NCBI RefSeq assembly: GCF_963664735.1
Contig: NZ_OY761553.1
Span: forward strand, 3,159,001 to 3,223,000
Source: an uncultured Cohaesibacter sp.
GTDB taxonomy: Bacteria > Pseudomonadota > Alphaproteobacteria > Rhizobiales > Cohaesibacteraceae
Length of the DNA stretch: 64,000 nt
Direction: 5' to 3'
The translations under genes and the position numbers were made by a program. Below the pieces are notes generated by a model, which was not told the origin of the DNA, did not search any database, and was given only the letters and a program-made list of their open reading frames with translations. This document shows positions 1 through 64,000 of the stretch, in pieces; within the stretch, counting starts at the first letter, position 1; every line of letters starts with the position of its first letter.

Positions 1-1
1 A

Positions 2-778
2 CGCAGCGCCTTTGGCAATCCGGCCCTTTACATGGAGCGCTACCTGCAAAAACCAAGGCATGTGGAAATCCAGGTGTTGTGCGATAGCCATGGCAATGCC
101 TTCTGGGTCGGCGACAGGGATTGTTCCTTGCAGCGCAGGAACCAGAAGGTGATCGAAGAATCGCCCGCAATCGAAATCGACCGCAGCCAGATCGCAGAAA
201 TAGGAAATCTATGCGTCGCGGCCTGCCAGCGCATCGGTTACAGAGGCGTTGGCACTTTTGAATTCCTTTATGAGGATGGCGGCTTTTTCTTTGTTGAAAT
301 GAACACGCGCCTTCAAGTCGAGCATCCCGTCACCGAGCTGACTTCGGGTCTTGACCTGGTTGAAGAGCAAATCCGTGTGGCCCAAGGCGAGGCCCTACGG
401 CTCAAACAGAAAAAGGATCCGATTCAAGGTCACGCCATCGAATGCCGCTTGAACGCCGAGGATCCGGAAACATTTGCGCCCTGTCCGGGGACGATTTCTC
501 TATGGCAAATCCCGGATTACAACTGGCTGCGCATAGATACCCATATTCACACCGGCCACACCGTGCCTCCCTATTACGATTCCCTCATCGCAAAAATCAT
601 CACCTATGGGGCTGACCGAGACCAGGCCCTTGCCCGGATGGAAAAGGCCCTTGGTGAGATCACGATTGAAGGCGTGAAAACCAATCTTCCGCTTCTTTTG
701 ACCCTGGTGAAAGATCCTGCGGTTCAAAGAGGTGCTGTGGACATTCACTTTATCCAGAACAGGTCAATTGAAACATGA
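2..778 (+). CDS. Biotin carboxylase subunit (accC-like), C-terminal part, 5' end outside window
   Basis: The gene is open from the first base. The visible 258 or so residues begin inside the ATP-grasp domain (MERYLQKPRHVEIQ) and run through the biotin carboxylase C-terminal domain, with the conserved segments FFFVEMNTRLQVEHPVTE and GHAIECRLNAEDP. Enzymes of this family carboxylate biotin on a carrier protein using ATP and bicarbonate. The stop overlaps the start of pxpB by 4 bases (ATGA), so this copy belongs to the 5-oxoprolinase operon rather than to the housekeeping acetyl-CoA carboxylase. That role is inferred from context. The N-terminal half lies outside the window. Confidence 0.93.
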   Translation, partial: RSAFGNPALYMERYLQKPRHVEIQVLCDSHGNAFWVGDRDCSLQRRNQKVIEESPAIEIDRSQIAEIGNLCVAACQRIGYRGVGTFEFLYEDGGFFFVEMNTRLQVEHPVTELTSGLDLVEEQIRVAQGEALRLKQKKDPIQGHAIECRLNAEDPETFAPCPGTISLWQIPDYNWLRIDTHIHTGHTVPPYYDSLIAKIITYGADRDQALARMEKALGEITIEGVKTNLPLLLTLVKDPAVQRGAVDIHFIQNRSIET

Positions 779-1461
779 GCATACGCTTCTCTGCTTTCAG
801 CAAGTCGAAAGACCAAGCCAACATCAGCCTACTGGGCACCACCGCAATGCTTTTTGAGGCGCCAGGAGCCTTCGAGCTCCCCACTCAAAAACGTATCTGG
901 GCTCTGGCCAACGAAGTTCAGGGCTGGGACAATGTCAAGGAAGCCATTCCGGGCATGACAAACCTGATGCTTACCTTCAGGTCTCCATGCGAAGACCCCT
1001 CCGAACTCAGGAACCGCCTGATCGCGGCGTGGGAGAAGGCCACAGATTGGAAAATCGAAGGCAAACTCATTGAAATTCCCGTCATCTATGGCGGCGAGCT
1101 TGGCCCGCATCTTCATGACGCAGCAAAGTTAACCAACATGTCCGTCGATGAACTGGTCTCCGTGCATGCAAACCGCGACTATTCGGTTTTTGCTCTGGGC
1201 GCCCACCCGGGACTGGGTTATCTGGGCATCACAGACGAACGCATCTGGGTTCCCCGGCGCGAAGTGCCCGTGCTGAGCATTCCTGCCGGGTCCGTTTCAA
1301 TCGGCGGCATGCAAACCGCTGTATCCGCATCTCCGGGAGCCAGTGGCTGGCACACGCTGGGGCACACAGATGTGGAATTTTTCTTCCCTCACAAGGAAAA
1401 CCCTACCCTTCTATCCCCCGGCGACACCGTCCGTTTTAGAGTTGAAAGGATCATCTCATGA
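775..1461 (+). CDS. pxpB: 5-oxoprolinase subunit B (KipI/allophanate hydrolase subunit 1 family)
   Basis: This 228-residue protein has the length of the PxpB/KipI family. The characteristic block FALGAHPGLGYLG is followed by PRREVPVLSIPAGSVSIGG and ends in FFFPHKENPTLLSPGDTVRF. With PxpA and PxpC it forms the prokaryotic ATP-dependent 5-oxoprolinase that opens pyroglutamate to glutamate. It starts inside the stop of the biotin carboxylase gene and its own stop overlaps pxpC by 4 bases, so translation of the three genes is probably coupled. An older name for the family is allophanate hydrolase subunit 1. The linked pxpA favours the 5-oxoprolinase reading. Confidence 0.92.
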   Translation: MSIRFSAFSKSKDQANISLLGTTAMLFEAPGAFELPTQKRIWALANEVQGWDNVKEAIPGMTNLMLTFRSPCEDPSELRNRLIAAWEKATDWKIEGKLIEIPVIYGGELGPHLHDAAKLTNMSVDELVSVHANRDYSVFALGAHPGLGYLGITDERIWVPRREVPVLSIPAGSVSIGGMQTAVSASPGASGWHTLGHTDVEFFFPHKENPTLLSPGDTVRFRVERIIS

Positions 1462-2459
1462 TCAAAATTTCCTATACCATCGGATTGTCGACCATTCAGG
1501 ATCTCGGGCGCGATGAAAACTATCGCCATGGTGTCAGTATTGGCGGCGCAATGGATCGTCTTGCCCTGCAAATGGGGAATGCGCTTCTGGGTAATGCCAA
1601 AACGGCTGCCGCGATCGAAGTAACCCTTTTTCCGATCAAGTTCGAAATTCTCTCCAGCGTCAACATCGCCGTTACCGGCGCGGATTGCGCCATCGAGCTG
1701 GACGGCAAGCAAATCAACCCCAATTGGGCGTTTCATGCCGAGAAGGGGCAGACCCTTTCCCTGAGCAAACTAAACTCTGGCTCTTTCGCCTATGTTCATC
1801 TTGCTGGCGGCATTGACGTTCCCGAGGTGCTGGGGTCTCGCAGCACTTACCTGCGCTGCGCCTTTGGCGGCCTTAACGGGCGCATGCTGCAAAATGGAGA
1901 TATGATCAAGTCTCTGCCCGAAGCAGACCCCTTCCCGCCGATTGCTCCGGGTGGGTTCGGAGCCATTTCTCCGGCCCTTGCCCTGCCGCAACCTTCGCAT
2001 GCCTCTGCAGGCACGAATAATGCAATTACAATGCTACGCTACCTTCCCGCTGCCGAGCATGACTATTTTGACACAGCATCTCTGGACGCTCTTGTTACGG
2101 CACCGTGGCAAATCACACCGCAAAGCAGCAGAGCAGGATATAGATTGGCCGGCCCCAACCTCACGATGACCGAAAAACTGGAAATGCGCTCGCATGGCAT
2201 CGTACCCGGCGTCATTCAGGTTCCCCCCGGAGGGGCTCCGATCATTCAAACTGCGGATTCCCAAACATCTGGTGGCTATCCCAAAATCGGGACCGTCATC
2301 GATGCTGACATGTGGCGCCTTACCCAGACCCGCATCGGCGATCAGATCTGCTTCCAAAAGACCTCCTACGAAGAGGCTCTCACGGCCTATAGGGAAATGG
2401 ATAAATTTATAGATAAGGTGCGTGCGCTTTCCAAAGCCTATCGGGACCTGTTGAAATGA
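1458..2459 (+). CDS. pxpC: 5-oxoprolinase subunit C (KipA/biotin-dependent carboxyltransferase family)
   Basis: The 333-residue product matches the PxpC/KipA family along its length. It begins with the typical STIQDLGRDENYRHGVSIGGAMD segment, continues with YVHLAGGIDVPEVLGSRSTYLR, and carries IVPGVIQVPPGGAPIIQTADSQTSGGYPK near residues 245-275. It pairs with PxpB to activate 5-oxoproline with ATP. The start overlaps the pxpB stop and the stop overlaps the next gene by 4 bases, so all belong to one transcript. Confidence 0.92.
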   Translation: MIKISYTIGLSTIQDLGRDENYRHGVSIGGAMDRLALQMGNALLGNAKTAAAIEVTLFPIKFEILSSVNIAVTGADCAIELDGKQINPNWAFHAEKGQTLSLSKLNSGSFAYVHLAGGIDVPEVLGSRSTYLRCAFGGLNGRMLQNGDMIKSLPEADPFPPIAPGGFGAISPALALPQPSHASAGTNNAITMLRYLPAAEHDYFDTASLDALVTAPWQITPQSSRAGYRLAGPNLTMTEKLEMRSHGIVPGVIQVPPGGAPIIQTADSQTSGGYPKIGTVIDADMWRLTQTRIGDQICFQKTSYEEALTAYREMDKFIDKVRALSKAYRDLLK

Positions 2460-2884
2460 CAAAGACTGTTTCTGCTAGGGCCGTTTCCGAAGATGATGTC
2501 CAGAAGATCATTGCGCTTGCAAAAAATGCGCATGTACAGGAGTTGAGCCTTCACGAAGGAAGTGTACATGTTCGGGTCGTCCTCACTCAGGAGGTTGAAG
2601 CTAGCAGAAATAGTCCACAAGGCTTTGTTGAGGCAAACAGCTTCATGAAAGTCGTGGCCCCACTGGCAGCCCAGTTCATGCCGCATCACCCCTGCCGCCC
2701 CAATTCTGGCGTCAGGGTTGGCCAGAGCGTGCGCAAGGGCGACCCCATTGGCTATTTGCTCAGTGGGCCTTTGCTCACGCCTCTCGTTTCTCCCTGCAAT
2801 GGCGAGATCTCGCAGCTTCTCGCCGAACCAAACATGCGGGTCGGTTATGGGACAGCTTTGATATCAATCGCGAAAAAGTTATAG
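2456..2884 (+). CDS. Biotinyl-domain (BCCP-like) protein without the biotin lysine
   Basis: This 142-residue protein looks like a biotin carboxyl carrier protein: a short N-terminal helical part, a linker, and a C-terminal barrel-like domain from about residue 64 with paired turns (GVRVGQSVRKGDPIGYLL and SPCNGEISQLL). The hammerhead position that normally reads EAMKM instead reads SGPLLTP, so no lysine is available for biotinylation. It sits in the 5-oxoprolinase operon, 4 bases overlapping pxpC and 63 bases before pxpA. Carboxyl carrier homologues are common at this locus. This copy may have lost that role or may act as a structural partner. Confidence 0.75.
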   Translation: MTKTVSARAVSEDDVQKIIALAKNAHVQELSLHEGSVHVRVVLTQEVEASRNSPQGFVEANSFMKVVAPLAAQFMPHHPCRPNSGVRVGQSVRKGDPIGYLLSGPLLTPLVSPCNGEISQLLAEPNMRVGYGTALISIAKKL

Positions 2885-2947
2885 GCGGGCCTAGAGGCCA
2901 CACGGGCCCCTGAGCCACCCCACGGCGTAAACATAAAGGATATTCCG

Positions 2948-3715
2948 ATGAAGATCGATTTGAACTCGGACCTTGGAGAGGGATTTGGCCCCTACAAGCT
3001 CGGAGATGACAAGGCTCTGCTCAAGATTGTCACCTCAGCCAACATCGCTTGTGGTTACCACGCAGGCGATGCCGTTATCATGGATCAGACGGTCCGGGCC
3101 GCAAAGGCAAGCAAAGCCGACATCGGAGCTCATGTGGGCTTTCCGGATCGGCTGGGCTTTGGTCGACACCCGATGCATATGGACCTTGCCGAACTGGAGA
3201 AACATGTCATTTATCAGTTGGGCGCACTCTATGGCATCGCCACCGCTGCAGGCCACAAGATGACGCACATGAATTTTCATGGCGCGCTGGGTAATATGGC
3301 CTTTGTAGACAAGGATCTGGCTGAAATGCTGGTCAATGCCGTCTATTCCTTCGATAAAAATCTTATCCTTCTTTGCCTGGCGAATACCGAATTCTCCAAA
3401 GCCGCTGAAAATAAAGGCTTCAAGACAGCCAATGTGTTTCTTGCGGACCGTGCCTATGACGACAATGGAATTCTCGTCAAACGGGGTTTGCCAGGTGCTG
3501 TAATCAAGGAACCCGAAGCGGTTACGGAGCGCGTAAGGCAATTTCTCAATGACGGCTCCATTACGAGTATCAATGGCAACAAGCTTTCAACGCCCATTCA
3601 CACCATTCTTGTTCATGGGGACACACCCGGATCCGTTACGCTGGCACGGAACATACGCAATCTCATCGCTCATGAAGGCCATGAGCTCACGCCGTTGTCC
3701 AAAATGCTGGCCTGA
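2948..3715 (+). CDS. pxpA: 5-oxoprolinase subunit A (LamB/YcsF family)
   Basis: The 255-residue protein has the family signature at its start (DLNSDLGEGFG, residues 4-14), followed by ANIACGYHAGD, IGAHVGFPDRLGFGR and the C-terminal ILVHGDTPGSV block. PxpA is the third part of the cytoplasmic PxpABC enzyme that hydrolyses 5-oxoproline to glutamate with ATP. It is last in the operon. A ribosome site AAAGGA lies 9 bases before the ATG, and a hairpin follows the stop. The reading is firm because pxpB and pxpC stand directly upstream. Confidence 0.94.
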   Translation: MKIDLNSDLGEGFGPYKLGDDKALLKIVTSANIACGYHAGDAVIMDQTVRAAKASKADIGAHVGFPDRLGFGRHPMHMDLAELEKHVIYQLGALYGIATAAGHKMTHMNFHGALGNMAFVDKDLAEMLVNAVYSFDKNLILLCLANTEFSKAAENKGFKTANVFLADRAYDDNGILVKRGLPGAVIKEPEAVTERVRQFLNDGSITSINGNKLSTPIHTILVHGDTPGSVTLARNIRNLIAHEGHELTPLSKMLA

Positions 3716-3728
3716 CCTTAATCCTCTC

Positions 3729-3754
3729 GTGCGGGCGCTTGATAGCCTCCGCAC
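3729..3754. terminator. Hairpin between convergent pxpA and gntR-type genes
   Basis: A stem GTGCGG/CCGCAC with a 14-base loop lies in the 58-base gap between two convergent stops. No T-run follows, so it could be a weak shared terminator. Confidence 0.4.
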
Positions 3755-3773
3755 GGGTCCACAAACGAGAACC

Positions 3774-4823
3774 TCAAGCAGGATTCTTAAGCGAGCGGCG
3801 GAACATCAATTCCGGCCTTAGGCGAAGATGCTCCGACAGTTCTTGAGTTGCCTGCTCTGCGTCATTGCTATTGCGCAAGCGCAAGATAAGCTCGGCAGCC
3901 TTTTTACCAACCATGGCAGCATCTACCCCAACCGTGCTAATGGGGGGGTGCGTAAAGCGAGAAATCTCAAAATTGCCAAAGCCGCAAAGACCGATGTCAT
4001 CAGGTACTGCAATGCCCCTTTCCTGCAGCAGGCTGAGCGCACCAAAGGCTGCAGGGTCTGAAACACAAAAAATACAATCAATATCCGGATACTGATCCAG
4101 CAAAACTTCCGTGGCCTGTTTGGCGCCTTCCATACTGATTGGCATGATATCGTGCTGAATAACCCGGTTGTCGTCCAGCCCGACATTTTTCATGGCTGAC
4201 TGAAAGCCTCTTCGGCGGGCTCCTGCACGGGTTCCTGCATCCATCGCCTCTCCCAGAAAGCCAATCTTACTGTAGCCTCTTTGCACAAGTGCCTCAGTCA
4301 TGTTGTAGGCAGCCTTGAAATTCGAAAAGCCCACCGTGTGCTGGATGGGATTTTCAGGATCTTCCCACAATTCGACTACCGGAACAGTCACCGTCTTCAA
4401 GAGCTTCATCGCTTGATCGGTATGCCCGTCATAGCTGATGACAAGAGCCTCAGGGCGACGTCTCATCATCATTTCAATCAGGGCCTCTTCCTTGCTGGAA
4501 AGATAGTCAGTATGACCTATGAGCAACTGAAGATCTTCCTTGCCCAACTCGTCCGTCAAGGCATGCACCATTTCTGCCAAATGCTGGTTATTCAGAGAAG
4601 GAAGCAGAAGTGCAATGAAACCAGATCGCTGCGAAGACAGACTACCCGCGGTCATGTCCGGCACATAGCCGAGCTCCTTAACAGTCTTGAGAATCTTTTT
4701 GCGCGTCTTTTCGCTGACACGACCATCTTTTTGCAAGGCTCGTGACACAGTCATGGTCGAGCAACCGGCCGCAGCGGCCACATCCCGCATCGTCACTTTT
4801 GAATTCGGGGTGGGTTGCTTCAT
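3774..4823 (-). CDS. gntR: LacI-family repressor, GntR-like gluconate regulator
   Basis: The 349-residue protein has a LacI-type helix-turn-helix at residues 11-32 (VTMRDVAAAAGCSTMTVSRAL), a hinge region, and a periplasmic-binding-protein-like sugar domain (RSGFIALLLPSL, GFLGEAMDAGTRAGARR, TVGVDAAMVGKKAAELIL). It stands next to gnd, idnD, idnO and gntK. TGTTATCGATAACA-type palindromes, which match the known GntR operator pattern, lie before those genes. A gluconate- or 6-phosphogluconate-responsive repressor of the cluster is therefore likely. The ligand and the exact subfamily are inferred. Confidence 0.85.
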   Translation of the reverse strand: MKQPTPNSKVTMRDVAAAAGCSTMTVSRALQKDGRVSEKTRKKILKTVKELGYVPDMTAGSLSSQRSGFIALLLPSLNNQHLAEMVHALTDELGKEDLQLLIGHTDYLSSKEEALIEMMMRRRPEALVISYDGHTDQAMKLLKTVTVPVVELWEDPENPIQHTVGFSNFKAAYNMTEALVQRGYSKIGFLGEAMDAGTRAGARRRGFQSAMKNVGLDDNRVIQHDIMPISMEGAKQATEVLLDQYPDIDCIFCVSDPAAFGALSLLQERGIAVPDDIGLCGFGNFEISRFTHPPISTVGVDAAMVGKKAAELILRLRNSNDAEQATQELSEHLRLRPELMFRRSLKNPA

Positions 4824-4939
4824 TCAGGCGCTCGTTCTTTTCATGAGATCGCTTCTCAATAGGTCGTTTACAGATATCAATATTCTTCCATACAGCTTCT
4901 AATCAAGTAGTTTTCAGGTAGCCGCGCAAAATAGCATGG

Positions 4940-4961
4940 CGCCGCCTTCATCGAGGCGGCG
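4940..4961 (-). terminator. Probable terminator of gnd
   Basis: A perfect 7-bp stem (CGCCGCC/GGCGGCG, 8-base loop) lies about 55 bases beyond the gnd stop. On the minus strand it is followed by a short T-rich stretch. Confidence 0.6.
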
Positions 4962-5014
4962 TCGTGTCACTTTGTTTTACATTACAGTTTGCAATTTTCA
5001 GAGCAAGACGGAGG

Positions 5015-6442
5015 CTATTTCCATTCCGTGTGGAATATCCCGTCACAGTCGGTTCGGCGGTAAGTGTGAGCGCCAAAACAATCGCGCAGCCCCTGCAGCA
5101 GGTTGGCAGACGAACGTTCTGTGCGGTAGCCGTCATAATAGGTCAACGCAGCGGACATGACCGGAGTGGCTACGGCATGTTCAGCGCAGAGCCGAGCGTT
5201 TTTGCGCCAGCCTTCCTGATAGTCTGCGAGCTGCCCAACAAAGAAATCGGAAAGAAGCAGGTTAATCAGATCCGGCTCGGCCTCAAAGGTCGTAACAATC
5301 GTATCAAGCAACTTGGATCGCACAATGCAACCACTGCGCCAGACCTTGGCAACTTCGGACAACCGAACGCCCCATTCTTCCTGCTCTGTCGCTTCCCTTA
5401 TCAGGGCAAACCCTTGGGCATAAGCCACGATAACAGATGCAAAAACAGCATCACGCAAGGCCTTGAGAGACATGCAGTTTACAACTGCCGTTTTTCTATC
5501 GGGTCCAGGCAAGATTTTTGACGCCTTGACGCGCTGACTTTTTTGAGAGGCCATGGCCCGTGCAAACACCGCTTCACTGATCGTTGTTGACGGTATGCCA
5601 TATTTGAGCGCAGCCTCAACGCTCCAACGCCCGGTGCCCTTTTGCTCGGCGACATCCAGAATCGCTTCAACCAAACTGCCGCTCTTATGCAAATCATCTG
5701 GCTGCTTCAAAACCGTGCTGGCGATTTCCATCAGGTAAGAGCCAAACGGGCCTTCATTCCAATCAGCAAGGACTCTGCTGCACCATGAGGTATCCAGATG
5801 ATACACATCGCGCATCACCATGTAGGCCTCGGCCACAATTTGCATGATGGCATATTCGATACCATTGTGCACCATTTTGACAAAATGCCCGGCACCGCCC
5901 AATCCCACATGCGCACAACAGGGGGCACCGTCATAGCTGGCAGCAATGCTCTCAAAAACCGGCTGCATGAGGGCATAAGCCGCAGGGTCACCACCTGCCA
6001 TCATGGACGGGCCATGACGTGCCCCCTCGTAGCCGCCTGACACTCCAAGGCCGATATAGTGCGCTCCCATTTTCTGAAGCTCTACCTGCCTGCGGATCGT
6101 GTCTTCATAGTGAGAGTTACCCCCGTCGATGACAACGTCGCCACTGACCAAAGTCGATTTCAACTGCCCGATCAACTCGTCAACCGGCTCCCCCGCTTTG
6201 ACCATCAACAAAATCACCCGCGGCGAAGGCAGACCGTTCAAAAAGCGATCCAGAGTCTCCGCGATCACAATACGCGATGACAACTCGGCTTCGTTTTCCT
6301 TCTCCAGTGAAGCGCCGAAAGCATTACGGGCCTTTTCCCAAGGATCGAAAGCCGAAACCCCAAACCCCTTTTCCGCGATATTCAACGCCAGGTTCTGCCC
6401 CATAACGCCCAACCCAATGATGCCAATTTTCCGCTGTTCCAT
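5015..6442 (-). CDS. gnd: 6-phosphogluconate dehydrogenase, decarboxylating
   Basis: The 475-residue protein has the normal family length. It has the NADP-binding GLGVMGQ (residues 10-16), the substrate segment LGVSGGYEGARHGPSMMAGG, and the catalytic VKMVHNGIEYAIMQ with its lysine around residue 185. It oxidises and decarboxylates 6-phosphogluconate to ribulose 5-phosphate in the cytoplasm. Here it takes the product of the adjacent gluconokinase. An imperfect GntR-type palindrome lies about 50 bases before the start, so it probably belongs to the idonate/gluconate regulon rather than being purely constitutive. Confidence 0.96.
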   Translation of the reverse strand: MEQRKIGIIGLGVMGQNLALNIAEKGFGVSAFDPWEKARNAFGASLEKENEAELSSRIVIAETLDRFLNGLPSPRVILLMVKAGEPVDELIGQLKSTLVSGDVVIDGGNSHYEDTIRRQVELQKMGAHYIGLGVSGGYEGARHGPSMMAGGDPAAYALMQPVFESIAASYDGAPCCAHVGLGGAGHFVKMVHNGIEYAIMQIVAEAYMVMRDVYHLDTSWCSRVLADWNEGPFGSYLMEIASTVLKQPDDLHKSGSLVEAILDVAEQKGTGRWSVEAALKYGIPSTTISEAVFARAMASQKSQRVKASKILPGPDRKTAVVNCMSLKALRDAVFASVIVAYAQGFALIREATEQEEWGVRLSEVAKVWRSGCIVRSKLLDTIVTTFEAEPDLINLLLSDFFVGQLADYQEGWRKNARLCAEHAVATPVMSAALTYYDGYRTERSSANLLQGLRDCFGAHTYRRTDCDGIFHTEWK

Positions 6443-6490
6443 GGAACTTCTCCAAATTGCTGCCGCTTAGGACAGATTAGCGCACAAGAA

Positions 6491-6504
6491 TGTTATCGAT
6501 ACCA
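6491..6504. promoter_or_regulatory. GntR-type operator before gnd
   Basis: TGTTATCGATACCA lies 49 bases upstream of the gnd start and differs at one base from the perfect palindrome at 7664-7677. Confidence 0.7.
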
Positions 6505-6556
6505 CAATATCGTGAAAATATTTGGTGGCATAAGCGTTTTTTATGCCACCAAGACG

Positions 6557-7588
6557 TTAGAACCGAATCTGCACTTTCATCGCTTTTTTGCGGTCAGAAG
6601 CAAGCTCGAACGCCGCCACCACATCTTCCAGAGGGAAGGATTGCGTGAGCAATGGAGACAGGTCAACACGACCAGATCCTATCAATTCTACTGCCCAGGC
6701 GAAGTCTTCGTAGAAGCGGAATGAACCGCACAATTCGATTTCTTTGGTGACGATTGTATTTTGCGGAATAGTGAGGTCTCCGCCAAGCGCAAGCTGAACG
6801 ACTCGCCCTTTGGGGCGCACAACATCCAACGCAGAAACGATTGCAGGCTGGCTGCCCGAACACTCAACCACAGCATCAAAATAGCCCTTATTCTCACCAT
6901 AAACAGCCAGAGGATTTCCGCCGCGACCGACATTGATCGCCTTGTCTGCACCAAGCTGAATGACACGCTCAAGAGCCTCGTCGACAATGTCAGTAGCAAC
7001 AACTTCGAGTGCCCCATGAAGCTTGGCAGCGACCACAACAAGCGCGCCGATCGGACCCGCTCCCGTTACAAGAACGCGCTTTCCAATGAGCGGCCCCAAT
7101 CGCCCAACTGCATGTAATGCAACAGAAAATGGCTCTGAAAATGCAGCGGATGACGCCTTGGTCCCGGCAGCAAACGCAAAGCACTGACTACCCTTGGCAA
7201 CCAGCTTTTGACTGAAGGCTCCATGCACATGAGGCACGCGCATCGCGCTGCCATAAAAACGCATGTCGAGGCAGTGGTTATACATGGCCTTTTTGCAATA
7301 TTCGCATTCACCGCAAGGCACGCTTGGGTTGACGGCAACCAGATCTCCAACGGCCACATTGGATACGCCCTCACCCACCTCCAGAATGCGACCAGACACC
7401 TCATGCCCCAGCACCATTGGATGCTGGATCTTGACCGCACCAAACCCGCCATCGTGATAATAGTGCAGATCAGAGCCACAGATCCCGCCAGCCTCAACAC
7501 CGATCAGGACATCTCCCGCCCCCAGGCCTGGCAGCTCGGTTTCCTCGACCCGAAGATCTCGTGGTCCATGACAAACAATCGACTTCAT
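6557..7588 (-). CDS. idnD: L-idonate 5-dehydrogenase-like zinc alcohol dehydrogenase
   Basis: This is a medium-chain zinc dehydrogenase. It has the catalytic zinc site GGICGSDLHYY (Cys37), the LGHEVSG segment, the four-cysteine structural lobe PCGECEYCKKAMYNHC, and the NAD-binding VTGAGPIGALV. I use the ATG at 7588 rather than an in-frame ATG 21 bases upstream, because GGGAG stands 7 bases before it. The protein is then 343 residues. The family oxidises L-idonate to 5-ketogluconate. The neighbours IdnO and GntK support this substrate. A sorbitol-type dehydrogenase is the main alternative. Confidence 0.85.
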   Translation of the reverse strand: MKSIVCHGPRDLRVEETELPGLGAGDVLIGVEAGGICGSDLHYYHDGGFGAVKIQHPMVLGHEVSGRILEVGEGVSNVAVGDLVAVNPSVPCGECEYCKKAMYNHCLDMRFYGSAMRVPHVHGAFSQKLVAKGSQCFAFAAGTKASSAAFSEPFSVALHAVGRLGPLIGKRVLVTGAGPIGALVVVAAKLHGALEVVATDIVDEALERVIQLGADKAINVGRGGNPLAVYGENKGYFDAVVECSGSQPAIVSALDVVRPKGRVVQLALGGDLTIPQNTIVTKEIELCGSFRFYEDFAWAVELIGSGRVDLSPLLTQSFPLEDVVAAFELASDRKKAMKVQIRF

Positions 7589-7638
7589 TTTCTTTCTCCC
7601 GCGTTTCAAGAATTCACCTGGATCACATCACTTTAGAC

Positions 7639-7690
7639 TTGACATCACCCCTTTGCTGAAGAATGTTATCGATAACACTAAATTCGTCAA
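7639..7690. promoter_or_regulatory. Divergent idnD/idnO promoter region with GntR-type operator
   Basis: The perfect palindrome TGTTATCGATAACA is at 7664-7677. TTGACA at 7639-7644 (plus) and TTGACG at 7690-7685 (minus) both stand 17 bases from the hexamer at 7662-7667. A repressor on the palindrome would therefore cover both -10 regions. The operator match is strong. The -10 matches are weak, three of six bases each. Confidence 0.7.
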
Positions 7691-7729
7691 GATAATTCTT
7701 GAATTTTCAAACGAGGAAAGGAAACGGCC

Positions 7730-8500
7730 GTGAAAATTGACAGTCTTTTCGGACTAAAAGGCAAACGCGCCCTTGTTACCGGATCCGGTCAAGGCATTGG
7801 TTTTGAACTGGCAAAGGGATTGGCTGAAGCCGGAGCAGAAGTAATCATCAACGATATTGATCCTGATCGGGTGGAAAATGCAGCCAGCAAACTCGCCTTC
7901 ATCGGAGCAACCGTCCACAAACTGCCTTTCGATGTGACAAATCCGGAGCTCGTTGCCAGCAAGATCGACGCATTCGAAGCCGAAGTTGGGCCAATTGATA
8001 TTCTGGTCAATAACGCCGGCATGCAATTTCGTGCGCCGCTGGAAGAATTTCCTGCCGACAAATTTGATTTTCTGATGAAGCTCAATGTCAATTCTGTCTT
8101 TTACGTCAGCAAGGCAGTTGCCCAGCACATGATCAAGCGCGGCAAGGGCAAGATTGTCAATATCTGCTCGGTACAGACCGCTTTGGCACGCCCGTCCATC
8201 GCCCCTTACACCGGCTCTAAAGGTGCCGTTGCCAACCTGACCAAGGGCATGGCTACAGACTGGGCACGTCACGGCCTGCAAATCAACGGCTTGGCTCCGG
8301 GCTATTTCAAAACCGAGCTGACCTCTGCTCTCGTCGCCGATGAAGACTTCACAAACTGGTTGAGCAACCGTACACCGGCTGGCCGCTGGGGTGATGTTTC
8401 CGAGTTGGTTGGCGCCTGCATTTTCCTGAGCTCTGAGGGCTCTTCCTTCGTAAACGGACATATTCTCTATGTTGACGGCGGCATCACAGTCTCAGTCTAG
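7730..8500 (+). CDS. idnO: Gluconate 5-dehydrogenase (SDR family)
   Basis: The 256-residue short-chain dehydrogenase has TGSGQGIG at residues 17-24, the NNAG motif, and a catalytic YTGSK near residue 160. It ends in the typical SSFVNGHILYVDGG segment. The family reversibly reduces 5-ketogluconate to gluconate. It is transcribed away from idnD from a shared operator region and overlaps gntK by 32 bases, so it supplies gluconate to that kinase. The specific substrate is inferred from the operon, since SDR sequence alone does not fix it. Confidence 0.87.
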   Translation: MKIDSLFGLKGKRALVTGSGQGIGFELAKGLAEAGAEVIINDIDPDRVENAASKLAFIGATVHKLPFDVTNPELVASKIDAFEAEVGPIDILVNNAGMQFRAPLEEFPADKFDFLMKLNVNSVFYVSKAVAQHMIKRGKGKIVNICSVQTALARPSIAPYTGSKGAVANLTKGMATDWARHGLQINGLAPGYFKTELTSALVADEDFTNWLSNRTPAGRWGDVSELVGACIFLSSEGSSFVNGHILYVDGGITVSV

Positions 8501-9011
8501 TTCTCTGCCGGTGATCATCGTCATGGGCGTTTGTGGATGCGGCAAATCATCTGTCGGCGAGGCGCTGGCCAAAAGACATGACTTGCCATTTCTGGATGCA
8601 GACGACTATCACCCCAAGGCCAATGTCGACAAAATGTCGAAAGGCATTGCCTTGCAGGATGATGATCGCTGGCCATGGTTTGAAATCCTCTCCAAGGCGA
8701 TCAATGAAAAGGCGGTAGGCTCTGGTAGCTGCGTGTGTGGTTGTTCTGCTTTGAAACGTAGCTATCGTCGCTATTTGTCAGACCATATTGATCGCCCGGT
8801 GCTCTATGTTCACTTGCATGGTAGCAAGGAGTTGCTGTTTGAACGCATGTCTGCACGCAAGGATCACTACATGCCCCCAAGCCTGCTGGAAAGCCAGTTG
8901 GCCACCTTGGAACCGCCAGAGAGCGATGAAAACGCGATCGTCGTTTCGATAGATCAAAGCATTGCAGACATCGTATCGCAAATTGAGACGTTCTTGAACG
9001 CTCGCTCTTAG
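8469..9011 (+). CDS. gntK: Gluconokinase
   Basis: The 180-residue protein has the P-loop GVCGCGKS (residues 20-27), then the gluconokinase-type FLDADDYHPKANVDKMSKGIAL, CSALKRSYR and HYMPPSLLESQLATLE. It phosphorylates gluconate to 6-phosphogluconate, the substrate of Gnd. The first in-frame ATG lies inside idnO. A later GTG, two residues before the start of the conserved fold, is also possible. No strong ribosome site decides between them, and translational coupling to idnO is likely. Confidence 0.93.
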   Translation: MLTAASQSQSSSLPVIIVMGVCGCGKSSVGEALAKRHDLPFLDADDYHPKANVDKMSKGIALQDDDRWPWFEILSKAINEKAVGSGSCVCGCSALKRSYRRYLSDHIDRPVLYVHLHGSKELLFERMSARKDHYMPPSLLESQLATLEPPESDENAIVVSIDQSIADIVSQIETFLNARS

Positions 9012-9452
9012 GTGCCATTTCAACCAGACGAAAAAATAGATCGCCTCGGCTCAGGCCGGGGCCCTAAGGCTCGGGCCTGCCATCGCGTCTGCTGACGGCA
9101 TTGGTGAGTGCCGTCCCTAAGATGTAAAGCATCTGCGCCCTGTTCACTGGAGAAATGCGCCACAGCGGTTCACATTTCCTGTTGGGCATGGAGCTGCGGC
9201 GGCAGATTGAGGCGTTGACCGACGGTCCATTTCAGATCAGGCGCAATGTTTTCTCTACGGCTCTAAGGAAGGCATCGGATTTATCGAAGACCACCCGGAT
9301 AACCCCTTCTATCTTTCTGGCATCCTTTGTATTTGCAGATCGGATACGGGCGTAGGGATAGAGCGCTTGCACAACATGCCCGTGAAGCATGCCAGTCTCA
9401 TCGCCTCGTTGCTCAAGAGCGAACCAACCAGACGAACACCTTGATGAAGAAC
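9012..9452. other. Gene-poor gap with one short minus-strand reading frame
   Basis: The gap between gntK and the Sel1 gene starts with GC-rich imperfect inverted repeats near 9043-9062. It holds one minus-strand frame (9390-9232, 52 codons, ending KSDAFLRAVEKTLRLI) whose composition looks protein-like and which stays open further upstream. I do not recognise it. It may be the tail of a decayed gene. Confidence 0.3.
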
Positions 9453-10214
9453 TCAGTCTTGGATCTTAGAAATCCGATTAAGCGCTTCTTGTGCCTTGGC
9501 GTTGCCAAGGTCTGCAGCCTTCTGATAGAGGCCTTTGGCTTTTTCCAGATCGGTTGGCACGCCTTGCCCCTGCTCATAAAGGGAAGCCAGTCCGACCATA
9601 CCATCTGATGCAATCAAATCTCCGCGCGTCGCAGCTGTTGTATACCACTTCAATGCGGCTGCGAAGTCCTGAGGGACGCCATCTCCGGCCTGATAAGCCC
9701 GTCCCAGATAATACTGGCTGGTAATGTCGCCCTCTATAGCCCCCTTTTCAAACCAGCGAGCGGCTTCGGTATCCTTATGCCTTTCAAGCGCAATCAGGCC
9801 GATATAGCGAGCAGACTTCATATCCCCGGCCTCGTCCGCCTGACGAAAATAGCCAAGCGCCTTGTCCAGGTCCTTGCTGACGCCGAGGCCCTCCATCCAG
9901 ATCTTGCCGAGATACAGCAATCCCCGTATTTCGCCTGCGTCTGCTGACTTTTGCGCCCATAACCTAGCAGCCGCATAGTCAACGGCCGCCCCCTTACCGC
10001 CATCGAGATAGAGGCGAGCCAATTGCTCTGCTGCATGAGGCTCTTTGTTGGCATAGGTTTTCTTATATAGCTCGACCGCCCTTGCCAGATCCTTTGCATC
10101 GGTTGCGGCTTTGGCTTCGGCCATGATCGACCCCGCCGGAGGCATAAGCTGCGCTTCTGCCACACCCAAAAGCGAGAGCAAAAGGCAGAGGGAAAGAAAA
10201 AGTCTGCGGATCAT
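9453..10214 (-). CDS. Exported Sel1-repeat protein
   Basis: I start at the ATG at 10214, which gives a clear signal peptide (MIRRLFLSLCLLLSLLGVAEA). The earlier in-frame start would add 25 residues in front of it. The 253-residue product then carries about five Sel1-like repeats (for example YYLGRAYQAGDGVPQDFAAAL and SLYEQGQGVPTDLEKAKGLY). Sel1 repeats form alpha-helical protein-binding solenoids, so a periplasmic scaffold or adaptor role is likely. It lies 50 bases after the esterase gene on the same strand and is probably co-transcribed under the TetR-type operator. Confidence 0.85.
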   Translation of the reverse strand: MIRRLFLSLCLLLSLLGVAEAQLMPPAGSIMAEAKAATDAKDLARAVELYKKTYANKEPHAAEQLARLYLDGGKGAAVDYAAARLWAQKSADAGEIRGLLYLGKIWMEGLGVSKDLDKALGYFRQADEAGDMKSARYIGLIALERHKDTEAARWFEKGAIEGDITSQYYLGRAYQAGDGVPQDFAAALKWYTTAATRGDLIASDGMVGLASLYEQGQGVPTDLEKAKGLYQKAADLGNAKAQEALNRISKIQD

Positions 10215-10264
10215 TACGGAACTCTCATTGTGATTATTCAAGTCGGTTTGAAAGGCCGCTTGCC

Positions 10265-11623
10265 TTAGGTGGCATCGCGGAAAAGCCACGCTCGGATCGG
10301 TTCAATCGAATAGGCAACACGCCAAGTATTGCGGTGACCACTTGCCCCTTCCGTGCTTTCTCCGTCATTAAATACTGACCCCTTGGCAAAGGTCACATAA
10401 TTGATGCGGGCTCCTTGCGCATCGAGGGCATCAAAGGCGAAGCGGAATTGCTCGGCGGTCCAATGGCCATCCCATTCCGCTCTTGCAATGCGCGCTCCCT
10501 CCGCTTCCAAGGCTTCCGTAATGGCGTTCTGGCCGGGAAAGGCCTTGCTATCGTCCTGACTGACCAGAATGAAAAGCCGATTGCCAGCCATGGGCGCAAC
10601 CAGAGAGGCGTCCCACTGGCAAGCAACCAGGAAAGAAGCGGCAAAGAAATCCGGATATTTGATGTTCATGGCAATCGACATCATGCCTCCGCCAGATTGG
10701 CCGGTGGTATAGAGACAAGAGCGATCGATCGAATATTGCTTTGTCAGCGCCTTGATCAGATTGATGGTTGTATCCAGCATGCTGGAGGTGTTGGACTCAT
10801 CGTCCGCAATGATCTCCGCATATTGAGGCGCCAGCACAAAACAGGGGCGTTCGGCCTGATCCTCAGGGCTGGCCCACGCAATCGCACCAAGCCCCTGTTT
10901 CAACGTGGTGAGAACATCATTGCTCGTTGCCCCCGCATCATGCATGAAGTTGACCAGCGGATAAGACTTGGACGGGTCATAGTCCTTGGGAACATAAAGA
11001 TTGTAGGCGAGAGCATCTCCGGTCTCCGGATCGTGCCATTCCAGTTGCAGGAAGTCATCGACAATCAGATTGGTGACCGAAGAGGTCTGTACTGAGGCGG
11101 ACGCAATGGTGTTCTGGCCTTCTAGCTGAATTTCTCTTTGCGACAGCAGTGCTTGCGGTTCTGCCCAGGTCGTATCGGAGATGTTCACCTCTCCCGCTTT
11201 ACCCGGCCCCCCTGCCCCCTTGCCTTGCTGCCCATCCGGCTTTTTCTCCTCCCTCGGCGCCTTTACCGCAAGGCTGGCGTCGGCGTCATCCGCTGACAGG
11301 ACAACAATTACAACACGTCCGTCCTCAGATCGATCTGCCGGATCAAACGAAGCTGATGGATAGACTTCTGTTACGGTTCGACCGGCAACGCTAAACTGTT
11401 CGGCGGATAGCGCCGATGCGGGAATAGGTGCGGAATAGGTCACCGCAACCGCTACAAACCGGATCCCGTCGCCATATACCTTCGTAATCGCTTCGGCATT
11501 TTCAATCGAGATGGCATCGGCGAAGGAAGGAGCCGAAACTGTTGCCAATGCCCCAGCCATCGTCAGGCCGAGAATAAAGGTGCGTCTGCTAATAAGAAAA
11601 TGTCGGCTTGAAGATGTGTTCAT
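10265..11623 (-). CDS. Tat-exported esterase/peptidase of the alpha/beta hydrolase fold
   Basis: I choose the ATG at 11623, because GGGA stands 8 bases upstream, over an upstream ATG at 11659 that has no ribosome site. The N-terminus then has a twin-arginine signal (ISRRTFILGL). An Ig-like N-terminal domain of about 170 residues follows, containing a low-complexity GKGAGGPGKAG linker. The hydrolase domain carries the nucleophile elbow TTGQSGGGM and a late histidine (SGHRNTW). Related proteins are annotated as esterases or polyhydroxybutyrate-depolymerase-like peptidases. Substrate unknown. It heads the operon with the Sel1 gene behind a TetR-type palindrome. Confidence 0.8.
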   Translation of the reverse strand: MNTSSSRHFLISRRTFILGLTMAGALATVSAPSFADAISIENAEAITKVYGDGIRFVAVAVTYSAPIPASALSAEQFSVAGRTVTEVYPSASFDPADRSEDGRVVIVVLSADDADASLAVKAPREEKKPDGQQGKGAGGPGKAGEVNISDTTWAEPQALLSQREIQLEGQNTIASASVQTSSVTNLIVDDFLQLEWHDPETGDALAYNLYVPKDYDPSKSYPLVNFMHDAGATSNDVLTTLKQGLGAIAWASPEDQAERPCFVLAPQYAEIIADDESNTSSMLDTTINLIKALTKQYSIDRSCLYTTGQSGGGMMSIAMNIKYPDFFAASFLVACQWDASLVAPMAGNRLFILVSQDDSKAFPGQNAITEALEAEGARIARAEWDGHWTAEQFRFAFDALDAQGARINYVTFAKGSVFNDGESTEGASGHRNTWRVAYSIEPIRAWLFRDAT

Positions 11624-11682
11624 GGCTCGTTTCCCAAGTTCGGCTATATTGAAACTCATATGGCCATATCTTTAGCCAATTT

Positions 11683-11705
11683 AAAGGTACTATAATAGTA
11701 CCTTT
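11683..11705. promoter_or_regulatory. TetR-type operator before the esterase operon
   Basis: This is a perfect 23-base palindrome with a single central A: AAAGGTACTAT, A, then its reverse complement. Its core GGTAC-N7-GTACC recurs at 12456-12472 beside the tetR-family gene. Confidence 0.75.
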
Positions 11706-11903
11706 ATTGTATCGTTTTGTAATCACTTCTCCCTATGCGACAACACACCACTATAGAAAAGCCACCTTGAGGCAAACTCAAAGCGGCTTTCATGTTTTGG
11801 CAAAGTTGATCAACAGGGCTGATGAGCGAAGAGGTAAGGCCCGAATAGGTCTCGATGGCAGTGGCAGGATTTATAGCGATCCTTGCCCTTTTCGCATGCT
11901 CCA

Positions 11904-12368
11904 CTACTTCTCTTTTTTCATTTCCAGCAATTTGCCGTCATGCCGGAATTCGGCCTTGAACTCGTGACTGTCGGGACAGTAGCCCTCAATCTCCACCTTG
12001 TACCCATCCTTGAAATCAAGCTTCTGAAAATAGGTTCCCGACGGATATGAGGGATTTTGCAGAATTTCTGCGGGGATCAATATGCGAACGGATTGCTCTG
12101 GAAAGCCCCGTTTCCGGTGCCCTTCGATTTCATTAATCTGTCCATCGCGATTGAGATGTATTTCCACCCAAGTCCCATCGGGCAGTGCAGCGCGTAGGTT
12201 CTGGCCGTAGAAATCGCGATAATCCAGAGACACATCTGTTAACTTGAGCTTTTCGGTAGCAGCACTGATAGCTTCGTCTTGCGTCATCGCCTGGGCAGCA
12301 AACGTTACCAAAGCAAAGCAGGCAGCGGAAAGACACAGAGTTATTTTGTTGTTTCTTTTCATTGACAC
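11904..12368 (-). CDS. Exported PepSY-like protein of unknown function
   Basis: The GTG at 12368 has AGGA 9 bases upstream, which fits better than the ATG two codons later. The 154-residue product has a signal peptide (ITLCLSAACFALVTFAAQAM) and two short repeats of the kind seen in PepSY domains (WVEIHLNRDGQINEIEGH and FKAEFRHDGKLLEMK). Such domains often act as periplasmic inhibitors or modulators. It is transcribed away from the tetR-type gene, with a GGTAC-N7-GTACC site in the shared promoter region, so repression by that regulator is likely. Confidence 0.7.
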   Translation of the reverse strand: MSMKRNNKITLCLSAACFALVTFAAQAMTQDEAISAATEKLKLTDVSLDYRDFYGQNLRAALPDGTWVEIHLNRDGQINEIEGHRKRGFPEQSVRILIPAEILQNPSYPSGTYFQKLDFKDGYKVEIEGYCPDSHEFKAEFRHDGKLLEMKKEK

Positions 12369-12455
12369 AGAACGTTTTCCTTTGTCTTGTCACAAATAGG
12401 AATAGTCGCCCATACATGCGCGTTGACTTCGACTTCTGACGCGCGGAACATTTGC

Positions 12456-12472
12456 GGTACCTAATTAGTACC
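12456..12472. promoter_or_regulatory. TetR-type operator in the divergent promoter region
   Basis: GGTAC-CTAATTA-GTACC matches the core of the palindrome at 11686-11702. It lies 46 bases before the tetR-type start and 88 bases before the PepSY-like start. Confidence 0.75.
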
Positions 12473-12517
12473 ATTAATAAGGCCAAATTAAGTGCGTTGC
12501 AACAATGTTGAGAGATC

Positions 12518-13147
12518 ATGGTAAAGTCATCGGGAAATAGGGGCCGCCCCAAGACAATCGACGCATCTGTTTTGCGAACCCGGATAATCGATGCAGCACA
12601 TGGCTGTTTCGTCAATCAGGGTTTTGGCAAAACCACAACCGCCATGATCGCATCCGAAGCCAAAATTTCGAAGCGCGACCTTTACCGGCAGTTTTCCTCT
12701 AAAGCAGAAATCTTTGGCGAAGTGGTCCGCGCGCGGCGGCAAGCTATTCTCGATCTGCCACGGCCTGCGGACGAACAACTGGCCCCATTGGACACACTCT
12801 GCCGGATATTTCGTCTGGAACTCGATGATCAAGCTGCGGCGGAACGCGATGCGATGCTCAATTTTGTTGCCAGAGAAAGCCTGCAGTATCCCGAACTCTC
12901 AGATCTCATCTATGACACAGGTATTATCCGCTCTCGCGAAGAGCTGATAGAATGGCTTGAGGATCAAAAGCGAGATGGAACCCTACAAATCAGCGATACA
13001 GTGGATTGCGCAGGTCTGATGATGGATGTGGTCTTTGGAGCCATGCTGCCGCGGCGCCGTTTAAAGGATCCCGTTGACAGACAATGGCAAAGCCAGATGA
13101 TCAGAGGTCGGCTTGCAATCATTTTGAAGGGATTGCAAACCAAGTAA
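12518..13147 (+). CDS. TetR-family transcriptional repressor
   Basis: The 209-residue protein has an N-terminal TetR helix-turn-helix (about residues 14-60: RIIDAAHGCFVNQGFGKTTTAMIA, then ISKRDLYRQFSSKAEIF) and a helical ligand/dimer domain resembling the AefR-type C-terminus. The inducer is unknown. A GGTAC-N7-GTACC palindrome 46 bases upstream, repeated before the esterase operon, suggests that it represses itself, the PepSY-like gene and the esterase/Sel1 pair. Confidence 0.88.
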   Translation: MVKSSGNRGRPKTIDASVLRTRIIDAAHGCFVNQGFGKTTTAMIASEAKISKRDLYRQFSSKAEIFGEVVRARRQAILDLPRPADEQLAPLDTLCRIFRLELDDQAAAERDAMLNFVARESLQYPELSDLIYDTGIIRSREELIEWLEDQKRDGTLQISDTVDCAGLMMDVVFGAMLPRRRLKDPVDRQWQSQMIRGRLAIILKGLQTK

Positions 13148-13157
13148 TTTGAACGTT

Positions 13158-14030
13158 TTAGTTTTTTGTCTGCCGAAGCAGCCACTCGCGAGCGGCTTCT
13201 ATATAGAAAAACTTGCGTGCAGAGCCCATATGGTCAACCCCATCAAAAGTCAGGAAAGTAATATTGCCGCCGTCATTAAGATAGCCATCCACAACGGATG
13301 TTAGCTCTTTCTGATCGTCAGTCGGGAAGATGAGGGCCGGATCAAGATACCCTTCGGGACGTGTAACCTTGGCTCCGGCCCTTTCCCAGACAGGGACACA
13401 TTTTTCATTCCAGGATGTGGCTTTCTGGTCTTCTGTTCAGGTAATGATCAGCAGATTCTGAGAGGCCAAGGTGGCGACATCCTCCGGCCTTTGCTGACCG
13501 GCGATAATAAGGCCGCCTGCAAAAGTTTCAGGATGTTTGGCCATCAGCCAAAGTGATGTCATGGCCCCCATCGACCAGCCCGTGCAATAAACGCGCTTGG
13601 GATCAATTTTGAGAACCTTGTCGCGACGGTCATCAAGATTTGGATTGCTGTAGTTCCAGGTGTTTGTCAGTAGAGACTGCACCAGCCTGTATGTGTTTCG
13701 ACATCGGCGGTGTGCTCCCAATAATCGTTCATTGTTGTACGTTCATACCGCGGGGTTATGACCACACATTCTTCCTTTTGCTGTTGCTCCGGCATCCCCC
13801 ATATGCTGGCAATGACGGTCTCTGTAAGCGTCTCCTTACACGTTCCGTCGTAGCTGGTTCCCGAATGGGTGATTGCCATTTGGCTGTGGCAGAGTATGCT
13901 TATGCCTCCCCCGAAAACCGAGGTGAAGATTCGATCAGCATTTCCTCTTGGCCTCCCCCAGCCAAAAGGAAATCTAATTCACTCGAATGGCAGCTTTCCG
14001 ATCAGAACAGATCTGCGTGAAGCAGGCGCA
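13158..14030 (-). pseudogene. Broken esterase paralogue
   Basis: Minus-strand frames read together as an alpha/beta hydrolase related to the gene at 10265-11623. The order is ECVVITPRYERTTMNDYWEH, then after a one-base frameshift near 13684 LVQSLLTNTWNY and the nucleophile elbow CTGWSMGAMTS. An in-frame TGA at 13437-13439 follows, and then the frame continues to a stop at 13158-13160 (VDHMGSARKFFYIEAAREW). Fragments further upstream to about 14030 (FLLAGGGQEEM) lie in yet another frame. The first two lesions are clear. The upstream limit is uncertain. Confidence 0.8.
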
Positions 14031-14278
14031 TAATCGCTCGTTGCAATTCGTGAAAATCGACCAGTACCGAGCCACTTGGTTTGAATACATCCATTGCAGA
14101 TTGAAGCGTTCAGACAGCTCCACTCAACATGAATGAATTCAAGAAAACCGTGGAAAGGGCCATAGACCTTTGCATAGGTTTGTGTAGCAAAATGTGTAGC
14201 AAATTTGGGAGATCTTGCGGGGGAGCTCGCATCAAACGATTGAATTAACTATATAAATTTCAATTTTTCACTAAATAA
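14031..14278. other. Flank left of the accessory region with integrase-arm-like repeats
   Basis: No gene is visible. TGTGTAGCAAAATGTGTAGC with the following AAAT (14181-14204) strongly resembles 44286-44309 next to the second integrase start, and lies at a similar distance from the tRNA-derived core. This suggests a leftover element end. Confidence 0.45.
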
Positions 14279-14298
14279 ATGGCGGAGAGACAGGGATT
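14279..14298. repeat. Attachment-site core, distal end of element 1
   Basis: ATGGCGGAGAGACAGGGATT is identical to 27903-27922 and 44358-44377, the 3' end of tRNA-Ser(GGA) including the encoded CCA. The match ends after 20 bases. Confidence 0.85.
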
Positions 14299-14390
14299 TT
14301 AGCTCTCACAACCTATTCTTTATACAAATCAACAACTTAATCCCGTCATGATAGCCTGCAATGTAGCACTTTACTGTAACAAACTCAATC

Positions 14391-14858
14391 TTATCTTTTC
14401 GCAAGAACTATACCTGCCTCGGCTACCCGGTCAGGCGTAATATGTGACCGGTTAATCTTGTCTAGCGCTTTTGCCTCTTCATTGGTCAAAATCACCAAGC
14501 GGTAGGTGGATTTTATGTGTTCAACGATCTGAGCATCAGTTTGGCCTTCTTGAATGAGATCACAAAGCTGTCTTGCAAACGCCCTCTGAGGCATCACATG
14601 CTCAACTCGCACGTTTGAAATTGAAGCCTTCCTAGCCACAAGAGCCTTTACGCTTATCTCCACTTTCTGATCGCTTATTACTTTACTTGGATGCTTTATG
14701 TGGGGGTAGCAAATCGCTCTACAAAGAATATCAGCAATGCGTTCTATCGAGTGAATCGCCCCTCCGTTATCCGTAAAACCAAGCTCAAGCGCTTCCTGTC
14801 TAGCTCTAACGAACGTTCTCAGCGCAGGAATTAGATTTTCAGCAGTATACTTGGGCAT
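14391..14858 (-). CDS. Unknown protein at the end of restriction operon 1
   Basis: I do not recognise this 155-residue protein with certainty. It is basic and mostly helical. Its C-terminal half has VRVEHVMPQRAFARQL and later LTNEEAKALDKINRSHITPDR. The EHVMP segment and the trailing conserved-looking part recall HNH-type nuclease relatives, but a full HNH site is not visible. It has a good ribosome site (GAGG, 7 bases before ATG), is last in the hsd operon 44 bases after the metallopeptidase gene, and lies next to the element end. Confidence 0.55.
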   Translation of the reverse strand: MPKYTAENLIPALRTFVRARQEALELGFTDNGGAIHSIERIADILCRAICYPHIKHPSKVISDQKVEISVKALVARKASISNVRVEHVMPQRAFARQLCDLIQEGQTDAQIVEHIKSTYRLVILTNEEAKALDKINRSHITPDRVAEAGIVLAKR

Positions 14859-14901
14859 TTCGACACCTCAGTATATTTCAAGAGATCAGTAATTCGCTGT
14901 T

Positions 14902-15654
14902 CTACTCATTCAGCAACACTTCCGCCCAATCATCAAGCTTGGCCTTTATGGGTTGCCAGCCAGGTTGATAGCGGTCTAGCAGGTCGTAAAAGGCCTTGCT
15001 GTGATTGTGCTCCTTTAGATGGCAAAGTTCGTGCAGGAGAACATGATCGATGCAGTCACGCGGAGCCCGAACCAAAAATGGATGAAGCCGAAGTATGCCG
15101 TCAGTTGCGCAACTTCCCCACCGTTTCTGCATCTCGAGGAGTTCGAATTTGGGCGGCGTCTCGATCCAGGGCAATCTGGCGCAAATCTCTTTGATGCCTT
15201 GAGAGAAGACTTTTTGGGCACGGAACTTATGCCAGGCTCGTATCCTTACACGAATGGTGTCGGGATCACGGGTCTCAGTAAAAATCTCAAGACTGCCGCG
15301 ATAGAGGCGCGTTCTCCGCTCTGCCTTTGGGGCATCAATCAGTTTGAGCTGATAACGGCGGCCAAGATAGAAGATCTCCTCTCCGCTCACATATTCACGT
15401 TCGAGAACATTGCTGCACCGTTCCTGCGCTTGAGCCACATTATCGGAGATCCACCGAGCCTTGGACTGAACGGCTTTCTGGATAGCCACAAGCGGTGCTC
15501 CCGCACTAGCCAGCACTTGAACGGTTCCATCGGGTTCCACATTGATGGCGATCTTGCCTGAAGGGCGATCTTCGCGGAGAACAACATAAGGCAGCCTCGT
15601 GTCACCATAGACAAACAGATGGCGCTCTGGTTCGGTTTCTTCAGAAGCTGCCAT
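14902..15654 (-). CDS. YgjP/M48-like metallopeptidase-domain protein
   Basis: The 250-residue protein has the zinc signature HVLLHELCHLKEHNHSKAFY near residue 207, where HELCH plus a downstream histidine fits the YgjP-like (DUF45) fold. It also has KRWGSCATDGILRLHPFLVRAP just before it. Proteins of this family often stand beside type I restriction genes. Their substrate there is not established. The gene overlaps the end of hsdR by 14 bases, so it belongs to the operon. Confidence 0.82.
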   Translation of the reverse strand: MAASEETEPERHLFVYGDTRLPYVVLREDRPSGKIAINVEPDGTVQVLASAGAPLVAIQKAVQSKARWISDNVAQAQERCSNVLEREYVSGEEIFYLGRRYQLKLIDAPKAERRTRLYRGSLEIFTETRDPDTIRVRIRAWHKFRAQKVFSQGIKEICARLPWIETPPKFELLEMQKRWGSCATDGILRLHPFLVRAPRDCIDHVLLHELCHLKEHNHSKAFYDLLDRYQPGWQPIKAKLDDWAEVLLNE

Positions 15655-18600
15655 TGGTGGCCCCTGCTCTCACCTTATCCTGGATCGCAGCGATCAGCTT
15701 TTGCGCTATCGTTATGTCGCCGTAGGTCTTGAAGAAAGGCGGCAGAAGGCTCCTGCTGATGTCATTCATGATGTCTTCCTGGCTAAGTGAGTTGGCGGCG
15801 ATGGCATTCATCACCACGCTGTCTACCAGCTGCGCCTCGGCAATGAAATGCTCTTCTCCCAGCTCCTCGAAGCGAACCGGATCCACCTGCTGTTTGAAAA
15901 TGCCGTAGTAGGCCCGAACATGACGGTTTTCCTTGATTGCCTCAGGAATATCCGCTGGAGCGCCACCCTTCACCTGCTCTTCAAGATCCTTGAACAGATC
16001 ATACTGCTTGCCTGGGAAGTCAAACATTGCTTCGGCTTCAGCGATGGCCTCTCTCAATAACTCCGAGAAGACTGCCTGAGCGTATGGATCATCAGCCAGG
16101 TCCACCTCGATGGTCTGGGTGACGCGGGTACGGATGAGATCAGCCTCATTCTTCTTCTTCTCATCGCTCCAGTCTTCAGGATCCTCGGAATTGTCGCCAG
16201 TGTTTCCACCAACCTGAATCAGGCCATCGGGATCCTTAATGGCAACACCAGTGACCTGATCGTCGAGCAGGTTTCGGATCTGCTTCTCATATTGAGAGAA
16301 GTCCACTGTCTCCATGGCATCAGCCCGAGCCTGTTGCCTGATCGCCATGAAGAACTTGAGATCAGCCTTGTAGCGGTTCAACTTCACCTCATCAAAACCG
16401 GGATCTTCGAAGAAGGCACGGGTCGAGGTCGCCAGCTTCAGGCACATGCCGAAGTTGGTCAGCGCCACATAGAAGTCCTCGCGGAACTTGAGGTTGACGT
16501 CATAAGACATCCCCTCTTCAGCCACCATCTTTGGCACCAGAAGGCGGCGGAACTGCTCCTTATCGGCTTTATTCTGGACACCAGCAAACAGAGCCCAAAG
16601 CTCTCGATGCAGTTTCGGGAGTTGGAGATACTCGGTGCTGACATTAGCATAGATGCCCTCGAGATCCTCAGGGTCGTAACCATCACGGGTCTCTTCGGCC
16701 AGCTTCTGATAGTCATGCAGTGAGGTATCGAGCTCCTTGAGGATGCCACGATAGTCGACCAGATAGCCGAACTTCTTATCCTCATGCAGGCGGTTCACAC
16801 GGGCAATGGCCTGGAGAAGATTGTGCTGCTTGAGATCCTTGTCGATATAGAGCACGGCATTGCGCGGCTCATCAAAGCCGGTGAGCAGTTTGTCGACCAC
16901 AATCAGAATGTCCGGCGGTCCAACCAGGGAGAAGCCCGAAATAACACTTTCTTCATAGGCATCTGCATCATTGCCAACATTATCCGCCCACCAGGTCTGC
17001 ACCTCGGGTGCGTTGGCGGCGTTGGTGTCCTCGTGGCCTTCGCGGGTGTCCGGTGGCGAGATGATCACAGCGGAGGTGACCATACCGGTTTCATCCAGCA
17101 CCTTCTTGTAGCGGATGGCCGAGAGCTTGCTGTCCGTCGCCAACTGGCCCTTTAGGCCGATGGCCTTAAAGCTGTCACAGAAGTGCGTGGCGATGTCATA
17201 GGCGATAAGGCGGATGCGTTGTTCGGCTCCATAAACCTGGCCCTTGCTGGAGAACTTGCGCTTGAGGTCAGCTTTCTGTTCATCAGTCAGGCCTGTGGTA
17301 ATTTTCTCGAACCAATTGTCGATGGCCTTGTCGTTGATGTCCAGCATCGGCTGCCTTTCTTCATAGAGCAGAGGCGTGACAGTGCCGTCATCCACGGCCT
17401 CGCGCATGGTGTAGGCGTGAAGGATCTTGCCGAACTTGTTCTCGGTCTTGCGCTCTTTCAGCAGCGGAGTGCCAGTAAAGGCGATGAAGGCAGCATTGGG
17501 CAGGGCAAGCTGCATCCGCTCGTGGTTCTCGCCGCCCTGGCTGCGGTGACCTTCATCCACCAGCACGATCATGTCTTCGCTGTCATTCTTGCACTCGGGG
17601 TATTTGGTGGCCGAGTTAAACTTCTGCAGCAGGGTGAAGATGATCCGGTCGGTTCCTGCCCCGATCCGCTTTGCAAGATCCTGGCCGCTTTCTGCCCTGG
17701 CCTTCTCGCCTTCCTTCTTGGTCGCAATAGCCGAACCGAAAGCACCACCAGACCGGAAGGTGGCCGCAAGTTGCTTCTCAAGGTCTGTGCGGTCGAGCAC
17801 GATGAGCAATCGACATTTGGCCAGGTCTGGATTGTGCAACAGGGCGCGGCAGAGGAACACCATGGTGTAGCTCTTGCCCGAGCCGGTGGTGTGCCAGATG
17901 ATGCCGCCCTTGCGTTTCTTGCCTGAGGCGCTTTTCTCGTCACGCTGCTGCACCTGGGCCAGCATGGCGCGAACGCCGAAGAACTGCTGATACCGAGCCG
18001 CGACCTTGCCAACCTTGCTGTCAAACAACAGGAAGTAACGGACGAATTCGAGCAGCCGGTCGGGTCTGGCTATGCCAATGAGCAACCGGTCCTGTTCGGT
18101 CAGGGCCATGTCGGCAGACCAGAGCACCGAGAGATGGGCCTTCACCTTTGCCGACAACCCCGCCAACAATGCGGACTTCTGTGCCTCATCAAGTGGCCGG
18201 TTCTTCAGCGCCAGCATGTCGCCTTCCGAGAATTCCTCCTCGTGCCAGGCAGCCCAGAATTTCAGCGGCGTTTCGGTGGTGCCATATCGGGCCTGGCTTT
18301 CGGCGAGAGCCATCAACACCTGACCATAGGCATAAAGGCTCTGAATGCCATTGGGCATCTGATTACGCAGATGTTGCGAGATCGCCTCTTCCACCATCTT
18401 GTCCTTGTTGGCGGTCACGGCCTTTTTGGCTTCGATGATCAGCAGTGGCAAGCCATTTACGAAACCGACAATGTCCGGGCGATAGGTCGTCGTCTGACCC
18501 TGCCGTTCAACGCTCATCTCCTCGGTCACCTCGAACCGATTGGCGCTGATATTCTGCCAGTCCACCAGCGAAACGGTAACGGACTGCTTGTGACCGTCGG

Positions 18601-18937
18601 GCATGAATTCGGAAACGGTGATGCCGAGAGTGAGGATGGTGTGCAGCGCTTCATTGGCCTTGGCGAGCCCTTGCGCAAGCCCAAGATTGGTGACGCCCTT
18701 CATCACCTGCGCCTTGCCATCATCGGACAGTGGATAGAGCTTGCCGCGATAGTCGAAACGATAGGCATCGAGCCACACCCGAAGGCTGTCCTCCAGCAGC
18801 ACTGTTCGATTGGAACCGCGACGAACCTGGCATTCATCGGCGGAAATATAGGTCCAGCCCATATTGACCATCAGTGCCAGCGCCGGGATCTTGGAGGCAG
18901 CTTCTTCGGTGGTGATGGGCGCGGAATGATCGAGCAT
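15641..18937 (-). CDS. hsdR: Type I restriction enzyme, R subunit (element 1)
   Basis: I start at the ATG at 18937, where GAGG lies 6 bases before it, giving 1098 residues. The N-terminal nuclease core reads RPDIVGFVNGLPLLIIEAKK, matching the D-x-n-ExK pattern. The helicase motor has Walker A HTTGSGKS near residue 350, LVDEGHRS near 457 and FTGTP. A C-terminal helical part completes the subunit. HsdR translocates DNA and cuts when HsdM and HsdS meet unmethylated sites. It is the fourth gene of hsdM-hsdS-orf94-hsdR-ygjP-like-orf155. Confidence 0.95.
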   Translation of the reverse strand: MLDHSAPITTEEAASKIPALALMVNMGWTYISADECQVRRGSNRTVLLEDSLRVWLDAYRFDYRGKLYPLSDDGKAQVMKGVTNLGLAQGLAKANEALHTILTLGITVSEFMPDGHKQSVTVSLVDWQNISANRFEVTEEMSVERQGQTTTYRPDIVGFVNGLPLLIIEAKKAVTANKDKMVEEAISQHLRNQMPNGIQSLYAYGQVLMALAESQARYGTTETPLKFWAAWHEEEFSEGDMLALKNRPLDEAQKSALLAGLSAKVKAHLSVLWSADMALTEQDRLLIGIARPDRLLEFVRYFLLFDSKVGKVAARYQQFFGVRAMLAQVQQRDEKSASGKKRKGGIIWHTTGSGKSYTMVFLCRALLHNPDLAKCRLLIVLDRTDLEKQLAATFRSGGAFGSAIATKKEGEKARAESGQDLAKRIGAGTDRIIFTLLQKFNSATKYPECKNDSEDMIVLVDEGHRSQGGENHERMQLALPNAAFIAFTGTPLLKERKTENKFGKILHAYTMREAVDDGTVTPLLYEERQPMLDINDKAIDNWFEKITTGLTDEQKADLKRKFSSKGQVYGAEQRIRLIAYDIATHFCDSFKAIGLKGQLATDSKLSAIRYKKVLDETGMVTSAVIISPPDTREGHEDTNAANAPEVQTWWADNVGNDADAYEESVISGFSLVGPPDILIVVDKLLTGFDEPRNAVLYIDKDLKQHNLLQAIARVNRLHEDKKFGYLVDYRGILKELDTSLHDYQKLAEETRDGYDPEDLEGIYANVSTEYLQLPKLHRELWALFAGVQNKADKEQFRRLLVPKMVAEEGMSYDVNLKFREDFYVALTNFGMCLKLATSTRAFFEDPGFDEVKLNRYKADLKFFMAIRQQARADAMETVDFSQYEKQIRNLLDDQVTGVAIKDPDGLIQVGGNTGDNSEDPEDWSDEKKKNEADLIRTRVTQTIEVDLADDPYAQAVFSELLREAIAEAEAMFDFPGKQYDLFKDLEEQVKGGAPADIPEAIKENRHVRAYYGIFKQQVDPVRFEELGEEHFIAEAQLVDSVVMNAIAANSLSQEDIMNDISRSLLPPFFKTYGDITIAQKLIAAIQDKVRAGATNGSF

Positions 18938-19006
18938 GGTGGCCTCGGGCAATGAACAGGACTTTGTAAAAAGAGGACGGCAAACCGACCTCAAACTGTT
19001 GTCATG

Positions 19007-19291
19007 TCAGCACAACAGAGCAGCCAAGAGCAAGGTGAGGTTGAAGAAAAAGAACCTTTGCCACCAAAAAGGACAGCCCTCCACTGCCTCACAGGGCCAA
19101 TTGAAATGGGAATAGAGGACGGGAAAGCTCTTGCGCATGGAGCGGGAGCACTCGACATCCATGGTCGTCGGGTAGGCTTCCCCTTTCACCGGTCGCACGT
19201 GGAGACTGGAGCTCTTGCCGCTCTTTGTCGCCGCGTAGGTCTCGACAACAATTTGCTGGTAGTCACTCCATGGGGCATTCACATCGGTCAT
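19007..19291 (-). CDS. Small protein between hsdS and hsdR, possibly truncated
   Basis: The ATG shares one base with the hsdS stop (TGATG), so translation is likely coupled. The 94 residues start with VNAPWSDYQQIVVETYAATKS and contain TTMDVECSRSMRKSFPV followed directly by LYSHFNWPCEAV. The junction looks like an internal loss. The tail is a hydrophobic, phenylalanine-rich stretch (FFFFNLTLLLAALLC) unlike the rest. I do not know a function. It could be a decaying gene. Confidence 0.5.
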   Translation of the reverse strand: MTDVNAPWSDYQQIVVETYAATKSGKSSSLHVRPVKGEAYPTTMDVECSRSMRKSFPVLYSHFNWPCEAVEGCPFWWQRFFFFNLTLLLAALLC

Positions 19292-20412
19292 CAGACCTTC
19301 ACCCGCTTCCTACCCGTCAGCAACTGCTGCATGAGGGCACGTTTCTCGGTTCGGAGGTGGGTGATCTTGGCCTCCTCATTCTTCTCAAGGCATGATGCTT
19401 GACCGAGTACCTCGCAAACAGCTCTCTGCTCGTGTTGATCAGGTAATCGAATTTTGATGCTGTTGAGCGTATCCCTTGACAGGCTTGGCACCCCAGATGC
19501 TTCGTTGAACCGCCGTAGGTCCAGCGCACTAATCAGCCAAAACAAATAACCGATTTGGTATCCTGGCTTAGCAGAACACACAAAAGTCGTGTCGATAGGC
19601 CAGAAGCGTCCTTTCACGAATGACGGTTTATCGATGGTACCTTTCCGACCGATAACCACATTTTCACCTTCAAACATCCAGTCGTTCGTCTTCCCGGTTT
19701 CTCCACCCGTTCCGATGACAGGGTAAGCCCCGTTGAGGCAGATAACGTCTTTGGGAGACTTGCCATAAACAAGCGTCGCGCTGTCCCCCAGCTTCACGGT
19801 CTTCCAATCGCCATCAAATCCGGGGAGGCGGCGGGTGCCGGTGAGGAGCTGTTGCATCAGGGCCTTTTTCTGAAGCCGCGCATTCTCCAGCTGCTGCTCC
19901 GCCACCTCAATCGCCCGGTCCCACGTCGACAGGATCTCGGCAATCTTCTTCTGTTCGGGGAGCGGGGGGAGTTGTATCGTCAGCCTTTCAAACTCCTTCT
20001 GGCCGAGCGTCTTGTTTCGGCCCGCCCCTCCGGGAGACGCGAGTTCGAGAAGGTGTTTTCCTTTGGGCGTCAAAAACAAATATCGAAGAAAAGAAACATC
20101 TGCTCTATCAGATTTTCCACGAAACATTGGAAATCTGTGAGAGGCAATTAGTCCTTCCATGGACTGATCAGTTTCCGCGACTGCCTGTTCCCATGCAAAA
20201 ACGATGTTTACGATCAGGCACTCTGGAACAATCCAGAAAACTCTTTTGTTTCCCAGCTCCTCACCTTTTACAGAATCCTTGATAAATGTCCCTTTGCCGT
20301 GAGAGCGAATGCCGATCTGCGTGTATTCTCGCTCAGGCTGAACGCTTACTGGGCGAACAACACGATCAAGTACATCGCCCAACTTCTCGAACTTCCATCC
20401 CTCAGGCACCAT
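19291..20412 (-). CDS. hsdS: Type I restriction enzyme, specificity subunit (element 1)
   Basis: The 373-residue protein has the classic layout: target domain 1, a conserved helical spacer (LPPLPEQKKIAEILSTWDRA and KKALMQQLLTG), target domain 2, and a second spacer (HEQRAVCEVLGQ and KRALMQQLLTG). The two target domains set the bipartite DNA site, which I cannot predict. It overlaps hsdM by 11 bases upstream and orf94 by 1 base downstream. Confidence 0.94.
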   Translation of the reverse strand: MVPEGWKFEKLGDVLDRVVRPVSVQPEREYTQIGIRSHGKGTFIKDSVKGEELGNKRVFWIVPECLIVNIVFAWEQAVAETDQSMEGLIASHRFPMFRGKSDRADVSFLRYLFLTPKGKHLLELASPGGAGRNKTLGQKEFERLTIQLPPLPEQKKIAEILSTWDRAIEVAEQQLENARLQKKALMQQLLTGTRRLPGFDGDWKTVKLGDSATLVYGKSPKDVICLNGAYPVIGTGGETGKTNDWMFEGENVVIGRKGTIDKPSFVKGRFWPIDTTFVCSAKPGYQIGYLFWLISALDLRRFNEASGVPSLSRDTLNSIKIRLPDQHEQRAVCEVLGQASCLEKNEEAKITHLRTEKRALMQQLLTGRKRVKV

Positions 20413-21916
20413 AACCGAGCTCCTTGAGATAGGCGTCCATCTTGGCTTCCAGCTCGGCCATTTCCGCGTTCAGGGCCTTCCGTTCCGTGCGGACGGCGAC
20501 GAGGTCTATCTCCTCTTCTTCTTCGAAGGTGTCGACATAGCGCGGAATGTTGAGGTTGAAGTCGTTCTCGGCAATCTGCTCAAGGCTGGCGCGATAGGCG
20601 TATTTATCGAGCGTCTCCCGAGCGCGGTAGGTTTTGATGATCTTCTCGATCTGCGTTTCGCCGAGGCGGTTCTGGTTCTTGCCGTCTTCATACTCACGGC
20701 TGGCATCGATGAACAGCACCGAGCTGTCGGGCTTGTTGTGCTTGAAGATGAGGATCGCCGCCGGTATGCCAGTACCGAAGAACAGCTTCTCGGGCAGACC
20801 AATGACAGCATCGAGCAGGTTATCCTCGATCAGCGCTTTGCGGATCTTGCCTTCCGATGAGGCACGGAACAGCACCCCATGGGGCACCACCACCGCCATG
20901 CGCCCCGTGTCGGGCTTCAGGGTCTCCACCATGTGGGAGATGAAGGCATAGTCACCCTTGGTCTTGGGTGGCAGACCGCGCCAGAAGCGCTTGTGCGGGT
21001 CTTTCTCGGCGCTACCAATGCCCCACTTGTCGAGGCTGAAGGGCGGATTGGCCACCACCACGTCAAAATGTAGCAGCTTGCCATTGCCGTCCTGGAGCTT
21101 GGGGTTGCGGATGGTATCGCCCCACTCGATGCGATGGTTGGTCTCGCCATGCAGGAACATGTTCATCTTGGCCAGCGCCCAGGTCGCGCCGATGCTCTCC
21201 TGCCCATAGAGCTCGTAGGTGCGTTTGCCAGTTTCCTCCAGAATGCGCCGACCGCATTTCATCAGAAGCGAGCCGGAGCCGCATGTCGGGTCGCAGATCT
21301 GATCGCCCTCCTTCGGCTCGACAAGATGGGACATGAGCGTGGACACCTCTGCCGGGGTGTAGAACTCCCCTGCCGACTTGCCTGCCTCTGAGGCAAAGCG
21401 CGAGATGAGATATTCGTAGGCCCCGCCGATGACATCGAGCGCCCCTACCCGGCTCGGGCGCAGGTCAAGCTCATCTTTGGCGAAGTCCTCAAGCAGGAAG
21501 CGCAGAGTATCGTTCTTCTGATCCTCGTCTCCGAGCTTGTTGGAGTTGAAGCTGATGTCCTGGAAAACGTCGCGCAGCTTGGTGCCGTTGGCATCTTCGA
21601 TGGCATGGAGGGCCTTGTCGATGCGCTCGCCATTCTTCGGCTCATGCCGGTGTTCAAAAAGAAAGCCGAAGCTGGCATGAGGCGGCAGGACGAAGTTCTC
21701 CTTGGCCATCATGGCTTCGATCAGCTCGGGGGCATCGCCATACTGCGCCTTGTAGCCCTCATAGTGGTCGCTCCAGACATCGGAGATGTATTTGAGGAAC
21801 AGCATGGTGAGGACGTAGTTCTTGTAGTCCGCTGCATCCACGACACCCCGGAAGGTGTCACACACCGCCCAGGCGGCCTTGTTGATCTGATCCTGGGTGA
21901 CGAGACGTTCCGCCAT
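20402..21916 (-). CDS. hsdM: Type I restriction enzyme, methyltransferase subunit (element 1)
   Basis: The 504-residue protein has the HsdM N-terminal helical domain and then the AdoMet-binding segment CDPTCGSGSLLMKCG near residue 210. It also has the N6-adenine catalytic motif VVANPPFSLDKW near 286, and AGEFYTPAEVSTLM, typical of type I subunits. It methylates adenine within sites chosen by HsdS. A ribosome site AAGGAAG precedes the ATG. It heads the operon and is divergent from the ParB-like gene. Confidence 0.95.
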   Translation of the reverse strand: MAERLVTQDQINKAAWAVCDTFRGVVDAADYKNYVLTMLFLKYISDVWSDHYEGYKAQYGDAPELIEAMMAKENFVLPPHASFGFLFEHRHEPKNGERIDKALHAIEDANGTKLRDVFQDISFNSNKLGDEDQKNDTLRFLLEDFAKDELDLRPSRVGALDVIGGAYEYLISRFASEAGKSAGEFYTPAEVSTLMSHLVEPKEGDQICDPTCGSGSLLMKCGRRILEETGKRTYELYGQESIGATWALAKMNMFLHGETNHRIEWGDTIRNPKLQDGNGKLLHFDVVVANPPFSLDKWGIGSAEKDPHKRFWRGLPPKTKGDYAFISHMVETLKPDTGRMAVVVPHGVLFRASSEGKIRKALIEDNLLDAVIGLPEKLFFGTGIPAAILIFKHNKPDSSVLFIDASREYEDGKNQNRLGETQIEKIIKTYRARETLDKYAYRASLEQIAENDFNLNIPRYVDTFEEEEEIDLVAVRTERKALNAEMAELEAKMDAYLKELGYGA

Positions 21917-22172
21917 GCTTCTTCCTTGTCTTGTTCCTCGTGTGCTCCGCGAAGCACTTCATGCGGGACAGAGTAGGCGTTTGCTCGGCTGGAGGGAAGA
22001 GGCCGAAGGGCGAACTTTCACAGACAGGTAGGCTCTGACAGCGTAGCCTACGGCCCCTTTTTCAAGCACACCATTATCGAGCATCATCCACCACATTTTC
22101 AATCACTGATTTTAGTTGCGTATAACGTACAACAACAGCGGTTTTGGCCGCTCATTCAACGCAAGGAGCATC

Positions 22173-23015
22173 ATGCCCAACACCCCAAATACCCCCACAG
22201 AACCACCCTCTACTGACGACGATCTCTCGGAAGCCATCGCCAAGCTGACCGAGGAAGCAGCCAAGGGCACCCGAGAGGATCGCCCTGATCGATTGCCCAT
22301 CGGCGACATCATCGAATGCCCGGAAGCCTTTAACGTCCGAGGCGAAGATCCGCTCGAGTATCACCTTACCGAACTGAAGAGAGCGCTTGAGCGCATGGCT
22401 GATCTCGATCCGGTGTTGATCCTGCCGTGCGGTGATAGCTTCGTGCTCATCGATGGACATCACCGCTTGGAAGCCTACCGCCGCGATGAAGAGCGAACAG
22501 ATATCCCCGTCCGCTATTTCGAGGGAAGCATTGAGAACGCTGTCCTTGAAGCCGCACGGATCAACTCCAAAGCAGTCCTGCCTCTCAACAACCAGCAGCG
22601 GCAGAACCTCGCCTGGCGTCTGGTACTCACCAAACGATACTCGAAGGCCCAGCTTGTCGAAGCTGCGGCTGTCTCCTACGGCCAAATCAGCAACATGAGG
22701 AAAGTAATGAAAGCATTGAACGATGACGCAAATACCTATGACAGCTGGTGCAAAGCCCAGCAAGCGGCAGCAGGAAAGCTGCGGGAACAAGATGAAGATT
22801 TCGACCAGGAAACATGGCTCCGCGAACAGGCTGCGACCTTTGCTGATCGCATGTTTAAGACCTACGGCACAAAGCTCTCTCGCAACCCATCTCTCCTCGC
22901 TCTTGTCCTGGTCGATTATTGCGGTCGCAACGCTCAGGGCCTTTACGATGAACTAGGGATGATCCTCGACATCGACCCCGCTGAAGACGAAGACATCGAC
23001 GAAGACGACTTCTGA
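22173..23015 (+). CDS. ParB-like nuclease-domain protein
   Basis: I use the ATG at 22173, which AAGGAG precedes by 6 bases. An upstream in-frame start adds 19 unlikely residues. The 280-residue protein has a ParB/sulfiredoxin-type N-domain (IGDIIECPEAFNVRGED, then FVLIDGHHRLEAYRRDE near residue 92) and a helical KorB-like middle region (YSKAQLVEAAAVSYGQISNM). No partner parA is visible. It could act as a site-specific DNA-binding regulator or a CTP-dependent switch rather than in segregation. It ends in an acidic tail. Confidence 0.8.
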   Translation: MPNTPNTPTEPPSTDDDLSEAIAKLTEEAAKGTREDRPDRLPIGDIIECPEAFNVRGEDPLEYHLTELKRALERMADLDPVLILPCGDSFVLIDGHHRLEAYRRDEERTDIPVRYFEGSIENAVLEAARINSKAVLPLNNQQRQNLAWRLVLTKRYSKAQLVEAAAVSYGQISNMRKVMKALNDDANTYDSWCKAQQAAAGKLREQDEDFDQETWLREQAATFADRMFKTYGTKLSRNPSLLALVLVDYCGRNAQGLYDELGMILDIDPAEDEDIDEDDF

Positions 23016-23045
23016 TCAGCCTTCACTGATCTCCTGAATTTCACC

Positions 23046-23076
23046 AAGGCTCCGCTCATGTAAACGGGGCCTTTTT
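23046..23076 (+). terminator. Terminator after the ParB-like gene
   Basis: An interrupted stem (AAGGC, CCG / CGG, GCCTT) with a 10-base loop runs directly into five T residues, 31 bases after the stop. Confidence 0.75.
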
Positions 23077-23131
23077 CATATCCGGCGGGGTGCAATCCCT
23101 TCGCCACCATCAGACAATCAAAGGAAATACC

Positions 23132-23533
23132 ATGAGAATTATCACTGACATCCACACCGCTTACCTCGACAACATGCCTCTCAACTTCTTCATCCAGTTT
23201 GAAGAAAATGGCAAAATGAAGCTGTTCTATTCCACCCACGATCTTAGACGTATCGCTGCTTGCTTTGTCCGAGCCGAAAATGCTTGGGACTTCATCGAAC
23301 AGTGCGAACGAGAAGTTGGCGTCCATGAATTCATTATGTCAAACCAAAAGGACACCTATCGTGTAGCGGAAGTCTGGTACCTCTCGCCGCTTCTTGAAGA
23401 CGACAGGATTGAGTTCCACCTCCCTGAAGAAATTGCCGATTGGATCATCCAAGAGAGCATGGTCGCCTCAGACAAGGCACTTGAGTACGGCAGAGATATG
23501 CTCGAGCAAGAAGAAGAACTGCTTCCATTCTAA
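23132..23533 (+). CDS. Unknown acidic protein of element 1
   Basis: The ATG at 23132 follows AAAGGAA and gives 133 residues. I do not recognise a family. The sequence is acidic, has [20 protein letters not shown] and a C-terminal helix ending EQEEELLPF, and no signal or membrane segment. It lies between the ParB-like and RNase HI genes on the same strand, so it is probably part of the element backbone. Confidence 0.65.
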
Positions 23534-23769
23534 GGGCAGTCAGAGCAGACCTCGGTGTTGCCGCCGGGGTCTCACTCGCTAACCAGAGTAACCCTCCTGT
23601 CCATTCCTTAGGCTGTACATTTTGTACAAGCTGGCGCTCGTTCTGGATGTTCTGCGCAAAAATCCAAGCGATCAATCAGATATACAGCTCGCGCCTCCCC
23701 CCCCCTGTGGGGGCCTCGAACCTACCCAACCCACTTCACCATTTCTCAAACATGGAGGCCGGTCCAACC

Positions 23770-24225
23770 ATGACCTACCCCGACTACATCATCACGATCC
23801 ATACCGATGGCTCATGCTCTGGCAACCCTGGTCCTGGGGGCTATGCCGCTATCATCCGCAACCCTAGACGTCAGCTTGAGATCTCTGGTGGCGAACCTGG
23901 AACCACCAACAACCGCATGGAGCTCAGGGCTGTGATCGAAGCCCTTACAGCACTGAAGCGCCCCCTTCACCTGAAGATCTTTTCGGACAGCCAGTATGTC
24001 ATCAAGGGTGCCTCCGAATGGCTCAAGGGCTGGAAGGCCCGGCATTGGAAGAATGTCAAGAATGTTGACCTGTGGCAGGCGCTCGGTGCTGCCGCCAGTC
24101 GTCATGACATCGAATGGCAATGGGTGAGAGGCCATGCAGGTAACGAGATGAATGAGAAAGCCGACCTCCTCGCCAACCAAGGCAGAGAACGGCAGAAGCA
24201 GATCAAGCGAAGAACCAGGCTCTGA
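23770..24225 (+). CDS. rnhA: Ribonuclease HI carried on element 1
   Basis: The ATG at 23770 gives 151 residues, the normal RNase HI length. The catalytic acidic residues are visible as Asp13 (HTDGSC), Glu51 (RMELRAV), Asp73 (FSDSQYV) and the late Asp in [15 protein letters not shown]. It cleaves RNA in RNA-DNA hybrids. An extra copy on an element suggests a role in its own replication or in R-loop removal at an origin. An upstream in-frame start would add 41 unstructured residues, so I reject it. Confidence 0.92.
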
Positions 24226-24320
24226 TCCTGCGCAACAATGGTGGGGCGTTGCAAGATGCCCTGCCACCTCAGGCCCCAATGGTCACAATTGTATACTCTC
24301 GTGACCGTCCACAGATCGTA

Positions 24321-24363
24321 TTGACAATGCGGTCATTTTCCGTTCATAAACTTTTGGTCATTT
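24321..24363 (+). promoter_or_regulatory. Promoter and direct repeats before the resolvase
   Basis: TTGACA (24321-24326) is followed after 17 bases by TCATAA. GGTCATTT occurs twice, at 24331-24338 and 24356-24363, 25 bases apart. The repeats may be an operator or part of a recombination site. Confidence 0.5.
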
Positions 24364-24384
24364 AAGTCCAAGAGGTAATGAACA

Positions 24385-24951
24385 ATGTCATTGGTCGGGT
24401 ATGCACGAGTGTCTTCTATCGGTCAGTCACTAGATGTGCAGGAGGCGAAGCTTCAGTCTGCAGGGTGTGAGGAGATCTTCCGAGAGAAGCGAAGCGGGGT
24501 CGACACTGAGCGCCCTCAGCTCAAGGAGTGCATGCGTTACATCCGCAAAGGAGACACCCTAGTCATCTCCCGTATTGACCGCTTGGCTCGCTCTGCCGAG
24601 CACCTGTTGCATCTTGTCCGGGAATTGGATGAAAGGGGCGTGGCGTTAAAGGTGCTCGATCAGCCCATCGACACGTCAGATTCCGCCGGTCGAGCCTTCC
24701 TGGGAATGCTGGCCATCTTCGCCCAGTTCGAAAATGACATCCGCAAGGAACGTCAGATGGACGGCATCGCCAAGGCTCGAGAGAAGGGCGTAAAGTTCGG
24801 GCGAAAGCCGGTGATGACTGGTGAGCAGGAGGACGAGGCAAGGCAGCTTCGCAAAGATGGCTGGGCTCTACAGCGCATCGCCGACCATATGGGCGTATCG
24901 AAGGGCTTGATCTTCAAGGTCACCAGTCAGAGCGGATCTTCAGGCGTCTGA
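24385..24951 (+). CDS. Serine recombinase (resolvase/invertase family)
   Basis: The 188-residue protein is a small serine recombinase. It has the nucleophile serine in GYARVSS (Ser10), then SRIDRLARSAEHL, AFLGMLAIFAQFENDIRKER and a C-terminal helix-turn-helix (LQRIADHMGVSKGLIFKV). It could resolve dimers of an excised element or invert DNA. No clear inverted crossover pair is visible nearby. The 3' end overlaps the converging amidoligase-like gene by 12 bases. Confidence 0.92.
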   Translation: MSLVGYARVSSIGQSLDVQEAKLQSAGCEEIFREKRSGVDTERPQLKECMRYIRKGDTLVISRIDRLARSAEHLLHLVRELDERGVALKVLDQPIDTSDSAGRAFLGMLAIFAQFENDIRKERQMDGIAKAREKGVKFGRKPVMTGEQEDEARQLRKDGWALQRIADHMGVSKGLIFKVTSQSGSSGV

Positions 24952-26055
24952 GTGTCTATCAGTGTTTTTTCTCGCCGTATCTATTTGCCATAAAGCCATG
25001 GCGGCAAGTGATTTCGCCTTTGAAAGAGAATCGACATGAAGTGAAGTGTACCAACATTCCCCACGATCAGCATAGTAAATATAACTTGCAGGATTGCTTT
25101 GATTAATTGAGCCACGTTTCTGCCCATCAAGAAATACATCATACTCTGCTAATCCTACAATCTCTTTTTTGGGCTCACCTATGTTTAACCTATTTAAATA
25201 GTTCAGTGTATTATCAACTATATTTTTAATATATTTCTTATATTTATCATTATCCAATGGACTTTTTCTATTTTCATTTATGTATTTCACCAACCTGCCC
25301 ATGACATCATAAACCTCATCGATCAGTTCACAAACTAATCCCTCTGAATATAAAATGTCTCTACCACCACAGTGGCGCAATTCAATTAATCCGTATCTAT
25401 TGAGCTTCTCAAAATTTATAGCGAAACTTTTTCCAAGGCCAAGACATCTTTCCAAGAACATCTTATCATAAACGTATAAGTTACCATCTCGAATAGCCGT
25501 TGTAACTTCAACGACAATGTTATCAATTTGGGTATTTGTGTATGAGTTTCCAGATCGCCCAAAATCTTCAAGGATTGACTTCTCATCGAGTTCCATTGCG
25601 AGGGCCAATGGCATGTAGTCTCGATATGCCTTGTCGACATCAAATGACATATGCAATCCGCAGCACTCATCCGTAAATCCTTCCTTATCCAGACAAAATT
25701 CCAGTATCTGAGAGAGAGCTTGATGAGCCTTTTCTTTTTTCATAGGTGGAGAAATAATCTCGACAGCGCACGGAACTCCTTCATACGCATTATTCTCGAT
25801 ATCGTATTCTTCTTTTACTGCCCATTTCCTCGTGGGATGAACACTATCTCTCACAGGAACACTAACAGGAGCATTCACGTATTTGCTCAGGTCATCTGCT
25901 ATAATTTTTCTCAAATAATGCGGAGCTCGCCCATCGTTATCTTGCCAATAGAAGCCATGTTCGTCAGCAGCTTTGATGAGTTCTGGATACCCATCAGCTG
26001 TAAACATGACCTCTAGTTCGAACCCAACGCGAATATCTCTATTTTTTATGGCCAT
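24940..26055 (-). CDS. Amidoligase-like protein (COOH-NH2 ligase fold)
   Basis: The 371-residue protein matches the putative amidoligase pattern: GFELEVMF near the start, CAVEIISPPM near residue 100, CCGLHMSFDVD near 140, and LIELRHCGGRD near 230. The family is related to glutamine synthetase and gamma-glutamyl ligases and is thought to form amide bonds on peptides or proteins. The substrate is unknown. The gene is much more AT-rich than its neighbours, which points to separate acquisition. A TTG four codons earlier is a weaker start. Confidence 0.75.
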   Translation of the reverse strand: MAIKNRDIRVGFELEVMFTADGYPELIKAADEHGFYWQDNDGRAPHYLRKIIADDLSKYVNAPVSVPVRDSVHPTRKWAVKEEYDIENNAYEGVPCAVEIISPPMKKEKAHQALSQILEFCLDKEGFTDECCGLHMSFDVDKAYRDYMPLALAMELDEKSILEDFGRSGNSYTNTQIDNIVVEVTTAIRDGNLYVYDKMFLERCLGLGKSFAINFEKLNRYGLIELRHCGGRDILYSEGLVCELIDEVYDVMGRLVKYINENRKSPLDNDKYKKYIKNIVDNTLNYLNRLNIGEPKKEIVGLAEYDVFLDGQKRGSINQSNPASYIYYADRGECWYTSLHVDSLSKAKSLAAMALWQIDTARKNTDRHSDA

Positions 26056-26085
26056 TTCATATTCCAAATATTGAATTAATTATAT

Positions 26086-27813
26086 TTACTTAATAAATGC
26101 CTTGGGAACGAACAGATGCGACAAATCCAATCCCGTATAGCTGATCTTCTGCATTTCCTCATTGAGGCGTCGCAGCGTGTAACCTCGTCCGTATCTGGCA
26201 GACATGCCTTCTTCACCGTGGCCCTGAATGGCGTCCATAACATCATGAGCCACTCCGCATTCTCGGCAAGCATCTTCTAGGGTATGCCGAAAGCTGTGAA
26301 AGACCAGAGTATCCCTCTTAATACCAATGCTCTCGAGATGACGCCTGAAATGCTTGGTAAATGGCGATGAATAATAGCCATCGTCACCAGCTTTAAGATC
26401 TGGAAAGACGCGCATTTGTCTAGCTTTCTTGCGCGACTCCACTAAGTCAAGAAATCCCATTTTGACCAAGTCTTGATGTATCGGTATCGATCTGACTGAG
26501 TTCCTGTTTTTGAGACGCTTGTCTTCGCCATCCTCGTTAATGTCGAAATATCGAACACCATTCTCTTCCTTGATATCAGACACATAAAGCTGAATAATCT
26601 CGCCAAGTCGAGCTCCAGTATACAGACCGATTAGAGGCACCCAATAGATGCCAGCATCCCGTGGCACCAGTTTGCCAGGCCGCTTCCAAAACCGCAGAGA
26701 CTTGCATCCCCGGTAAATTGGCACATTGAAGACTTTTCGAAGTTCCTCCATCGTGAAGGGATCTCGCTCTTCTCGAACGTTTTTGGTCCTCTTGATCTTC
26801 AGGCCTTTGAACAATCCGCTTTGCACATCATCATAGTTGGCATCTGCCCAGTTCCAAAATGCAGCAACAAAGCCAATGATCTTGTTGAGATTGCTGTCTG
26901 ACATCGGCCCCATATCAGCCGCCTTAGCAACCTCGGCAGCCTTGGCCAGCGATAGTCCCTTCAAAGCAATCTTCTTGTTCCAGTTTGAAGGAAGGCTGAG
27001 CAGCGCAGTTTTGAAGGCTTTAGCATCGACTTTGCGATATTGGTCAATCGGGCGATCTCCGACCGTTGCAAGAAAATGAGAGATCCATACCCGATGCTCA
27101 GAGGCTGTCTTTTCCTTCCAGTTACTGCGAGATCTTTCGGCGATCCAATCCTCCAGCGCCACCGAAAGCAATGGATAGTCAGAACGAGGCGTCACTTTCG
27201 GCAGAAGTGGGGTTTCAACAACTTCACCTTCATTGCGCCTTTGATTGTCCCGGTACGCACGAACTGTCGCCTTCAGCAGCTCTCGCTCCACAAGTCGCCA
27301 GGAAGGTGATCCAGATGCCAACTTAAGATTGACGCTATCCCACGTCAGGACTTCTTCAGCTTCACCATGAAGAAATACGTCAGATCGCCCTCGAGCCAAC
27401 TGCTCTTTGTTATAGCCGAGCGCATCCTCAAGCAGCTCACCATACTCATCAAATGTTGGAGCGAACTGAAGTGAACCATGGTCCGCATCATCGAGAAAGC
27501 CATCAAGCCGAATTTCTTCGTCTTCTTCGAGGAGATGAGCGTAATAGACATCTTGAATGTGCTTTAACTGTTCAGCGGTCAGCTCGTCTGCGGCGGGAGT
27601 GCTTTGTTTGTGCCGGTGCTCTTCGAACAATCTATCCACACTCGCCGCAGCAACTCGGACGCGCTTGAGCGCTTCTCGATAGTCCTTGGTCTTGAGCGAG
27701 AAGGTTTCTTCCGATTTTGGGTAGGTTTCCTTGATATCAACCGGGATTGCCGCGCGGTGATAATAGGTGCCTTTACGGCAAAAAAGTCGAGGATGTCCAG
27801 TCACTGCTTCCAT
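26086..27813 (-). CDS. int: Tyrosine integrase of element 1
   Basis: The 575-residue protein has a short N-terminal segment of the type RLFCRKGTYYHRAAIPVDI, a core-binding domain (YPLLSVALEDWIAERSRSNW), and a catalytic domain. The catalytic arginine is in YTGARLGEI near residue 400, the H-x-x-R pair is FHSFRHT near 508, and a further histidine is in QGHGEE. The nucleophile tyrosine follows in ARYGRGY. Its start lies 90 bases from the tRNA-derived repeat at 27904, the usual layout for tRNA-targeting integrases. Confidence 0.93.
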   Translation of the reverse strand: MEAVTGHPRLFCRKGTYYHRAAIPVDIKETYPKSEETFSLKTKDYREALKRVRVAAASVDRLFEEHRHKQSTPAADELTAEQLKHIQDVYYAHLLEEDEEIRLDGFLDDADHGSLQFAPTFDEYGELLEDALGYNKEQLARGRSDVFLHGEAEEVLTWDSVNLKLASGSPSWRLVERELLKATVRAYRDNQRRNEGEVVETPLLPKVTPRSDYPLLSVALEDWIAERSRSNWKEKTASEHRVWISHFLATVGDRPIDQYRKVDAKAFKTALLSLPSNWNKKIALKGLSLAKAAEVAKAADMGPMSDSNLNKIIGFVAAFWNWADANYDDVQSGLFKGLKIKRTKNVREERDPFTMEELRKVFNVPIYRGCKSLRFWKRPGKLVPRDAGIYWVPLIGLYTGARLGEIIQLYVSDIKEENGVRYFDINEDGEDKRLKNRNSVRSIPIHQDLVKMGFLDLVESRKKARQMRVFPDLKAGDDGYYSSPFTKHFRRHLESIGIKRDTLVFHSFRHTLEDACRECGVAHDVMDAIQGHGEEGMSARYGRGYTLRRLNEEMQKISYTGLDLSHLFVPKAFIK

Positions 27814-27903
27814 AGCTCCACTGTAACAGTCTAATGGAACAACGGGAAGTCAGATGCCTGACTTTTCAATAAGTTATTGATTATATGGAAGGGAAATAGG
27901 ATA

Positions 27904-27984
27904 TGGCGGAGAGACAGGGATTCGAACCCTGGAGACGGTTACCCGCCTACACGCGTTCCAGGCGTGCGCCTTCGACCACTCGGC
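27904..27984 (-). repeat. 81-nt tRNA-Ser(GGA) 3' copy, junction of elements 1 and 2
   Basis: These 81 bases are identical to positions 44359-44439 of the intact tRNA. Identity stops where the last 9 bases of the 5' acceptor strand would be (CTTTATC instead of CACCTCT). It is therefore an attachment-site duplicate, not a working tRNA. Its length shows that element 2 carries most of the tRNA gene as its attachment sequence. Confidence 0.92.
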
Positions 27985-28264
27985 TTTATCGTTATATTTC
28001 AATAATTAAGATCTGTCATCAATGTTCTGCTCGAATGGCTCGCAATGGGAGATTTCCTTCATCGTAAGACGACGATTTAGCTGTTTTTTGTAGCAAGATT
28101 TGTTGTGAATTTTGTAGCACGAGCTTGCATTCTCGCGCCCAAAGAATCTGAGGGCTTGGATCAAGCTTAGCCTAAGACATGTCATCGAACGCATGACAGA
28201 ACACATTAAGCGGGCTTTACTGTCCGCCGGATGAAAGCATTCTCTCTCACCTCACTTTGTGATC
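27985..28264. other. Left end of element 2, no gene seen
   Basis: The tract is AT-rich and holds two TTTTGTAGCA copies (about 28086-28095 and 28110-28119). The only reading frame runs through these repeats and does not look like protein. Confidence 0.45.
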
Positions 28265-28265
28265 G

Positions 28266-28373
28266 TTTTTCATGAAAATCCATAATTTGTTATCAAAATT
28301 CATTGTCTGTAAGTGTTTTTCATGAGATCCTCGCTAAGTAAGGCATTTTCACAGAGAGTAAGCATTTTTCATG
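28266..28373. repeat. Spaced TTTTTCATG repeats before and over the fic start
   Basis: TTTTTCATG occurs at 28266-28274, 28316-28324 and 28365-28373, 50 and 49 bases apart. The last copy includes the fic ATG. Related TTTTCAGG copies follow at 28395 and 28414 inside the gene. They may be an operator for autoregulation. Confidence 0.5.
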
Positions 28374-29909
28374 GAATTTGACGCTCAACATCAATTTTCA
28401 GGACCAGTCAGCGTTTTTCAGGAGAGCCGCCTTCCTGAAACTGCTCGCCCTGCCGGTTATGCAGCTCTAATTGATGCGTTCGACTTACAGGTTCCATTAC
28501 CGCTAACTTTGTGTGCCATTGGCCCTCGGCACAAGGTCTATGAGCAGGACGGCTGGCGTATTTACACGCCGCGCCACGAACCTGCCGCGACCCTAGAAGG
28601 CCATATGACCTTTGCTCTCAAATATGAAGGGCTCGATCTGCTTGTTCTCAAACGCCTGTTTAGTGCTCTTATTCCAACTGACCTTGAAACGATCATCAAG
28701 GCAAAACCCAATAGTGGCTATATGCGCCGCATATGGTTCCTCTATGAATGGCTATTTGGGAAAGAGCTGAACATACCGGACGCGAAAACTGGCACCTACG
28801 CGGAAATCGTCGATCCTAAATTACAATGCGTTGTAAAGGGTGTCACGTCTAGTCGGCATCGCGTGCATAATAACCTACCCGGAACGGCTACCTTCTGCCC
28901 GATGGTCCGGAAAACCAATAAGCTGGAGCAATTCATAGAGCAAAAGCTTGATGAAAAGGCCCACTCCGTGATTGGAAGGATTTCCAGTTCGCTTCTTGCC
29001 AGAACGGCAGCTTTCCTGCTCTTGAAAGACTCAAAGTCGAGCTATGCCATCGAAGGGGAAGCCCCTCCGCAAGACCGTATTCAGCGCTGGGGTAAGGCGA
29101 TTGGAGAAGCCGGCAAGCATCCGCTCGATGAAGCTGAATTCCGGCGTCTTCAAACAATCGTAATCGGCAAGGACAATCGCTTCGTCAAAATGGGACTGCG
29201 CAAAGAAGGCGGCTTTATCGGCGAGCATGATCGCGACAGTCGCGCACCTCTACCTGATCACATCAGCGCGCGCCATCAAGACCTTCCTGACCTGCTTAAA
29301 GGTCTGATCGCTTTTGAGCATGATTATGCTGGTGGCTTGGATCCTGTTATTGCCGCAGCAATTCTAGCCTTTGGCTTTGTCTATATTCACCCATTCGAGG
29401 ATGGAAACGGTCGTATCCATCGCTATCTCATTCACCATGTTCTAAGCGCCAGAGGTTTCAATCCTCCGGGGCTTGTCTTCCCCGTTTCCGCGGCAATTCT
29501 GGACAGAATCGAGAGCTACCGAAAAGTTCTTGAAAGCTATTCGACCCGATTGCTTCCACTAATTGAATGGAAGGCGACGCCCAAGATGAATGTTGAAGTC
29601 CTCAATGATACTGGTGACTTCTATCGCTATTTCGATGCCACACCACATGCGGAATTTCTTTTCGAATGTGTTCAGCGCACAATCGAACACGATCTGCCGG
29701 AGGAAGCCGCATTTCTCGAACGCTATGACCTATTCAGGACACGCGTTGAAGCTATTGCCGAAATGCCAGCGTCCATGATCGACTTGCTGTTCAGCTTTCT
29801 CAAACAGAATCAAGGACAACTTTCCAAGCGAGCAAGAACAACCGAGTTTTCGATGCTGACTGGAGAGGAAGTGAGTGAATTTGAAGCGCTGTATCAGGAG
29901 CTGTTTTAG
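28371..29909 (+). CDS. Fic-domain protein with internal inhibitory motif
   Basis: The 512-residue protein has the full Fic core HPFEDGNGRIHR from His340, preceded by the flap region. Upstream lies an inhibitory-helix motif SYAIEGE at residues 224-230, matching (S/T)xxxE(G/N), in which Glu228 would block ATP binding. This is a class II layout. Fic enzymes usually transfer AMP to a hydroxyl group of a target protein. The N-terminal 170 residues are unlike standard Fic regions. No separate antitoxin is adjacent. Repeats before and over the start suggest self-regulation. Confidence 0.88.
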   Translation: MEFDAQHQFSGPVSVFQESRLPETARPAGYAALIDAFDLQVPLPLTLCAIGPRHKVYEQDGWRIYTPRHEPAATLEGHMTFALKYEGLDLLVLKRLFSALIPTDLETIIKAKPNSGYMRRIWFLYEWLFGKELNIPDAKTGTYAEIVDPKLQCVVKGVTSSRHRVHNNLPGTATFCPMVRKTNKLEQFIEQKLDEKAHSVIGRISSSLLARTAAFLLLKDSKSSYAIEGEAPPQDRIQRWGKAIGEAGKHPLDEAEFRRLQTIVIGKDNRFVKMGLRKEGGFIGEHDRDSRAPLPDHISARHQDLPDLLKGLIAFEHDYAGGLDPVIAAAILAFGFVYIHPFEDGNGRIHRYLIHHVLSARGFNPPGLVFPVSAAILDRIESYRKVLESYSTRLLPLIEWKATPKMNVEVLNDTGDFYRYFDATPHAEFLFECVQRTIEHDLPEEAAFLERYDLFRTRVEAIAEMPASMIDLLFSFLKQNQGQLSKRARTTEFSMLTGEEVSEFEALYQELF

Positions 29910-30229
29910 GAGAATTCTTACCTAGTGATACCATAGAACAGTGTAGCGGCGTTTTCCAAATTACCCAAGACTTAAGGCCTCTCGCGATCGAGCCTATGAA
30001 ATTATTTAATTTCAAAAAAACAGCATTTCTTTCGCAAGAAACAGGCACCGGCACACCCTTGTTGTAGCCAAAATTTAATCTGAACTGCCCTTAGCTAAAA
30101 CTCTATGGTGCAAATCCTTACTTAAACGACCATTTATTGTGTTTCTCTTTTTCTTTAAGATAAATTAAAACCAGTAGTTACTAAAGTTGTATAGCTCAAA
30201 ATTAGAAGTAAGCTGATTGAGGAGAAACC
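29910..30229. other. AT-rich gap between fic and the next gene
   Basis: I see no convincing gene. The right part is AT-rich and contains the promoter area of the next gene, whose ribosome site GAGGAG stands 6 bases before its ATG. Confidence 0.4.
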
Positions 30230-31426
30230 ATGAAGGGAAGCTTAGCTCTTTGGTGCAAGAAAGCAGGCGATAGTGTGGACGGCCATTCTCCATCTCTGGA
30301 GCTGCATTTCAATTATTGGCAAGCAAATACGGGAAAGAAGTCAACTGATGCTCTTGATATGGGCGTATTGATTCATGACCTACGTGTATTCGACGAAATC
30401 AAAATTTATTTTCCTGGAAAAATCGATAGAAAAAATATTTTAGATCTATCGAGTGAATTGCATGACCGAAAAACACTTTCAGCTGTCTTTAATGACACCT
30501 TGGAAGTCGGCAATGATCACACATACTGCGAAGATGAAAAGAAAAAAATTTGCTTCCAAGCAAAATCTGGAGACACGGTAAGATTTCATGTTATGCGCAT
30601 GAATGTAGAGCGCGATATCAGAATTATGCCAATCGAGGAAACCGACGGACAAGAAGGGACTCTAATTACTATAGAAAATTCTTTTTTAAGAAAATTCAAA
30701 GAAATTGGTGAGCATTATTTTAGAGTTAGATTTTTACTTGATTCCGAAAGTCTGACAAAATTATTCCGTGACAAAATCAACCCAAAAGACCAAATCTTTT
30801 CCAGCACTTTCCTATCACTCGACACACTTGAATTCAGACTAAATGAAAGACGAAATTTCGGTGAGAAGCTTAGAGAAGAATACGAAAACGGGTCTGTGCC
30901 CGATATACGTGCAGTGCACTATTTTCTGATTAGAGATATCAATACAGAACTAGTTCGAGCTCACGCTGAATACCGAAAGATGCGCAAACTTGAGCCCAAT
31001 TTATGGGATGGCTACGTCCAAAGGATTGGAGATGTTTCTCCTAATGAAATGGTCATTTATCATTGGCGAGCCCAAGCATCAGAAAAAAGTGGAAACGTCC
31101 AAGATTTCATTGCCTATGCGGCTTTCAGACAACCCAATTCATTAGGTCCGATTCCTGTTGCGTCTTTTGTAATCGCACTTGGAAGCCTCGGAAGCGGTGT
31201 TTTTTCACTTTTTTATTACTTGATACAACGTCTTCGGAGCATCGATCCAATCGCAGTTGAAGCAAACAAACAGAGTTTTTATACAAGCTTGTGTGCAACA
31301 TTAATTGCTCTAGCGTTACATGTGCATTATATTTTTGGCCAAAGATCCTGCACTTTTTTAAGTTTTTGTGTGAGAAGCTATTTAGAACGACTCGGTCATA
31401 ATTTTGGGGTTGATTTTCCCAATTAA
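30230..31426 (+). CDS. Unknown protein with C-terminal membrane hairpin
   Basis: I do not recognise this 398-residue protein. The first 300 residues are soluble-looking and charged, with segments such as FRVRFLLDSESLTKLF and NEMVIYHWRAQASEKSG. Two hydrophobic stretches follow at about 307-330 (VASFVIALGSLGSGVFSLFY) and 352-369 (LCATLIALALHVHYIFG), so it is probably anchored by a hairpin. Base use is AT-rich compared with the core. The position in a defence-rich element suggests an accessory, perhaps defence, role. That is inference only. Confidence 0.65.
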   Translation: MKGSLALWCKKAGDSVDGHSPSLELHFNYWQANTGKKSTDALDMGVLIHDLRVFDEIKIYFPGKIDRKNILDLSSELHDRKTLSAVFNDTLEVGNDHTYCEDEKKKICFQAKSGDTVRFHVMRMNVERDIRIMPIEETDGQEGTLITIENSFLRKFKEIGEHYFRVRFLLDSESLTKLFRDKINPKDQIFSSTFLSLDTLEFRLNERRNFGEKLREEYENGSVPDIRAVHYFLIRDINTELVRAHAEYRKMRKLEPNLWDGYVQRIGDVSPNEMVIYHWRAQASEKSGNVQDFIAYAAFRQPNSLGPIPVASFVIALGSLGSGVFSLFYYLIQRLRSIDPIAVEANKQSFYTSLCATLIALALHVHYIFGQRSCTFLSFCVRSYLERLGHNFGVDFPN

Positions 31427-31507
31427 ATTTGTCTCTAAATGTCAAATTGATTATGCCATCTTGTGCAAATCATGTTAGCTTTCTGCTAGAGAGGAAATTT
31501 CAAACCA

Positions 31508-32005
31508 ATGATGACCTGTCAAATTGCCGAAACACATTTCGACGATTTTTCAACTGCCCTTCCACATTCGGTCGGCATGCAGGCAGTTTTTGGTTGCCTT
31601 GAGCATCTTGATCAAAATTACTATCCAGGTTTCAGAAAGTGGTTTTGGGACAAAGTGACAAATGACGTCTTCCACGACACCCGCCACATATTTACCGCAA
31701 CTTACATGGGACAGATAGTGGGTTTGGCTATTGCAAAGCGCGGTGAAGAGAAGAAGCTTTGCACTCTTTGGGTCCGAGAGGACTTTAGGGATTTTAACTT
31801 AGCCTCCGACTTAGCTGAGCAAGCATTTTTATGGATTGGAACCAATAAGCCTCTATTCACTATTCCCGAAGAGAAGATGCCTTTATTTAAAGGGCTTCTA
31901 AATAAGTGGAGCTTTGAAAACGTAACCGCTTATAAGGGATACTATCGCTCAAACAAATTAGAATACGTTTTTAACGGTTCTTTGTCGCCAGAGATTACTT
32001 CTTAG
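31508..32005 (+). CDS. GNAT-like acetyltransferase
   Basis: The 165-residue protein fits a GNAT fold: a central strand pair TATYMGQIVGLAIAKRG, then CTLWVREDFRDFNLASDLAEQAF, which matches the acetyl-CoA-binding strand and helix, and a late FENVTAYKGYYR. The pyrophosphate-binding loop is degenerate compared with RxxGxG/A. Substrate unknown. It converges on the kinase-like gene with an 11-base overlap of the stops and forms a compact AT-rich block with it and the ASCH gene. Confidence 0.7.
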   Translation: MMTCQIAETHFDDFSTALPHSVGMQAVFGCLEHLDQNYYPGFRKWFWDKVTNDVFHDTRHIFTATYMGQIVGLAIAKRGEEKKLCTLWVREDFRDFNLASDLAEQAFLWIGTNKPLFTIPEEKMPLFKGLLNKWSFENVTAYKGYYRSNKLEYVFNGSLSPEITS

Positions 32006-32534
32006 CATTAGCGATATACTGTTCAATTTCAAGTTCGTTATCAGAGCATATTATTTCAAAAGATGCATTCAATTCTCTAGCAATGAATTCAGCATAATTC
32101 TCCTCAATATTCGACATATTTGATATTGAACCGGCATCGACGGATGTTCTGCTCATCTCTCTCCGAGAGGAAATAACTCGACTGTTTGAAGATATAAATA
32201 TTATATCAGTTATAGGCAGCTTTTCTATAATATTCTTAGGGACTAACTGTGGCCCGTCAGAAGTTTCTATTAGCAAGTGCCCGTCGACGATACATTTAGT
32301 ATTAAAAGGCAACTTCCGTCTCAATAAATTTATCTCATCAACTAAAATAGTTTGATTATTAATGTGGTCCTTATATGATATATCGCATATTCTCACACCC
32401 TTCTTTTTAAGAATATTACTGGCGGAATAGACTTCAAGAGACGGGTTGGCCCTCTTATACCGAGAGACAAAACTGCTTTTTCCTGCCCGCGATAAGCCAC
32501 AAACAAAGACAATCAACTTACTCTTCCAATTCAT
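31995..32534 (-). CDS. P-loop kinase-like protein
   Basis: The 179-residue protein has Walker A GLSRAGKS at residues 13-20 and the layout of small nucleoside/nucleotide kinases, with IVDGHLLIE as a likely second strand and a helical lid region. It may phosphorylate a nucleotide or a small molecule. It overlaps the ASCH gene by 17 bases with no ribosome site of its own, so the two are probably co-translated. Confidence 0.72.
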   Translation of the reverse strand: MNWKSKLIVFVCGLSRAGKSSFVSRYKRANPSLEVYSASNILKKKGVRICDISYKDHINNQTILVDEINLLRRKLPFNTKCIVDGHLLIETSDGPQLVPKNIIEKLPITDIIFISSNSRVISSRREMSRTSVDAGSISNMSNIEENYAEFIARELNASFEIICSDNELEIEQYIANAKK

Positions 32535-32922
32535 TGAGCAAGGCGTTAGTAATGTAACACCAAGACTGCGGCGGCCTAAACCCGATTTTGTCCCTCAGAA
32601 CATCAAGAGATCGAGGCTGTTTTAGAGCTTCGACACTTCTGAGTTCCAACGCATTTCCACGCTCCAGACCTGAAAAATACTCCAGAAACACGTCGCGAGG
32701 AACACAGCTTAATAGCCCAACGCGATCCCATAGCACTGATGGCTCGCAGGAAATTACACGATCAACTATGCATCGATATGCTATCATTTTTCTTGGAGCG
32801 GTCACATATATGTAAGAAATCGTCGGTTTGACAATATTCGGTGGACGCCTCCTCAATTCATAAAGCTTCTTTCCTGACGTGATAAGGTCTACCCAGTTTG
32901 GCCTAATGCTCAACAATATCAA
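32518..32922 (-). CDS. ASCH-domain protein
   Basis: The 134-residue protein begins MILLSIRPNWVDLITSGKKL and continues YELRRRPP, the typical opening of ASCH domains, an RNA-binding fold related to PUA. The start is TTG, with AGGA 10 bases upstream. No nearer ATG would keep the conserved first strand. ASCH proteins bind or process RNA or modified nucleosides. With the overlapping kinase and the facing GNAT gene it looks like a small nucleoside- or RNA-modifying module. Confidence 0.75.
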   Translation of the reverse strand: MILLSIRPNWVDLITSGKKLYELRRRPPNIVKPTISYIYVTAPRKMIAYRCIVDRVISCEPSVLWDRVGLLSCVPRDVFLEYFSGLERGNALELRSVEALKQPRSLDVLRDKIGFRPPQSWCYITNALLNELEE

Positions 32923-32963
32923 ATTCTGTTATCCTTTAATAATGACGTCAATCACCCGTATGC

Positions 32964-33143
32964 TTATGAATTGCGGATTGTTTCAAGAATCGCCTCATAG
33001 CTCTGCGCAATATAGGCGAAGATATCCAGCGCCGCACCTACCACCTCTTTAAAATCATGCTCAAACTCTAAACCGTTCCGAAGGATAGTGCTCGATAAAC
33101 TTTTGCTTGTCGAGTTTGATGAAACAACTTTTTCGTTTCGCAT
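32964..33143 (-). CDS. Possible 59-residue protein divergent from the XRE gene
   Basis: A minus-strand frame from ATG 33143 ends in LEFEHDFKEVVGAALDIFAY and then IAQSYEAILETIRNS, which reads like a genuine helical protein. No good ribosome site is visible and the N-terminus is serine-rich. It could be a small partner of the XRE regulator or the remnant of a larger gene. Confidence 0.4.
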   Translation of the reverse strand: MRNEKVVSSNSTSKSLSSTILRNGLEFEHDFKEVVGAALDIFAYIAQSYEAILETIRNS

Positions 33144-33224
33144 GGCGAAAGGCCGTTCACAGCAAAGTTTCGAAAAAAATTTGGAATCTCAGCGAATCCC
33201 ATCAGCACATTGCTATATTAGTAA

Positions 33225-33241
33225 ATGCAACATGATTGCAT
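33225..33241. promoter_or_regulatory. Palindromic operator candidate before the XRE gene
   Basis: ATGCAA-CATGA-TTGCAT is a perfect inverted repeat 30 bases before the XRE start, in the region between it and the divergent small frame. Confidence 0.6.
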
Positions 33242-33271
33242 TAATCGAACAATTTTCAACCGAGTATCTTA

Positions 33272-33658
33272 ATGACCACCAATACTGAAGAATCCAAATT
33301 CACCCGCTATATTCGCTCCAAGATTGAAGCTTCCGAAAAAAGCCAACGCGAGTTGGCGGAACTTGTCGGCTACAATAACCAAAACATGATCGCCATGCTG
33401 AAAACCGGTGGCGTCAAACTGGCCCTCGATCGCGTGCCTGCCATGGCACAGGCATTAAAAGTTGATCCGCTTGATCTTTTCACGTTTGCCCTCACCCAGT
33501 TTTACGACGAAGACACCTGCAAGGCCCTGCTAGACATTATTGAAGCTGGCAACTCACCAATTGAGCGGGAAATTTTGGAGATTGTCCGGGCGAGCTCAAG
33601 TGGCACTCCTGAATTGACAGAAGAGCAGAGAAAGAAACTGACAGACCTCTTTTCATGA
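33272..33658 (+). CDS. XRE-family helix-turn-helix protein
   Basis: The 128-residue protein has an XRE-type helix-turn-helix at about residues 12-60 (QRELAELVGYNNQNMIAMLKTGGVKLALDRVPAMAQAL) and a charged C-terminus. Such proteins are repressors, often of their own promoter. A perfect palindrome lies 30 bases upstream. The next gene follows after 49 bases on the same strand. No toxin is evident. Confidence 0.85.
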   Translation: MTTNTEESKFTRYIRSKIEASEKSQRELAELVGYNNQNMIAMLKTGGVKLALDRVPAMAQALKVDPLDLFTFALTQFYDEDTCKALLDIIEAGNSPIEREILEIVRASSSGTPELTEEQRKKLTDLFS

Positions 33659-33707
33659 ACTCGTGTATTTCAATATTTTCATTTTTACTATCGAGGAGGA
33701 ATTACCA

Positions 33708-34220
33708 ATGGATGGGCCAGACGAAGAAATTTTCATAAGCGAGTTTCCTGATGAGCCTTCAATTGAGACCGCGAGGAATTTTCTAAATCTCCTTGCTTCA
33801 GAAGCGGACACACAGCCAGAAATTGCTCTTATAGCTACCAATGAATCAGGAGATAAGGAAGAGTATCCGCTGTCTCCCGCCACGCAGCAAGCAATCATCG
33901 ATATGTTCCGGCTCATCGCCGACGGCAAACAGTTTCAGATCAACTCTGTCGATGAGGAGCTCACCGTTGAGCAAGCCGCAGAAATCCTCAGGATTCCAGA
34001 ACAGCACATGGAAAAGTTGTTAAATGAGGGACGAATTCCTTTCATAGAAACAGAAGGTCAGAGAACACTCAAGAAAGCAGCTGTATTGGCCTACAAAGAC
34101 GAGCGTCAGCTCAAAAGAAGTGAAGGGGTGAAAAGGCTAATTGAAATGGACGCTGAGCTCCTTGATATCGAAGATGAGTATTTCAAGAATACTTCCTCAT
34201 ATGGCTCAGCTGACGGCTAG
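33708..34220 (+). CDS. Excisionase-type helix-turn-helix protein, antitoxin-like
   Basis: I use the ATG at 33708, preceded by GAGGAGG, giving 170 residues. The C-terminal half has an excisionase-like DNA-binding segment (LTVEQAAEILRIPEQHMEKLLNEGRIPF, residues 85-112) followed by charged helices. Proteins of this form often serve as antitoxins beside PIN-domain toxins, but no PIN gene follows here. It may be an orphan antitoxin or a regulator. Confidence 0.75.
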   Translation: MDGPDEEIFISEFPDEPSIETARNFLNLLASEADTQPEIALIATNESGDKEEYPLSPATQQAIIDMFRLIADGKQFQINSVDEELTVEQAAEILRIPEQHMEKLLNEGRIPFIETEGQRTLKKAAVLAYKDERQLKRSEGVKRLIEMDAELLDIEDEYFKNTSSYGSADG

Positions 34221-34425
34221 CAAATATACACCCGTTCCAATACACATAGAGGAGGTTTCGAGCCTCCTAAGCTTGGCCAGCGGAAGGCATCCCCATCAAG
34301 CACCGCTGCTTTTTCTAAGACTTCTCCTCTCAGGCCACGGATCCCATGATCTGTCGCCATTCCCCATTTTTCCGAGAGCGGCAGACACGCTAAGGCAAAA
34401 TGAATTCCAACCACATAGGCAGCAT
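34221..34425. other. Gap between convergent genes with a hairpin
   Basis: A minus-strand frame just after hsdR (34414-34217) has protein-like composition but no recognised family. It might be a remnant. The hairpin at 34250-34268 is listed separately. Confidence 0.35.
34250..34268. terminator. Hairpin between the antitoxin-like gene and hsdR 2
   Basis: AGGAGG-TTTCGAG-CCTCCT forms a perfect 6-bp stem after the plus-strand stop. No T-run follows, so termination is only possible. Confidence 0.4.
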
Positions 34426-37308
34426 CTACGAATCGATATCGCCCAAGTTCTCGTCGAATGTTTCTATGAACGCTTTAAGTCGCGCAATGATACGAGACAC
34501 AATTGAAGCCCGCTGCAGGATGCCGACAGGTTTCTGCAGAACCGGCAAGACATCGTCCGCGAGCGGGTCTTTTTGCGTAAATTGATAGGATTGCATCAGG
34601 TCGGCAAAACCATCGGGATCAAGTCCTTCTTCATTACAAAGGTCTTTGAAGGCTTTCGTGCGCTTCTCGTCCCAATACTGGCGAAACGCCGAACGAGTTT
34701 CGTCTTCGGAGCGCCGCTCAGTGAGATAGGATGCAATGAATTCTTCAATCAGCTCCCGTTTGCTTCTCAGGCGTGCTTCTGAGCCGAGAAGATCAAGCAC
34801 CGCCTTTTTCTTGGCGTCAGATTGCGCTTGGCCATCTTGATCTTGCTCTTCGTCATGAAGCGAAGCAAGCAAAGCCAGAATATAGGCCACATTGATATTG
34901 TCACGGCGAATGAGTTCGAGCTCGAAGTCCACCTCATCAATGATTGAGGCCTTTTGCTCTGTTTCGCGGTCAGCTTTCACCTTATCGTAGATATCGAGAT
35001 ACTTACTCTTATATTGCTCGAACCGTTGCTCATCCATCGCCAGATCGTCATCACGGAATTCTGCAAAGGTGGTCAAGACGTTACGCAAGCGCATAAGCTC
35101 TCGGAACGCCTGAACGAAAGCAAAGGTATCCTCTTCACTCTCAAGTTTGTCGACAGAGCCAGGAGTGGCCGCGACATCCATGAGAAGCTTCACTGCTTCA
35201 TTGAAGCGGTCAACATAGGTTTCATAAGGCTCAATAAGGATCTGGTCTTTTGCATCCCTGTTGGAGAAAAGAGCGATTGCCTCATCCACCTTCTCCTTTA
35301 GGTTCCGGAAGCACACAATATTGCCCTGAGATTTCTTCTGCCCGAGAATACGGTTGGTGCGTGAGAAGGCCTGAATGAGACCGTGATATTTGAGGTTCTT
35401 GTCGACATAGAGCGTGTTGCAGGTCTTGGCGTCGAAGCCCGTGAGGAACATATTGACCACAAGCAGAATGTCGATGCCTTTCTCGGGCAAGAAATCCTTC
35501 TTATCGCGCCATTTCATGCGCTTCGCCAAGGCTTTGTAATAGGCGTAGAAGGCCTTGCCGTCTTTGACCGAGTGGTTGGTGCCGAACATCGAATTATAGT
35601 ATGAAACGTAGCCTGCGAGCTTGTCGCGGCTATGCTTGGTCGCCGCATTCACTGGGCCGCCGGTCACGTCTGGCTCACCGATCAAACCATCGGCATCCTG
35701 GTCATCTTCATTAGCCTGAAATGTAAAGATCGTGGCAACCTTCAGCTCATGCTTACCCTCTCTCTTGCGCTTGTCGAAAGCTTCATAGGTCTTGGTCAGA
35801 GCATCAACTGAGCTGCAGCACATGATGGCCGAGAAATCGCGATTGTGGGTCTTTGATTTATGATTGTCTATCACCCAGTCAACGACGTCCTGAATGCGCC
35901 CATCGCTTTCGAAAAATTCCTTGAGATCGATGCCTGCGACTTCCTCATCAGAGAAATCAGACCCGTCTTTCTTTCGAAGCTTGCCCCAATATTCTACCGA
36001 GAAGCGCAGAACATTCTCATCCCGAATGGCATCGGTAATTACATACTTATGCAAGCACTCGCCAAAAAGATCTTTTGTGGTTTTCTTTCCCACTGCGTTT
36101 TCAGCGAGAATTGGCGTCCCGGTGAAGCCGAACAGCTGTGCCTTGCTGAAATGATTGACGATATTGCGATGGGTCTCGCCAAATTGGCTGCGATGGCATT
36201 CATCGAAGACGAAAACGACGCGAGCGTCCTTGATTGTTTCCATCGCCTTTTCGTGTCGCTCGCGGGTGATTGCGGTGTTCAGTTTCTGGATCGTGGTCAC
36301 AACCAGCTTCACATTGGGGTCGGCAAGCTGACGCACCAGTTTGTGCGTGTTGTCAGTGCCATCAACCGAGCCCTCGGAAAAGGCGTTGAACTCCTTGGTG
36401 GTCTGATAGTCGAGATCAGCGCGGTCAACAACAAACACCACCTTGGCGACTTTCGGATTCTCGACAATGATCTGGCTGGCTTTAAAGCTGGTCAGTGTCT
36501 TGCCCGAGCCGGTGGTGTGCCAGATATAACCATTCTTTCGGCCCTTCTGCACCCGATCCACAATCGCCTCAACCGCATAATACTGATAGGGCCGGAGGAT
36601 CATCGGAAACTTGTCGGTCTCGTGCAGAACGATATATTTCGCAATCATCTTGGAGACGAAACATTTCTCCAGAAAGGCATCCGCAAACTGATCCAATGGC
36701 TGGATCGTATCGTTATTTTCCTTGGCCCAATAGAAGGTCTGCTTGAAGCTCTGATTGCGATTGTTGGCGTAATATTTGGTATTCTCGCCATTGGAGATCA
36801 CGAAGATCTGCACATATTGAAACAGCGCAGAGCCAGCCCAGAAGCTATGGCGCTGATAACGGTTGATCTGGTTGAAAGCTTCCTTGAGAGCAAGACCACG
36901 GCGCTTCAGCTCGATCTGGATGAGCGGCAGGCCATTAACCAGGAGCGTCACGTCATAGCGGGTCTTGTAGCTGCCTTCGACCGTTACCTGATGCGTGACC
37001 TGATAACGGTTCTTGCACCATTCGAGCTTGTTGAAGAATTCGATATGGATCGTGGTGCCGTCATCTCGGTTCAGCACCATCTTGTCGCGCAGCGTCTTCG
37101 CCTTCTCGAAGACCGAGCCTTTTTCTAGATGGACGAGAATGCGCTTGAATTCGCCATCGGTGAATATAAGCCCGTTATGAGCCTCAAGCTGGGTTTTGAG
37201 ATTGGCCTCGACACTTTTGATGTTTGGTAGGTCAACCGCCGTCCAGCCCAGCCCTGTGAGCCGCTCGATCAATTCTGCTTCTAGCTGCGCCTCGGACTGG
37301 ATGGACAT
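34426..37308 (-). CDS. hsdR: Type I restriction enzyme, R subunit (element 2)
   Basis: The 960-residue protein has the nuclease core RYDVTLLVNGLPLIQIELKR, Walker A HTTGSGKT near residue 268, VFDECHRSQFG near 372 and FTGTPIL. It differs clearly from the element 1 HsdR in length and sequence, so the two operons are not recent duplicates. It is the last gene of hsdM-hsdS-orf80-hsdR. AGGA stands about 9 bases before the ATG. Confidence 0.95.
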   Translation of the reverse strand: MSIQSEAQLEAELIERLTGLGWTAVDLPNIKSVEANLKTQLEAHNGLIFTDGEFKRILVHLEKGSVFEKAKTLRDKMVLNRDDGTTIHIEFFNKLEWCKNRYQVTHQVTVEGSYKTRYDVTLLVNGLPLIQIELKRRGLALKEAFNQINRYQRHSFWAGSALFQYVQIFVISNGENTKYYANNRNQSFKQTFYWAKENNDTIQPLDQFADAFLEKCFVSKMIAKYIVLHETDKFPMILRPYQYYAVEAIVDRVQKGRKNGYIWHTTGSGKTLTSFKASQIIVENPKVAKVVFVVDRADLDYQTTKEFNAFSEGSVDGTDNTHKLVRQLADPNVKLVVTTIQKLNTAITRERHEKAMETIKDARVVFVFDECHRSQFGETHRNIVNHFSKAQLFGFTGTPILAENAVGKKTTKDLFGECLHKYVITDAIRDENVLRFSVEYWGKLRKKDGSDFSDEEVAGIDLKEFFESDGRIQDVVDWVIDNHKSKTHNRDFSAIMCCSSVDALTKTYEAFDKRKREGKHELKVATIFTFQANEDDQDADGLIGEPDVTGGPVNAATKHSRDKLAGYVSYYNSMFGTNHSVKDGKAFYAYYKALAKRMKWRDKKDFLPEKGIDILLVVNMFLTGFDAKTCNTLYVDKNLKYHGLIQAFSRTNRILGQKKSQGNIVCFRNLKEKVDEAIALFSNRDAKDQILIEPYETYVDRFNEAVKLLMDVAATPGSVDKLESEEDTFAFVQAFRELMRLRNVLTTFAEFRDDDLAMDEQRFEQYKSKYLDIYDKVKADRETEQKASIIDEVDFELELIRRDNINVAYILALLASLHDEEQDQDGQAQSDAKKKAVLDLLGSEARLRSKRELIEEFIASYLTERRSEDETRSAFRQYWDEKRTKAFKDLCNEEGLDPDGFADLMQSYQFTQKDPLADDVLPVLQKPVGILQRASIVSRIIARLKAFIETFDENLGDIDS

Positions 37309-37313
37309 GGCAT

Positions 37314-37556
37314 CTATTCCTCAAAAAGCCCCAAATAACTGCCTACTTGGGCAGCAGCATTTACAAATTCACGAGCAGTCTCCACATCCATTAATACACT
37401 ACTTCCATTCACATTTAGGTAGATGCTATCTTGCCCCTCAGAGCCATCTTCAAGGCGACACCCGGCATAATAAGACGAACGCCCGAACTCGACAAAAAGT
37501 GAGTTTTCCTTATCTTGGTCTTTGATTTCTTTTTCAAAATACATAGTTGTGGCCAT
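37314..37556 (-). CDS. Small protein between hsdS and hsdR (element 2)
   Basis: The ATG at 37556 has AGGAG about 6 bases upstream and gives 80 residues. The earlier in-frame start lies inside hsdS and has no support. The protein is acidic with RSSYYAGCRLEDGSEGQDSI and LMDVETAREFVNAAAQVGSY. I do not recognise it. Its position 10 bases after hsdS and 5 bases before hsdR means it is co-expressed with the enzyme and could modulate it. Confidence 0.7.
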   Translation of the reverse strand: MATTMYFEKEIKDQDKENSLFVEFGRSSYYAGCRLEDGSEGQDSIYLNVNGSSVLMDVETAREFVNAAAQVGSYLGLFEE

Positions 37557-37566
37557 AGTTTTCTCC

Positions 37567-38673
37567 TTAAACGAACATCTTTTGCAGAAGGCCTTTTTTG
37601 AAGGTCTCCACTTGTGAAATCTGAGCAGAAACAGCCTCAATTTTGGCATCTAGGGCGGAAAGGGCATCGGCGATTTTGGCTTGTTCATCCGGATGAGGGA
37701 TTGGAACCGTAAAGAACTGATATTGTGAAATCCAATGCCGTTTATGGTCACTAGGCTTATACTGAATCAGTTTCATTAGCTCGAAAATTAATCTAAGTCG
37801 AATTTCTGAAGACCTTGGCTCAAGTATTTTCATCGCCGAAGATTTAGCCTTAAAAGCAAAGTCTACAAACTTAGAATCAGTCGTGAAATCATCAAAAATA
37901 ATTACCGGCAGGTTTTTAGAAAAAATACCATCTTTTTCGCTTGTATAGCCGAGTATAAAAGTCTTACCCGCGGTTAGCACAGGTGTTTCAAACTCATCCG
38001 AATAATCAACATTTTTAACTAGATATTTAGATGGCTGCTGATATTTCAGCAGTTCTCCTAATTCAATATCTTCCCAATCCGGGAAAGCGGAGCCGTCGGG
38101 GCGGGTGAAGCGCAAAGTGCCGGAGAAGAGCTGTTGCATCAGTCCGCGCTTATAGTCCTCAAGCGCCGCCTTCTTCTGGTTCAGAAGCTCGATCTTCTTC
38201 GACACGGCATCAAGGAAAGAGGCGATTTTTTGTTGTTCGGAAAGTGATGGGATCGGGGACCACTCCCGATGAAGATCATTCCTGTTAACTCCAGGAACAC
38301 CAGTCTTATCACTTAGCTTTTTGAAATCAACACGCTCTAATGCGAAGTAGACAAAGCGCGGCAAGTTTCCATGAAAATCTTTCACAAAAAGTGCCGTATT
38401 TAATGGCCAAAATGGCTGATCTAAATAGAAGTGATCACCAATGCTACCGTAACGACCAGTTACGATTCCTGGCGCGTCAACTTTTGCCTCGATATGTGAC
38501 CCTGATACACCTCCTGAAGATATGACTTTGTAAGGACCCGGCGTCCTAGAATGTGAAGGAAGATCAAATCCTCGTTGAAATGTGGCAACTTGCCCGAGCC
38601 GAAGACGCATCCACTCTCCTTCAAACTCAGGAAACCGCAATTCAGGCACCAAAGGGTTTTGTCCTGAGCTCAT
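37567..38673 (-). CDS. hsdS: Type I restriction enzyme, specificity subunit (element 2)
   Basis: I place the start at the ATG at 38673, which overlaps the hsdM stop as ATGA. The listed upstream start would add ten residues. The 368 residues show two target domains and two helical spacers (SLSEQQKIASFLDAVSKKIE with GLMQQLFSGTLRF, then HPDEQAKIADALSALDAKIE with KGLLQKMF). The second target domain is visibly more AT-rich, consistent with domain swapping between hsdS genes. Confidence 0.94.
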   Translation of the reverse strand: MSSGQNPLVPELRFPEFEGEWMRLRLGQVATFQRGFDLPSHSRTPGPYKVISSGGVSGSHIEAKVDAPGIVTGRYGSIGDHFYLDQPFWPLNTALFVKDFHGNLPRFVYFALERVDFKKLSDKTGVPGVNRNDLHREWSPIPSLSEQQKIASFLDAVSKKIELLNQKKAALEDYKRGLMQQLFSGTLRFTRPDGSAFPDWEDIELGELLKYQQPSKYLVKNVDYSDEFETPVLTAGKTFILGYTSEKDGIFSKNLPVIIFDDFTTDSKFVDFAFKAKSSAMKILEPRSSEIRLRLIFELMKLIQYKPSDHKRHWISQYQFFTVPIPHPDEQAKIADALSALDAKIEAVSAQISQVETFKKGLLQKMFV

Positions 38674-40220
38674 ACCGGAGACTCCAGACCGAGCTCTGCA
38701 CAAAATGCAATGATCTCAGCATCTATCGCACTCATGTCGCCTTCAATCCGCTTCAGCTTATCGATCACAGCGGAGAGTTTCACCTCCGGCTCAGCCTCAA
38801 ACGTATCGACATAGCGCGGGATATTGAGGTTGTAGTCATTCTCTGCGATTTCTTCGCGGCTTGCATTATGAGAGAAACGCTCTTCCTCCGATCGCGAGCG
38901 GTAGGCCGCAACAATGCGGTCGACATCTTCATCACGCAGAGTGTTCTGGTTCTTGCCCTTTTCGAAACAACCGGACGCATCAACAAAAAGGATGTCATCC
39001 GCCTCACGGCACTTTTTGAAGACAAGAATGCAAGTAGGAATGCCCGTGCCGTAGAATATATTGGCCGGAAGACCGATGACCGCATCAAGCCAATTTTTGC
39101 TTTCCACCAGAAACTGCCGGATTGCCCCTTCCGCACCACCGCGGAACAACACGCCATGGGGTAGGATCACGGCCATGGTGCCGTCTTCATCCAGATGATG
39201 CAGCATATGCTGAACGAAGGCGAAATCCGCCTTGGAGCTCGGCGCCAGCTTGCCATATTCAGAAAAACGATCATCTGACTCGAACAACTTGTTGGCCGAC
39301 CATTTTGCAGAGAAGGGCGGATTGGCCACGACTGCCTCAAAGCGCATGCCCTCATGCTGGGGATGTTCAAGCGTATCTTCCTGCTTGATATTGAAGTTGC
39401 GATAATGCACGCCATGCAGGATCATGTTCATGCGCGCAAGGTTGTATGTGGTGCGGTTCCATTCCTGCCCGAAGAAATCTCCCACATGAGAGACTTCGCG
39501 CGCCACGCGCAACAACAGGGAGCCCGACCCACATGTCGGATCATAGACCGAGCGCAGACGATCTTTGCCGGTGGTGACAATACGCGCCAGAATGGTCGAG
39601 ACCTGTTGTGGAGTATAGAATTCACCCGCCTTCTTGCCTGCCCCGGAGGCAAACTGGCCAATAAGATATTCGTAGGCATCGCCCAAAACATCGGAATTGG
39701 CATTGGAAAGCTCGAAGTCGATGCCATCCAGATGTCCAAGCACCTTGCCAATAAGCGTATTCCTCGCTTCCGGCGTGCGGCCAATCTTGGTTGAGGTGAG
39801 GTCCAGATCTTCGAAGAGATTGTCAAAGTCATCCTCGGACTCGGTGCCCATGGTCGACTGCTGGATATTGTTGAGAATGGCACCAAGGTCATCGAGAATG
39901 AACTGATCTGGCTGAGCGCCCTTCTTAGCCACTGCACTGAAGAGCTCTGAAGGCTTCAGATAGTAGCCCAGTGCTTCGAGACAGGCCTTTTTGACTGCGG
40001 ACAAATACTCCGCATGCTCGACTTCATCCAGATCAGCGAATTTCAGCCCGTCATATTCAAGCGCCTTGTCGGCGTAGAGATTGAGCCGCTCAGACAGATA
40101 TTTGTAGAAAATGAAGCCGAGGATATAGTCACGAAAACCGTCCGCATCCATGCGCCCGCGCAGCTCATTGGCGATGTTCCAGAGCTTCTGCTCCAGCTTC
40201 TTCTTCTGTTCTTCCGTCAA
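38670..40220 (-). CDS. hsdM: Type I restriction enzyme, methyltransferase subunit (element 2)
   Basis: The protein has DPTCGSGSLLLRVAREV and the adenine methyltransferase motif VVANPPFSAKW, with AGEFYTPQQVSTIL upstream of the first. The start is uncertain. I prefer TTG at 40220, which follows GGGGA by 6 bases and gives the family-typical LTEEQKKKLEQKLWNIANEL beginning (516 residues). A TTG 39 bases earlier would give 529. No in-frame ATG precedes the conserved part. Stop and hsdS start overlap. Confidence 0.93.
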   Translation of the reverse strand: MTEEQKKKLEQKLWNIANELRGRMDADGFRDYILGFIFYKYLSERLNLYADKALEYDGLKFADLDEVEHAEYLSAVKKACLEALGYYLKPSELFSAVAKKGAQPDQFILDDLGAILNNIQQSTMGTESEDDFDNLFEDLDLTSTKIGRTPEARNTLIGKVLGHLDGIDFELSNANSDVLGDAYEYLIGQFASGAGKKAGEFYTPQQVSTILARIVTTGKDRLRSVYDPTCGSGSLLLRVAREVSHVGDFFGQEWNRTTYNLARMNMILHGVHYRNFNIKQEDTLEHPQHEGMRFEAVVANPPFSAKWSANKLFESDDRFSEYGKLAPSSKADFAFVQHMLHHLDEDGTMAVILPHGVLFRGGAEGAIRQFLVESKNWLDAVIGLPANIFYGTGIPTCILVFKKCREADDILFVDASGCFEKGKNQNTLRDEDVDRIVAAYRSRSEEERFSHNASREEIAENDYNLNIPRYVDTFEAEPEVKLSAVIDKLKRIEGDMSAIDAEIIAFCAELGLESPV

Positions 40221-40488
40221 GTCTGATCCCCAAAACTCCAGTGTCTGGCACAAGGCCAAAGCATATACTTCTTATCAGGATCTTGGTTCCGGACTTCCGG
40301 CTATTTGAAAGCGTTCGAGATAAAACGCAGAGTTGAAATCAGGACACAAGAATCGCCATATATGTTTCGTGCCACACGCCCTGACTCTGGTCAAGCAAAT
40401 GCCGTTTTCTGCAGCGTGGGCCGGGTTAGACCATTTCTGTTATGCACCGACCGTCTATTCTGTGTCTCTTAGAAGGAAGAGGCAAAAA

Positions 40489-41247
40489 TCAAGAATGCTT
40501 TGCTTTTCGCTTTTCCCACCAACCGGGCAGCACTTCTTCTATTTGCTCATCAGTCCAACCGGCTTTCCGACGCGCATGCCGCCAAACCTTTTCAGCATTT
40601 TTGTCCTTTTTATACTGTTCACGCTCTTCAGCGGTCATGCCAGCCAATTCTTCCTTAGGCATCACCTTATTAGGCTTGGTGCGCACTTTCCTGCGACTGG
40701 CGTTATAGACATCTCGCCCCTCTCCAGCTCGCCAATGATCTATATCGCGCCGCTTCCTCCAGTCATCATCTATCGCCCGACGCTTCTCCTCCTCAAAAGC
40801 TTCTTTGGCATTTTCAAGCGTTTTGCTAGCAATAAGCCAATCTCGCGTTCCTTGTTTCAAAGTGCTTAGGCGATCTTGTGCCTTTCTCATTTTTCTGCGA
40901 GCCTTGTCATACGGCTGCAAAACCGGAGGTTGTCTTATAATGTCGCCATTTCTCATATCTTCGAGACGCTCTGCCTCTGCTTCGGCTTCTGTCATGCCTC
41001 GGAAACATTCCTTTGGCTCGGCTTCCGGGTTGGAAATGATCTCATCGAACTCATCGAGCACTCGCTTCTCAACGGAAGATAACTCTCGCTTTTTGCTCTG
41101 ATGGGAATCGCTGGTGACGACGACTTCTGCACCGGGATGATCATTAGAATTTGGGAAATATTTTTCCATGTTTGAAGCAAAACGTTCTTCGTCACTCAGA
41201 TCGTCATTTTCTTCCATATCGCATTCTTTACCGCAGTGAAGCCTCAT
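40489..41247 (-). CDS. Unknown highly charged helical protein
   Basis: I do not recognise this 252-residue protein. It is rich in Glu, Lys and Arg, with a likely coiled coil around residues 110-165 (KARRKMRKAQDRLSTLKQGT) and a C-terminus WRHARRKAGWTDEQIEEVL followed by PGWWEKRKAKHS. The ATG at 41247 has GGAG close before it, and an ATG ten codons later is also possible. The promoter side faces a 14-bp inverted repeat framing AT-rich DNA, so it may bind there. Confidence 0.6.
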   Translation of the reverse strand: MRLHCGKECDMEENDDLSDEERFASNMEKYFPNSNDHPGAEVVVTSDSHQSKKRELSSVEKRVLDEFDEIISNPEAEPKECFRGMTEAEAEAERLEDMRNGDIIRQPPVLQPYDKARRKMRKAQDRLSTLKQGTRDWLIASKTLENAKEAFEEEKRRAIDDDWRKRRDIDHWRAGEGRDVYNASRRKVRTKPNKVMPKEELAGMTAEEREQYKKDKNAEKVWRHARRKAGWTDEQIEEVLPGWWEKRKAKHS

Positions 41248-41263
41248 AATCTCCGGACAGACT

Positions 41264-41355
41264 AAACTAACCTTTTGCTCGTATGTCTTATATCTTTCCT
41301 ATTTATATGTTTATTATGTAATATATTTAGTAATAGGCGCACAAAAGGTTAGTTT
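41264..41355. repeat. 14-bp inverted repeat framing AT-rich DNA
   Basis: AAACTAACCTTTTG at 41264-41277 is the exact reverse complement of 41342-41355. The 64 bases between are strongly AT-rich. Confidence 0.8.
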
Positions 41356-41772
41356 TCATCCTCTCCCGGTTAAGATGGTGTGAGAGGCCGTGATTGCAAT
41401 TCGTAGTTCTACCGCTCTTAACATGAAGCGCGGCACATGCTCACAAGGAGGCTCCGGTCAGGATAAGCAGAGCCTGAAGGAGCAAGGCGGCAGAGCCATC
41501 CTCCTATGAATAGTTACGGCGGAGTTCGCTAAAGATCCGGACTGATGCCTTCATAGGCGTTTTAAAGCGCACTCTTACAGATCATGCAGCCCAAAACAAA
41601 CTAATCCGGAGTGTGCAATTTAAATGTGCTCCAGGATGTCTGAGGTTGACGCCTCAGCAACATCACTTCTTTGTGCGCTGTCTTTTACATGCCGGAACAA
41701 ACGTCTCTGTATGAGCTCCTGAGACTCTTCTCTCTGAAACGGACTTTCATTGACCGGCAAATGTTTCAAAGT

Positions 41773-41828
41773 CCGTCTACTCTCTATTATTATATATTAT
41801 CTATTATATACATATAGAGAGTAGACGG
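41773..41828. repeat. 15-bp inverted repeat framing AT-rich DNA
   Basis: CCGTCTACTCTCTAT at 41773-41787 is the exact reverse complement of 41814-41828. The 26 bases between are almost entirely A and T. Confidence 0.85.
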
Positions 41829-42345
41829 CGAATTAAGCTGCTCCGGAGAAGCGCCTAAAATGCCGTATTTGAGGCGTTAAACGCAGGTTTTCTTGTCTCA
41901 AAAGCTTCCGGTCTATCGATTTGCATCTTAAGAGATAGAACACGTGCCAGGATTCACGAGGATCACGCTCAGAGCACATCCTTTGTCGTTGACGTGTCGT
42001 TGTTCTCTGAAGCGAGGGAACGCCCCTTGAGCTGCTGAAAGCATTTCCGAAATCAGAGCCTCATGACGATACGTTTCTTTACAGCTAAAGAGGCTCTCTT
42101 CTCCGGTAGAGTTGCTCATAGGCAAGCCGCCTCATTGTCTTTAGGCTCTTAAAATATGTATTCGCCTTGTTGGTCTGGATAAGGCGTTTTGTGCTCGTTC
42201 GCCTTCTCTCTTACGCTCCGCGTTTTCTTATTTGCGACTTTTGCTAAGTTTACACTTTTCCGAAAAACGCGAAATCGGGCGATTTTGTCAAGTAAACGTA
42301 AAGTTTTGTAAAGTTAGGAGCGATTTTTAACCGATCTGAGGTTAA

Positions 42346-42477
42346 TTTTGTCAAGGTCCTGTCAAGGTGAGGATATGAATTTAGTGCAATAAGTGCACTT
42401 TTCAGAGCCTTGTCAAGGCGTTTGTCAGGGATTTGTCAAGGTTTGTCAGGGCAAGTGTCAAGGTTTGTCAAGGCGAG
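42346..42477. repeat. Iteron-like TTTGTCAAGG array
   Basis: About eight copies of TTTGTCA(A/G)GG or close variants occur: 42346, 42359, 42409, 42421, 42431, 42442, 42455 and 42464. The last six are almost head to tail. A further TTTTGTCAAG stands at 42283-42292. All are in the same orientation. Confidence 0.82.
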
Positions 42478-42653
42478 TTAACAGTGAAATGCTCTTTTTA
42501 CGAGCAATCTCTGCACCTGCAAAGCAACTAACAATAGACAAGACCCGCAGACATTTTGAACTAGACGGCTTCTACTCTTCGCATTTCGGAAGAACTAATC
42601 GTATGGCCAAATTGCCCTAAAACCAACTTGTAGTGTTATGGCACGACCAACCC

Positions 42654-42860
42654 TCAGATTGGCCCAATACCTCCATGCTCCTTCTTCTCTAACCAGGCGG
42701 CAAAGCTATCAACCAAAAGCTCTTTCATGCTCATGCCACTAGCAACGGCGGCTATCTTGAACCGCGTATGCCATTCAACCGGCATATTGAAGGTCATACC
42801 AACAAGCTTTTCCTCGGGCTTGCCTTCACCCTTATCGTCTTCGTCACTAAAATCAGCCAT
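42654..42860 (-). CDS. Small ribbon-helix-helix-like protein
   Basis: The 68-residue protein has an acidic start and then a MTFNMPVEWHTRFKIAAVAS segment followed by GMSMKELLVDSFAAWLEK. This is the strand-helix-helix pattern of RHH DNA-binding proteins. It lies 3 bases after the integrase gene on the same strand and faces the iteron-like array, so it could control integrase, excision or the array. Confidence 0.72.
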   Translation of the reverse strand: MADFSDEDDKGEGKPEEKLVGMTFNMPVEWHTRFKIAAVASGMSMKELLVDSFAAWLEKKEHGGIGPI

Positions 42861-42863
42861 AGA

Positions 42864-44273
42864 TCACTCCTCTTTAGCCAATAAATTGGTATTTATTATT
42901 CGCAACAACCCAAAGTTCACGCGATCAATCCCGTCTTTCATGGACTCGACCATGGTCGTTGCCTGATCTGAGATATAAATGCCGCCTACTGATTGATCTT
43001 TGTGTCCGGTGATGAGGTCAGAGACATCACGATTGACACCACAGCGGGCTAATTCCGTCTTCATGCTATGCCGGAAGGAATGGAAGACCTTACGCTTGTC
43101 ACTAATACCGACCTTGGCTTTGTAGCTACGCAAAAACCAGCGATTGATCTTGTCTTCCGGCTCCCAGTCCCAAAAGAGGCGCTCTTTCTTCTGACGCCGT
43201 AGCTTCTCGACATAGCCCAGCAACCCAAGACGCATGAGATCTTGGTGAATGGGCACAAGACGTTTGGAATGGGCATTCTTGGTTGCTTCGATGAGGTCGA
43301 AAACATAAATGCCTTGCTCCTTGTAGATGTCAGTCAGCTTGATACGGCGGATCTCACTGGAAGATCGCGCACCGGTGTAAAGAGCAATCAGCAAGGCCCA
43401 ATGCTTGGATCTATACTGCGACGGATTTGCAAAGAAGCTGTTTGAAAACATCGCGCGGATATCTTCCGGCGAGAAGGCAACCCTTGACGGCTCCTGAAAG
43501 CCATTTCCGGTATCGACCTTGACCCCGTCACATGGATTGTCATCAATCAGCAGGTTCTTCTTGGCCCACGAGAGAATGGTATTGGTGTGTGAGAGCCATT
43601 TCTTGTTGATCGTATTCGGATGCAATGCCGGATAGGGCTTATTTCTCGCCTCATTCGCCTTGATCGCCTGAGGGATGGTGAGACCGGGAAAGCGTTGCTG
43701 ACAGTTGGCGGGCGTTCGGATTAACGCCTTTTTGTAATCAAGCATGTCTTGTCGTGTAATGGACTGAACAGGCCTTCCTTCCCCGATAAAGCTAGCTAGC
43801 ATCCGGACTGCGATAGCATGCTCTTTCTTTGTTCCGGGAGCCACATTGGATCGTTCTAGATGGAACCGCTCCAGCAGTTCTTCAAGAGACAAATCTGTCG
43901 TCGTCTTAGCTTCCGAGATGGAACGGACTGGTGCTTCAGAAGGCTTTTTCTCAGGGACCACAGTCGATTGTTGATCCGTAGAGGGGCCATCTACATATGT
44001 AGGCAGAACCGCGTCACTCTCTGTTGTCGCGTTCTCGCGTCGAGATTTAGCTTCGTCCAAGATGTCGTAGAAGCTTGCGAGAATGGCGTAGGAGCGCTTT
44101 TTGGCCTGCTTCGGGTCTGTGCCCAGACGCTTTTGCAATGTGGTGCGAGGTGTGCCGTCAGCCTTGACAATGAAGGGCCTTAACCGCTCCGGCACAGTTA
44201 CCCGTGCGCGATATTGCCCACGATAGAAATCGATGTTCTTGCCCAGCTTTGCCATCTGCATAGCGACACTCAT
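42864..44273 (-). CDS. int: Tyrosine integrase of element 2
   Basis: The 469-residue protein starts with an N-terminal segment typical of tRNA-targeting integrases (DFYRGQYRARVTVPERLRPFI), then a core-binding domain (LLERFHLERSNVAPGTKKEH). The catalytic domain has Arg in YTGARSSSEI near residue 300, HSFRHSM near 397, TGHKDQ, and the nucleophile tyrosine in VGGIYIS near 432. It differs from the element 1 integrase but targets the same tRNA. The start lies 86 bases from the tRNA 3' end. Confidence 0.93.
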   Translation of the reverse strand: MSVAMQMAKLGKNIDFYRGQYRARVTVPERLRPFIVKADGTPRTTLQKRLGTDPKQAKKRSYAILASFYDILDEAKSRRENATTESDAVLPTYVDGPSTDQQSTVVPEKKPSEAPVRSISEAKTTTDLSLEELLERFHLERSNVAPGTKKEHAIAVRMLASFIGEGRPVQSITRQDMLDYKKALIRTPANCQQRFPGLTIPQAIKANEARNKPYPALHPNTINKKWLSHTNTILSWAKKNLLIDDNPCDGVKVDTGNGFQEPSRVAFSPEDIRAMFSNSFFANPSQYRSKHWALLIALYTGARSSSEIRRIKLTDIYKEQGIYVFDLIEATKNAHSKRLVPIHQDLMRLGLLGYVEKLRRQKKERLFWDWEPEDKINRWFLRSYKAKVGISDKRKVFHSFRHSMKTELARCGVNRDVSDLITGHKDQSVGGIYISDQATTMVESMKDGIDRVNFGLLRIINTNLLAKEE

Positions 44274-44285
44274 TTTGAAACAAAC

Positions 44286-44309
44286 TTTGTATCAAAATTT
44301 GTAGCAAGC
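44286..44309. promoter_or_regulatory. Integrase-arm-like repeats before the element 2 integrase
   Basis: TTTGTATCAAAATTTGTAGC with AAGC following is a tandem pair of TTTGTAGCA-like units, closely matched at 14181-14204. Confidence 0.5.
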
Positions 44310-44358
44310 GGTGCTTGAGGTCAAGATTGTATAGGAGAAACAAACGGATAGCAGGTAA

Positions 44359-44448
44359 TGGCGGAGAGACAGGGATTCGAACCCTGGAGACGGTTACCCG
44401 CCTACACGCGTTCCAGGCGTGCGCCTTCGACCACTCGGCCACCTCTCC
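44359..44448 (-). tRNA. tRNA-Ser(GGA)
   Basis: The minus strand reads GGAGAGGTGGCCGAGTGGTC and continues as a 90-base class II tRNA. It has an anticodon stem CACGC/GCGTG with loop CTGGAAC (anticodon GGA), a long variable arm, the T-loop GGTTCGAATCC, and an encoded CCA. The 7-bp acceptor stem pairs with one G-T. Its 3' part is the target of both elements. Confidence 0.97.
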
Positions 44449-44823
44449 GTACCCTAAAGTGTGGGCGCACTATAGCCAAAAAAAACGGGAACGCAAGCCA
44501 CTAAACCAATGCCTGTTGACAGAAAACACAGCTAACTTGGCAAATCCACTTAAAATCTGGTTTTCCTTTTGCATTCTGAGGATTAGAAATCACTTTTAAC
44601 GTGAAAGTCACCCCTTGTAACTCATTGTTGACGCCAGTTTTGGTTGTTTATGATTATCTTTGGTAAATCGGAAGGGCTGACTGATCCTTCCATCTAGCAA
44701 AACTTAAAAAAATCCCATTGAACCAACCTAATATGGTAAAGATACATTAACATTTTTACGGTTGTTTCGCTCAGTCATGTTTGCCATTTGAGTGATGGCT
44801 AAAAAATTGGAAAGGCTGGTTCG
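44449..44823. other. Gap right of tRNA-Ser
   Basis: No gene is visible. It contains the tRNA promoter side and an AT-rich region before the next gene, whose start is preceded by GGAAAGG. Confidence 0.4.
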
Positions 44824-45144
44824 ATGAAAGTCATTCGATTCTTACTCTCATTCATCGGATTGTGGATCTGTGCCTTGTCTCTTCTGGCGTTGGTGCTTGA
44901 CGGGGTTCGGTCTATTGCGGCCAACCGAATAGTCATGAAATCTCTGGGAGAAACCTGGTTCGAGATCAACCGTGAAAGCCTCAATCTGGTTCAGGCGGTT
45001 ATTCAACGCAATGTGCATCCTCTTGTTTGGGATCCTGTCGCACAATGGATTCTGTTGACCCCGGCCTGGATTGTCGTTGGCATCATTGGCCTGCTTTTCG
45101 TTTATCTGGGCAGAAAGAGGCGCCCGAAAGTGATCCGAATCTAG
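44824..45144 (+). CDS. Small two-helix membrane protein
   Basis: The 106-residue protein has two membrane segments: residues 4-26 (LLSFIGLWICALSLLALVL) and about 77-95 (WIVVGIIGLLFVYLG), separated by a short outer loop. It ends in a basic tail RKRRPKVIRI. I know no function. It lies 78 bases before msrA on the same strand. Confidence 0.75.
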   Translation: MKVIRFLLSFIGLWICALSLLALVLDGVRSIAANRIVMKSLGETWFEINRESLNLVQAVIQRNVHPLVWDPVAQWILLTPAWIVVGIIGLLFVYLGRKRRPKVIRI

Positions 45145-45222
45145 TCTTGGTGCCTACAATAGATAGGCTCAGATTGCTTAAGCTGTTGCCACCACCAAGC
45201 CGTTTCAGCCTAAGGAGGCATA

Positions 45223-45864
45223 ATGTTTGGATTGAATCCCGCCAAATTGGTCTTGCCGAAAAGAGAAAAAGCTTTGCCGGGACGGCCCTCGCCGATTGGC
45301 ACGAGCCAAACGCATTATGTCTTTGAGCGACCGCTTCAGCCTCCCTTCCCTCCACATTTGGCGCAGGTGCAGTTTGGTATGGGATGCTTCTGGGGCGCAG
45401 AGCGTCTCTTCTGGACTATACAGGGTGTCTATCTGACTGCTGTTGGCTATAGCGGAGGCTTTACGCCAAACCCAACCTATGAAGAGGTTTGCTCGGGGCA
45501 AACAGCCCACGCGGAGACTGTGCTGGTGGTGTTTGATCCGAGCCTATTGCCGCTTGAGGCTCTTCTAAAGGCCTTCTGGGAAGGGCATGATCCCACCCAG
45601 CCGATGCGGCAAGGGAACGACATTGGCACGCAATATAGATCAGCAATATACACCTATACTGATGAGCAGCTGCAGGCCGCAGAAAGCTCGCGACAAGAGT
45701 ATCAAAAGGCCCTCTCCGTTATGGGCTACGGAAAGATCTGTAGCGAGATCAAGCCAGCGGACCCTTTTTTCTACGCTGAGGACTATCATCAGCAATATCT
45801 GGCCAAAAACCCGAACGGCTATTGTGGACTGGGCGGGACAGGCGTGACCTGCCCCGGCAGTTGA
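45223..45864 (+). CDS. msrA: Peptide methionine sulfoxide reductase A
   Basis: The 213-residue protein has the MsrA catalytic motif GCFWGAE with its nucleophile cysteine, followed by [19 protein letters not shown] and [24 protein letters not shown]-terminal [13 protein letters not shown] supplies resolving cysteines. It reduces methionine S-sulfoxide in oxidised proteins. AAGGAGG stands 4 bases before the ATG. No signal peptide, so cytoplasmic. Confidence 0.95.
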
Positions 45865-45916
45865 GAGAACCTGTCAGCTGCTTCTATCGATATGAAGTTC
45901 CGCACCACCCTCAACT

Positions 45917-47020
45917 TCAATAGTGCAACGGTCTGGGCTTAGGCAGAGCCGTTATAGCGGCGTCAGGCTCGATTGGTACATATGGTGCGCTGCCCACTTC
46001 GGAAGAGGCAACCACGGCACCCGGCGTATCAGGCGCTTCCAGAACAGCCCGACATGCATCTGGCAGATCGGCCAGAGTGACTACGCGCTTCTTGACTGGG
46101 GGCTTTTTGGGATCAGGCTTCTTCGGCGTCCATGGCGCGTCAGATAGCCACCAGGCCAGTTCCTTGCCACATCCGTCTCCCTGAGGAGGCGGGGCTTGAT
46201 TTTTGCAAGCGCTGTTGCCCGGAGGACAAGCCAAACGGACGTGGAAATGATAGTAGTGACCGTACCAAGGCCGCACCTGCCGTAACCAGGCCCGATCTGA
46301 TCCTGCCATATCACACAAGGCCTTCTTGATTCCGGGGTGAACAAAAATTCGCTCAACACCCGGCGTCGATGCAGCTCTCTTTATCAGCCTGAATTGTGCA
46401 GAGGTGAATTTTCTCGGATCGACTGTACGCGTTCCTGCCTTTAGCATCGAAATCGCGGATTCAGTTTCTCTTTGGTTCACAGTAAAGCGCTGCGCAGGCA
46501 TTGGACGCAGCCAAATATCTGCATCCAGTCCAATCTGATGAGACGCATGCCCCGAAGACATTGGCCCCCCGCGTGGCTGAGACATGTCGCCAACCAGCAG
46601 GCCATTCCAACCATCATAGGCTTTGGCGTCTCTGGCCAGCTTTTCAAGAAAATCAACTAGAACGGGCTGCCCCCAATTTCGATTGCGAGACAGGCGCATT
46701 GCCTGCCATGCGGGCCCGTCAACGGGAAGAGCAACTGCTCCTGCCTGACAGCCCTTGGCATAAGAGCCGATGGAGCGGGCTTGCAGATTTGCCGGTAGTC
46801 TTTGCTTGCCAAAAAGTGTCTTGGCTGGCGTTTGGGCAAAAGCCACCGCGCCACCCTCAGGAGCAAAGGACAGCAAAGACCACCCGAGCGCCGACAATGC
46901 CAAACATGCAGCTCTACGGAGGCTGCGACGATTGCATTTCAATTGATTGTTATTTTTAGCTATTTGCCATTGTTTCAGATGTGGCAACATGACCCGGCTC
47001 CGCCCTGTGAAGGATTGCAT
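45917..47020 (-). CDS. mepA: Penicillin-insensitive murein endopeptidase
   Basis: This M74-family peptidase has zinc ligands in MSSGHASHQIGLDADIW and YGHYYHFHVRLACPPG. It cuts D-Ala-meso-DAP cross-links in the periplasm. The 367-residue version carries an N-terminal export segment (ACLALSALGWSLLSFAPEGG) after a long basic stretch. A later start such as the ATG at 46990 is possible. The proline/lysine-rich C-terminal tail (WTPKKPDPKKPPVKKR onward) extends beyond the usual family end. Confidence 0.92.
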   Translation of the reverse strand: MQSFTGRSRVMLPHLKQWQIAKNNNQLKCNRRSLRRAACLALSALGWSLLSFAPEGGAVAFAQTPAKTLFGKQRLPANLQARSIGSYAKGCQAGAVALPVDGPAWQAMRLSRNRNWGQPVLVDFLEKLARDAKAYDGWNGLLVGDMSQPRGGPMSSGHASHQIGLDADIWLRPMPAQRFTVNQRETESAISMLKAGTRTVDPRKFTSAQFRLIKRAASTPGVERIFVHPGIKKALCDMAGSDRAWLRQVRPWYGHYYHFHVRLACPPGNSACKNQAPPPQGDGCGKELAWWLSDAPWTPKKPDPKKPPVKKRVVTLADLPDACRAVLEAPDTPGAVVASSEVGSAPYVPIEPDAAITALPKPRPLHY

Positions 47021-47195
47021 GTTTGCGATACTATATAGAAATTGTTAACCTTACGTAGATCGGAAAAGTAATTTTTCAGCCTTGACTCACTCCGATCTCA
47101 AGCAGAGCATTCTGCGATCTGCAAATCGTTTGCCCAGCAGGGAAATGGCTAGTATTCCAGTGGGAAACCCGAAACAAATGCACCGAGACATTTAC

Positions 47196-47789
47196 ATGCG
47201 CAATCTTACAACAATAGCTCTGTTGCTTCCCTTGCTCGCCGGTTGCGCAAGCCTTTCCAAAGAAGAATGCACCGTTGGGGACTGGGTTTCCGTGGGTGCA
47301 AATGATGCTATGGAAGGGCGCTCGACAAGTCGCCTTTCTGATCATCGGGAAGCCTGCTCCAAATATAACATCATGCCAGATCGCGACAAATATATGGCGG
47401 GCTATCAAAAGGGGCTGATTACTTATTGCACACCTTCAAATGGCTTTTCTGTTGGTCGGAACGGTTATAGCTATCAGAATATTTGCCCCGCTCCCGGTGA
47501 TGCGGAATTCATGCGCGGTTATTTGCGCGGAAGTGCTTTGCACGAAGTGGAAACCGAGATTGCTCAAAAGGAACATGAACTTTCTCGACTGCGCGAAGAA
47601 AGACGCAAGTTACTCGCTCCGAAAAAACATGCCGATGGTAAAAAGGCACCAGACAAGCGCAAGCTTATGCGAGGTATCGAACGTGATATCTCTGCCATAC
47701 AATTTGATTTGCAACAACTTCAGTTCAAGAGAGACCGCGCTCTCGTTGACGCTGACGAATTTCTGCAAACTGCAGAACCTGGCATTTAG
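47196..47789 (+). CDS. DUF2799-type lipoprotein
   Basis: The ATG at 47196 begins a lipoprotein signal (IALLLPLLAGCAS, lipobox cysteine about residue 17). The upstream in-frame start would place 38 residues before it. The mature part has GDWVSVGANDAMEGRS and AGYQKGLITYCTPSNGF, repeated as RGYLRGSALHE, the pattern of DUF2799 proteins, then a coiled coil to the end. Function unknown. Likely anchored to the outer membrane. Confidence 0.82.
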   Translation: MRNLTTIALLLPLLAGCASLSKEECTVGDWVSVGANDAMEGRSTSRLSDHREACSKYNIMPDRDKYMAGYQKGLITYCTPSNGFSVGRNGYSYQNICPAPGDAEFMRGYLRGSALHEVETEIAQKEHELSRLREERRKLLAPKKHADGKKAPDKRKLMRGIERDISAIQFDLQQLQFKRDRALVDADEFLQTAEPGI

Positions 47790-48062
47790 CCACAGGGCTC
47801 GAGAGAATTGACTAATCGAGTTTGTTTTTTCGGGAATTTACCTGCGTAAGTCGCTGATGCTTTGAAAAAGCGGCCGATTTCTGTCTTTTGCAATCTTTTC
47901 TTTATCTTATTCGCGTTAATAACCGAACTAGAGATCATCAATGTCGTGCCCGGAATTGGCTTTTAGATTCCGGCTGCGATCGTCTCCATGCAGGATCTAA
48001 CCTGACTGATTTTGGCCTTGGGGGAGCGAGCGACAAGTAAACAAAAGGGCGCTGAAGACCGA

Positions 48063-48983
48063 ATGAAAATCGTATTGGTGGAAGACAACAAGGACGACTG
48101 CAATGCAATCCGCGCTATTCTGGAGGCGAGACAAGAAAAGGTCTGCGTCTTCCAAAGTGGCGAGGATGCATGGAAATTTGTGCAGAATACAATCGATATT
48201 GACGTCGTCATTGTTTCTCTCAATCTGGAAGATCTTTCCGGATTGGAGATCTGCTGGAACTGCCGTATCCTGGCTGCCCAACGAAAGGGCATGTATGTCG
48301 TTGCCATTTCTGAACAAGCGAATGCCCATATTCTTGTCGAGGCTCTGGACAGCGGCGCTGACGACTTTTTGCATAAACCCTTGCAGGAAGATATTCTGCT
48401 TGCCCGCCTCCGCGTAGCCGAGCGTGTCATCATGCTGCAAAAAAGGCTGGTTCAACTGGCAAACCGCGATCCTCTTACCGATCTTTATAATCGGAGGGCT
48501 TTTCTGGAAAAGACACATGCTCTTATCGAAAAACCAGTTGAAGAGCTGTCTATTTCAGCAATCATGTTCGATATTGATCACTTCAAGAGCGTCAATGACT
48601 GCTTTGGACACGATGTCGGGGATGAAGTCATCAAGACTGTCGCAAAGATTGCCTTAAGCGAAGGGAGTCTGATCGGACGGCTCGGTGGGGAAGAATTCGC
48701 CATTGTCAGTCAGAACCAGAGCCTCTATGAGACGGCCTGTTCTGCCAACCGTATCAGGGAAACAATCGCCCGTACCCCCATTGTCACGAATGGCCGGAAG
48801 GTAAGGGTTACCTCCAGCTTTGGTGTGGCAGGCTATCAACCGGGAGATGATGTGGACGCCTTGCTGAAAAGAGCGGATATGGCGCTTTATCGATCAAAAG
48901 GCAACGGACGCAATATGGTTACCGTGGAACAGTCGAAGTTCGTCGAGAGCTGCACGGGAGCCGGCTGTCAAGCGGCTCAGTAA
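48063..48983 (+). CDS. Diguanylate cyclase with degenerate receiver domain
   Basis: The ATG at 48063 gives 306 residues: a receiver domain (residues 1-120) and a GGDEF domain with GGEEF at 208-212. The cyclase site is intact, so it probably makes cyclic di-GMP. The receiver keeps the acidic pair (VEDNKDD) and the lysine (LHKPL), but the phospho-acceptor position is Ser52 (VVIVSLNLEDLSG). It therefore resembles an adaptor receiver, as in PleD-like proteins. No RxxD inhibitory site precedes GGEEF. The earlier TTG start has no ribosome site. Confidence 0.9.
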   Translation: MKIVLVEDNKDDCNAIRAILEARQEKVCVFQSGEDAWKFVQNTIDIDVVIVSLNLEDLSGLEICWNCRILAAQRKGMYVVAISEQANAHILVEALDSGADDFLHKPLQEDILLARLRVAERVIMLQKRLVQLANRDPLTDLYNRRAFLEKTHALIEKPVEELSISAIMFDIDHFKSVNDCFGHDVGDEVIKTVAKIALSEGSLIGRLGGEEFAIVSQNQSLYETACSANRIRETIARTPIVTNGRKVRVTSSFGVAGYQPGDDVDALLKRADMALYRSKGNGRNMVTVEQSKFVESCTGAGCQAAQ

Positions 48984-49037
48984 TAGAGCGCCATAATTTG
49001 TTCTGAGCGAGCACCTTACCAAGTCTCGAAGACAACA

Positions 49038-49067
49038 AAAAAGCGGACTGTGAACAATCCGCTTTTT
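49038..49067. terminator. Bidirectional terminator between the cyclase and lepA
   Basis: AAAAAGCGGA and TCCGCTTTTT form a perfect 10-bp stem with a 10-base loop, ending in T-runs on both strands between convergent genes. Confidence 0.92.
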
Positions 49068-49093
49068 CAGAATTGTCAAAGCTCCTCACCTCA

Positions 49094-50899
<1,806 letters not shown>

Positions 50900-50991
50900 G
50901 GCAGCGCTTATACCCTCAGCTCTTCTAAGAGAGAAGAGACTTTTTGATGCCTATGTCACGGCTTGGGTAAAATATCCAGTCAGAAATGCAA

Positions 50992-51016
50992 AAACCCGGC
51001 CAGAAAGACCGGGTTT
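50992..51016 (-). terminator. Terminator of the TRAP binding-protein gene
   Basis: AAACCCGG/CCGGGTTT with a 9-base loop lies 43 bases beyond the stop of the dctP-like gene on the minus strand. Confidence 0.85.
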
Positions 51017-51058
51017 ATACAGATTCAGGGCCGATAGACGACCACCGGCAGAAAAAGA

Positions 51059-52171
51059 CTAGATCAGTCCTTTTTCGATCGCCATGTTACGTACCCGAAC
51101 GATTTCCCATTCAGCATCCATAATATATTCGCTGGCAATGTTGCGATATTTGATGAAGCTGTCATAGATCTCGCCAGCCAATGGAGACGATTCCCCGATT
51201 TCCTTGAGGACACCGGCAGATTCCTTGGCCATGGCCATCATCATTTCGTCAGGGAACTTGCGCAGTTTCACGCCTTCCTTGGCCAGCAGAGGCCGCAAGG
51301 ACATTGCATTGTGATACTGATAGTCAGCCATGGTTTCGAGTGCAGTTGACTGGGCTGCTTCCTTGATGATCTCCTGAAGGTCTTCCGGCAATTCTGCATA
51401 CTTGTCTTTGTTGACAATGATCTCGAGACCGGCACCCGGTTCATGGAAAGCTGGCATGTAATAGTTCGGCACAACCTTGTACAGACCAAAGGCCAGGTCG
51501 TTCCATGGGCCTACCCATTCGGCGGCATCGATCGTTCCGTTCTGCAGGGCTTGGAAAATATCCGTTGCCGGCAACATGATGACCGAAGCGCCAAGACGGC
51601 GGAGCACTTCACCGCCAAGACCGGCGATGCGCATTTTCAAACCCTTCAGATCATCAAGGGTTTTCAATTCCTTGGCAAACCAGCCACCAGCCTGCGTGCC
51701 AGAAGCGCCCGCATAGAAAGGAATAACATTGAAAGGCTCATAGGCGCGTTCCCACAGCTCCTGCCCGCCGCCGAAGCGCAACCAAGCAGTGTGTTCAATC
51801 TGCGTGAGACCAAAAGGAACACCGGTATAGAAGTGGAAAGACGGATCTTTGCCCTGCCAATAGTAGGAGGTTGCATGACCGATTTCAGCAGCACCGCTGG
51901 AAACGGCATCAAATACTTCCAGAGGAGGCACCAGTTCACCCGCCCCGAAGACCCTGATTGTCAGACGGCCGCCTGACATTTTGCCGACCCGCTCGGCAAA
52001 GCGAACACCGTTGACGCCAACACCGGGCAATTGCTTTGGCCAGGACATTGGCATCTTCCAAACGATTCCATCGCTTGCTCTCACGATTGCAGGGCTGGCC
52101 AGCGTCGCAGCGCCACCGACCGCAAGTCCGGTCAAAACCGAACGGCGGTCCAGTGATCCACCTTTTCTCAT
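51059..52171 (-). CDS. TRAP transporter substrate-binding protein (DctP family)
   Basis: The 370-residue protein has a Tat-type signal (LDRRSVLTGLAVGGAATLAS) and the DctP fold: FAERVGKMSGGRLTIRVFGAGELVPP, the conserved ligand arginine region LKMRIAGLGGEVLRRLG and IDAAEWVGPWNDLAFGLYK. The last segment resembles TakP-like 2-oxoacid binders. It captures a carboxylate in the periplasm for a TRAP permease. No permease genes are in the window next to it, so its partner must lie elsewhere. Confidence 0.92.
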   Translation of the reverse strand: MRKGGSLDRRSVLTGLAVGGAATLASPAIVRASDGIVWKMPMSWPKQLPGVGVNGVRFAERVGKMSGGRLTIRVFGAGELVPPLEVFDAVSSGAAEIGHATSYYWQGKDPSFHFYTGVPFGLTQIEHTAWLRFGGGQELWERAYEPFNVIPFYAGASGTQAGGWFAKELKTLDDLKGLKMRIAGLGGEVLRRLGASVIMLPATDIFQALQNGTIDAAEWVGPWNDLAFGLYKVVPNYYMPAFHEPGAGLEIIVNKDKYAELPEDLQEIIKEAAQSTALETMADYQYHNAMSLRPLLAKEGVKLRKFPDEMMMAMAKESAGVLKEIGESSPLAGEIYDSFIKYRNIASEYIMDAEWEIVRVRNMAIEKGLI

Positions 52172-52481
52172 CTATTAATCCTCCGACTGTAAAATGAAAG
52201 AACGAGAAATTATTTTATTTTGAAAGGTATGCTTGCATGGTCAAAAGCCAAGTGCAAGATCTGGCCAGAGCTATCCATTTCATTTCTTCCTACAAAAGCG
52301 TGCAAAAGCTATTTTCGCTATCCTATTTTGGTTTATATCTCGCACAAATGAGTGGATTACCAAGAGTGTCACGCCGCATTATAACGCTGCATTGGTTTGA
52401 CTAAGCCGCAATTTCCTGTAACTAGGTATCCTATCGCGGAATAATGTTTCGCGTTTCAATTCTAAACAAGGACATATTAGC
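52172..52481. other. Divergent promoter region, dctP-like and Lrp-type genes
   Basis: No gene is visible in these 310 bases. The tract is moderately AT-rich and must hold both promoters. I see no clear operator. Confidence 0.4.
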
Positions 52482-52973
52482 GTGCCGCGCAAAAGCTCCA
52501 AACTCGATAGGATCGACCTGCATATTCTGGACGAACTTCAGAAAAACGCCCGTATCACCAACAAGGCACTTTCAGAGGTTGTCGGGCTGTCTCCCAGCCC
52601 CTGCTTGCAGAGGGTCAAAAGATTGGAAGATATCGGGCTGATCAGCGGTTATCTTGGTTTGATCAATCTTGAAGCGCTTTGCCGCCATGTCACTGTGATC
52701 GCAACAATCACAATAAGAGATCATGACCATTCGATCTTCACGACATTCGAAACCGCTATTGCAGAGCTGCCCGATGTTGTCGAATGTCTGAAGATGAGCG
52801 GCTCTTTTGATTATCTGGTGCGGTTCGTTTGTACCGACATCCAGCGTTATCATGCTGTCACCGAAGATCTGTTAGTTCAGGTGGGTGGAAAAATGCAAAT
52901 TGCCAGCCATGTGGTTCTCGATCAGACCAAGCAATATCACGGTGTCGATCTGGAAGAGCTCGTGCACGGGTGA
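52482..52973 (+). CDS. Lrp/AsnC-family transcriptional regulator
   Basis: The 163-residue protein starts with GTG (AAGGA about 10 bases upstream). It has the AsnC helix-turn-helix LDRIDLHILDELQKNARITN and then LSEVVGLSPSPCLQRVKRLE, followed by the RAM ligand domain (VECLKMSGSFDYLVRFVC). Such proteins sense amino acids. The target is unknown. The divergent TRAP binding-protein gene is the nearest candidate. Confidence 0.93.
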   Translation: MPRKSSKLDRIDLHILDELQKNARITNKALSEVVGLSPSPCLQRVKRLEDIGLISGYLGLINLEALCRHVTVIATITIRDHDHSIFTTFETAIAELPDVVECLKMSGSFDYLVRFVCTDIQRYHAVTEDLLVQVGGKMQIASHVVLDQTKQYHGVDLEELVHG

Positions 52974-53096
52974 GAATGTTTTTCACCGTTATTCTAGAGT
53001 TCTATTTTGAACACTAAGTGTTTGTACCTAAACAATTAGTCCTTATCAAATGATTCACTATAAATTTGTATCTTTTTTTCAAGTTTTTTAGTTATT

Positions 53097-53158
53097 TTGA
53101 TCCACATCAATTGACATTGAAAGCAATTCGCAGGATGAATTTGCAAGTCATTCTCAAT
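53097..53158 (+). promoter_or_regulatory. feo promoter with FNR-type and Fur-like sites
   Basis: TTGAT-CCAC-ATCAA at 53097-53110 is a perfect FNR/FixK-type palindrome. TTGACA follows at 53111-53116, and ATGAAT after 18 bases could be a -10. The FNR site would then be centred near -43, as at class II activated promoters. GCAAGTCATTCTCAATTA at 53143-53160 resembles part of a Fur box over the start point. Confidence 0.65.
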
Positions 53159-53227
53159 TAATCGAACATCTGCCGTTGGGGGAAGTCGACAGACCGTCCG
53201 ATCCAAGTGAAGAAATGGAGTACAAAG

Positions 53228-53467
53228 ATGATTGCTACTCTCAATGATCTCACAGTTGGAGATCAAGGTCGTATCGCCAAGCTGGATATTTCCGACCGGG
53301 CATACAAGCAGCAATTAATGGCGATGGGCTTGACCCGCGGCGCCGAGTTTACGGTCATGCGGATTGCGCCTCTTGGAGATCCGATTGAAATCAAGATTCG
53401 CGGTAGCGCATTATCGCTGCGCAAGTCTGACACTTTTGGTGTGCAGATAGAGACCAAAGATCGCTAA
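53228..53467 (+). CDS. feoA: Ferrous iron transport protein A
   Basis: The ATG at 53228 has GGAG 7 bases upstream and gives 79 residues, a normal FeoA size. A GTG 21 bases earlier is weaker. The SH3-like fold shows MIATLNDLTVGDQGRIAKL and LMAMGLTRGAEFTVMRIAPL, ending SLRKSDTFGVQIE. It supports the FeoB transporter at the cytoplasmic face and begins the feoABC operon. Confidence 0.93.
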   Translation: MIATLNDLTVGDQGRIAKLDISDRAYKQQLMAMGLTRGAEFTVMRIAPLGDPIEIKIRGSALSLRKSDTFGVQIETKDR

Positions 53468-53562
53468 ACGGCTAACCTGAATACTCAAATTCTTCAAAAT
53501 TCAACTTACCTTGACGTTGCCTTAGAGGCAGCGAACAGAGGAGCTATACCTAGAGATCGATC

Positions 53563-55899
53563 ATGACTGATATCCGTATTGCTTTCGCAGGTAACCCGAA
53601 TTGTGGCAAGACAACCCTTTTCAACGCTCTGACCGGAGCTCGCCAAAAAGTCGGTAACTGGCCCGGTGTAACGATTGATCGCAAGGAAGGCCACTATACG
53701 CACAATGGAAACGAAGTGACCATTGTTGATCTGCCTGGCACCTATTCACTCGATACCACCTATACAAGCGGTCTGGATGAGGTCATCGCTCGAGACTATA
53801 TTCTCGAAGGCGAAGCCGATCTGATCGTTAACGTCGTTGACGCAGCCAATCTGGAACGAAATCTATTTCTCACCTCGCAATTGATCGACATGCGCATTCC
53901 GATGATCATTGCGCTTACAAAGATCAGTGTTGCCCATAAGGACGGCATTGAGGTCGACGCCAAGCTTCTGTCGGAAAGACTGAAAGTTCCGGTTATCGTT
54001 GTGCGGCGGAAGGGAAATCAAAGTCAGGTGCCCTTCAAGGACCTGATCGAAGAGGCTGTCAAAAAGCATCCGGTCAGCGACGCCAGCATCGACTATCCCG
54101 ATGAACTCATGACCGTTCTAAACCGCTTGACGGACGGCTTCTCGTCTATCGCCAAGAAGCATAACGTGGACAAACGATGGCTTGCGGTTAAGTCAGTTGG
54201 TGGTGACGGCAAAGCACTCTCTTTCCTTGATGACAGCGCCCGCACCCTGCTTGATCTGGAGCTATCGCAATTGAGCGAACAGGGGGACGAAGATGCCGAT
54301 CTGCTGATCGCAGATGGCCGCTACGGCTTTGCGCATGACTTGGCCAAAGACGCGATCCGGCATATTCGTCAAGTGCCCAAGACATGGACAGAACGCATCG
54401 ACTCTGTGGCACTCAGCCGGATACTTGGCATTCCGGTGTTCCTGCTCATCATGTATGTGATGTTCCTGCTGACAATTGACTTTGCCGGAGCCTTTATCGA
54501 CTTCTTCGATATTCTGTTCGGCACCGTGGTGGTCGACGGGCCTGCCCATTGGATGGCTGCCCTGGGCTCCCCGGACTGGCTGATTGCCGTATTGCCCAAC
54601 GGGATCGGCGTCGGTATCCAGACCGTTGCAACCTTCATTCCGGTGGTTGCTTTCCTGTTCCTGTTCCTGACGTTCCTGGAAGACAGTGGCTATATGGCGC
54701 GCGCAGCCTTTGTGGTTGATCGTGCAATGATTGCGGTTGGCTTGCCCGGCAAGAGCTTTGTGCCCATGTTGCTTGGCTTTGGTTGCAGTGTTCCTGCAAT
54801 CATGGCATCGCGGACTCTGGACAACCACCGCGACCGCGTGGTCACGGCGCTGATGTCTCCCTTCATGTCATGCGGAGCAAGATTGCCGGTTTATGCCCTA
54901 TTTGCCGCGGCCTTTTTCCCGTCAGGTGGCCAGAATCTTGTCTTCCTGCTTTATCTCATCGGCATTATGTTCGCGATTTTCACCGGACTGGTGCTCAAGA
55001 AGGCCGTTTTTGGTGGCAAGGCTCTGCCTTTCCTGATGGAGCTTCCTCCTTACCAGCTCCCCAACCTCTCGTCAGCTCTCATCCGCACCTGGGATCGTCT
55101 CAAACAATTCATCCTCAGCTCCGGGCGGGTGATCGTGGCGGTTGTTTTTGTCCTGAGTATTCTCAATTCCATGGGCACAGATGGCAGCTTCGGCCATGAC
55201 GATAGCGAGCATTCCGTTCTTGCAAATATCGGCAAGGCTCTGACGCCGGTTGTCGAACCGCTCGGCATCAACGAAGCAAACTGGCCAGCAACCGTGGGGC
55301 TATTCACGGGCATTTTCGCCAAGGAAGCCGTCGTCGGAACGCTGAATTCGCTCTACAGCCAGATTGATGCAACCAGTGACGATGGTGCCGCAAGCGAGGA
55401 AGATGGATTTGATTTCTTTGGCGGCGTTTATGATGCCTTCGCCACCATTCCTGCCAACCTTGCCGATCTGTCAGACGCCCTCACGGACCCATTCGGGATT
55501 AGCGTTGGTGATGTATCCAACTATGATAGTGCAGCCGAAGAGCTAGAGGTTTCCAACGATACCTTCGCTGCCATGGTGTCACGATTTGATGGGAAGATCG
55601 GTGCCTTTGCCTACCTGCTGTTCATTCTGCTCTATATTCCTTGTGTGGCTGCAGTGGGCGCCTTGTTCCGCGAGGTTGGCCGCAATTGGACATTCTTTGG
55701 AATGGGGTGGACAACATTGCTCGGCTATTGCACCAGCGTGTTCGCCTATCAGGCAGGAACCATCGCACGGCACCCCCAAAGCTCCATGATCTGGATGGTC
55801 GCCACATTCGGCACCGTGGCCCTGGTTGTCGCCATCATGTATTTCTTCAGCCGCAATGACTCACAGAAGCCAGAAAAACTGGCAAGGAGCGTGATATGA
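53563..55899 (+). CDS. feoB: Ferrous iron transport protein B
   Basis: The 778-residue protein has the N-terminal G domain (GNPNCGKT at residues 10-17, DLPGTYSL). The membrane part contains two Gate-like regions (GFGCSVPAIMASRTLDNHRDR, and LFILLYIPCVAAVGALFREV near the end). It imports ferrous iron through the inner membrane. The stop overlaps feoC by 4 bases. An FNR-type site before feoA implies induction when oxygen is low. Confidence 0.97.
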   Translation: MTDIRIAFAGNPNCGKTTLFNALTGARQKVGNWPGVTIDRKEGHYTHNGNEVTIVDLPGTYSLDTTYTSGLDEVIARDYILEGEADLIVNVVDAANLERNLFLTSQLIDMRIPMIIALTKISVAHKDGIEVDAKLLSERLKVPVIVVRRKGNQSQVPFKDLIEEAVKKHPVSDASIDYPDELMTVLNRLTDGFSSIAKKHNVDKRWLAVKSVGGDGKALSFLDDSARTLLDLELSQLSEQGDEDADLLIADGRYGFAHDLAKDAIRHIRQVPKTWTERIDSVALSRILGIPVFLLIMYVMFLLTIDFAGAFIDFFDILFGTVVVDGPAHWMAALGSPDWLIAVLPNGIGVGIQTVATFIPVVAFLFLFLTFLEDSGYMARAAFVVDRAMIAVGLPGKSFVPMLLGFGCSVPAIMASRTLDNHRDRVVTALMSPFMSCGARLPVYALFAAAFFPSGGQNLVFLLYLIGIMFAIFTGLVLKKAVFGGKALPFLMELPPYQLPNLSSALIRTWDRLKQFILSSGRVIVAVVFVLSILNSMGTDGSFGHDDSEHSVLANIGKALTPVVEPLGINEANWPATVGLFTGIFAKEAVVGTLNSLYSQIDATSDDGAASEEDGFDFFGGVYDAFATIPANLADLSDALTDPFGISVGDVSNYDSAAEELEVSNDTFAAMVSRFDGKIGAFAYLLFILLYIPCVAAVGALFREVGRNWTFFGMGWTTLLGYCTSVFAYQAGTIARHPQSSMIWMVATFGTVALVVAIMYFFSRNDSQKPEKLARSVI

Positions 55900-56138
55900 T
55901 TTTATCAGACGTCAATCGCTATCTGCGGGAAAAGGGTAGAGCCAACACGTCCGATATAGCGATCCATTTCGGTGTCGCCACTACGGCGGTGGAAGGCATG
56001 TTGCACATGCTGGAATCCCGCGGCAAGATCAGAGCCCTTCCGGCAGAAACGTCGCCCTGCGGCTCCATCAAATGCAACTGTTCACAAAAGGACAAATGCG
56101 CGACACAAATTTGGGAAACAGTCTCCAAGCCACACTGA
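55896..56138 (+). CDS. feoC: FeoC-like winged-helix protein with cysteine cluster
   Basis: The 80-residue protein has an N-terminal winged helix (VNRYLREKGRANTSDIAIHF) and four cysteines at 55, 60, 62 and 68 (CGSIKCNCSQKDKC). This pattern is known to hold an oxygen-sensitive iron-sulfur cluster in FeoC proteins. It probably adjusts FeoB stability or activity. It overlaps feoB by 4 bases. Confidence 0.9.
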   Translation: MILSDVNRYLREKGRANTSDIAIHFGVATTAVEGMLHMLESRGKIRALPAETSPCGSIKCNCSQKDKCATQIWETVSKPH

Positions 56139-56145
56139 GCTCTTC

Positions 56146-56850
56146 TCAGGTGAGCAATTCCGGACGCACCGGTTCTCCGGTTTCCCAATCAAGCACTTTC
56201 AACTCTGGCCAAAGGCGAGACATCCGTCTCGCCTTTTCCGCATAAAGCGTCCGGTTGCTTTCGATATGATGGCAAGGGCGTATGGTCAGGGAGAAAATAT
56301 CGCTGAGGCCGAAGGGGGCCGCGATAGAGATGGTGTCATCAGTCTCTAGCCGTGCAGCGATCGCGTGGGTCGTACACATATAATTATCAAGGCTTTCATC
56401 GGTAGATTTCAGCTCAGGATAGGCGCCCCCGAACCTTTCCGGATACCACAAATGTACCCGAGCCTGATTGCGCACTTCAATACGCCCTTTCCATGCGGGG
56501 AAGGCTTCATCTACCATACGGATAGCAGCATCTTCCGCTTCCCATGACCGGTCTTCAGGCTCGAAGTAGGCGATGTCATAGTCCTTGATACCATGCCCCT
56601 GAGGGCGGTCTGTGAGACGATTCCAGACGGTTTGATAGATGGCCCCTGATACCAGCCGCCAATCAGGCAAAGACAGCGTGCGAAGCCCTCTGAGGATTTC
56701 CATCAGCTGGTCGTCTTCCTTGATGAAGCTGATCAGAAGACTGCGCCTTGTCTCTTCATCAAGCTCCGTGTCTTCTTTTGCCGTGCGGACCACAAACGGA
56801 CTATCCATACTCTTGCCTACCTCATTCTTTTCTGAGGAGGTCAGAGTCAT
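56146..56850 (-). CDS. Nucleotidyltransferase-like protein (COG3575 type)
   Basis: The 234-residue protein matches the nucleotidyltransferase family with VSGAIYQTVWNRLTDRPQGHGIKDYDIAYFE, where DYD is the probable metal site. It continues with VRNQARVHLWYPERFG and ends in the conserved LDWETGEPVRPELLT. Biological role unknown. An ATG 14 codons later is an alternative start. It converges on feoC with 7 bases between the stops. Confidence 0.82.
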   Translation of the reverse strand: MTLTSSEKNEVGKSMDSPFVVRTAKEDTELDEETRRSLLISFIKEDDQLMEILRGLRTLSLPDWRLVSGAIYQTVWNRLTDRPQGHGIKDYDIAYFEPEDRSWEAEDAAIRMVDEAFPAWKGRIEVRNQARVHLWYPERFGGAYPELKSTDESLDNYMCTTHAIAARLETDDTISIAAPFGLSDIFSLTIRPCHHIESNRTLYAEKARRMSRLWPELKVLDWETGEPVRPELLT

Positions 56851-56905
56851 CGATTCTCATGCATTTGGCAAAGACGAGCAGGAGATATGAACAACTATCC
56901 CGTGC

Positions 56906-57298
56906 TTACCGGTCCAGCGTCTCAAGAAGCCGGAAGCGCTCACAAACCAGTTTCATGTCAGGAGAGAAGCCGCCATTGCGGGTGAAATAGTCCTCATGCC
57001 CCTGTCGCCAATAGGCATAGGAGAGGTCGCCCTCGCCTTCTGAGCGGGCGAAGTCCTCGTCAACTTCATCGAAACGGCAGATCACGACGGCAATAGTTTC
57101 GATCACGGCTGCGGGCCTTTGGCGGCCATCAAGCAGCATATATTTGTCCCCCACCTTGGGCAGAGGAATATTCTCCTTCTGCATCAATAGAAGGGAATCG
57201 CAGGATGCAGTTTTCCTGCCCGACAGAACCAGAGCGAGAAGTTCATCAGCCAGTTCTGGCGTATCGCCCATGGCGTATGAATCAACAACATCATGCAT
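56906..57298 (-). CDS. ASCH-domain protein, core copy
   Basis: The ATG at 57298 follows GGAG by 7 bases and gives 130 residues. The upstream start would add 47 residues and run through the pheT terminator. It has ELLALVLSGRKTASCDSLLL, the ASCH core, and SYAYWRQGHEDYFTRNGGF, as in YqfB-like amidohydrolases and other ASCH proteins. It is unrelated in context to the ASCH gene of element 2. Confidence 0.83.
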   Translation of the reverse strand: MHDVVDSYAMGDTPELADELLALVLSGRKTASCDSLLLMQKENIPLPKVGDKYMLLDGRQRPAAVIETIAVVICRFDEVDEDFARSEGEGDLSYAYWRQGHEDYFTRNGGFSPDMKLVCERFRLLETLDR

Positions 57299-57328
57299 GG
57301 CTCTCTCCCCCTTGAAGCCAGATACAGA

Positions 57329-57358
57329 AATCCCGCGGCTTTCATAAGTCGCGGGATT
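57329..57358 (-). terminator. Terminator after pheT
   Basis: AATCCCGCG/CGCGGGATT forms a perfect 9-bp stem with a 12-base loop, 13 bases beyond the pheT stop. Confidence 0.85.
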
Positions 57359-57371
57359 ATGGATTTGACAA

Positions 57372-59792
57372 TCAGCCGCGAAGCTCGCCGCCGGTTGCCT
57401 TGGCAACAGCAGCAACGATCTTCTTGGAGATCTCTTCAAGATCTTCGTCTGTCATCGTCTTGTCTTTAGGCTGAAGCGAAACCTCGAAAGCAACGGACTT
57501 CTTACCCGGCTCCATATGTTCCCCTTCATAGACATCGAACAATTTGACGTCGGTGATAAGTTTTTTGTCTGCACTTGCTGCAGCCTTGAGAACCGCCGCG
57601 GCGGTTACTTCATGAGCAACCACGAAGGCAAAGTCACGGCGTAAAGGTTGCAAATCAGAGAGCTGCAGAGCCGAGCGAGACTTGGCTGCTTTTTTCTTCG
57701 GTTCCGGAGCTGCTTCGATGGTAATTTCGAACGCACAAACAGGACCATCAACCTTGAGGTCTGCCAGAACCTTCGGATGCAATTCGCCGAAGGTGCCGAG
57801 CACGACTTTCGGGCCGAGCTGGATTTTGCCCGAACGTCCCGGATGATACCATTCAGGGCCACCAGCGACAATCTGCAAGTTGGCACTGTTCATGCCCATG
57901 GCTTCCAATACAGCCAGCGCGTCTGCACGAACGTCAAACACGTCGGCAGCCTTGGCCGGATCGCGCCAATGACGACCGCTACCCACGACCTGCACTGCTC
58001 CGCGACGGATGCCCGAAGCATGGGTGAACTGGTCTTCCGGCTTGTCACCAAGGAAGATCTGGCCAACCTCAAACAGGGCAAGATCGTTAAATCCTCTGTC
58101 CACGTTACGCTGAGCCGCGAGCAGCAGGCCCGGCAGAAGGCTTGGACGCATATCGGATAGATCGGCAGAAATCGGATTGGTCAAAGCCAGTTCCGGTTTG
58201 CCACCGCCGAACATTTCAGCCAGTTTGTTGTCCACAAAGGACCAGGTAACCGCTTCCACCATGCCACGTGCAGCCAACTGGCGACGGGCATTGCGAATGC
58301 GCTTCTGGCGCTCGGTGAGCGGCGCACGTGTCACAGCGTTATGACGAGGCAGAGCAGCGTTTGGCACACGGTCAACACCGACGATGCGAGCGACTTCTTC
58401 CACAATGTCAGCCTTGCCATGCACGTCCGGACGGAAGGTCGGAACGGCAACCTTGGCATTTTCACCATTGCCGGAAACCCAGAAGCCCAGACGCTTGAGA
58501 ACAGTCTTGACTTCGATTTCAGGCACTTCGAGACCAGACAGCCGTTTGACTTCCGACATTGGGAAATCGATGATCTTGTCTACGATTGGAGCTTCACCGG
58601 CAACAACCATTTTAGATGGCGCACCACCGCAAAGATCCATTACCATCTGGGCTGCAAAGTAACCACCCGGAATAACAAAGGATGGATCAACGGTGCGCTC
58701 GAAGCGATAGCGTGCATCAGACTGGATACCAAGGGCACGGCCAGCGCGGGCCGTCTTGATCGGATCAAACCATGCGCATTCAACAAAAACATTGGTGGTT
58801 TCCGGCTGGGAACCGGTGCTTTCGCCACCCATGATGCCACCAAAGCCGACCGGACCATTATCATCAGCGATGACGCAAATGTCCGTGCCTTCCTTGATTT
58901 CATATTCCTTGCCATCGAGCGCAACCATTTTCTCGCCTGGCTTGCCGAGACGAACATGGATATCGCCAGCCACCTTGTCTGCATCATAAACGTGCAGAGG
59001 GCGACCACGGTCGTAGGAAATATAGTTGGTAACATCAACCAGAGCATTGATCGGACGGAGGCCGATGGCGCGCAAGCGAGCCTGCATCCAATCGGGGCTT
59101 GGGCCGTTCTTGACACCCTTGATATAGACACCTGTAAAGACCGGGCAGATCGGATCGTCGCCCTCTTCTTTCAGAGTCACGTTGAGCGGACTGTCAAAGC
59201 TGCCAGCGATCTCTTTGGGATGGTGCTCTTTAAGTGTACCAACGCCAGCACCAGCCAGATCGCGCGCGACACCATAAACGCCAAGGGCATCGCCACGGTT
59301 CGGCGTGATGGCGATATCGATAACCGGATCATCAAGGCCAAGCACCGGGGCAAACGGTTCGCCGATAGGTGCATCAGCAGGCAGTTCGATGATGCCGTTA
59401 TGCTCATCGGAAATGCCCATTTCGCGCTCGGAACACATCATGCCGTTGGATTCAACGCCACGGATGACGGTTGGCTTCAGCTTCATGCCGTTGGCAGGAA
59501 TGATGGACCCGTTCTGTGCCAGAACGACTTTGATGCCAGCACGTGCATTGGGAGCGCCACAAACGATCTGCAATACTTCCTTACCGGTATTGACCTTGCA
59601 GACACGCAGACGATCAGCATCGGGATGCTGGACGGCTTCCTCAACATAGGCGACCGTAAAATCTTTCAGATCAGCGGCCTTGTCGATGACCTCTTCGACC
59701 TCAAGGCCGATGATGGTGAGCTTTTCGAGAATTTCTTCCAGAGACGCATCGGTCTCGAGATAGTCCTTCAGCCAGGAGAGTGTGAATTTCAT
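57372..59792 (-). CDS. pheT: Phenylalanyl-tRNA synthetase, beta subunit
   Basis: The 806-residue protein has the full bacterial PheT layout: tRNA-binding domain ([23 protein letters not shown]), B3/B4 editing domain, B5 domain and the C-terminal ferredoxin-like anticodon domain ([22 protein letters not shown]). It forms the alpha2-beta2 enzyme with PheS. It overlaps pheS by 4 bases. Confidence 0.98.
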
Positions 59793-60871
59793 GAGGAAAG
59801 CCCTCCTACCAGAGAAGGAATATCAAGGGGACGGAAGCCATAGTGATCGAGCCAGCGCTTGTCACCATTGAAGAAGGCTCTGAGGTCGGGCATGCCATAT
59901 TTCAGCATGGCAATGCGGTCGATGCCCATGCCGAAGGCAAAGCCGGTATAGCGATCCGGATCGAGATTGCAGTTGCGCAGCACATTGGGATGCACCATGC
60001 CGCAGCCCAGAATCTCAAGCCAGTCATCGCCCTCGCCGATGCGCAGTTCGTTGCCGACGCGCTGGCAGCCGATATCCACTTCCATAGAAGGCTCGGTGAA
60101 GGGGAAATGGGAGGCGCGGAAACGCATCTTGACGCTGTCGACCTCGAAGAAGGCCTTGCAGAATTCTTCCAGTGTCCATTTCAGATGCCCCATATGGATG
60201 CCTTCCTCGATAACGAGGCCTTCAACCTGATGGAACATCGGGGTATGGGTCTGGTCACTGTCGCAGCGATAGGTACGGCCCGGGCAGATGACGCGGATCG
60301 GCGGCTGCTGGCTGGTCATCGTGCGGATCTGAACCGGAGAGGTGTGGGTGCGCAGAACTTTCTGGTTACCTTCGGCATCAACCGGCAGGAAGAAGGTGTC
60401 ATGTTCCAGACGCGCCGGATGATCGGGCGGAAAGTTCAGAGCGGTGAAGTTGTAGAAATCTTCTTCGATGTCCGGCCCTTCGGCGACGGCAAAGCCCATA
60501 TCGGCAAAGATTGCTGTCAGCTCGTCGGTCACCTGAGCGATCGGATGCACCCGGCCGTCAAATGTGGCGCCCATGCGGGTCGGCAGGGTAACGTCGACTG
60601 TCTCGCTTTCAAGACGGGCGTTAAGGGCCTGGTCCTTCAGGATTTCCTTACGTTCGGCAATGGCATCGCCAACGCGTGCCTTGAGCCCGTTTAGCGCGGG
60701 GCCCATTTCCTTGCGCTCTTCCGGGCTCATCTTGCCCAGAGTTTTCATCAATTCCGAAATCTTGCCCTTTTTGCCAAGAGCCGAGATGCGGACTTCTTCC
60801 AATGCAGGCTCATCGGCAGCCGCATCAATAGCGGCGGCGATCTCCTGCTCAAGTGATTTGAGTTCCGACAT
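59789..60871 (-). CDS. pheS: Phenylalanyl-tRNA synthetase, alpha subunit
   Basis: I prefer the ATG at 60871 ([15 protein letters not shown]), the usual family beginning, over one 21 bases upstream. The product is 360 residues. The class II catalytic core has [56 protein letters not shown] and [17 protein letters not shown]. It charges tRNA-Phe. Confidence 0.97.
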
Positions 60872-61019
60872 AATCATTCCGTTTTGGGCCATTCCGTATG
60901 GACCGGTCTGACCGGGCTTCTACCCTACGAGACTTTGCTGTGAGCGTTGTAACAGATTGGCAGGGACAATAAAGGGTAATTTCCTCACTTAATCCCCTCA
61001 ATCTCCTTGAGAATAAACA

Positions 61020-61051
61020 AAAACCCGCCTCGACTGCTCGACGCGGGTTTT
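61020..61051 (-). terminator. Terminator after rplT
   Basis: AAAACCCGC/GCGGGTTTT forms a strong stem with an inner TCGA pairing, followed by T residues on the minus strand, 119 bases after rplT. Confidence 0.9.
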
Positions 61052-61169
61052 CAAACCATAAAATATGCGTGCGCCGATACGAAACCTCTGCAATCCCGAG
61101 CGGGATTTCCAGTATTTCGGCCTCAACACGACTTCCTTCAAAAAGCGATGCTTTTAGCAGGAATGCGCC

Positions 61170-61529
61170 TTAGGCGGCAGCAGAAGATTTGGCTTTTTCA
61201 ACCAGGCTTGCGAAAGCCTCTGGCTGATGAATTGCCATATCCGAGAGAACCTTACGGTCGATTTCGATGCCAGCCTTGTTGAGGCCGTCGATAAATCGTC
61301 CATAGGTCAGACCCTGCTCACGTACAGCTGCGTTGATACGCTGGATCCACAATGCGCGGAAGTTGCGTTTCTTTGCCTTACGGTCGCGATAAGCGTACTG
61401 ACCGGCTTTTTCAACTGCCTGTTTTGCAATGCGAATGGTTGAACGACGGGCGCCATAGTAACCTTTGGCAGCCTTGAGGGTCTTTTTGTGACGGGCGTGA
61501 GCCGTTACACCGCGTTTTACACGTGCCAT
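61170..61529 (-). CDS. rplT: 50S ribosomal protein L20
   Basis: The 119-residue protein is a full L20: [38 protein letters not shown] and [20 protein letters not shown]. It binds 23S rRNA early in assembly. It lies 43 bases after rpmI, with a shared terminator downstream. Confidence 0.98.
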
Positions 61530-61572
61530 GATTTTATCTCCTTTACCAGAATGCTGTTCTCAAGGTCTGCGC

Positions 61573-61770
61573 TTATTTGTAAGGCAGATACTGCTTGATG
61601 ATTTTTGCATCCTGTTCAGCCAGAGTGGTGGTACCACGTGCTTTACGGATGAATTTGGTGGTGCGCTTGATCATACCATGCTGTTTGCCAGCCTGTGCGG
61701 ATACGACCTTGCCAGTACCGGTTACCTTGAAGCGTTTCTTGGCACCGGATTTAGTCTTCAGCTTGGGCAT
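61573..61770 (-). CDS. rpmI: 50S ribosomal protein L35
   Basis: The ATG at 61770, with AGGAG 6 bases upstream, gives the standard 65-residue L35 ([36 protein letters not shown]). An in-frame extension upstream is not part of the protein. Confidence 0.98.
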
Positions 61771-62077
61771 TTTGCTCTCCTGAAGTCCTTGGCGGACTGT
61801 TGTTCTTGATAAAGCTCTAAGATGATGACCTCTGCCAAAGGCAGATAACCCAACATCCCGGATTGAGCATTTCAAACTCCCCACGGCAGCCCTAAAATCA
61901 GCCGGGCGAGTCACTATTCAATGTGCAAGCGTGCAAAAGCCTCTCTCAAGGAGCTGCCAGCATACACAGATTGGCGGGTTATAGCGATGCACGCATAGGG
62001 AATCAAGAGGCAAAACAAAGAATCTGCCATTAGGCATCAAATCTGCTTGTGTCCAACGCGCCCGAAGGCATTGAGCC
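61771..62077. other. rpmI leader region
   Basis: These 307 bases between tspO and rpmI contain no gene. They must hold the rpmI-rplT promoter and leader. I see no clear attenuator. Confidence 0.4.
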
Positions 62078-62536
62078 TCAATTAATGAAGACGATTGCAG
62101 CATTCAGATAGGACGCATAACCGACCCACAGGGCATAGGGAACAAAAAGCAAGGCCGACAGCCCGTCCTTGTGTCTCGCCGCCTTAATAAAATTGATGAT
62201 CAGCAAAAACAGCATGATGATGATCGCAAAGGCCGCTTCCAGATTATGCATTGAGAAGAAAAGCGGGCTCCAGGCAAAATTCATCACCATTTGCGCCAAC
62301 CAGATTCCGAATAGATCTTTACTGGAAGGAGCGCGGAAAACGCGTGCACCAGCTATGCCAATCAGTATATAAAGAATTGTCCATGCCGGAGCGAACAACC
62401 AGTTGGGCGGGGTCAGGGGTGGCTTTGCCAAGGATTGATACCATGGCCCGGGAAGATTGTTGGCACCGATCAAGAGCCCGCCTCCCAAGGACACCACAAT
62501 AAACAGGGCGTATATGCTCAGCGCGGATTTCTTCAT
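62078..62536 (-). CDS. tspO: TspO/MBR-family membrane protein
   Basis: The ATG at 62536 gives 152 residues with five membrane helices. It has the family features GPWYQSLAKPPLTPPNWLFAP, AWTILYILIGIAGARVFR, and FAWSPLFFSMHNLEAAF. Bacterial TspO proteins bind porphyrins and influence tetrapyrrole-linked regulation. The longer upstream start has no support. It lies between infC and rpmI, separated from infC by a terminator. Confidence 0.93.
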   Translation of the reverse strand: MKKSALSIYALFIVVSLGGGLLIGANNLPGPWYQSLAKPPLTPPNWLFAPAWTILYILIGIAGARVFRAPSSKDLFGIWLAQMVMNFAWSPLFFSMHNLEAAFAIIIMLFLLIINFIKAARHKDGLSALLFVPYALWVGYASYLNAAIVFIN

Positions 62537-62641
62537 CTCATTTTTTCCGTATTTCGGCCCATTGGCTCGCTCGGCGTTTAAGGCCGGGCATGGCTCATGA
62601 CCCATCAAACATGCTTGGCTATAACTTCAATATTATAATAA

Positions 62642-62671
62642 AAAACCCGGATCACAAGATCCGGGCTTTTT
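62642..62671 (-). terminator. Terminator after infC
   Basis: CCCGGATC-ACAA-GATCCGGG is a perfect 8-bp stem with a T-run on both sides, 22 bases after the infC stop. Confidence 0.92.
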
Positions 62672-62692
62672 GAAAAACTGCTCCGCAAAATG

Positions 62693-63229
62693 TTATTTCG
62701 GGGCAAGAATCATAATCATCTGGCGGCCTTCAAGACGAGGCTCAAGCTCAACCTTGGTGCGCTCTGCCAGCTCGGCTTTCACTTTTTGCAAAAGTTCCAT
62801 ACCAAGACTCTGGTGTGCCATTTCACGACCACGGAAACGCAGGGTGAATTTCACCTTGTCTCCATCTTCGATGAAACGGTTGGCGCTACGAAGCTTCACT
62901 TCATAGTCATGGGTATCGATGCCTGGACGCATTTTAACTTCCTTGACATCAACCACTTTCTGTTTCTTTCGCGCCTCGGCAGCCTTCTTCTGAGCTTGAT
63001 ATTTATACCGGCCGTAATCCATGATTTTGCAAACCGGCGGCTTTGCGTTCGGCGAAATCTCTACCAGATCCAATCCAGCTTCGGCGGCCATGTCGAGAGC
63101 CTGCCTTGTGGGAATGGACCCATGGTTGTTTCCCTCATCATCGATGAGCTGCACTTCGTCAATTCGGATTTGATTATTGATGCGCGGTCCCGTTTCGCGG
63201 GTCGCTTGCGCTCTATTTGGGCGGCGAAT
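62693..63229 (-). CDS. infC: Translation initiation factor IF-3 with AUU start
   Basis: The conserved N-domain ([20 protein letters not shown]) extends 25 codons upstream of the first ATG, so a later start would cut the fold. In this frame the only codon well placed is ATT at 63229, with AGGAG 9 bases before it. The product is then 178 residues, the usual length. The C-domain reads [19 protein letters not shown]. An AUU start lets IF-3 limit its own synthesis, as known for E. coli infC. Confidence 0.92.
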
Positions 63230-63550
63230 GGTCGTAATCTCCTGTTTATTGCAACAATGGCTTCAGATACATATGCCGCAGCTTGCCTCACCTTTCAAGC
63301 CCTGCCAAGGAACTGTTGGCGAGATAGCGGGCATAATTCCCTTTCCTTTCACAAACTAGTGCACAGTCTGGCATGATTCAAAAAGAACACATCGATTTTC
63401 GCGGGTCGGAAAGTTCTGCTATGCAGAATTAACATAACGACAGATGATGGAAATCAACGATATACGACGTTCGTATGATAAAGAGCGCATAGATTCTTTT
63501 GACAGCATCTGTCGCACTTTCAAAATTCACAGAGCAGAAAAGTCTACTCC
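63230..63550. other. Divergent promoter region, infC and focA-type gene
   Basis: No gene is seen. TTGACA at 63499-63504 with AAAATT after 17 bases may be the promoter of the plus-strand gene. Inverted half-sites such as CGACGTTCG lie near 63460. Confidence 0.4.
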
Positions 63551-64000
63551 ATGTCCGAAACGCCTCAATTTCAATTTGACGCCCTCATGCCAGCCGAAAT
63601 GGCCAAAAAGGCCGAGGACGTTGGTGTCTACAAAGCAACCAAACAACCGCTGACCACCTTTGTGTTGGCGATCACCGCCGGTGCCTTCATCGGCATTGCC
63701 TTTATCTTCTATACCGTGGTTACCAATGGCAACGGGGATATCAACTGGGGAGCCAACAAATTTATCGGCGGTCTCGCCTTTAGCCTTGGCCTGATGCTGG
63801 TTGTCGTCAATGGTGGGGATCTTTTCACCAGTACCGTGCTTACAGTCGTTGCAAAGGCCAGTAAAAAGATCACTTGGGGGCAACTGGCCAAAAACTGGGT
63901 TGTCGTTTATGTCGGCAACTTTGTGGGTGCCATCGGTCTGGTCGCCATCATGCAGATCGCACAACATTATGAGCAGGGCAATGGCTCTTTGGGCATCAAC
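63551..64000 (+). CDS. Formate/nitrite channel (FocA/NirC family), cut by window end
   Basis: From the ATG at 63551 the frame stays open to the end, 150 codons. It has an N-terminal amphipathic segment (FDALMPAEMAKKAEDVGVYK) and the first membrane helices with the FNT-family segment GLAFSLGLMLVVVNGGDLFTS, then NWVVVYVGNFVGAIG. The family conducts formate, nitrite or hydrosulfide. Which one cannot be decided from this half. Confidence 0.9.
   Translation, partial: MSETPQFQFDALMPAEMAKKAEDVGVYKATKQPLTTFVLAITAGAFIGIAFIFYTVVTNGNGDINWGANKFIGGLAFSLGLMLVVVNGGDLFTSTVLTVVAKASKKITWGQLAKNWVVVYVGNFVGAIGLVAIMQIAQHYEQGNGSLGIN

Follow-up and report, generated by a model that had tools for sequence, protein, structure and literature searches.

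Tandem integrative elements with type I restriction-modification operons at a tRNA-Ser gene of Cohaesibacter

The tRNA-Ser(GGA) gene and the two elements next to it

The window, which is the whole 64-kb stretch of DNA analysed here, from an uncultured member of the marine genus Cohaesibacter, contains a sole tRNA gene detectable with ARAGORN, tRNA-Ser(GGA). A repeat search combined with an exact 13-mer search of the window found, besides the gene itself, two matches to its 3' end, and these sequences bound two intervals, elements A and B:

44359-44448, minus strand: tRNA-Ser(GGA), the proposed integration target and tRNA-side boundary of element B (ARAGORN, Rfam)
27903-27984, minus strand: 82-nt copy of the tRNA 3' end at the A/B boundary, 82/82 identical to tRNA-Ser(GGA)
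14279-14298, minus strand: 20-nt copy of the tRNA 3' end at the distal end of element A (repeat and 13-mer searches)
14299-27902: element A, 13.6 kb
27985-44357: element B, 16.4 kb

The sequence-only reading had two elements delimited by graded tRNA copies of 20, 81 and 90 nt; the elements and the copies stand, with the middle copy measuring 82 rather than 81 nt. The first base of the 20-nt copy falls just beyond the tRNA, and an exact match of this length is not expected by chance in 64 kb (about 1e-7 by simple arithmetic). In Rfam the 82-nt copy is recognised as a truncated tRNA, scoring 33.7 bits over 27914-27987 and covering model positions 7-64 of 71. Both copies lie at sharp breaks, and these breaks recur in other genomes. 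The 20-nt piece, which comprises the T-arm and acceptor end, is nearly identical among several tRNA-Ser genes; a base that differs between the isoacceptors did not place the crossover point decisively.

Element A contains the following features:

27821-27828, plus strand: CTGTAACA, putative arm site at the right end of A, kept in genome G010
26086-27813, minus strand: int_A, a 575-aa tyrosine recombinase with DUF6538 and Phage_integrase domains (Pfam, PHROGs)
24940-26067, minus strand: open reading frame for a 375-aa protein, in low-G+C DNA
24385-24951, plus strand: serine recombinase (resolvase/invertase; Pfam, PHROGs)
23647-24225, plus strand: RNase H (Pfam)
22116-23015, plus strand: ParB-like protein (PHROGs phrog_1033, E 3e-5; no Pfam match)
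20402-21916, minus strand: hsdM (TIGR00497)
19291-20412, minus strand: hsdS (Pfam)
15641-18994, minus strand: hsdR (TIGR00348)
14902-15654, minus strand: YgjP-like metallopeptidase gene overlapping the end of hsdR (Pfam)
14374-14381, plus strand: CTGTAACA, putative arm site at the left end of A, kept in G010

The int_A sequence holds TGAR, HSFR, GH and Tyr motifs. The 375-aa protein, which looks amidoligase-like by eye, has no match in Pfam, NCBIfam, PADLOC or PHROGs.

Element B contains:

44286-44307, plus strand: TTTGTA(T/G)CAA pair, putative arm sites at the right end of B, kept in genome G004
42864-44273, minus strand: int_B, a 469-aa tyrosine recombinase (Pfam)
38670-40259, minus strand: hsdM (TIGR00497; match to the EcoR124II M protein, E 6e-111)
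37567-38703, minus strand: hsdS (Pfam)
34426-37308, minus strand: hsdR with an EcoR124-type C-terminus (PF12008; Pfam, TIGR00348)
33272-34220, plus strand: two HTH regulator genes (33272-33658 and 33663-34220; Pfam)
28371-29909, plus strand: Fic-domain protein of the PADLOC candidate defence family PDC-S24 (E 9e-203)
28087-28120, plus strand: TTTGTAGCA pair, putative arm sites at the left end of B, kept in G004

As had been proposed from the sequence, each element has an integrase of its own, a tyrosine integrase scoring above the PF00589 cut-off at the tRNA-side end of each interval, and the two differ, int_A and int_B being 29% identical over 320 aa. Both are presumed to be active. Each interval also holds its own type I restriction-modification operon, with hsdR, hsdS and hsdM and their respective domains (Pfam, NCBIfam), and both operons are predicted to function in restriction and defence. 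The claim that the operons are unrelated, however, has to be withdrawn, as the HsdM proteins of A and B are 38% identical over 518 aa, both belong to TIGR00497, both HsdR proteins belong to TIGR00348, and the best match of both HsdM proteins is 3lkd; judged by their sequences, the operons are diverged homologues. Origin of the two operons in a recent duplication of one was ruled out by the low identity of the HsdM pair and of the HsdR pair (27% over 456 aa).

The ends of the elements carry different short repeats, CTGTAACA in A and TTTGTAGCAA in B, which may serve as arm sites. The two copies of CTGTAACA in the window each lie at an end of A, and six of the seven copies of TGTAGCA lie near element ends; neither motif exceeds the copy number expected by chance (about 2 and 8 by simple arithmetic), so that their placement alone is notable. 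Four of the ten near-matches to TTTGTAGCAA in the window are away from element ends. Matches to int_B were found in seven phage records, all below 60% identity and none covering 80% of the protein, and matches to int_A in 69 plasmid records, again all below 60% identity, ten of them covering 80%.

A and B apart in related genomes

The two elements occur separately in other members of the genus. In G010 a near-identical A, with the same gene order and its own 20-nt copy, lies at tRNA-Ser(CGA) without B; identity is 95% for the integrase, 91% for the resolvase, 94% for RNase H, 96% for HsdM, 95% for HsdR and 94% for the YgjP-like protein, and no homologue of the 375-aa protein was found in this copy of A. 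The specificity subunit departs from this pattern, HsdS of A being only 39-40% identical to its counterparts in G008 and G010 compared with 91-96% for HsdM and HsdR. The YgjP-like gene accompanies hsd in both of these genomes as well. In G004, conversely, a B-type element without A lies at tRNA-Ser(GGA), with the same 82-nt boundary and ends but different cargo. Its inner boundary (C1:2863521-2863606) differs by one base within the 82 nt, and its DNA is 93% identical to B over 27899-28123, 85% over 43614-44568 and 85-86% in two regulator pieces (81% over 108 aa and 72% over 81 aa at the protein level); beyond the ends and these regulator pieces there are no further DNA matches between the two elements. 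Other integrases lie at tRNA-Ser(GGA) in G002, G008 and G011. The proposed serial capture at one tRNA-Ser gene thus finds support in A alone, in B-type alone and in these further integrases.

It could be argued that A and B constitute one composite element that entered by a single insertion between 14279 and 44358, the 82-nt copy being an internal relic. The shared 20-nt core at both outer ends would in principle permit joint excision. The occurrence of A without B at another tRNA-Ser gene in G010 and of B-type without A in G004, together with the integrase and end repeats that each element has for itself, makes this interpretation very improbable. We consider equally improbable that the fragments arose by tRNA duplication and homologous recombination, with the integrases as bystanders. 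Being almost a complete tRNA, the 82-nt copy would lend itself to recombination, but the fragments here and in G002, G004, G008 and G010 are all 3' fragments in direct orientation, the inner end sequence is conserved wherever a relative of A or B was compared, and in both A and B 85-90 bp separate the start of the integrase gene from the tRNA-side end. Neither of the two outcomes that would have refuted the sequence-only reading was found: the repeats are 3' fragments at conserved element ends rather than duplicates of the whole tRNA, and the related content found in the relatives comes with tRNA repeats. Genes of the int_A family also point away from a bystander role, as 20 of the 29 loci scanned have a tRNA no more than about 1.5 kb from such a gene (L063-L091; 30 of the 39 matches listed were given loci, int_A itself being among the 30). 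A homologue 57% identical to int_B adjoins tRNA-Ser(GCT) in Devosia. Five int_B homologues of the order survey (38-46% identical) had no tRNA in loci reaching 1.5 kb past the match, which indicates that tRNA targeting is not universal in the int_B group; the locus of one int_B homologue (L057) contains a 21-nt stretch that agrees with the core at all but four positions. We retain separate, site-specific insertion of A and B as the likeliest reading.

The two sides of tRNA-Ser(GGA) differ in their conservation. Upstream, 12.6-18.8 kb of 19,552 bp was matched in 15 of the 16 same-genus genomes fetched, and downstream at most 117 bp of 19,552 bp was matched in 13 of 18 relatives, with a maximum of 2.9 kb (three downstream stretches were shorter than 19 kb, and G005, 64% complete, was left out). 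The view of this gene as a defence-loading site is borne out in part. Among the matches listed, 24 hsdS loci occur in 19 genomes, and 7 of them have a listed tRNA-Ser no more than 30 kb away, where about 1.2 would be expected; this is a post hoc comparison that assumes four tRNA-Ser genes per genome and concerns tRNA-Ser only. At tRNA-Ser(GGA) itself, however, an hsd operon was found nearby only in G008 among the 18 relatives, the contigs of G009, G016 and G019 ending early.

A module left of A and a probable third layer

The sequence to the left of A is itself a recurrent one:

13985-14278: module of about 290 bp, repeated at tRNA-Ser genes of the genus, with the pair TGTGTAGCAAAATGTGTAGCAA at 14181-14202

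In G003, G006, G007 and G013 the sequence corresponding to 13985-14298 directly adjoins tRNA-Ser(GGA) (83-88% identical); these are sites without A and B, but not virgin sites. The module recurs at tRNA-Ser genes with GGA, CGA and GCT anticodons and also at tRNA fragments away from any whole tRNA, and in G003, where two copies flank a 30.8-kb block, the block beyond the module has an island boundary. This recurrence and the G003 boundary rule out a plain chromosomal left flank for 13985-14278. Over its first 20.1 kb the G003 block is 92% identical to a stretch of the present genome that begins 11 kb to the left of the window and ends at position 9085. The picture of two elements is probably incomplete: A and B hold, but A is probably bordered on its left by the end of an older element, and the locus likely comprises three layers.

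No integrase like those of A or B was found in the G003 block (ORFs of at least 80 aa, E up to 1e-4), the interval at tRNA-Ser(GCT) in G006 has one ORF with an integrase match below the Pfam cut-off and another with the DUF6538 N-terminal domain only, and in this genome the third block shows no intact core at its left end. In G001 the module at tRNA-Ser(GCT) has a full tyrosine recombinase about 10 kb away; this recombinase looks like a transposon, since its match is one of seven copies in G001 that score equally. The module has no Rfam match up to E 1, and 6 of 12 aligned copies have only one of the two repeats, implying either that the pair is not needed or that those copies are dead. The module may be the scar of elements that lost their integrase. 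A more speculative proposal, to which we give a rather low probability, is that it constitutes the tRNA-side end of an integrase-poor element class of this genus, 'C', exemplified by the G003 block, which would lack integrases of the A and B families, have TGTGTAGCAA as arm sites and be inserted and excised in trans by a B-type integrase at several tRNA-Ser genes; such an integrase could act in trans because TGTGTAGCAA is close to the TTTGTAGCAA of B.

Proposed mechanism and relation to known systems

Sequence comparison establishes the repeats, the integrase genes, the ends common to relatives, the A- and B-free sites and the differences in cargo, and the model we favour with high confidence is that separate integrative elements use the 3' end of tRNA-Ser(GGA) as a hotspot, inserting there site-specifically and stacking. 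The attachment site of each element would carry a piece of the tRNA 3' end, 20 nt in A and 82 nt in B, such that the tRNA is made whole again on insertion and the fragment that was displaced ends up at the element's far end. The near identity of the 20-nt piece in several tRNA-Ser genes would explain why A occupies tRNA-Ser(GGA) in this genome and tRNA-Ser(CGA) in G010, and B, with its 82-nt piece, may recombine elsewhere in the same tRNA gene. The two integrases would use different arm sites and one shared core, which fits the differing end repeats, and the type I operon would be exchangeable cargo in both elements. A and B are expected to excise independently, and movement of the segments could have been aided by homologous recombination between copies of the tRNA. 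Within the stacking model, B may have arrived first and A may then have entered the 82-nt fragment at B's distal end, or B may have inserted behind A. Either order gives the observed structure, and the repeats do not distinguish them because the copies are identical at 82 of 82 positions; B-type without A in G004 speaks for the former, the G010 copy of A, which adjoins an intact tRNA-Ser and lacks B, speaks against it, and we regard the two orders as evenly balanced.

One genus thereby provides a natural series of A- and B-free sites, B-type alone, A at a second tRNA-Ser, and A and B stacked. The series makes testable how integrases share one tRNA gene (core versus arm-site specificity, short versus long fragment), and how mobile type I operons swap their specificity subunits when the rest of the operon stays about 95% identical.

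With respect to known classes, A and B have the features by which Islander recognises islands: an intact tRNA at one end and a direct 3' fragment at the other end of each, the 82-nt fragment standing in place of the intact tRNA for A as in a tandem array, a tyrosine integrase inside each (PF00589), and lengths of 13.6 and 16.4 kb, within 2-200 kb. Among 23 ORFs chosen from A and B, overlapping and short ORFs being left out, Pfam recognised no relaxase or conjugation genes and no phage structural, packaging or replication families; PHROGs, applied to 10 of the 23, gave integrase, ParB-like, regulator and recombinase families and none that is structural. The parts consulted of the literature on Cohaesibacter, islands, integrases and defence contain nothing on this locus. 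Parallels come from Sinorhizobium meliloti, a related alphaproteobacterium. In strain KH46 of that species two elements were inserted sequentially in tRNA-Lys gene 039, which resembles the present case, although the S. meliloti hotspots, in the portion of the source consulted, involve other tRNA genes and phage-related sequences (PMC11476347). Table 1 of Islander counts 3919 islands and has entries of 125 for 'Tandems >= 2' and 4 for 'Tandems >= 3' (PMC4383910), and its tandem islands likewise have an intact tRNA at one end and direct-orientation fragments downstream. As far as the consulted part of that paper describes them, the arrangement here differs from them in its diverged integrases with 20- and 82-nt fragments of the same tRNA, its type I operon per element and its probable older layer behind. 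Defence genes are reported as exchangeable cargo at island and satellite hotspots too, those covered in the parts consulted being in other bacteria and element types (PMC10121019, PMC12629846, PMC9122126). The B operon resembles the EcoR124-type system (PDB 7bst) in its HsdM, which matches with E 6e-111, and in the EcoR124_C domain of its HsdR, but differs in being element-borne. Tandem tRNA islands are of a known kind, of which this locus is a clear example in its accumulation of foreign and defence genes; what is added here is the occurrence of one element, its specificity subunit replaced, at two different tRNA-Ser genes, together with the module.

Two elements behind one tRNA-Ser gene

The locus, from a complete genome of 4.94 Mb (window at bases 3159001-3223000), is well supported as an ordinary, known kind of structure, that of tandem tRNA islands. 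Its landmarks, in window positions, are as follows.

14279-14298, 20-nt copy of the tRNA 3' end, direct orientation, downstream of the tRNA
26086-27813, int_A, tyrosine integrase beside the tRNA-side end of element A, transcribed away from the tRNA
27903-27984, 82-nt copy of the tRNA 3' end without mismatches, direct orientation, downstream of the tRNA
42864-44273, int_B, tyrosine integrase beside the tRNA-side end of element B, transcribed away from the tRNA
44359-44448, minus strand, tRNA-Ser(GGA), the sole tRNA in the window by ARAGORN

The sequence-only reading had held that copies of the tRNA 3' end delimit two elements, each with its own, differing integrase, and both points were borne out: the 82-nt copy (27903-27984) and the 20-nt copy (14279-14298) bound A and B, and int_A and int_B, both tyrosine integrases, share 29% identity over 320 aa. 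Both proteins keep TGAR, HSFR and GH stretches and a near-terminal tyrosine, which we take to be the catalytic motifs. Each interval contains hsdM, hsdS and hsdR in that order, all on the minus strand. These operons had been described as unrelated; they are instead homologous, HsdM being 38% identical over 518 aa (both TIGR00497) and HsdR 27% over 456 aa plus a shorter stretch (both TIGR00348). The same divergence rules out recent duplication of one hsd operon.

In the most likely mechanism an element would arrive as a circle, and its integrase would join the attachment site of the element to the 3' end of the tRNA by recombination, such that the tRNA would be restored and a fragment would mark the far end of the element. 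A later arrival could target either the restored tRNA or the fragment, and A and B might be able to exit separately or jointly.

The site and its elements in related genomes

A survey of tRNA-Ser(GGA) in relatives, as the sequence-only reading had suggested, identified sites free of both elements. The sequence at 13985-14298 directly abuts the tRNA in four genomes of the set (G003, G006, G007 and G013; 83-88% identity), and in G004 it lies outside a B-type element. Both sides of the tRNA were compared in 18 relatives, 16 of the same genus and two of the same family; a 17th same-genus genome (G005; 64% complete, weak match) was excluded from this comparison. Of the upstream 19,552 bp, every same-genus genome but G009 (1.2 kb) matched 12.6-18.8 kb (15 of 16), and the other two family genomes matched 2.6 kb (G018) and 0 (G019, in which only 2.3 kb was available). 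Across the downstream 19,552 bp, 13 of the 18 relatives matched no more than 117 bp and the largest match was 2.9 kb (G008); the stretches from G009, G016 and G019 were short, as the contig or the fetched region ended early. A conserved side thus meets a variable side at the tRNA 3' end, which indicates an integration hotspot.

Element A is an element in its own right. G010 contains an element with the gene order of A at a different gene, tRNA-Ser(CGA), and the 3' end of that tRNA recurs over 20 nt at the far end of the element. The integrase (95% identity), resolvase (91%), RNase H (94%), ParB-like protein (71%), HsdM (96%), HsdR (95%) and YgjP (94%) all have counterparts there, and long DNA blocks are 87-95% identical, with junction alignments extending to both ends of A. 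The exception is HsdS, at 40% identity; the middle 188 bp of hsdS is 95% identical, and the unmatched stretches on either side are presumably the two recognition regions. Two genes of A, a 155-aa ORF (14391-14858) and a 375-aa gene (24940-26067), had no match in the G010 element. The latter, for which no family match was found, lies within the lowest-G+C 1-kb step of A (0.39) and looks like a recent passenger.

At tRNA-Ser(GGA) of G008, a 12.4-kb interval closing with an 18-nt copy holds an hsd-ygjP block of the A type (HsdM 94%, HsdR 91%, YgjP 71%, HsdS 39%), in the orientation opposite to that in A. The integrase beside this block is a different one, with 35% identity to int_A and split into two ORFs, so the hsd block of A is shared with a second element backbone. 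G002 has an int_A relative (51%) in an interval of 5.2 kb that carries an 18-nt copy. Among the instructive features are the presence of one element at two tRNA-Ser isoacceptors (GGA here, CGA in G010), a different specificity subunit within otherwise near-identical hsd operons, and an hsd block common to two element backbones.

Element B is likewise an element in its own right. At a distance of 20 kb from tRNA-Ser(GGA), G004 has an 86-nt match (98%, query positions 22-107 of 108) that shares the inner boundary of 27903-27984 and differs from it by a single base. DNA at the ends of B is kept there (27899-28123 at 93%; tRNA-side 43614-44568 at 85%), as are two pieces of its regulator block (33195-33595 and 33971-34380, 85-86%); DNA comparison gave no further match to the remainder of B. 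The integrase ORF of the G004 element encodes 282 aa, against 469 aa for int_B. B itself also contains a 27-nt inverted repeat with a 2-nt loop (41773-41828), in a 1.6-kb stretch without ORFs of at least 80 aa, and short direct repeats at 42434-42477. G010 has, ~25 kb downstream of tRNA-Ser(GGA), the N-terminal part of an int_B relative (73%; contig C20, locus L124, 12395-12676). This part may be another trace of stacked insertions; its surroundings in locus L098 showed no core copy, that is, no short copy of the tRNA-Ser 3' end.

Defence cargo and an older layer

The view of the locus as a defence-loading site survives in part. With matches less than 5 kb apart merged, 24 hsdS loci were found in 16 of 19 genomes. 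Seven of them are no more than 30 kb from a listed tRNA-Ser, where 1.2 would be expected, and six no more than 10 kb, where 0.4 would be; the test is post hoc, assumes that the loci are independent and includes no comparison with other tRNAs. This excess favours the proposal; against it, only one of 18 relatives, G008, has an hsd operon near tRNA-Ser(GGA), which points to varied cargo at the site and not defence genes alone. B also encodes a Fic protein assigned to PDC-S24, a candidate family in PADLOC. Diverged type I operons occur within 10 kb of tRNA-Ser GCT and CGA genes at three loci (L117 and L119 in G015, L118 in G014); that at L117 has on one side a tRNA-Ser(GCT) accompanied by an int_A relative and on the other a core copy of 17 nt, and L118 and L119 yielded no core copy and no relative of int_A or int_B.

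A third, older layer with a genus-specific end module is probable. This module of ~290 bp (13985-14278) gave 20 matches in 11 of the 19 genomes searched, which include one 22-bp stray and two second pieces of interrupted copies, leaving 17 distinct copies. All 17 abut ATGGCGG, the end of tRNA-Ser, and are followed by a whole tRNA-Ser in ten cases (GGA 4, CGA 2, GCT 4) and by a fragment only in seven; one of the ten, at the source genome's own tRNA-Ser(CGA), is the A-free counterpart of the A-occupied CGA site in G010. Two copies (G001 and G006) are interrupted by insertions of ~1.2-1.3 kb, and six of 12 aligned copies have only one of two TGTGTAGCAA repeats. When 159 bp of the module was compared with a sample of 297 genomes of the order, clear matches were confined to this genus (7 genomes), with two marginal matches outside it (E ~1e-3); Rfam returned no match.

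G003 has one module copy at the tRNA and another 30.8 kb away, and the 20.1 kb adjoining the far copy is 92% identical to the source genome at window positions -11035 to 9085. Most of the window DNA left of A thus resembles an older island block. A search of the 30.8-kb block of G003 found no int_A/B-like integrase, and the far end of the older block in the source genome shows no intact core. The latter end adjoins betaine-synthesis-like genes (named by eye), and the G003 counterpart of the block starts exactly at a tRNA-Ser core. On the minus strand at 13000-14000, between a TetR gene and the module, are broken pieces of an esterase-like gene, apparently related to the gene at 10265-11659 (six-frame reading, by eye).

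Targets of the integrases and short repeats

The int_A family gave 39 matches in 33 of the 297 genomes. Thirty were given loci, one being int_A itself, and 20 of the other 29 have a tRNA gene within ~1.5 kb, a tRNA-Ser in seven of these. In the source genome, a further int_A relative (31%) adjoins tRNA-Ser(GCT) (L121, 1181000-1200500), with a 17-nt copy of the tRNA end ~17 kb away; a second tRNA-Ser of this genome thus probably holds another island. The best int_B homologue, in Devosia rhodophyticola (57%), adjoins tRNA-Ser(GCT). In the 297 genomes, matches to int_B occurred in six, the source genome included; the fetched loci of the five weaker homologues from this set (38-46%) contained no tRNA, which argues against tRNA targeting as a general rule.

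Short repeats lie near the element ends. Both copies of CTGTAACA in the 64 kb (both strands) are ~75 bp inside an end of A, and both are kept in G010. With up to one mismatch, TTTGTAGCAA forms pairs at 14181/14193, 28087/28111 and 44286/44298 and occurs in four other places (10 observed, 4.3 expected; 2 of 100 shuffles reach 10). Six of seven TGTAGCA copies are near element ends. Simple arithmetic gives chance totals of ~2 for CTGTAACA and ~8 for TGTAGCA, and the observed totals are no higher; it is the placement of these two repeats, not their number, that is notable. On sequence grounds, the short repeats may represent arm sites of two integrases sharing one core.

Islander divides tRNA islands by attachment site into anticodon-centred and T-stem-region classes (PMC4383910). 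The 20-nt fragment of A fits the T-stem-region class, and the 82-nt fragment of B is compatible with, though not proof of, the anticodon-centred class.
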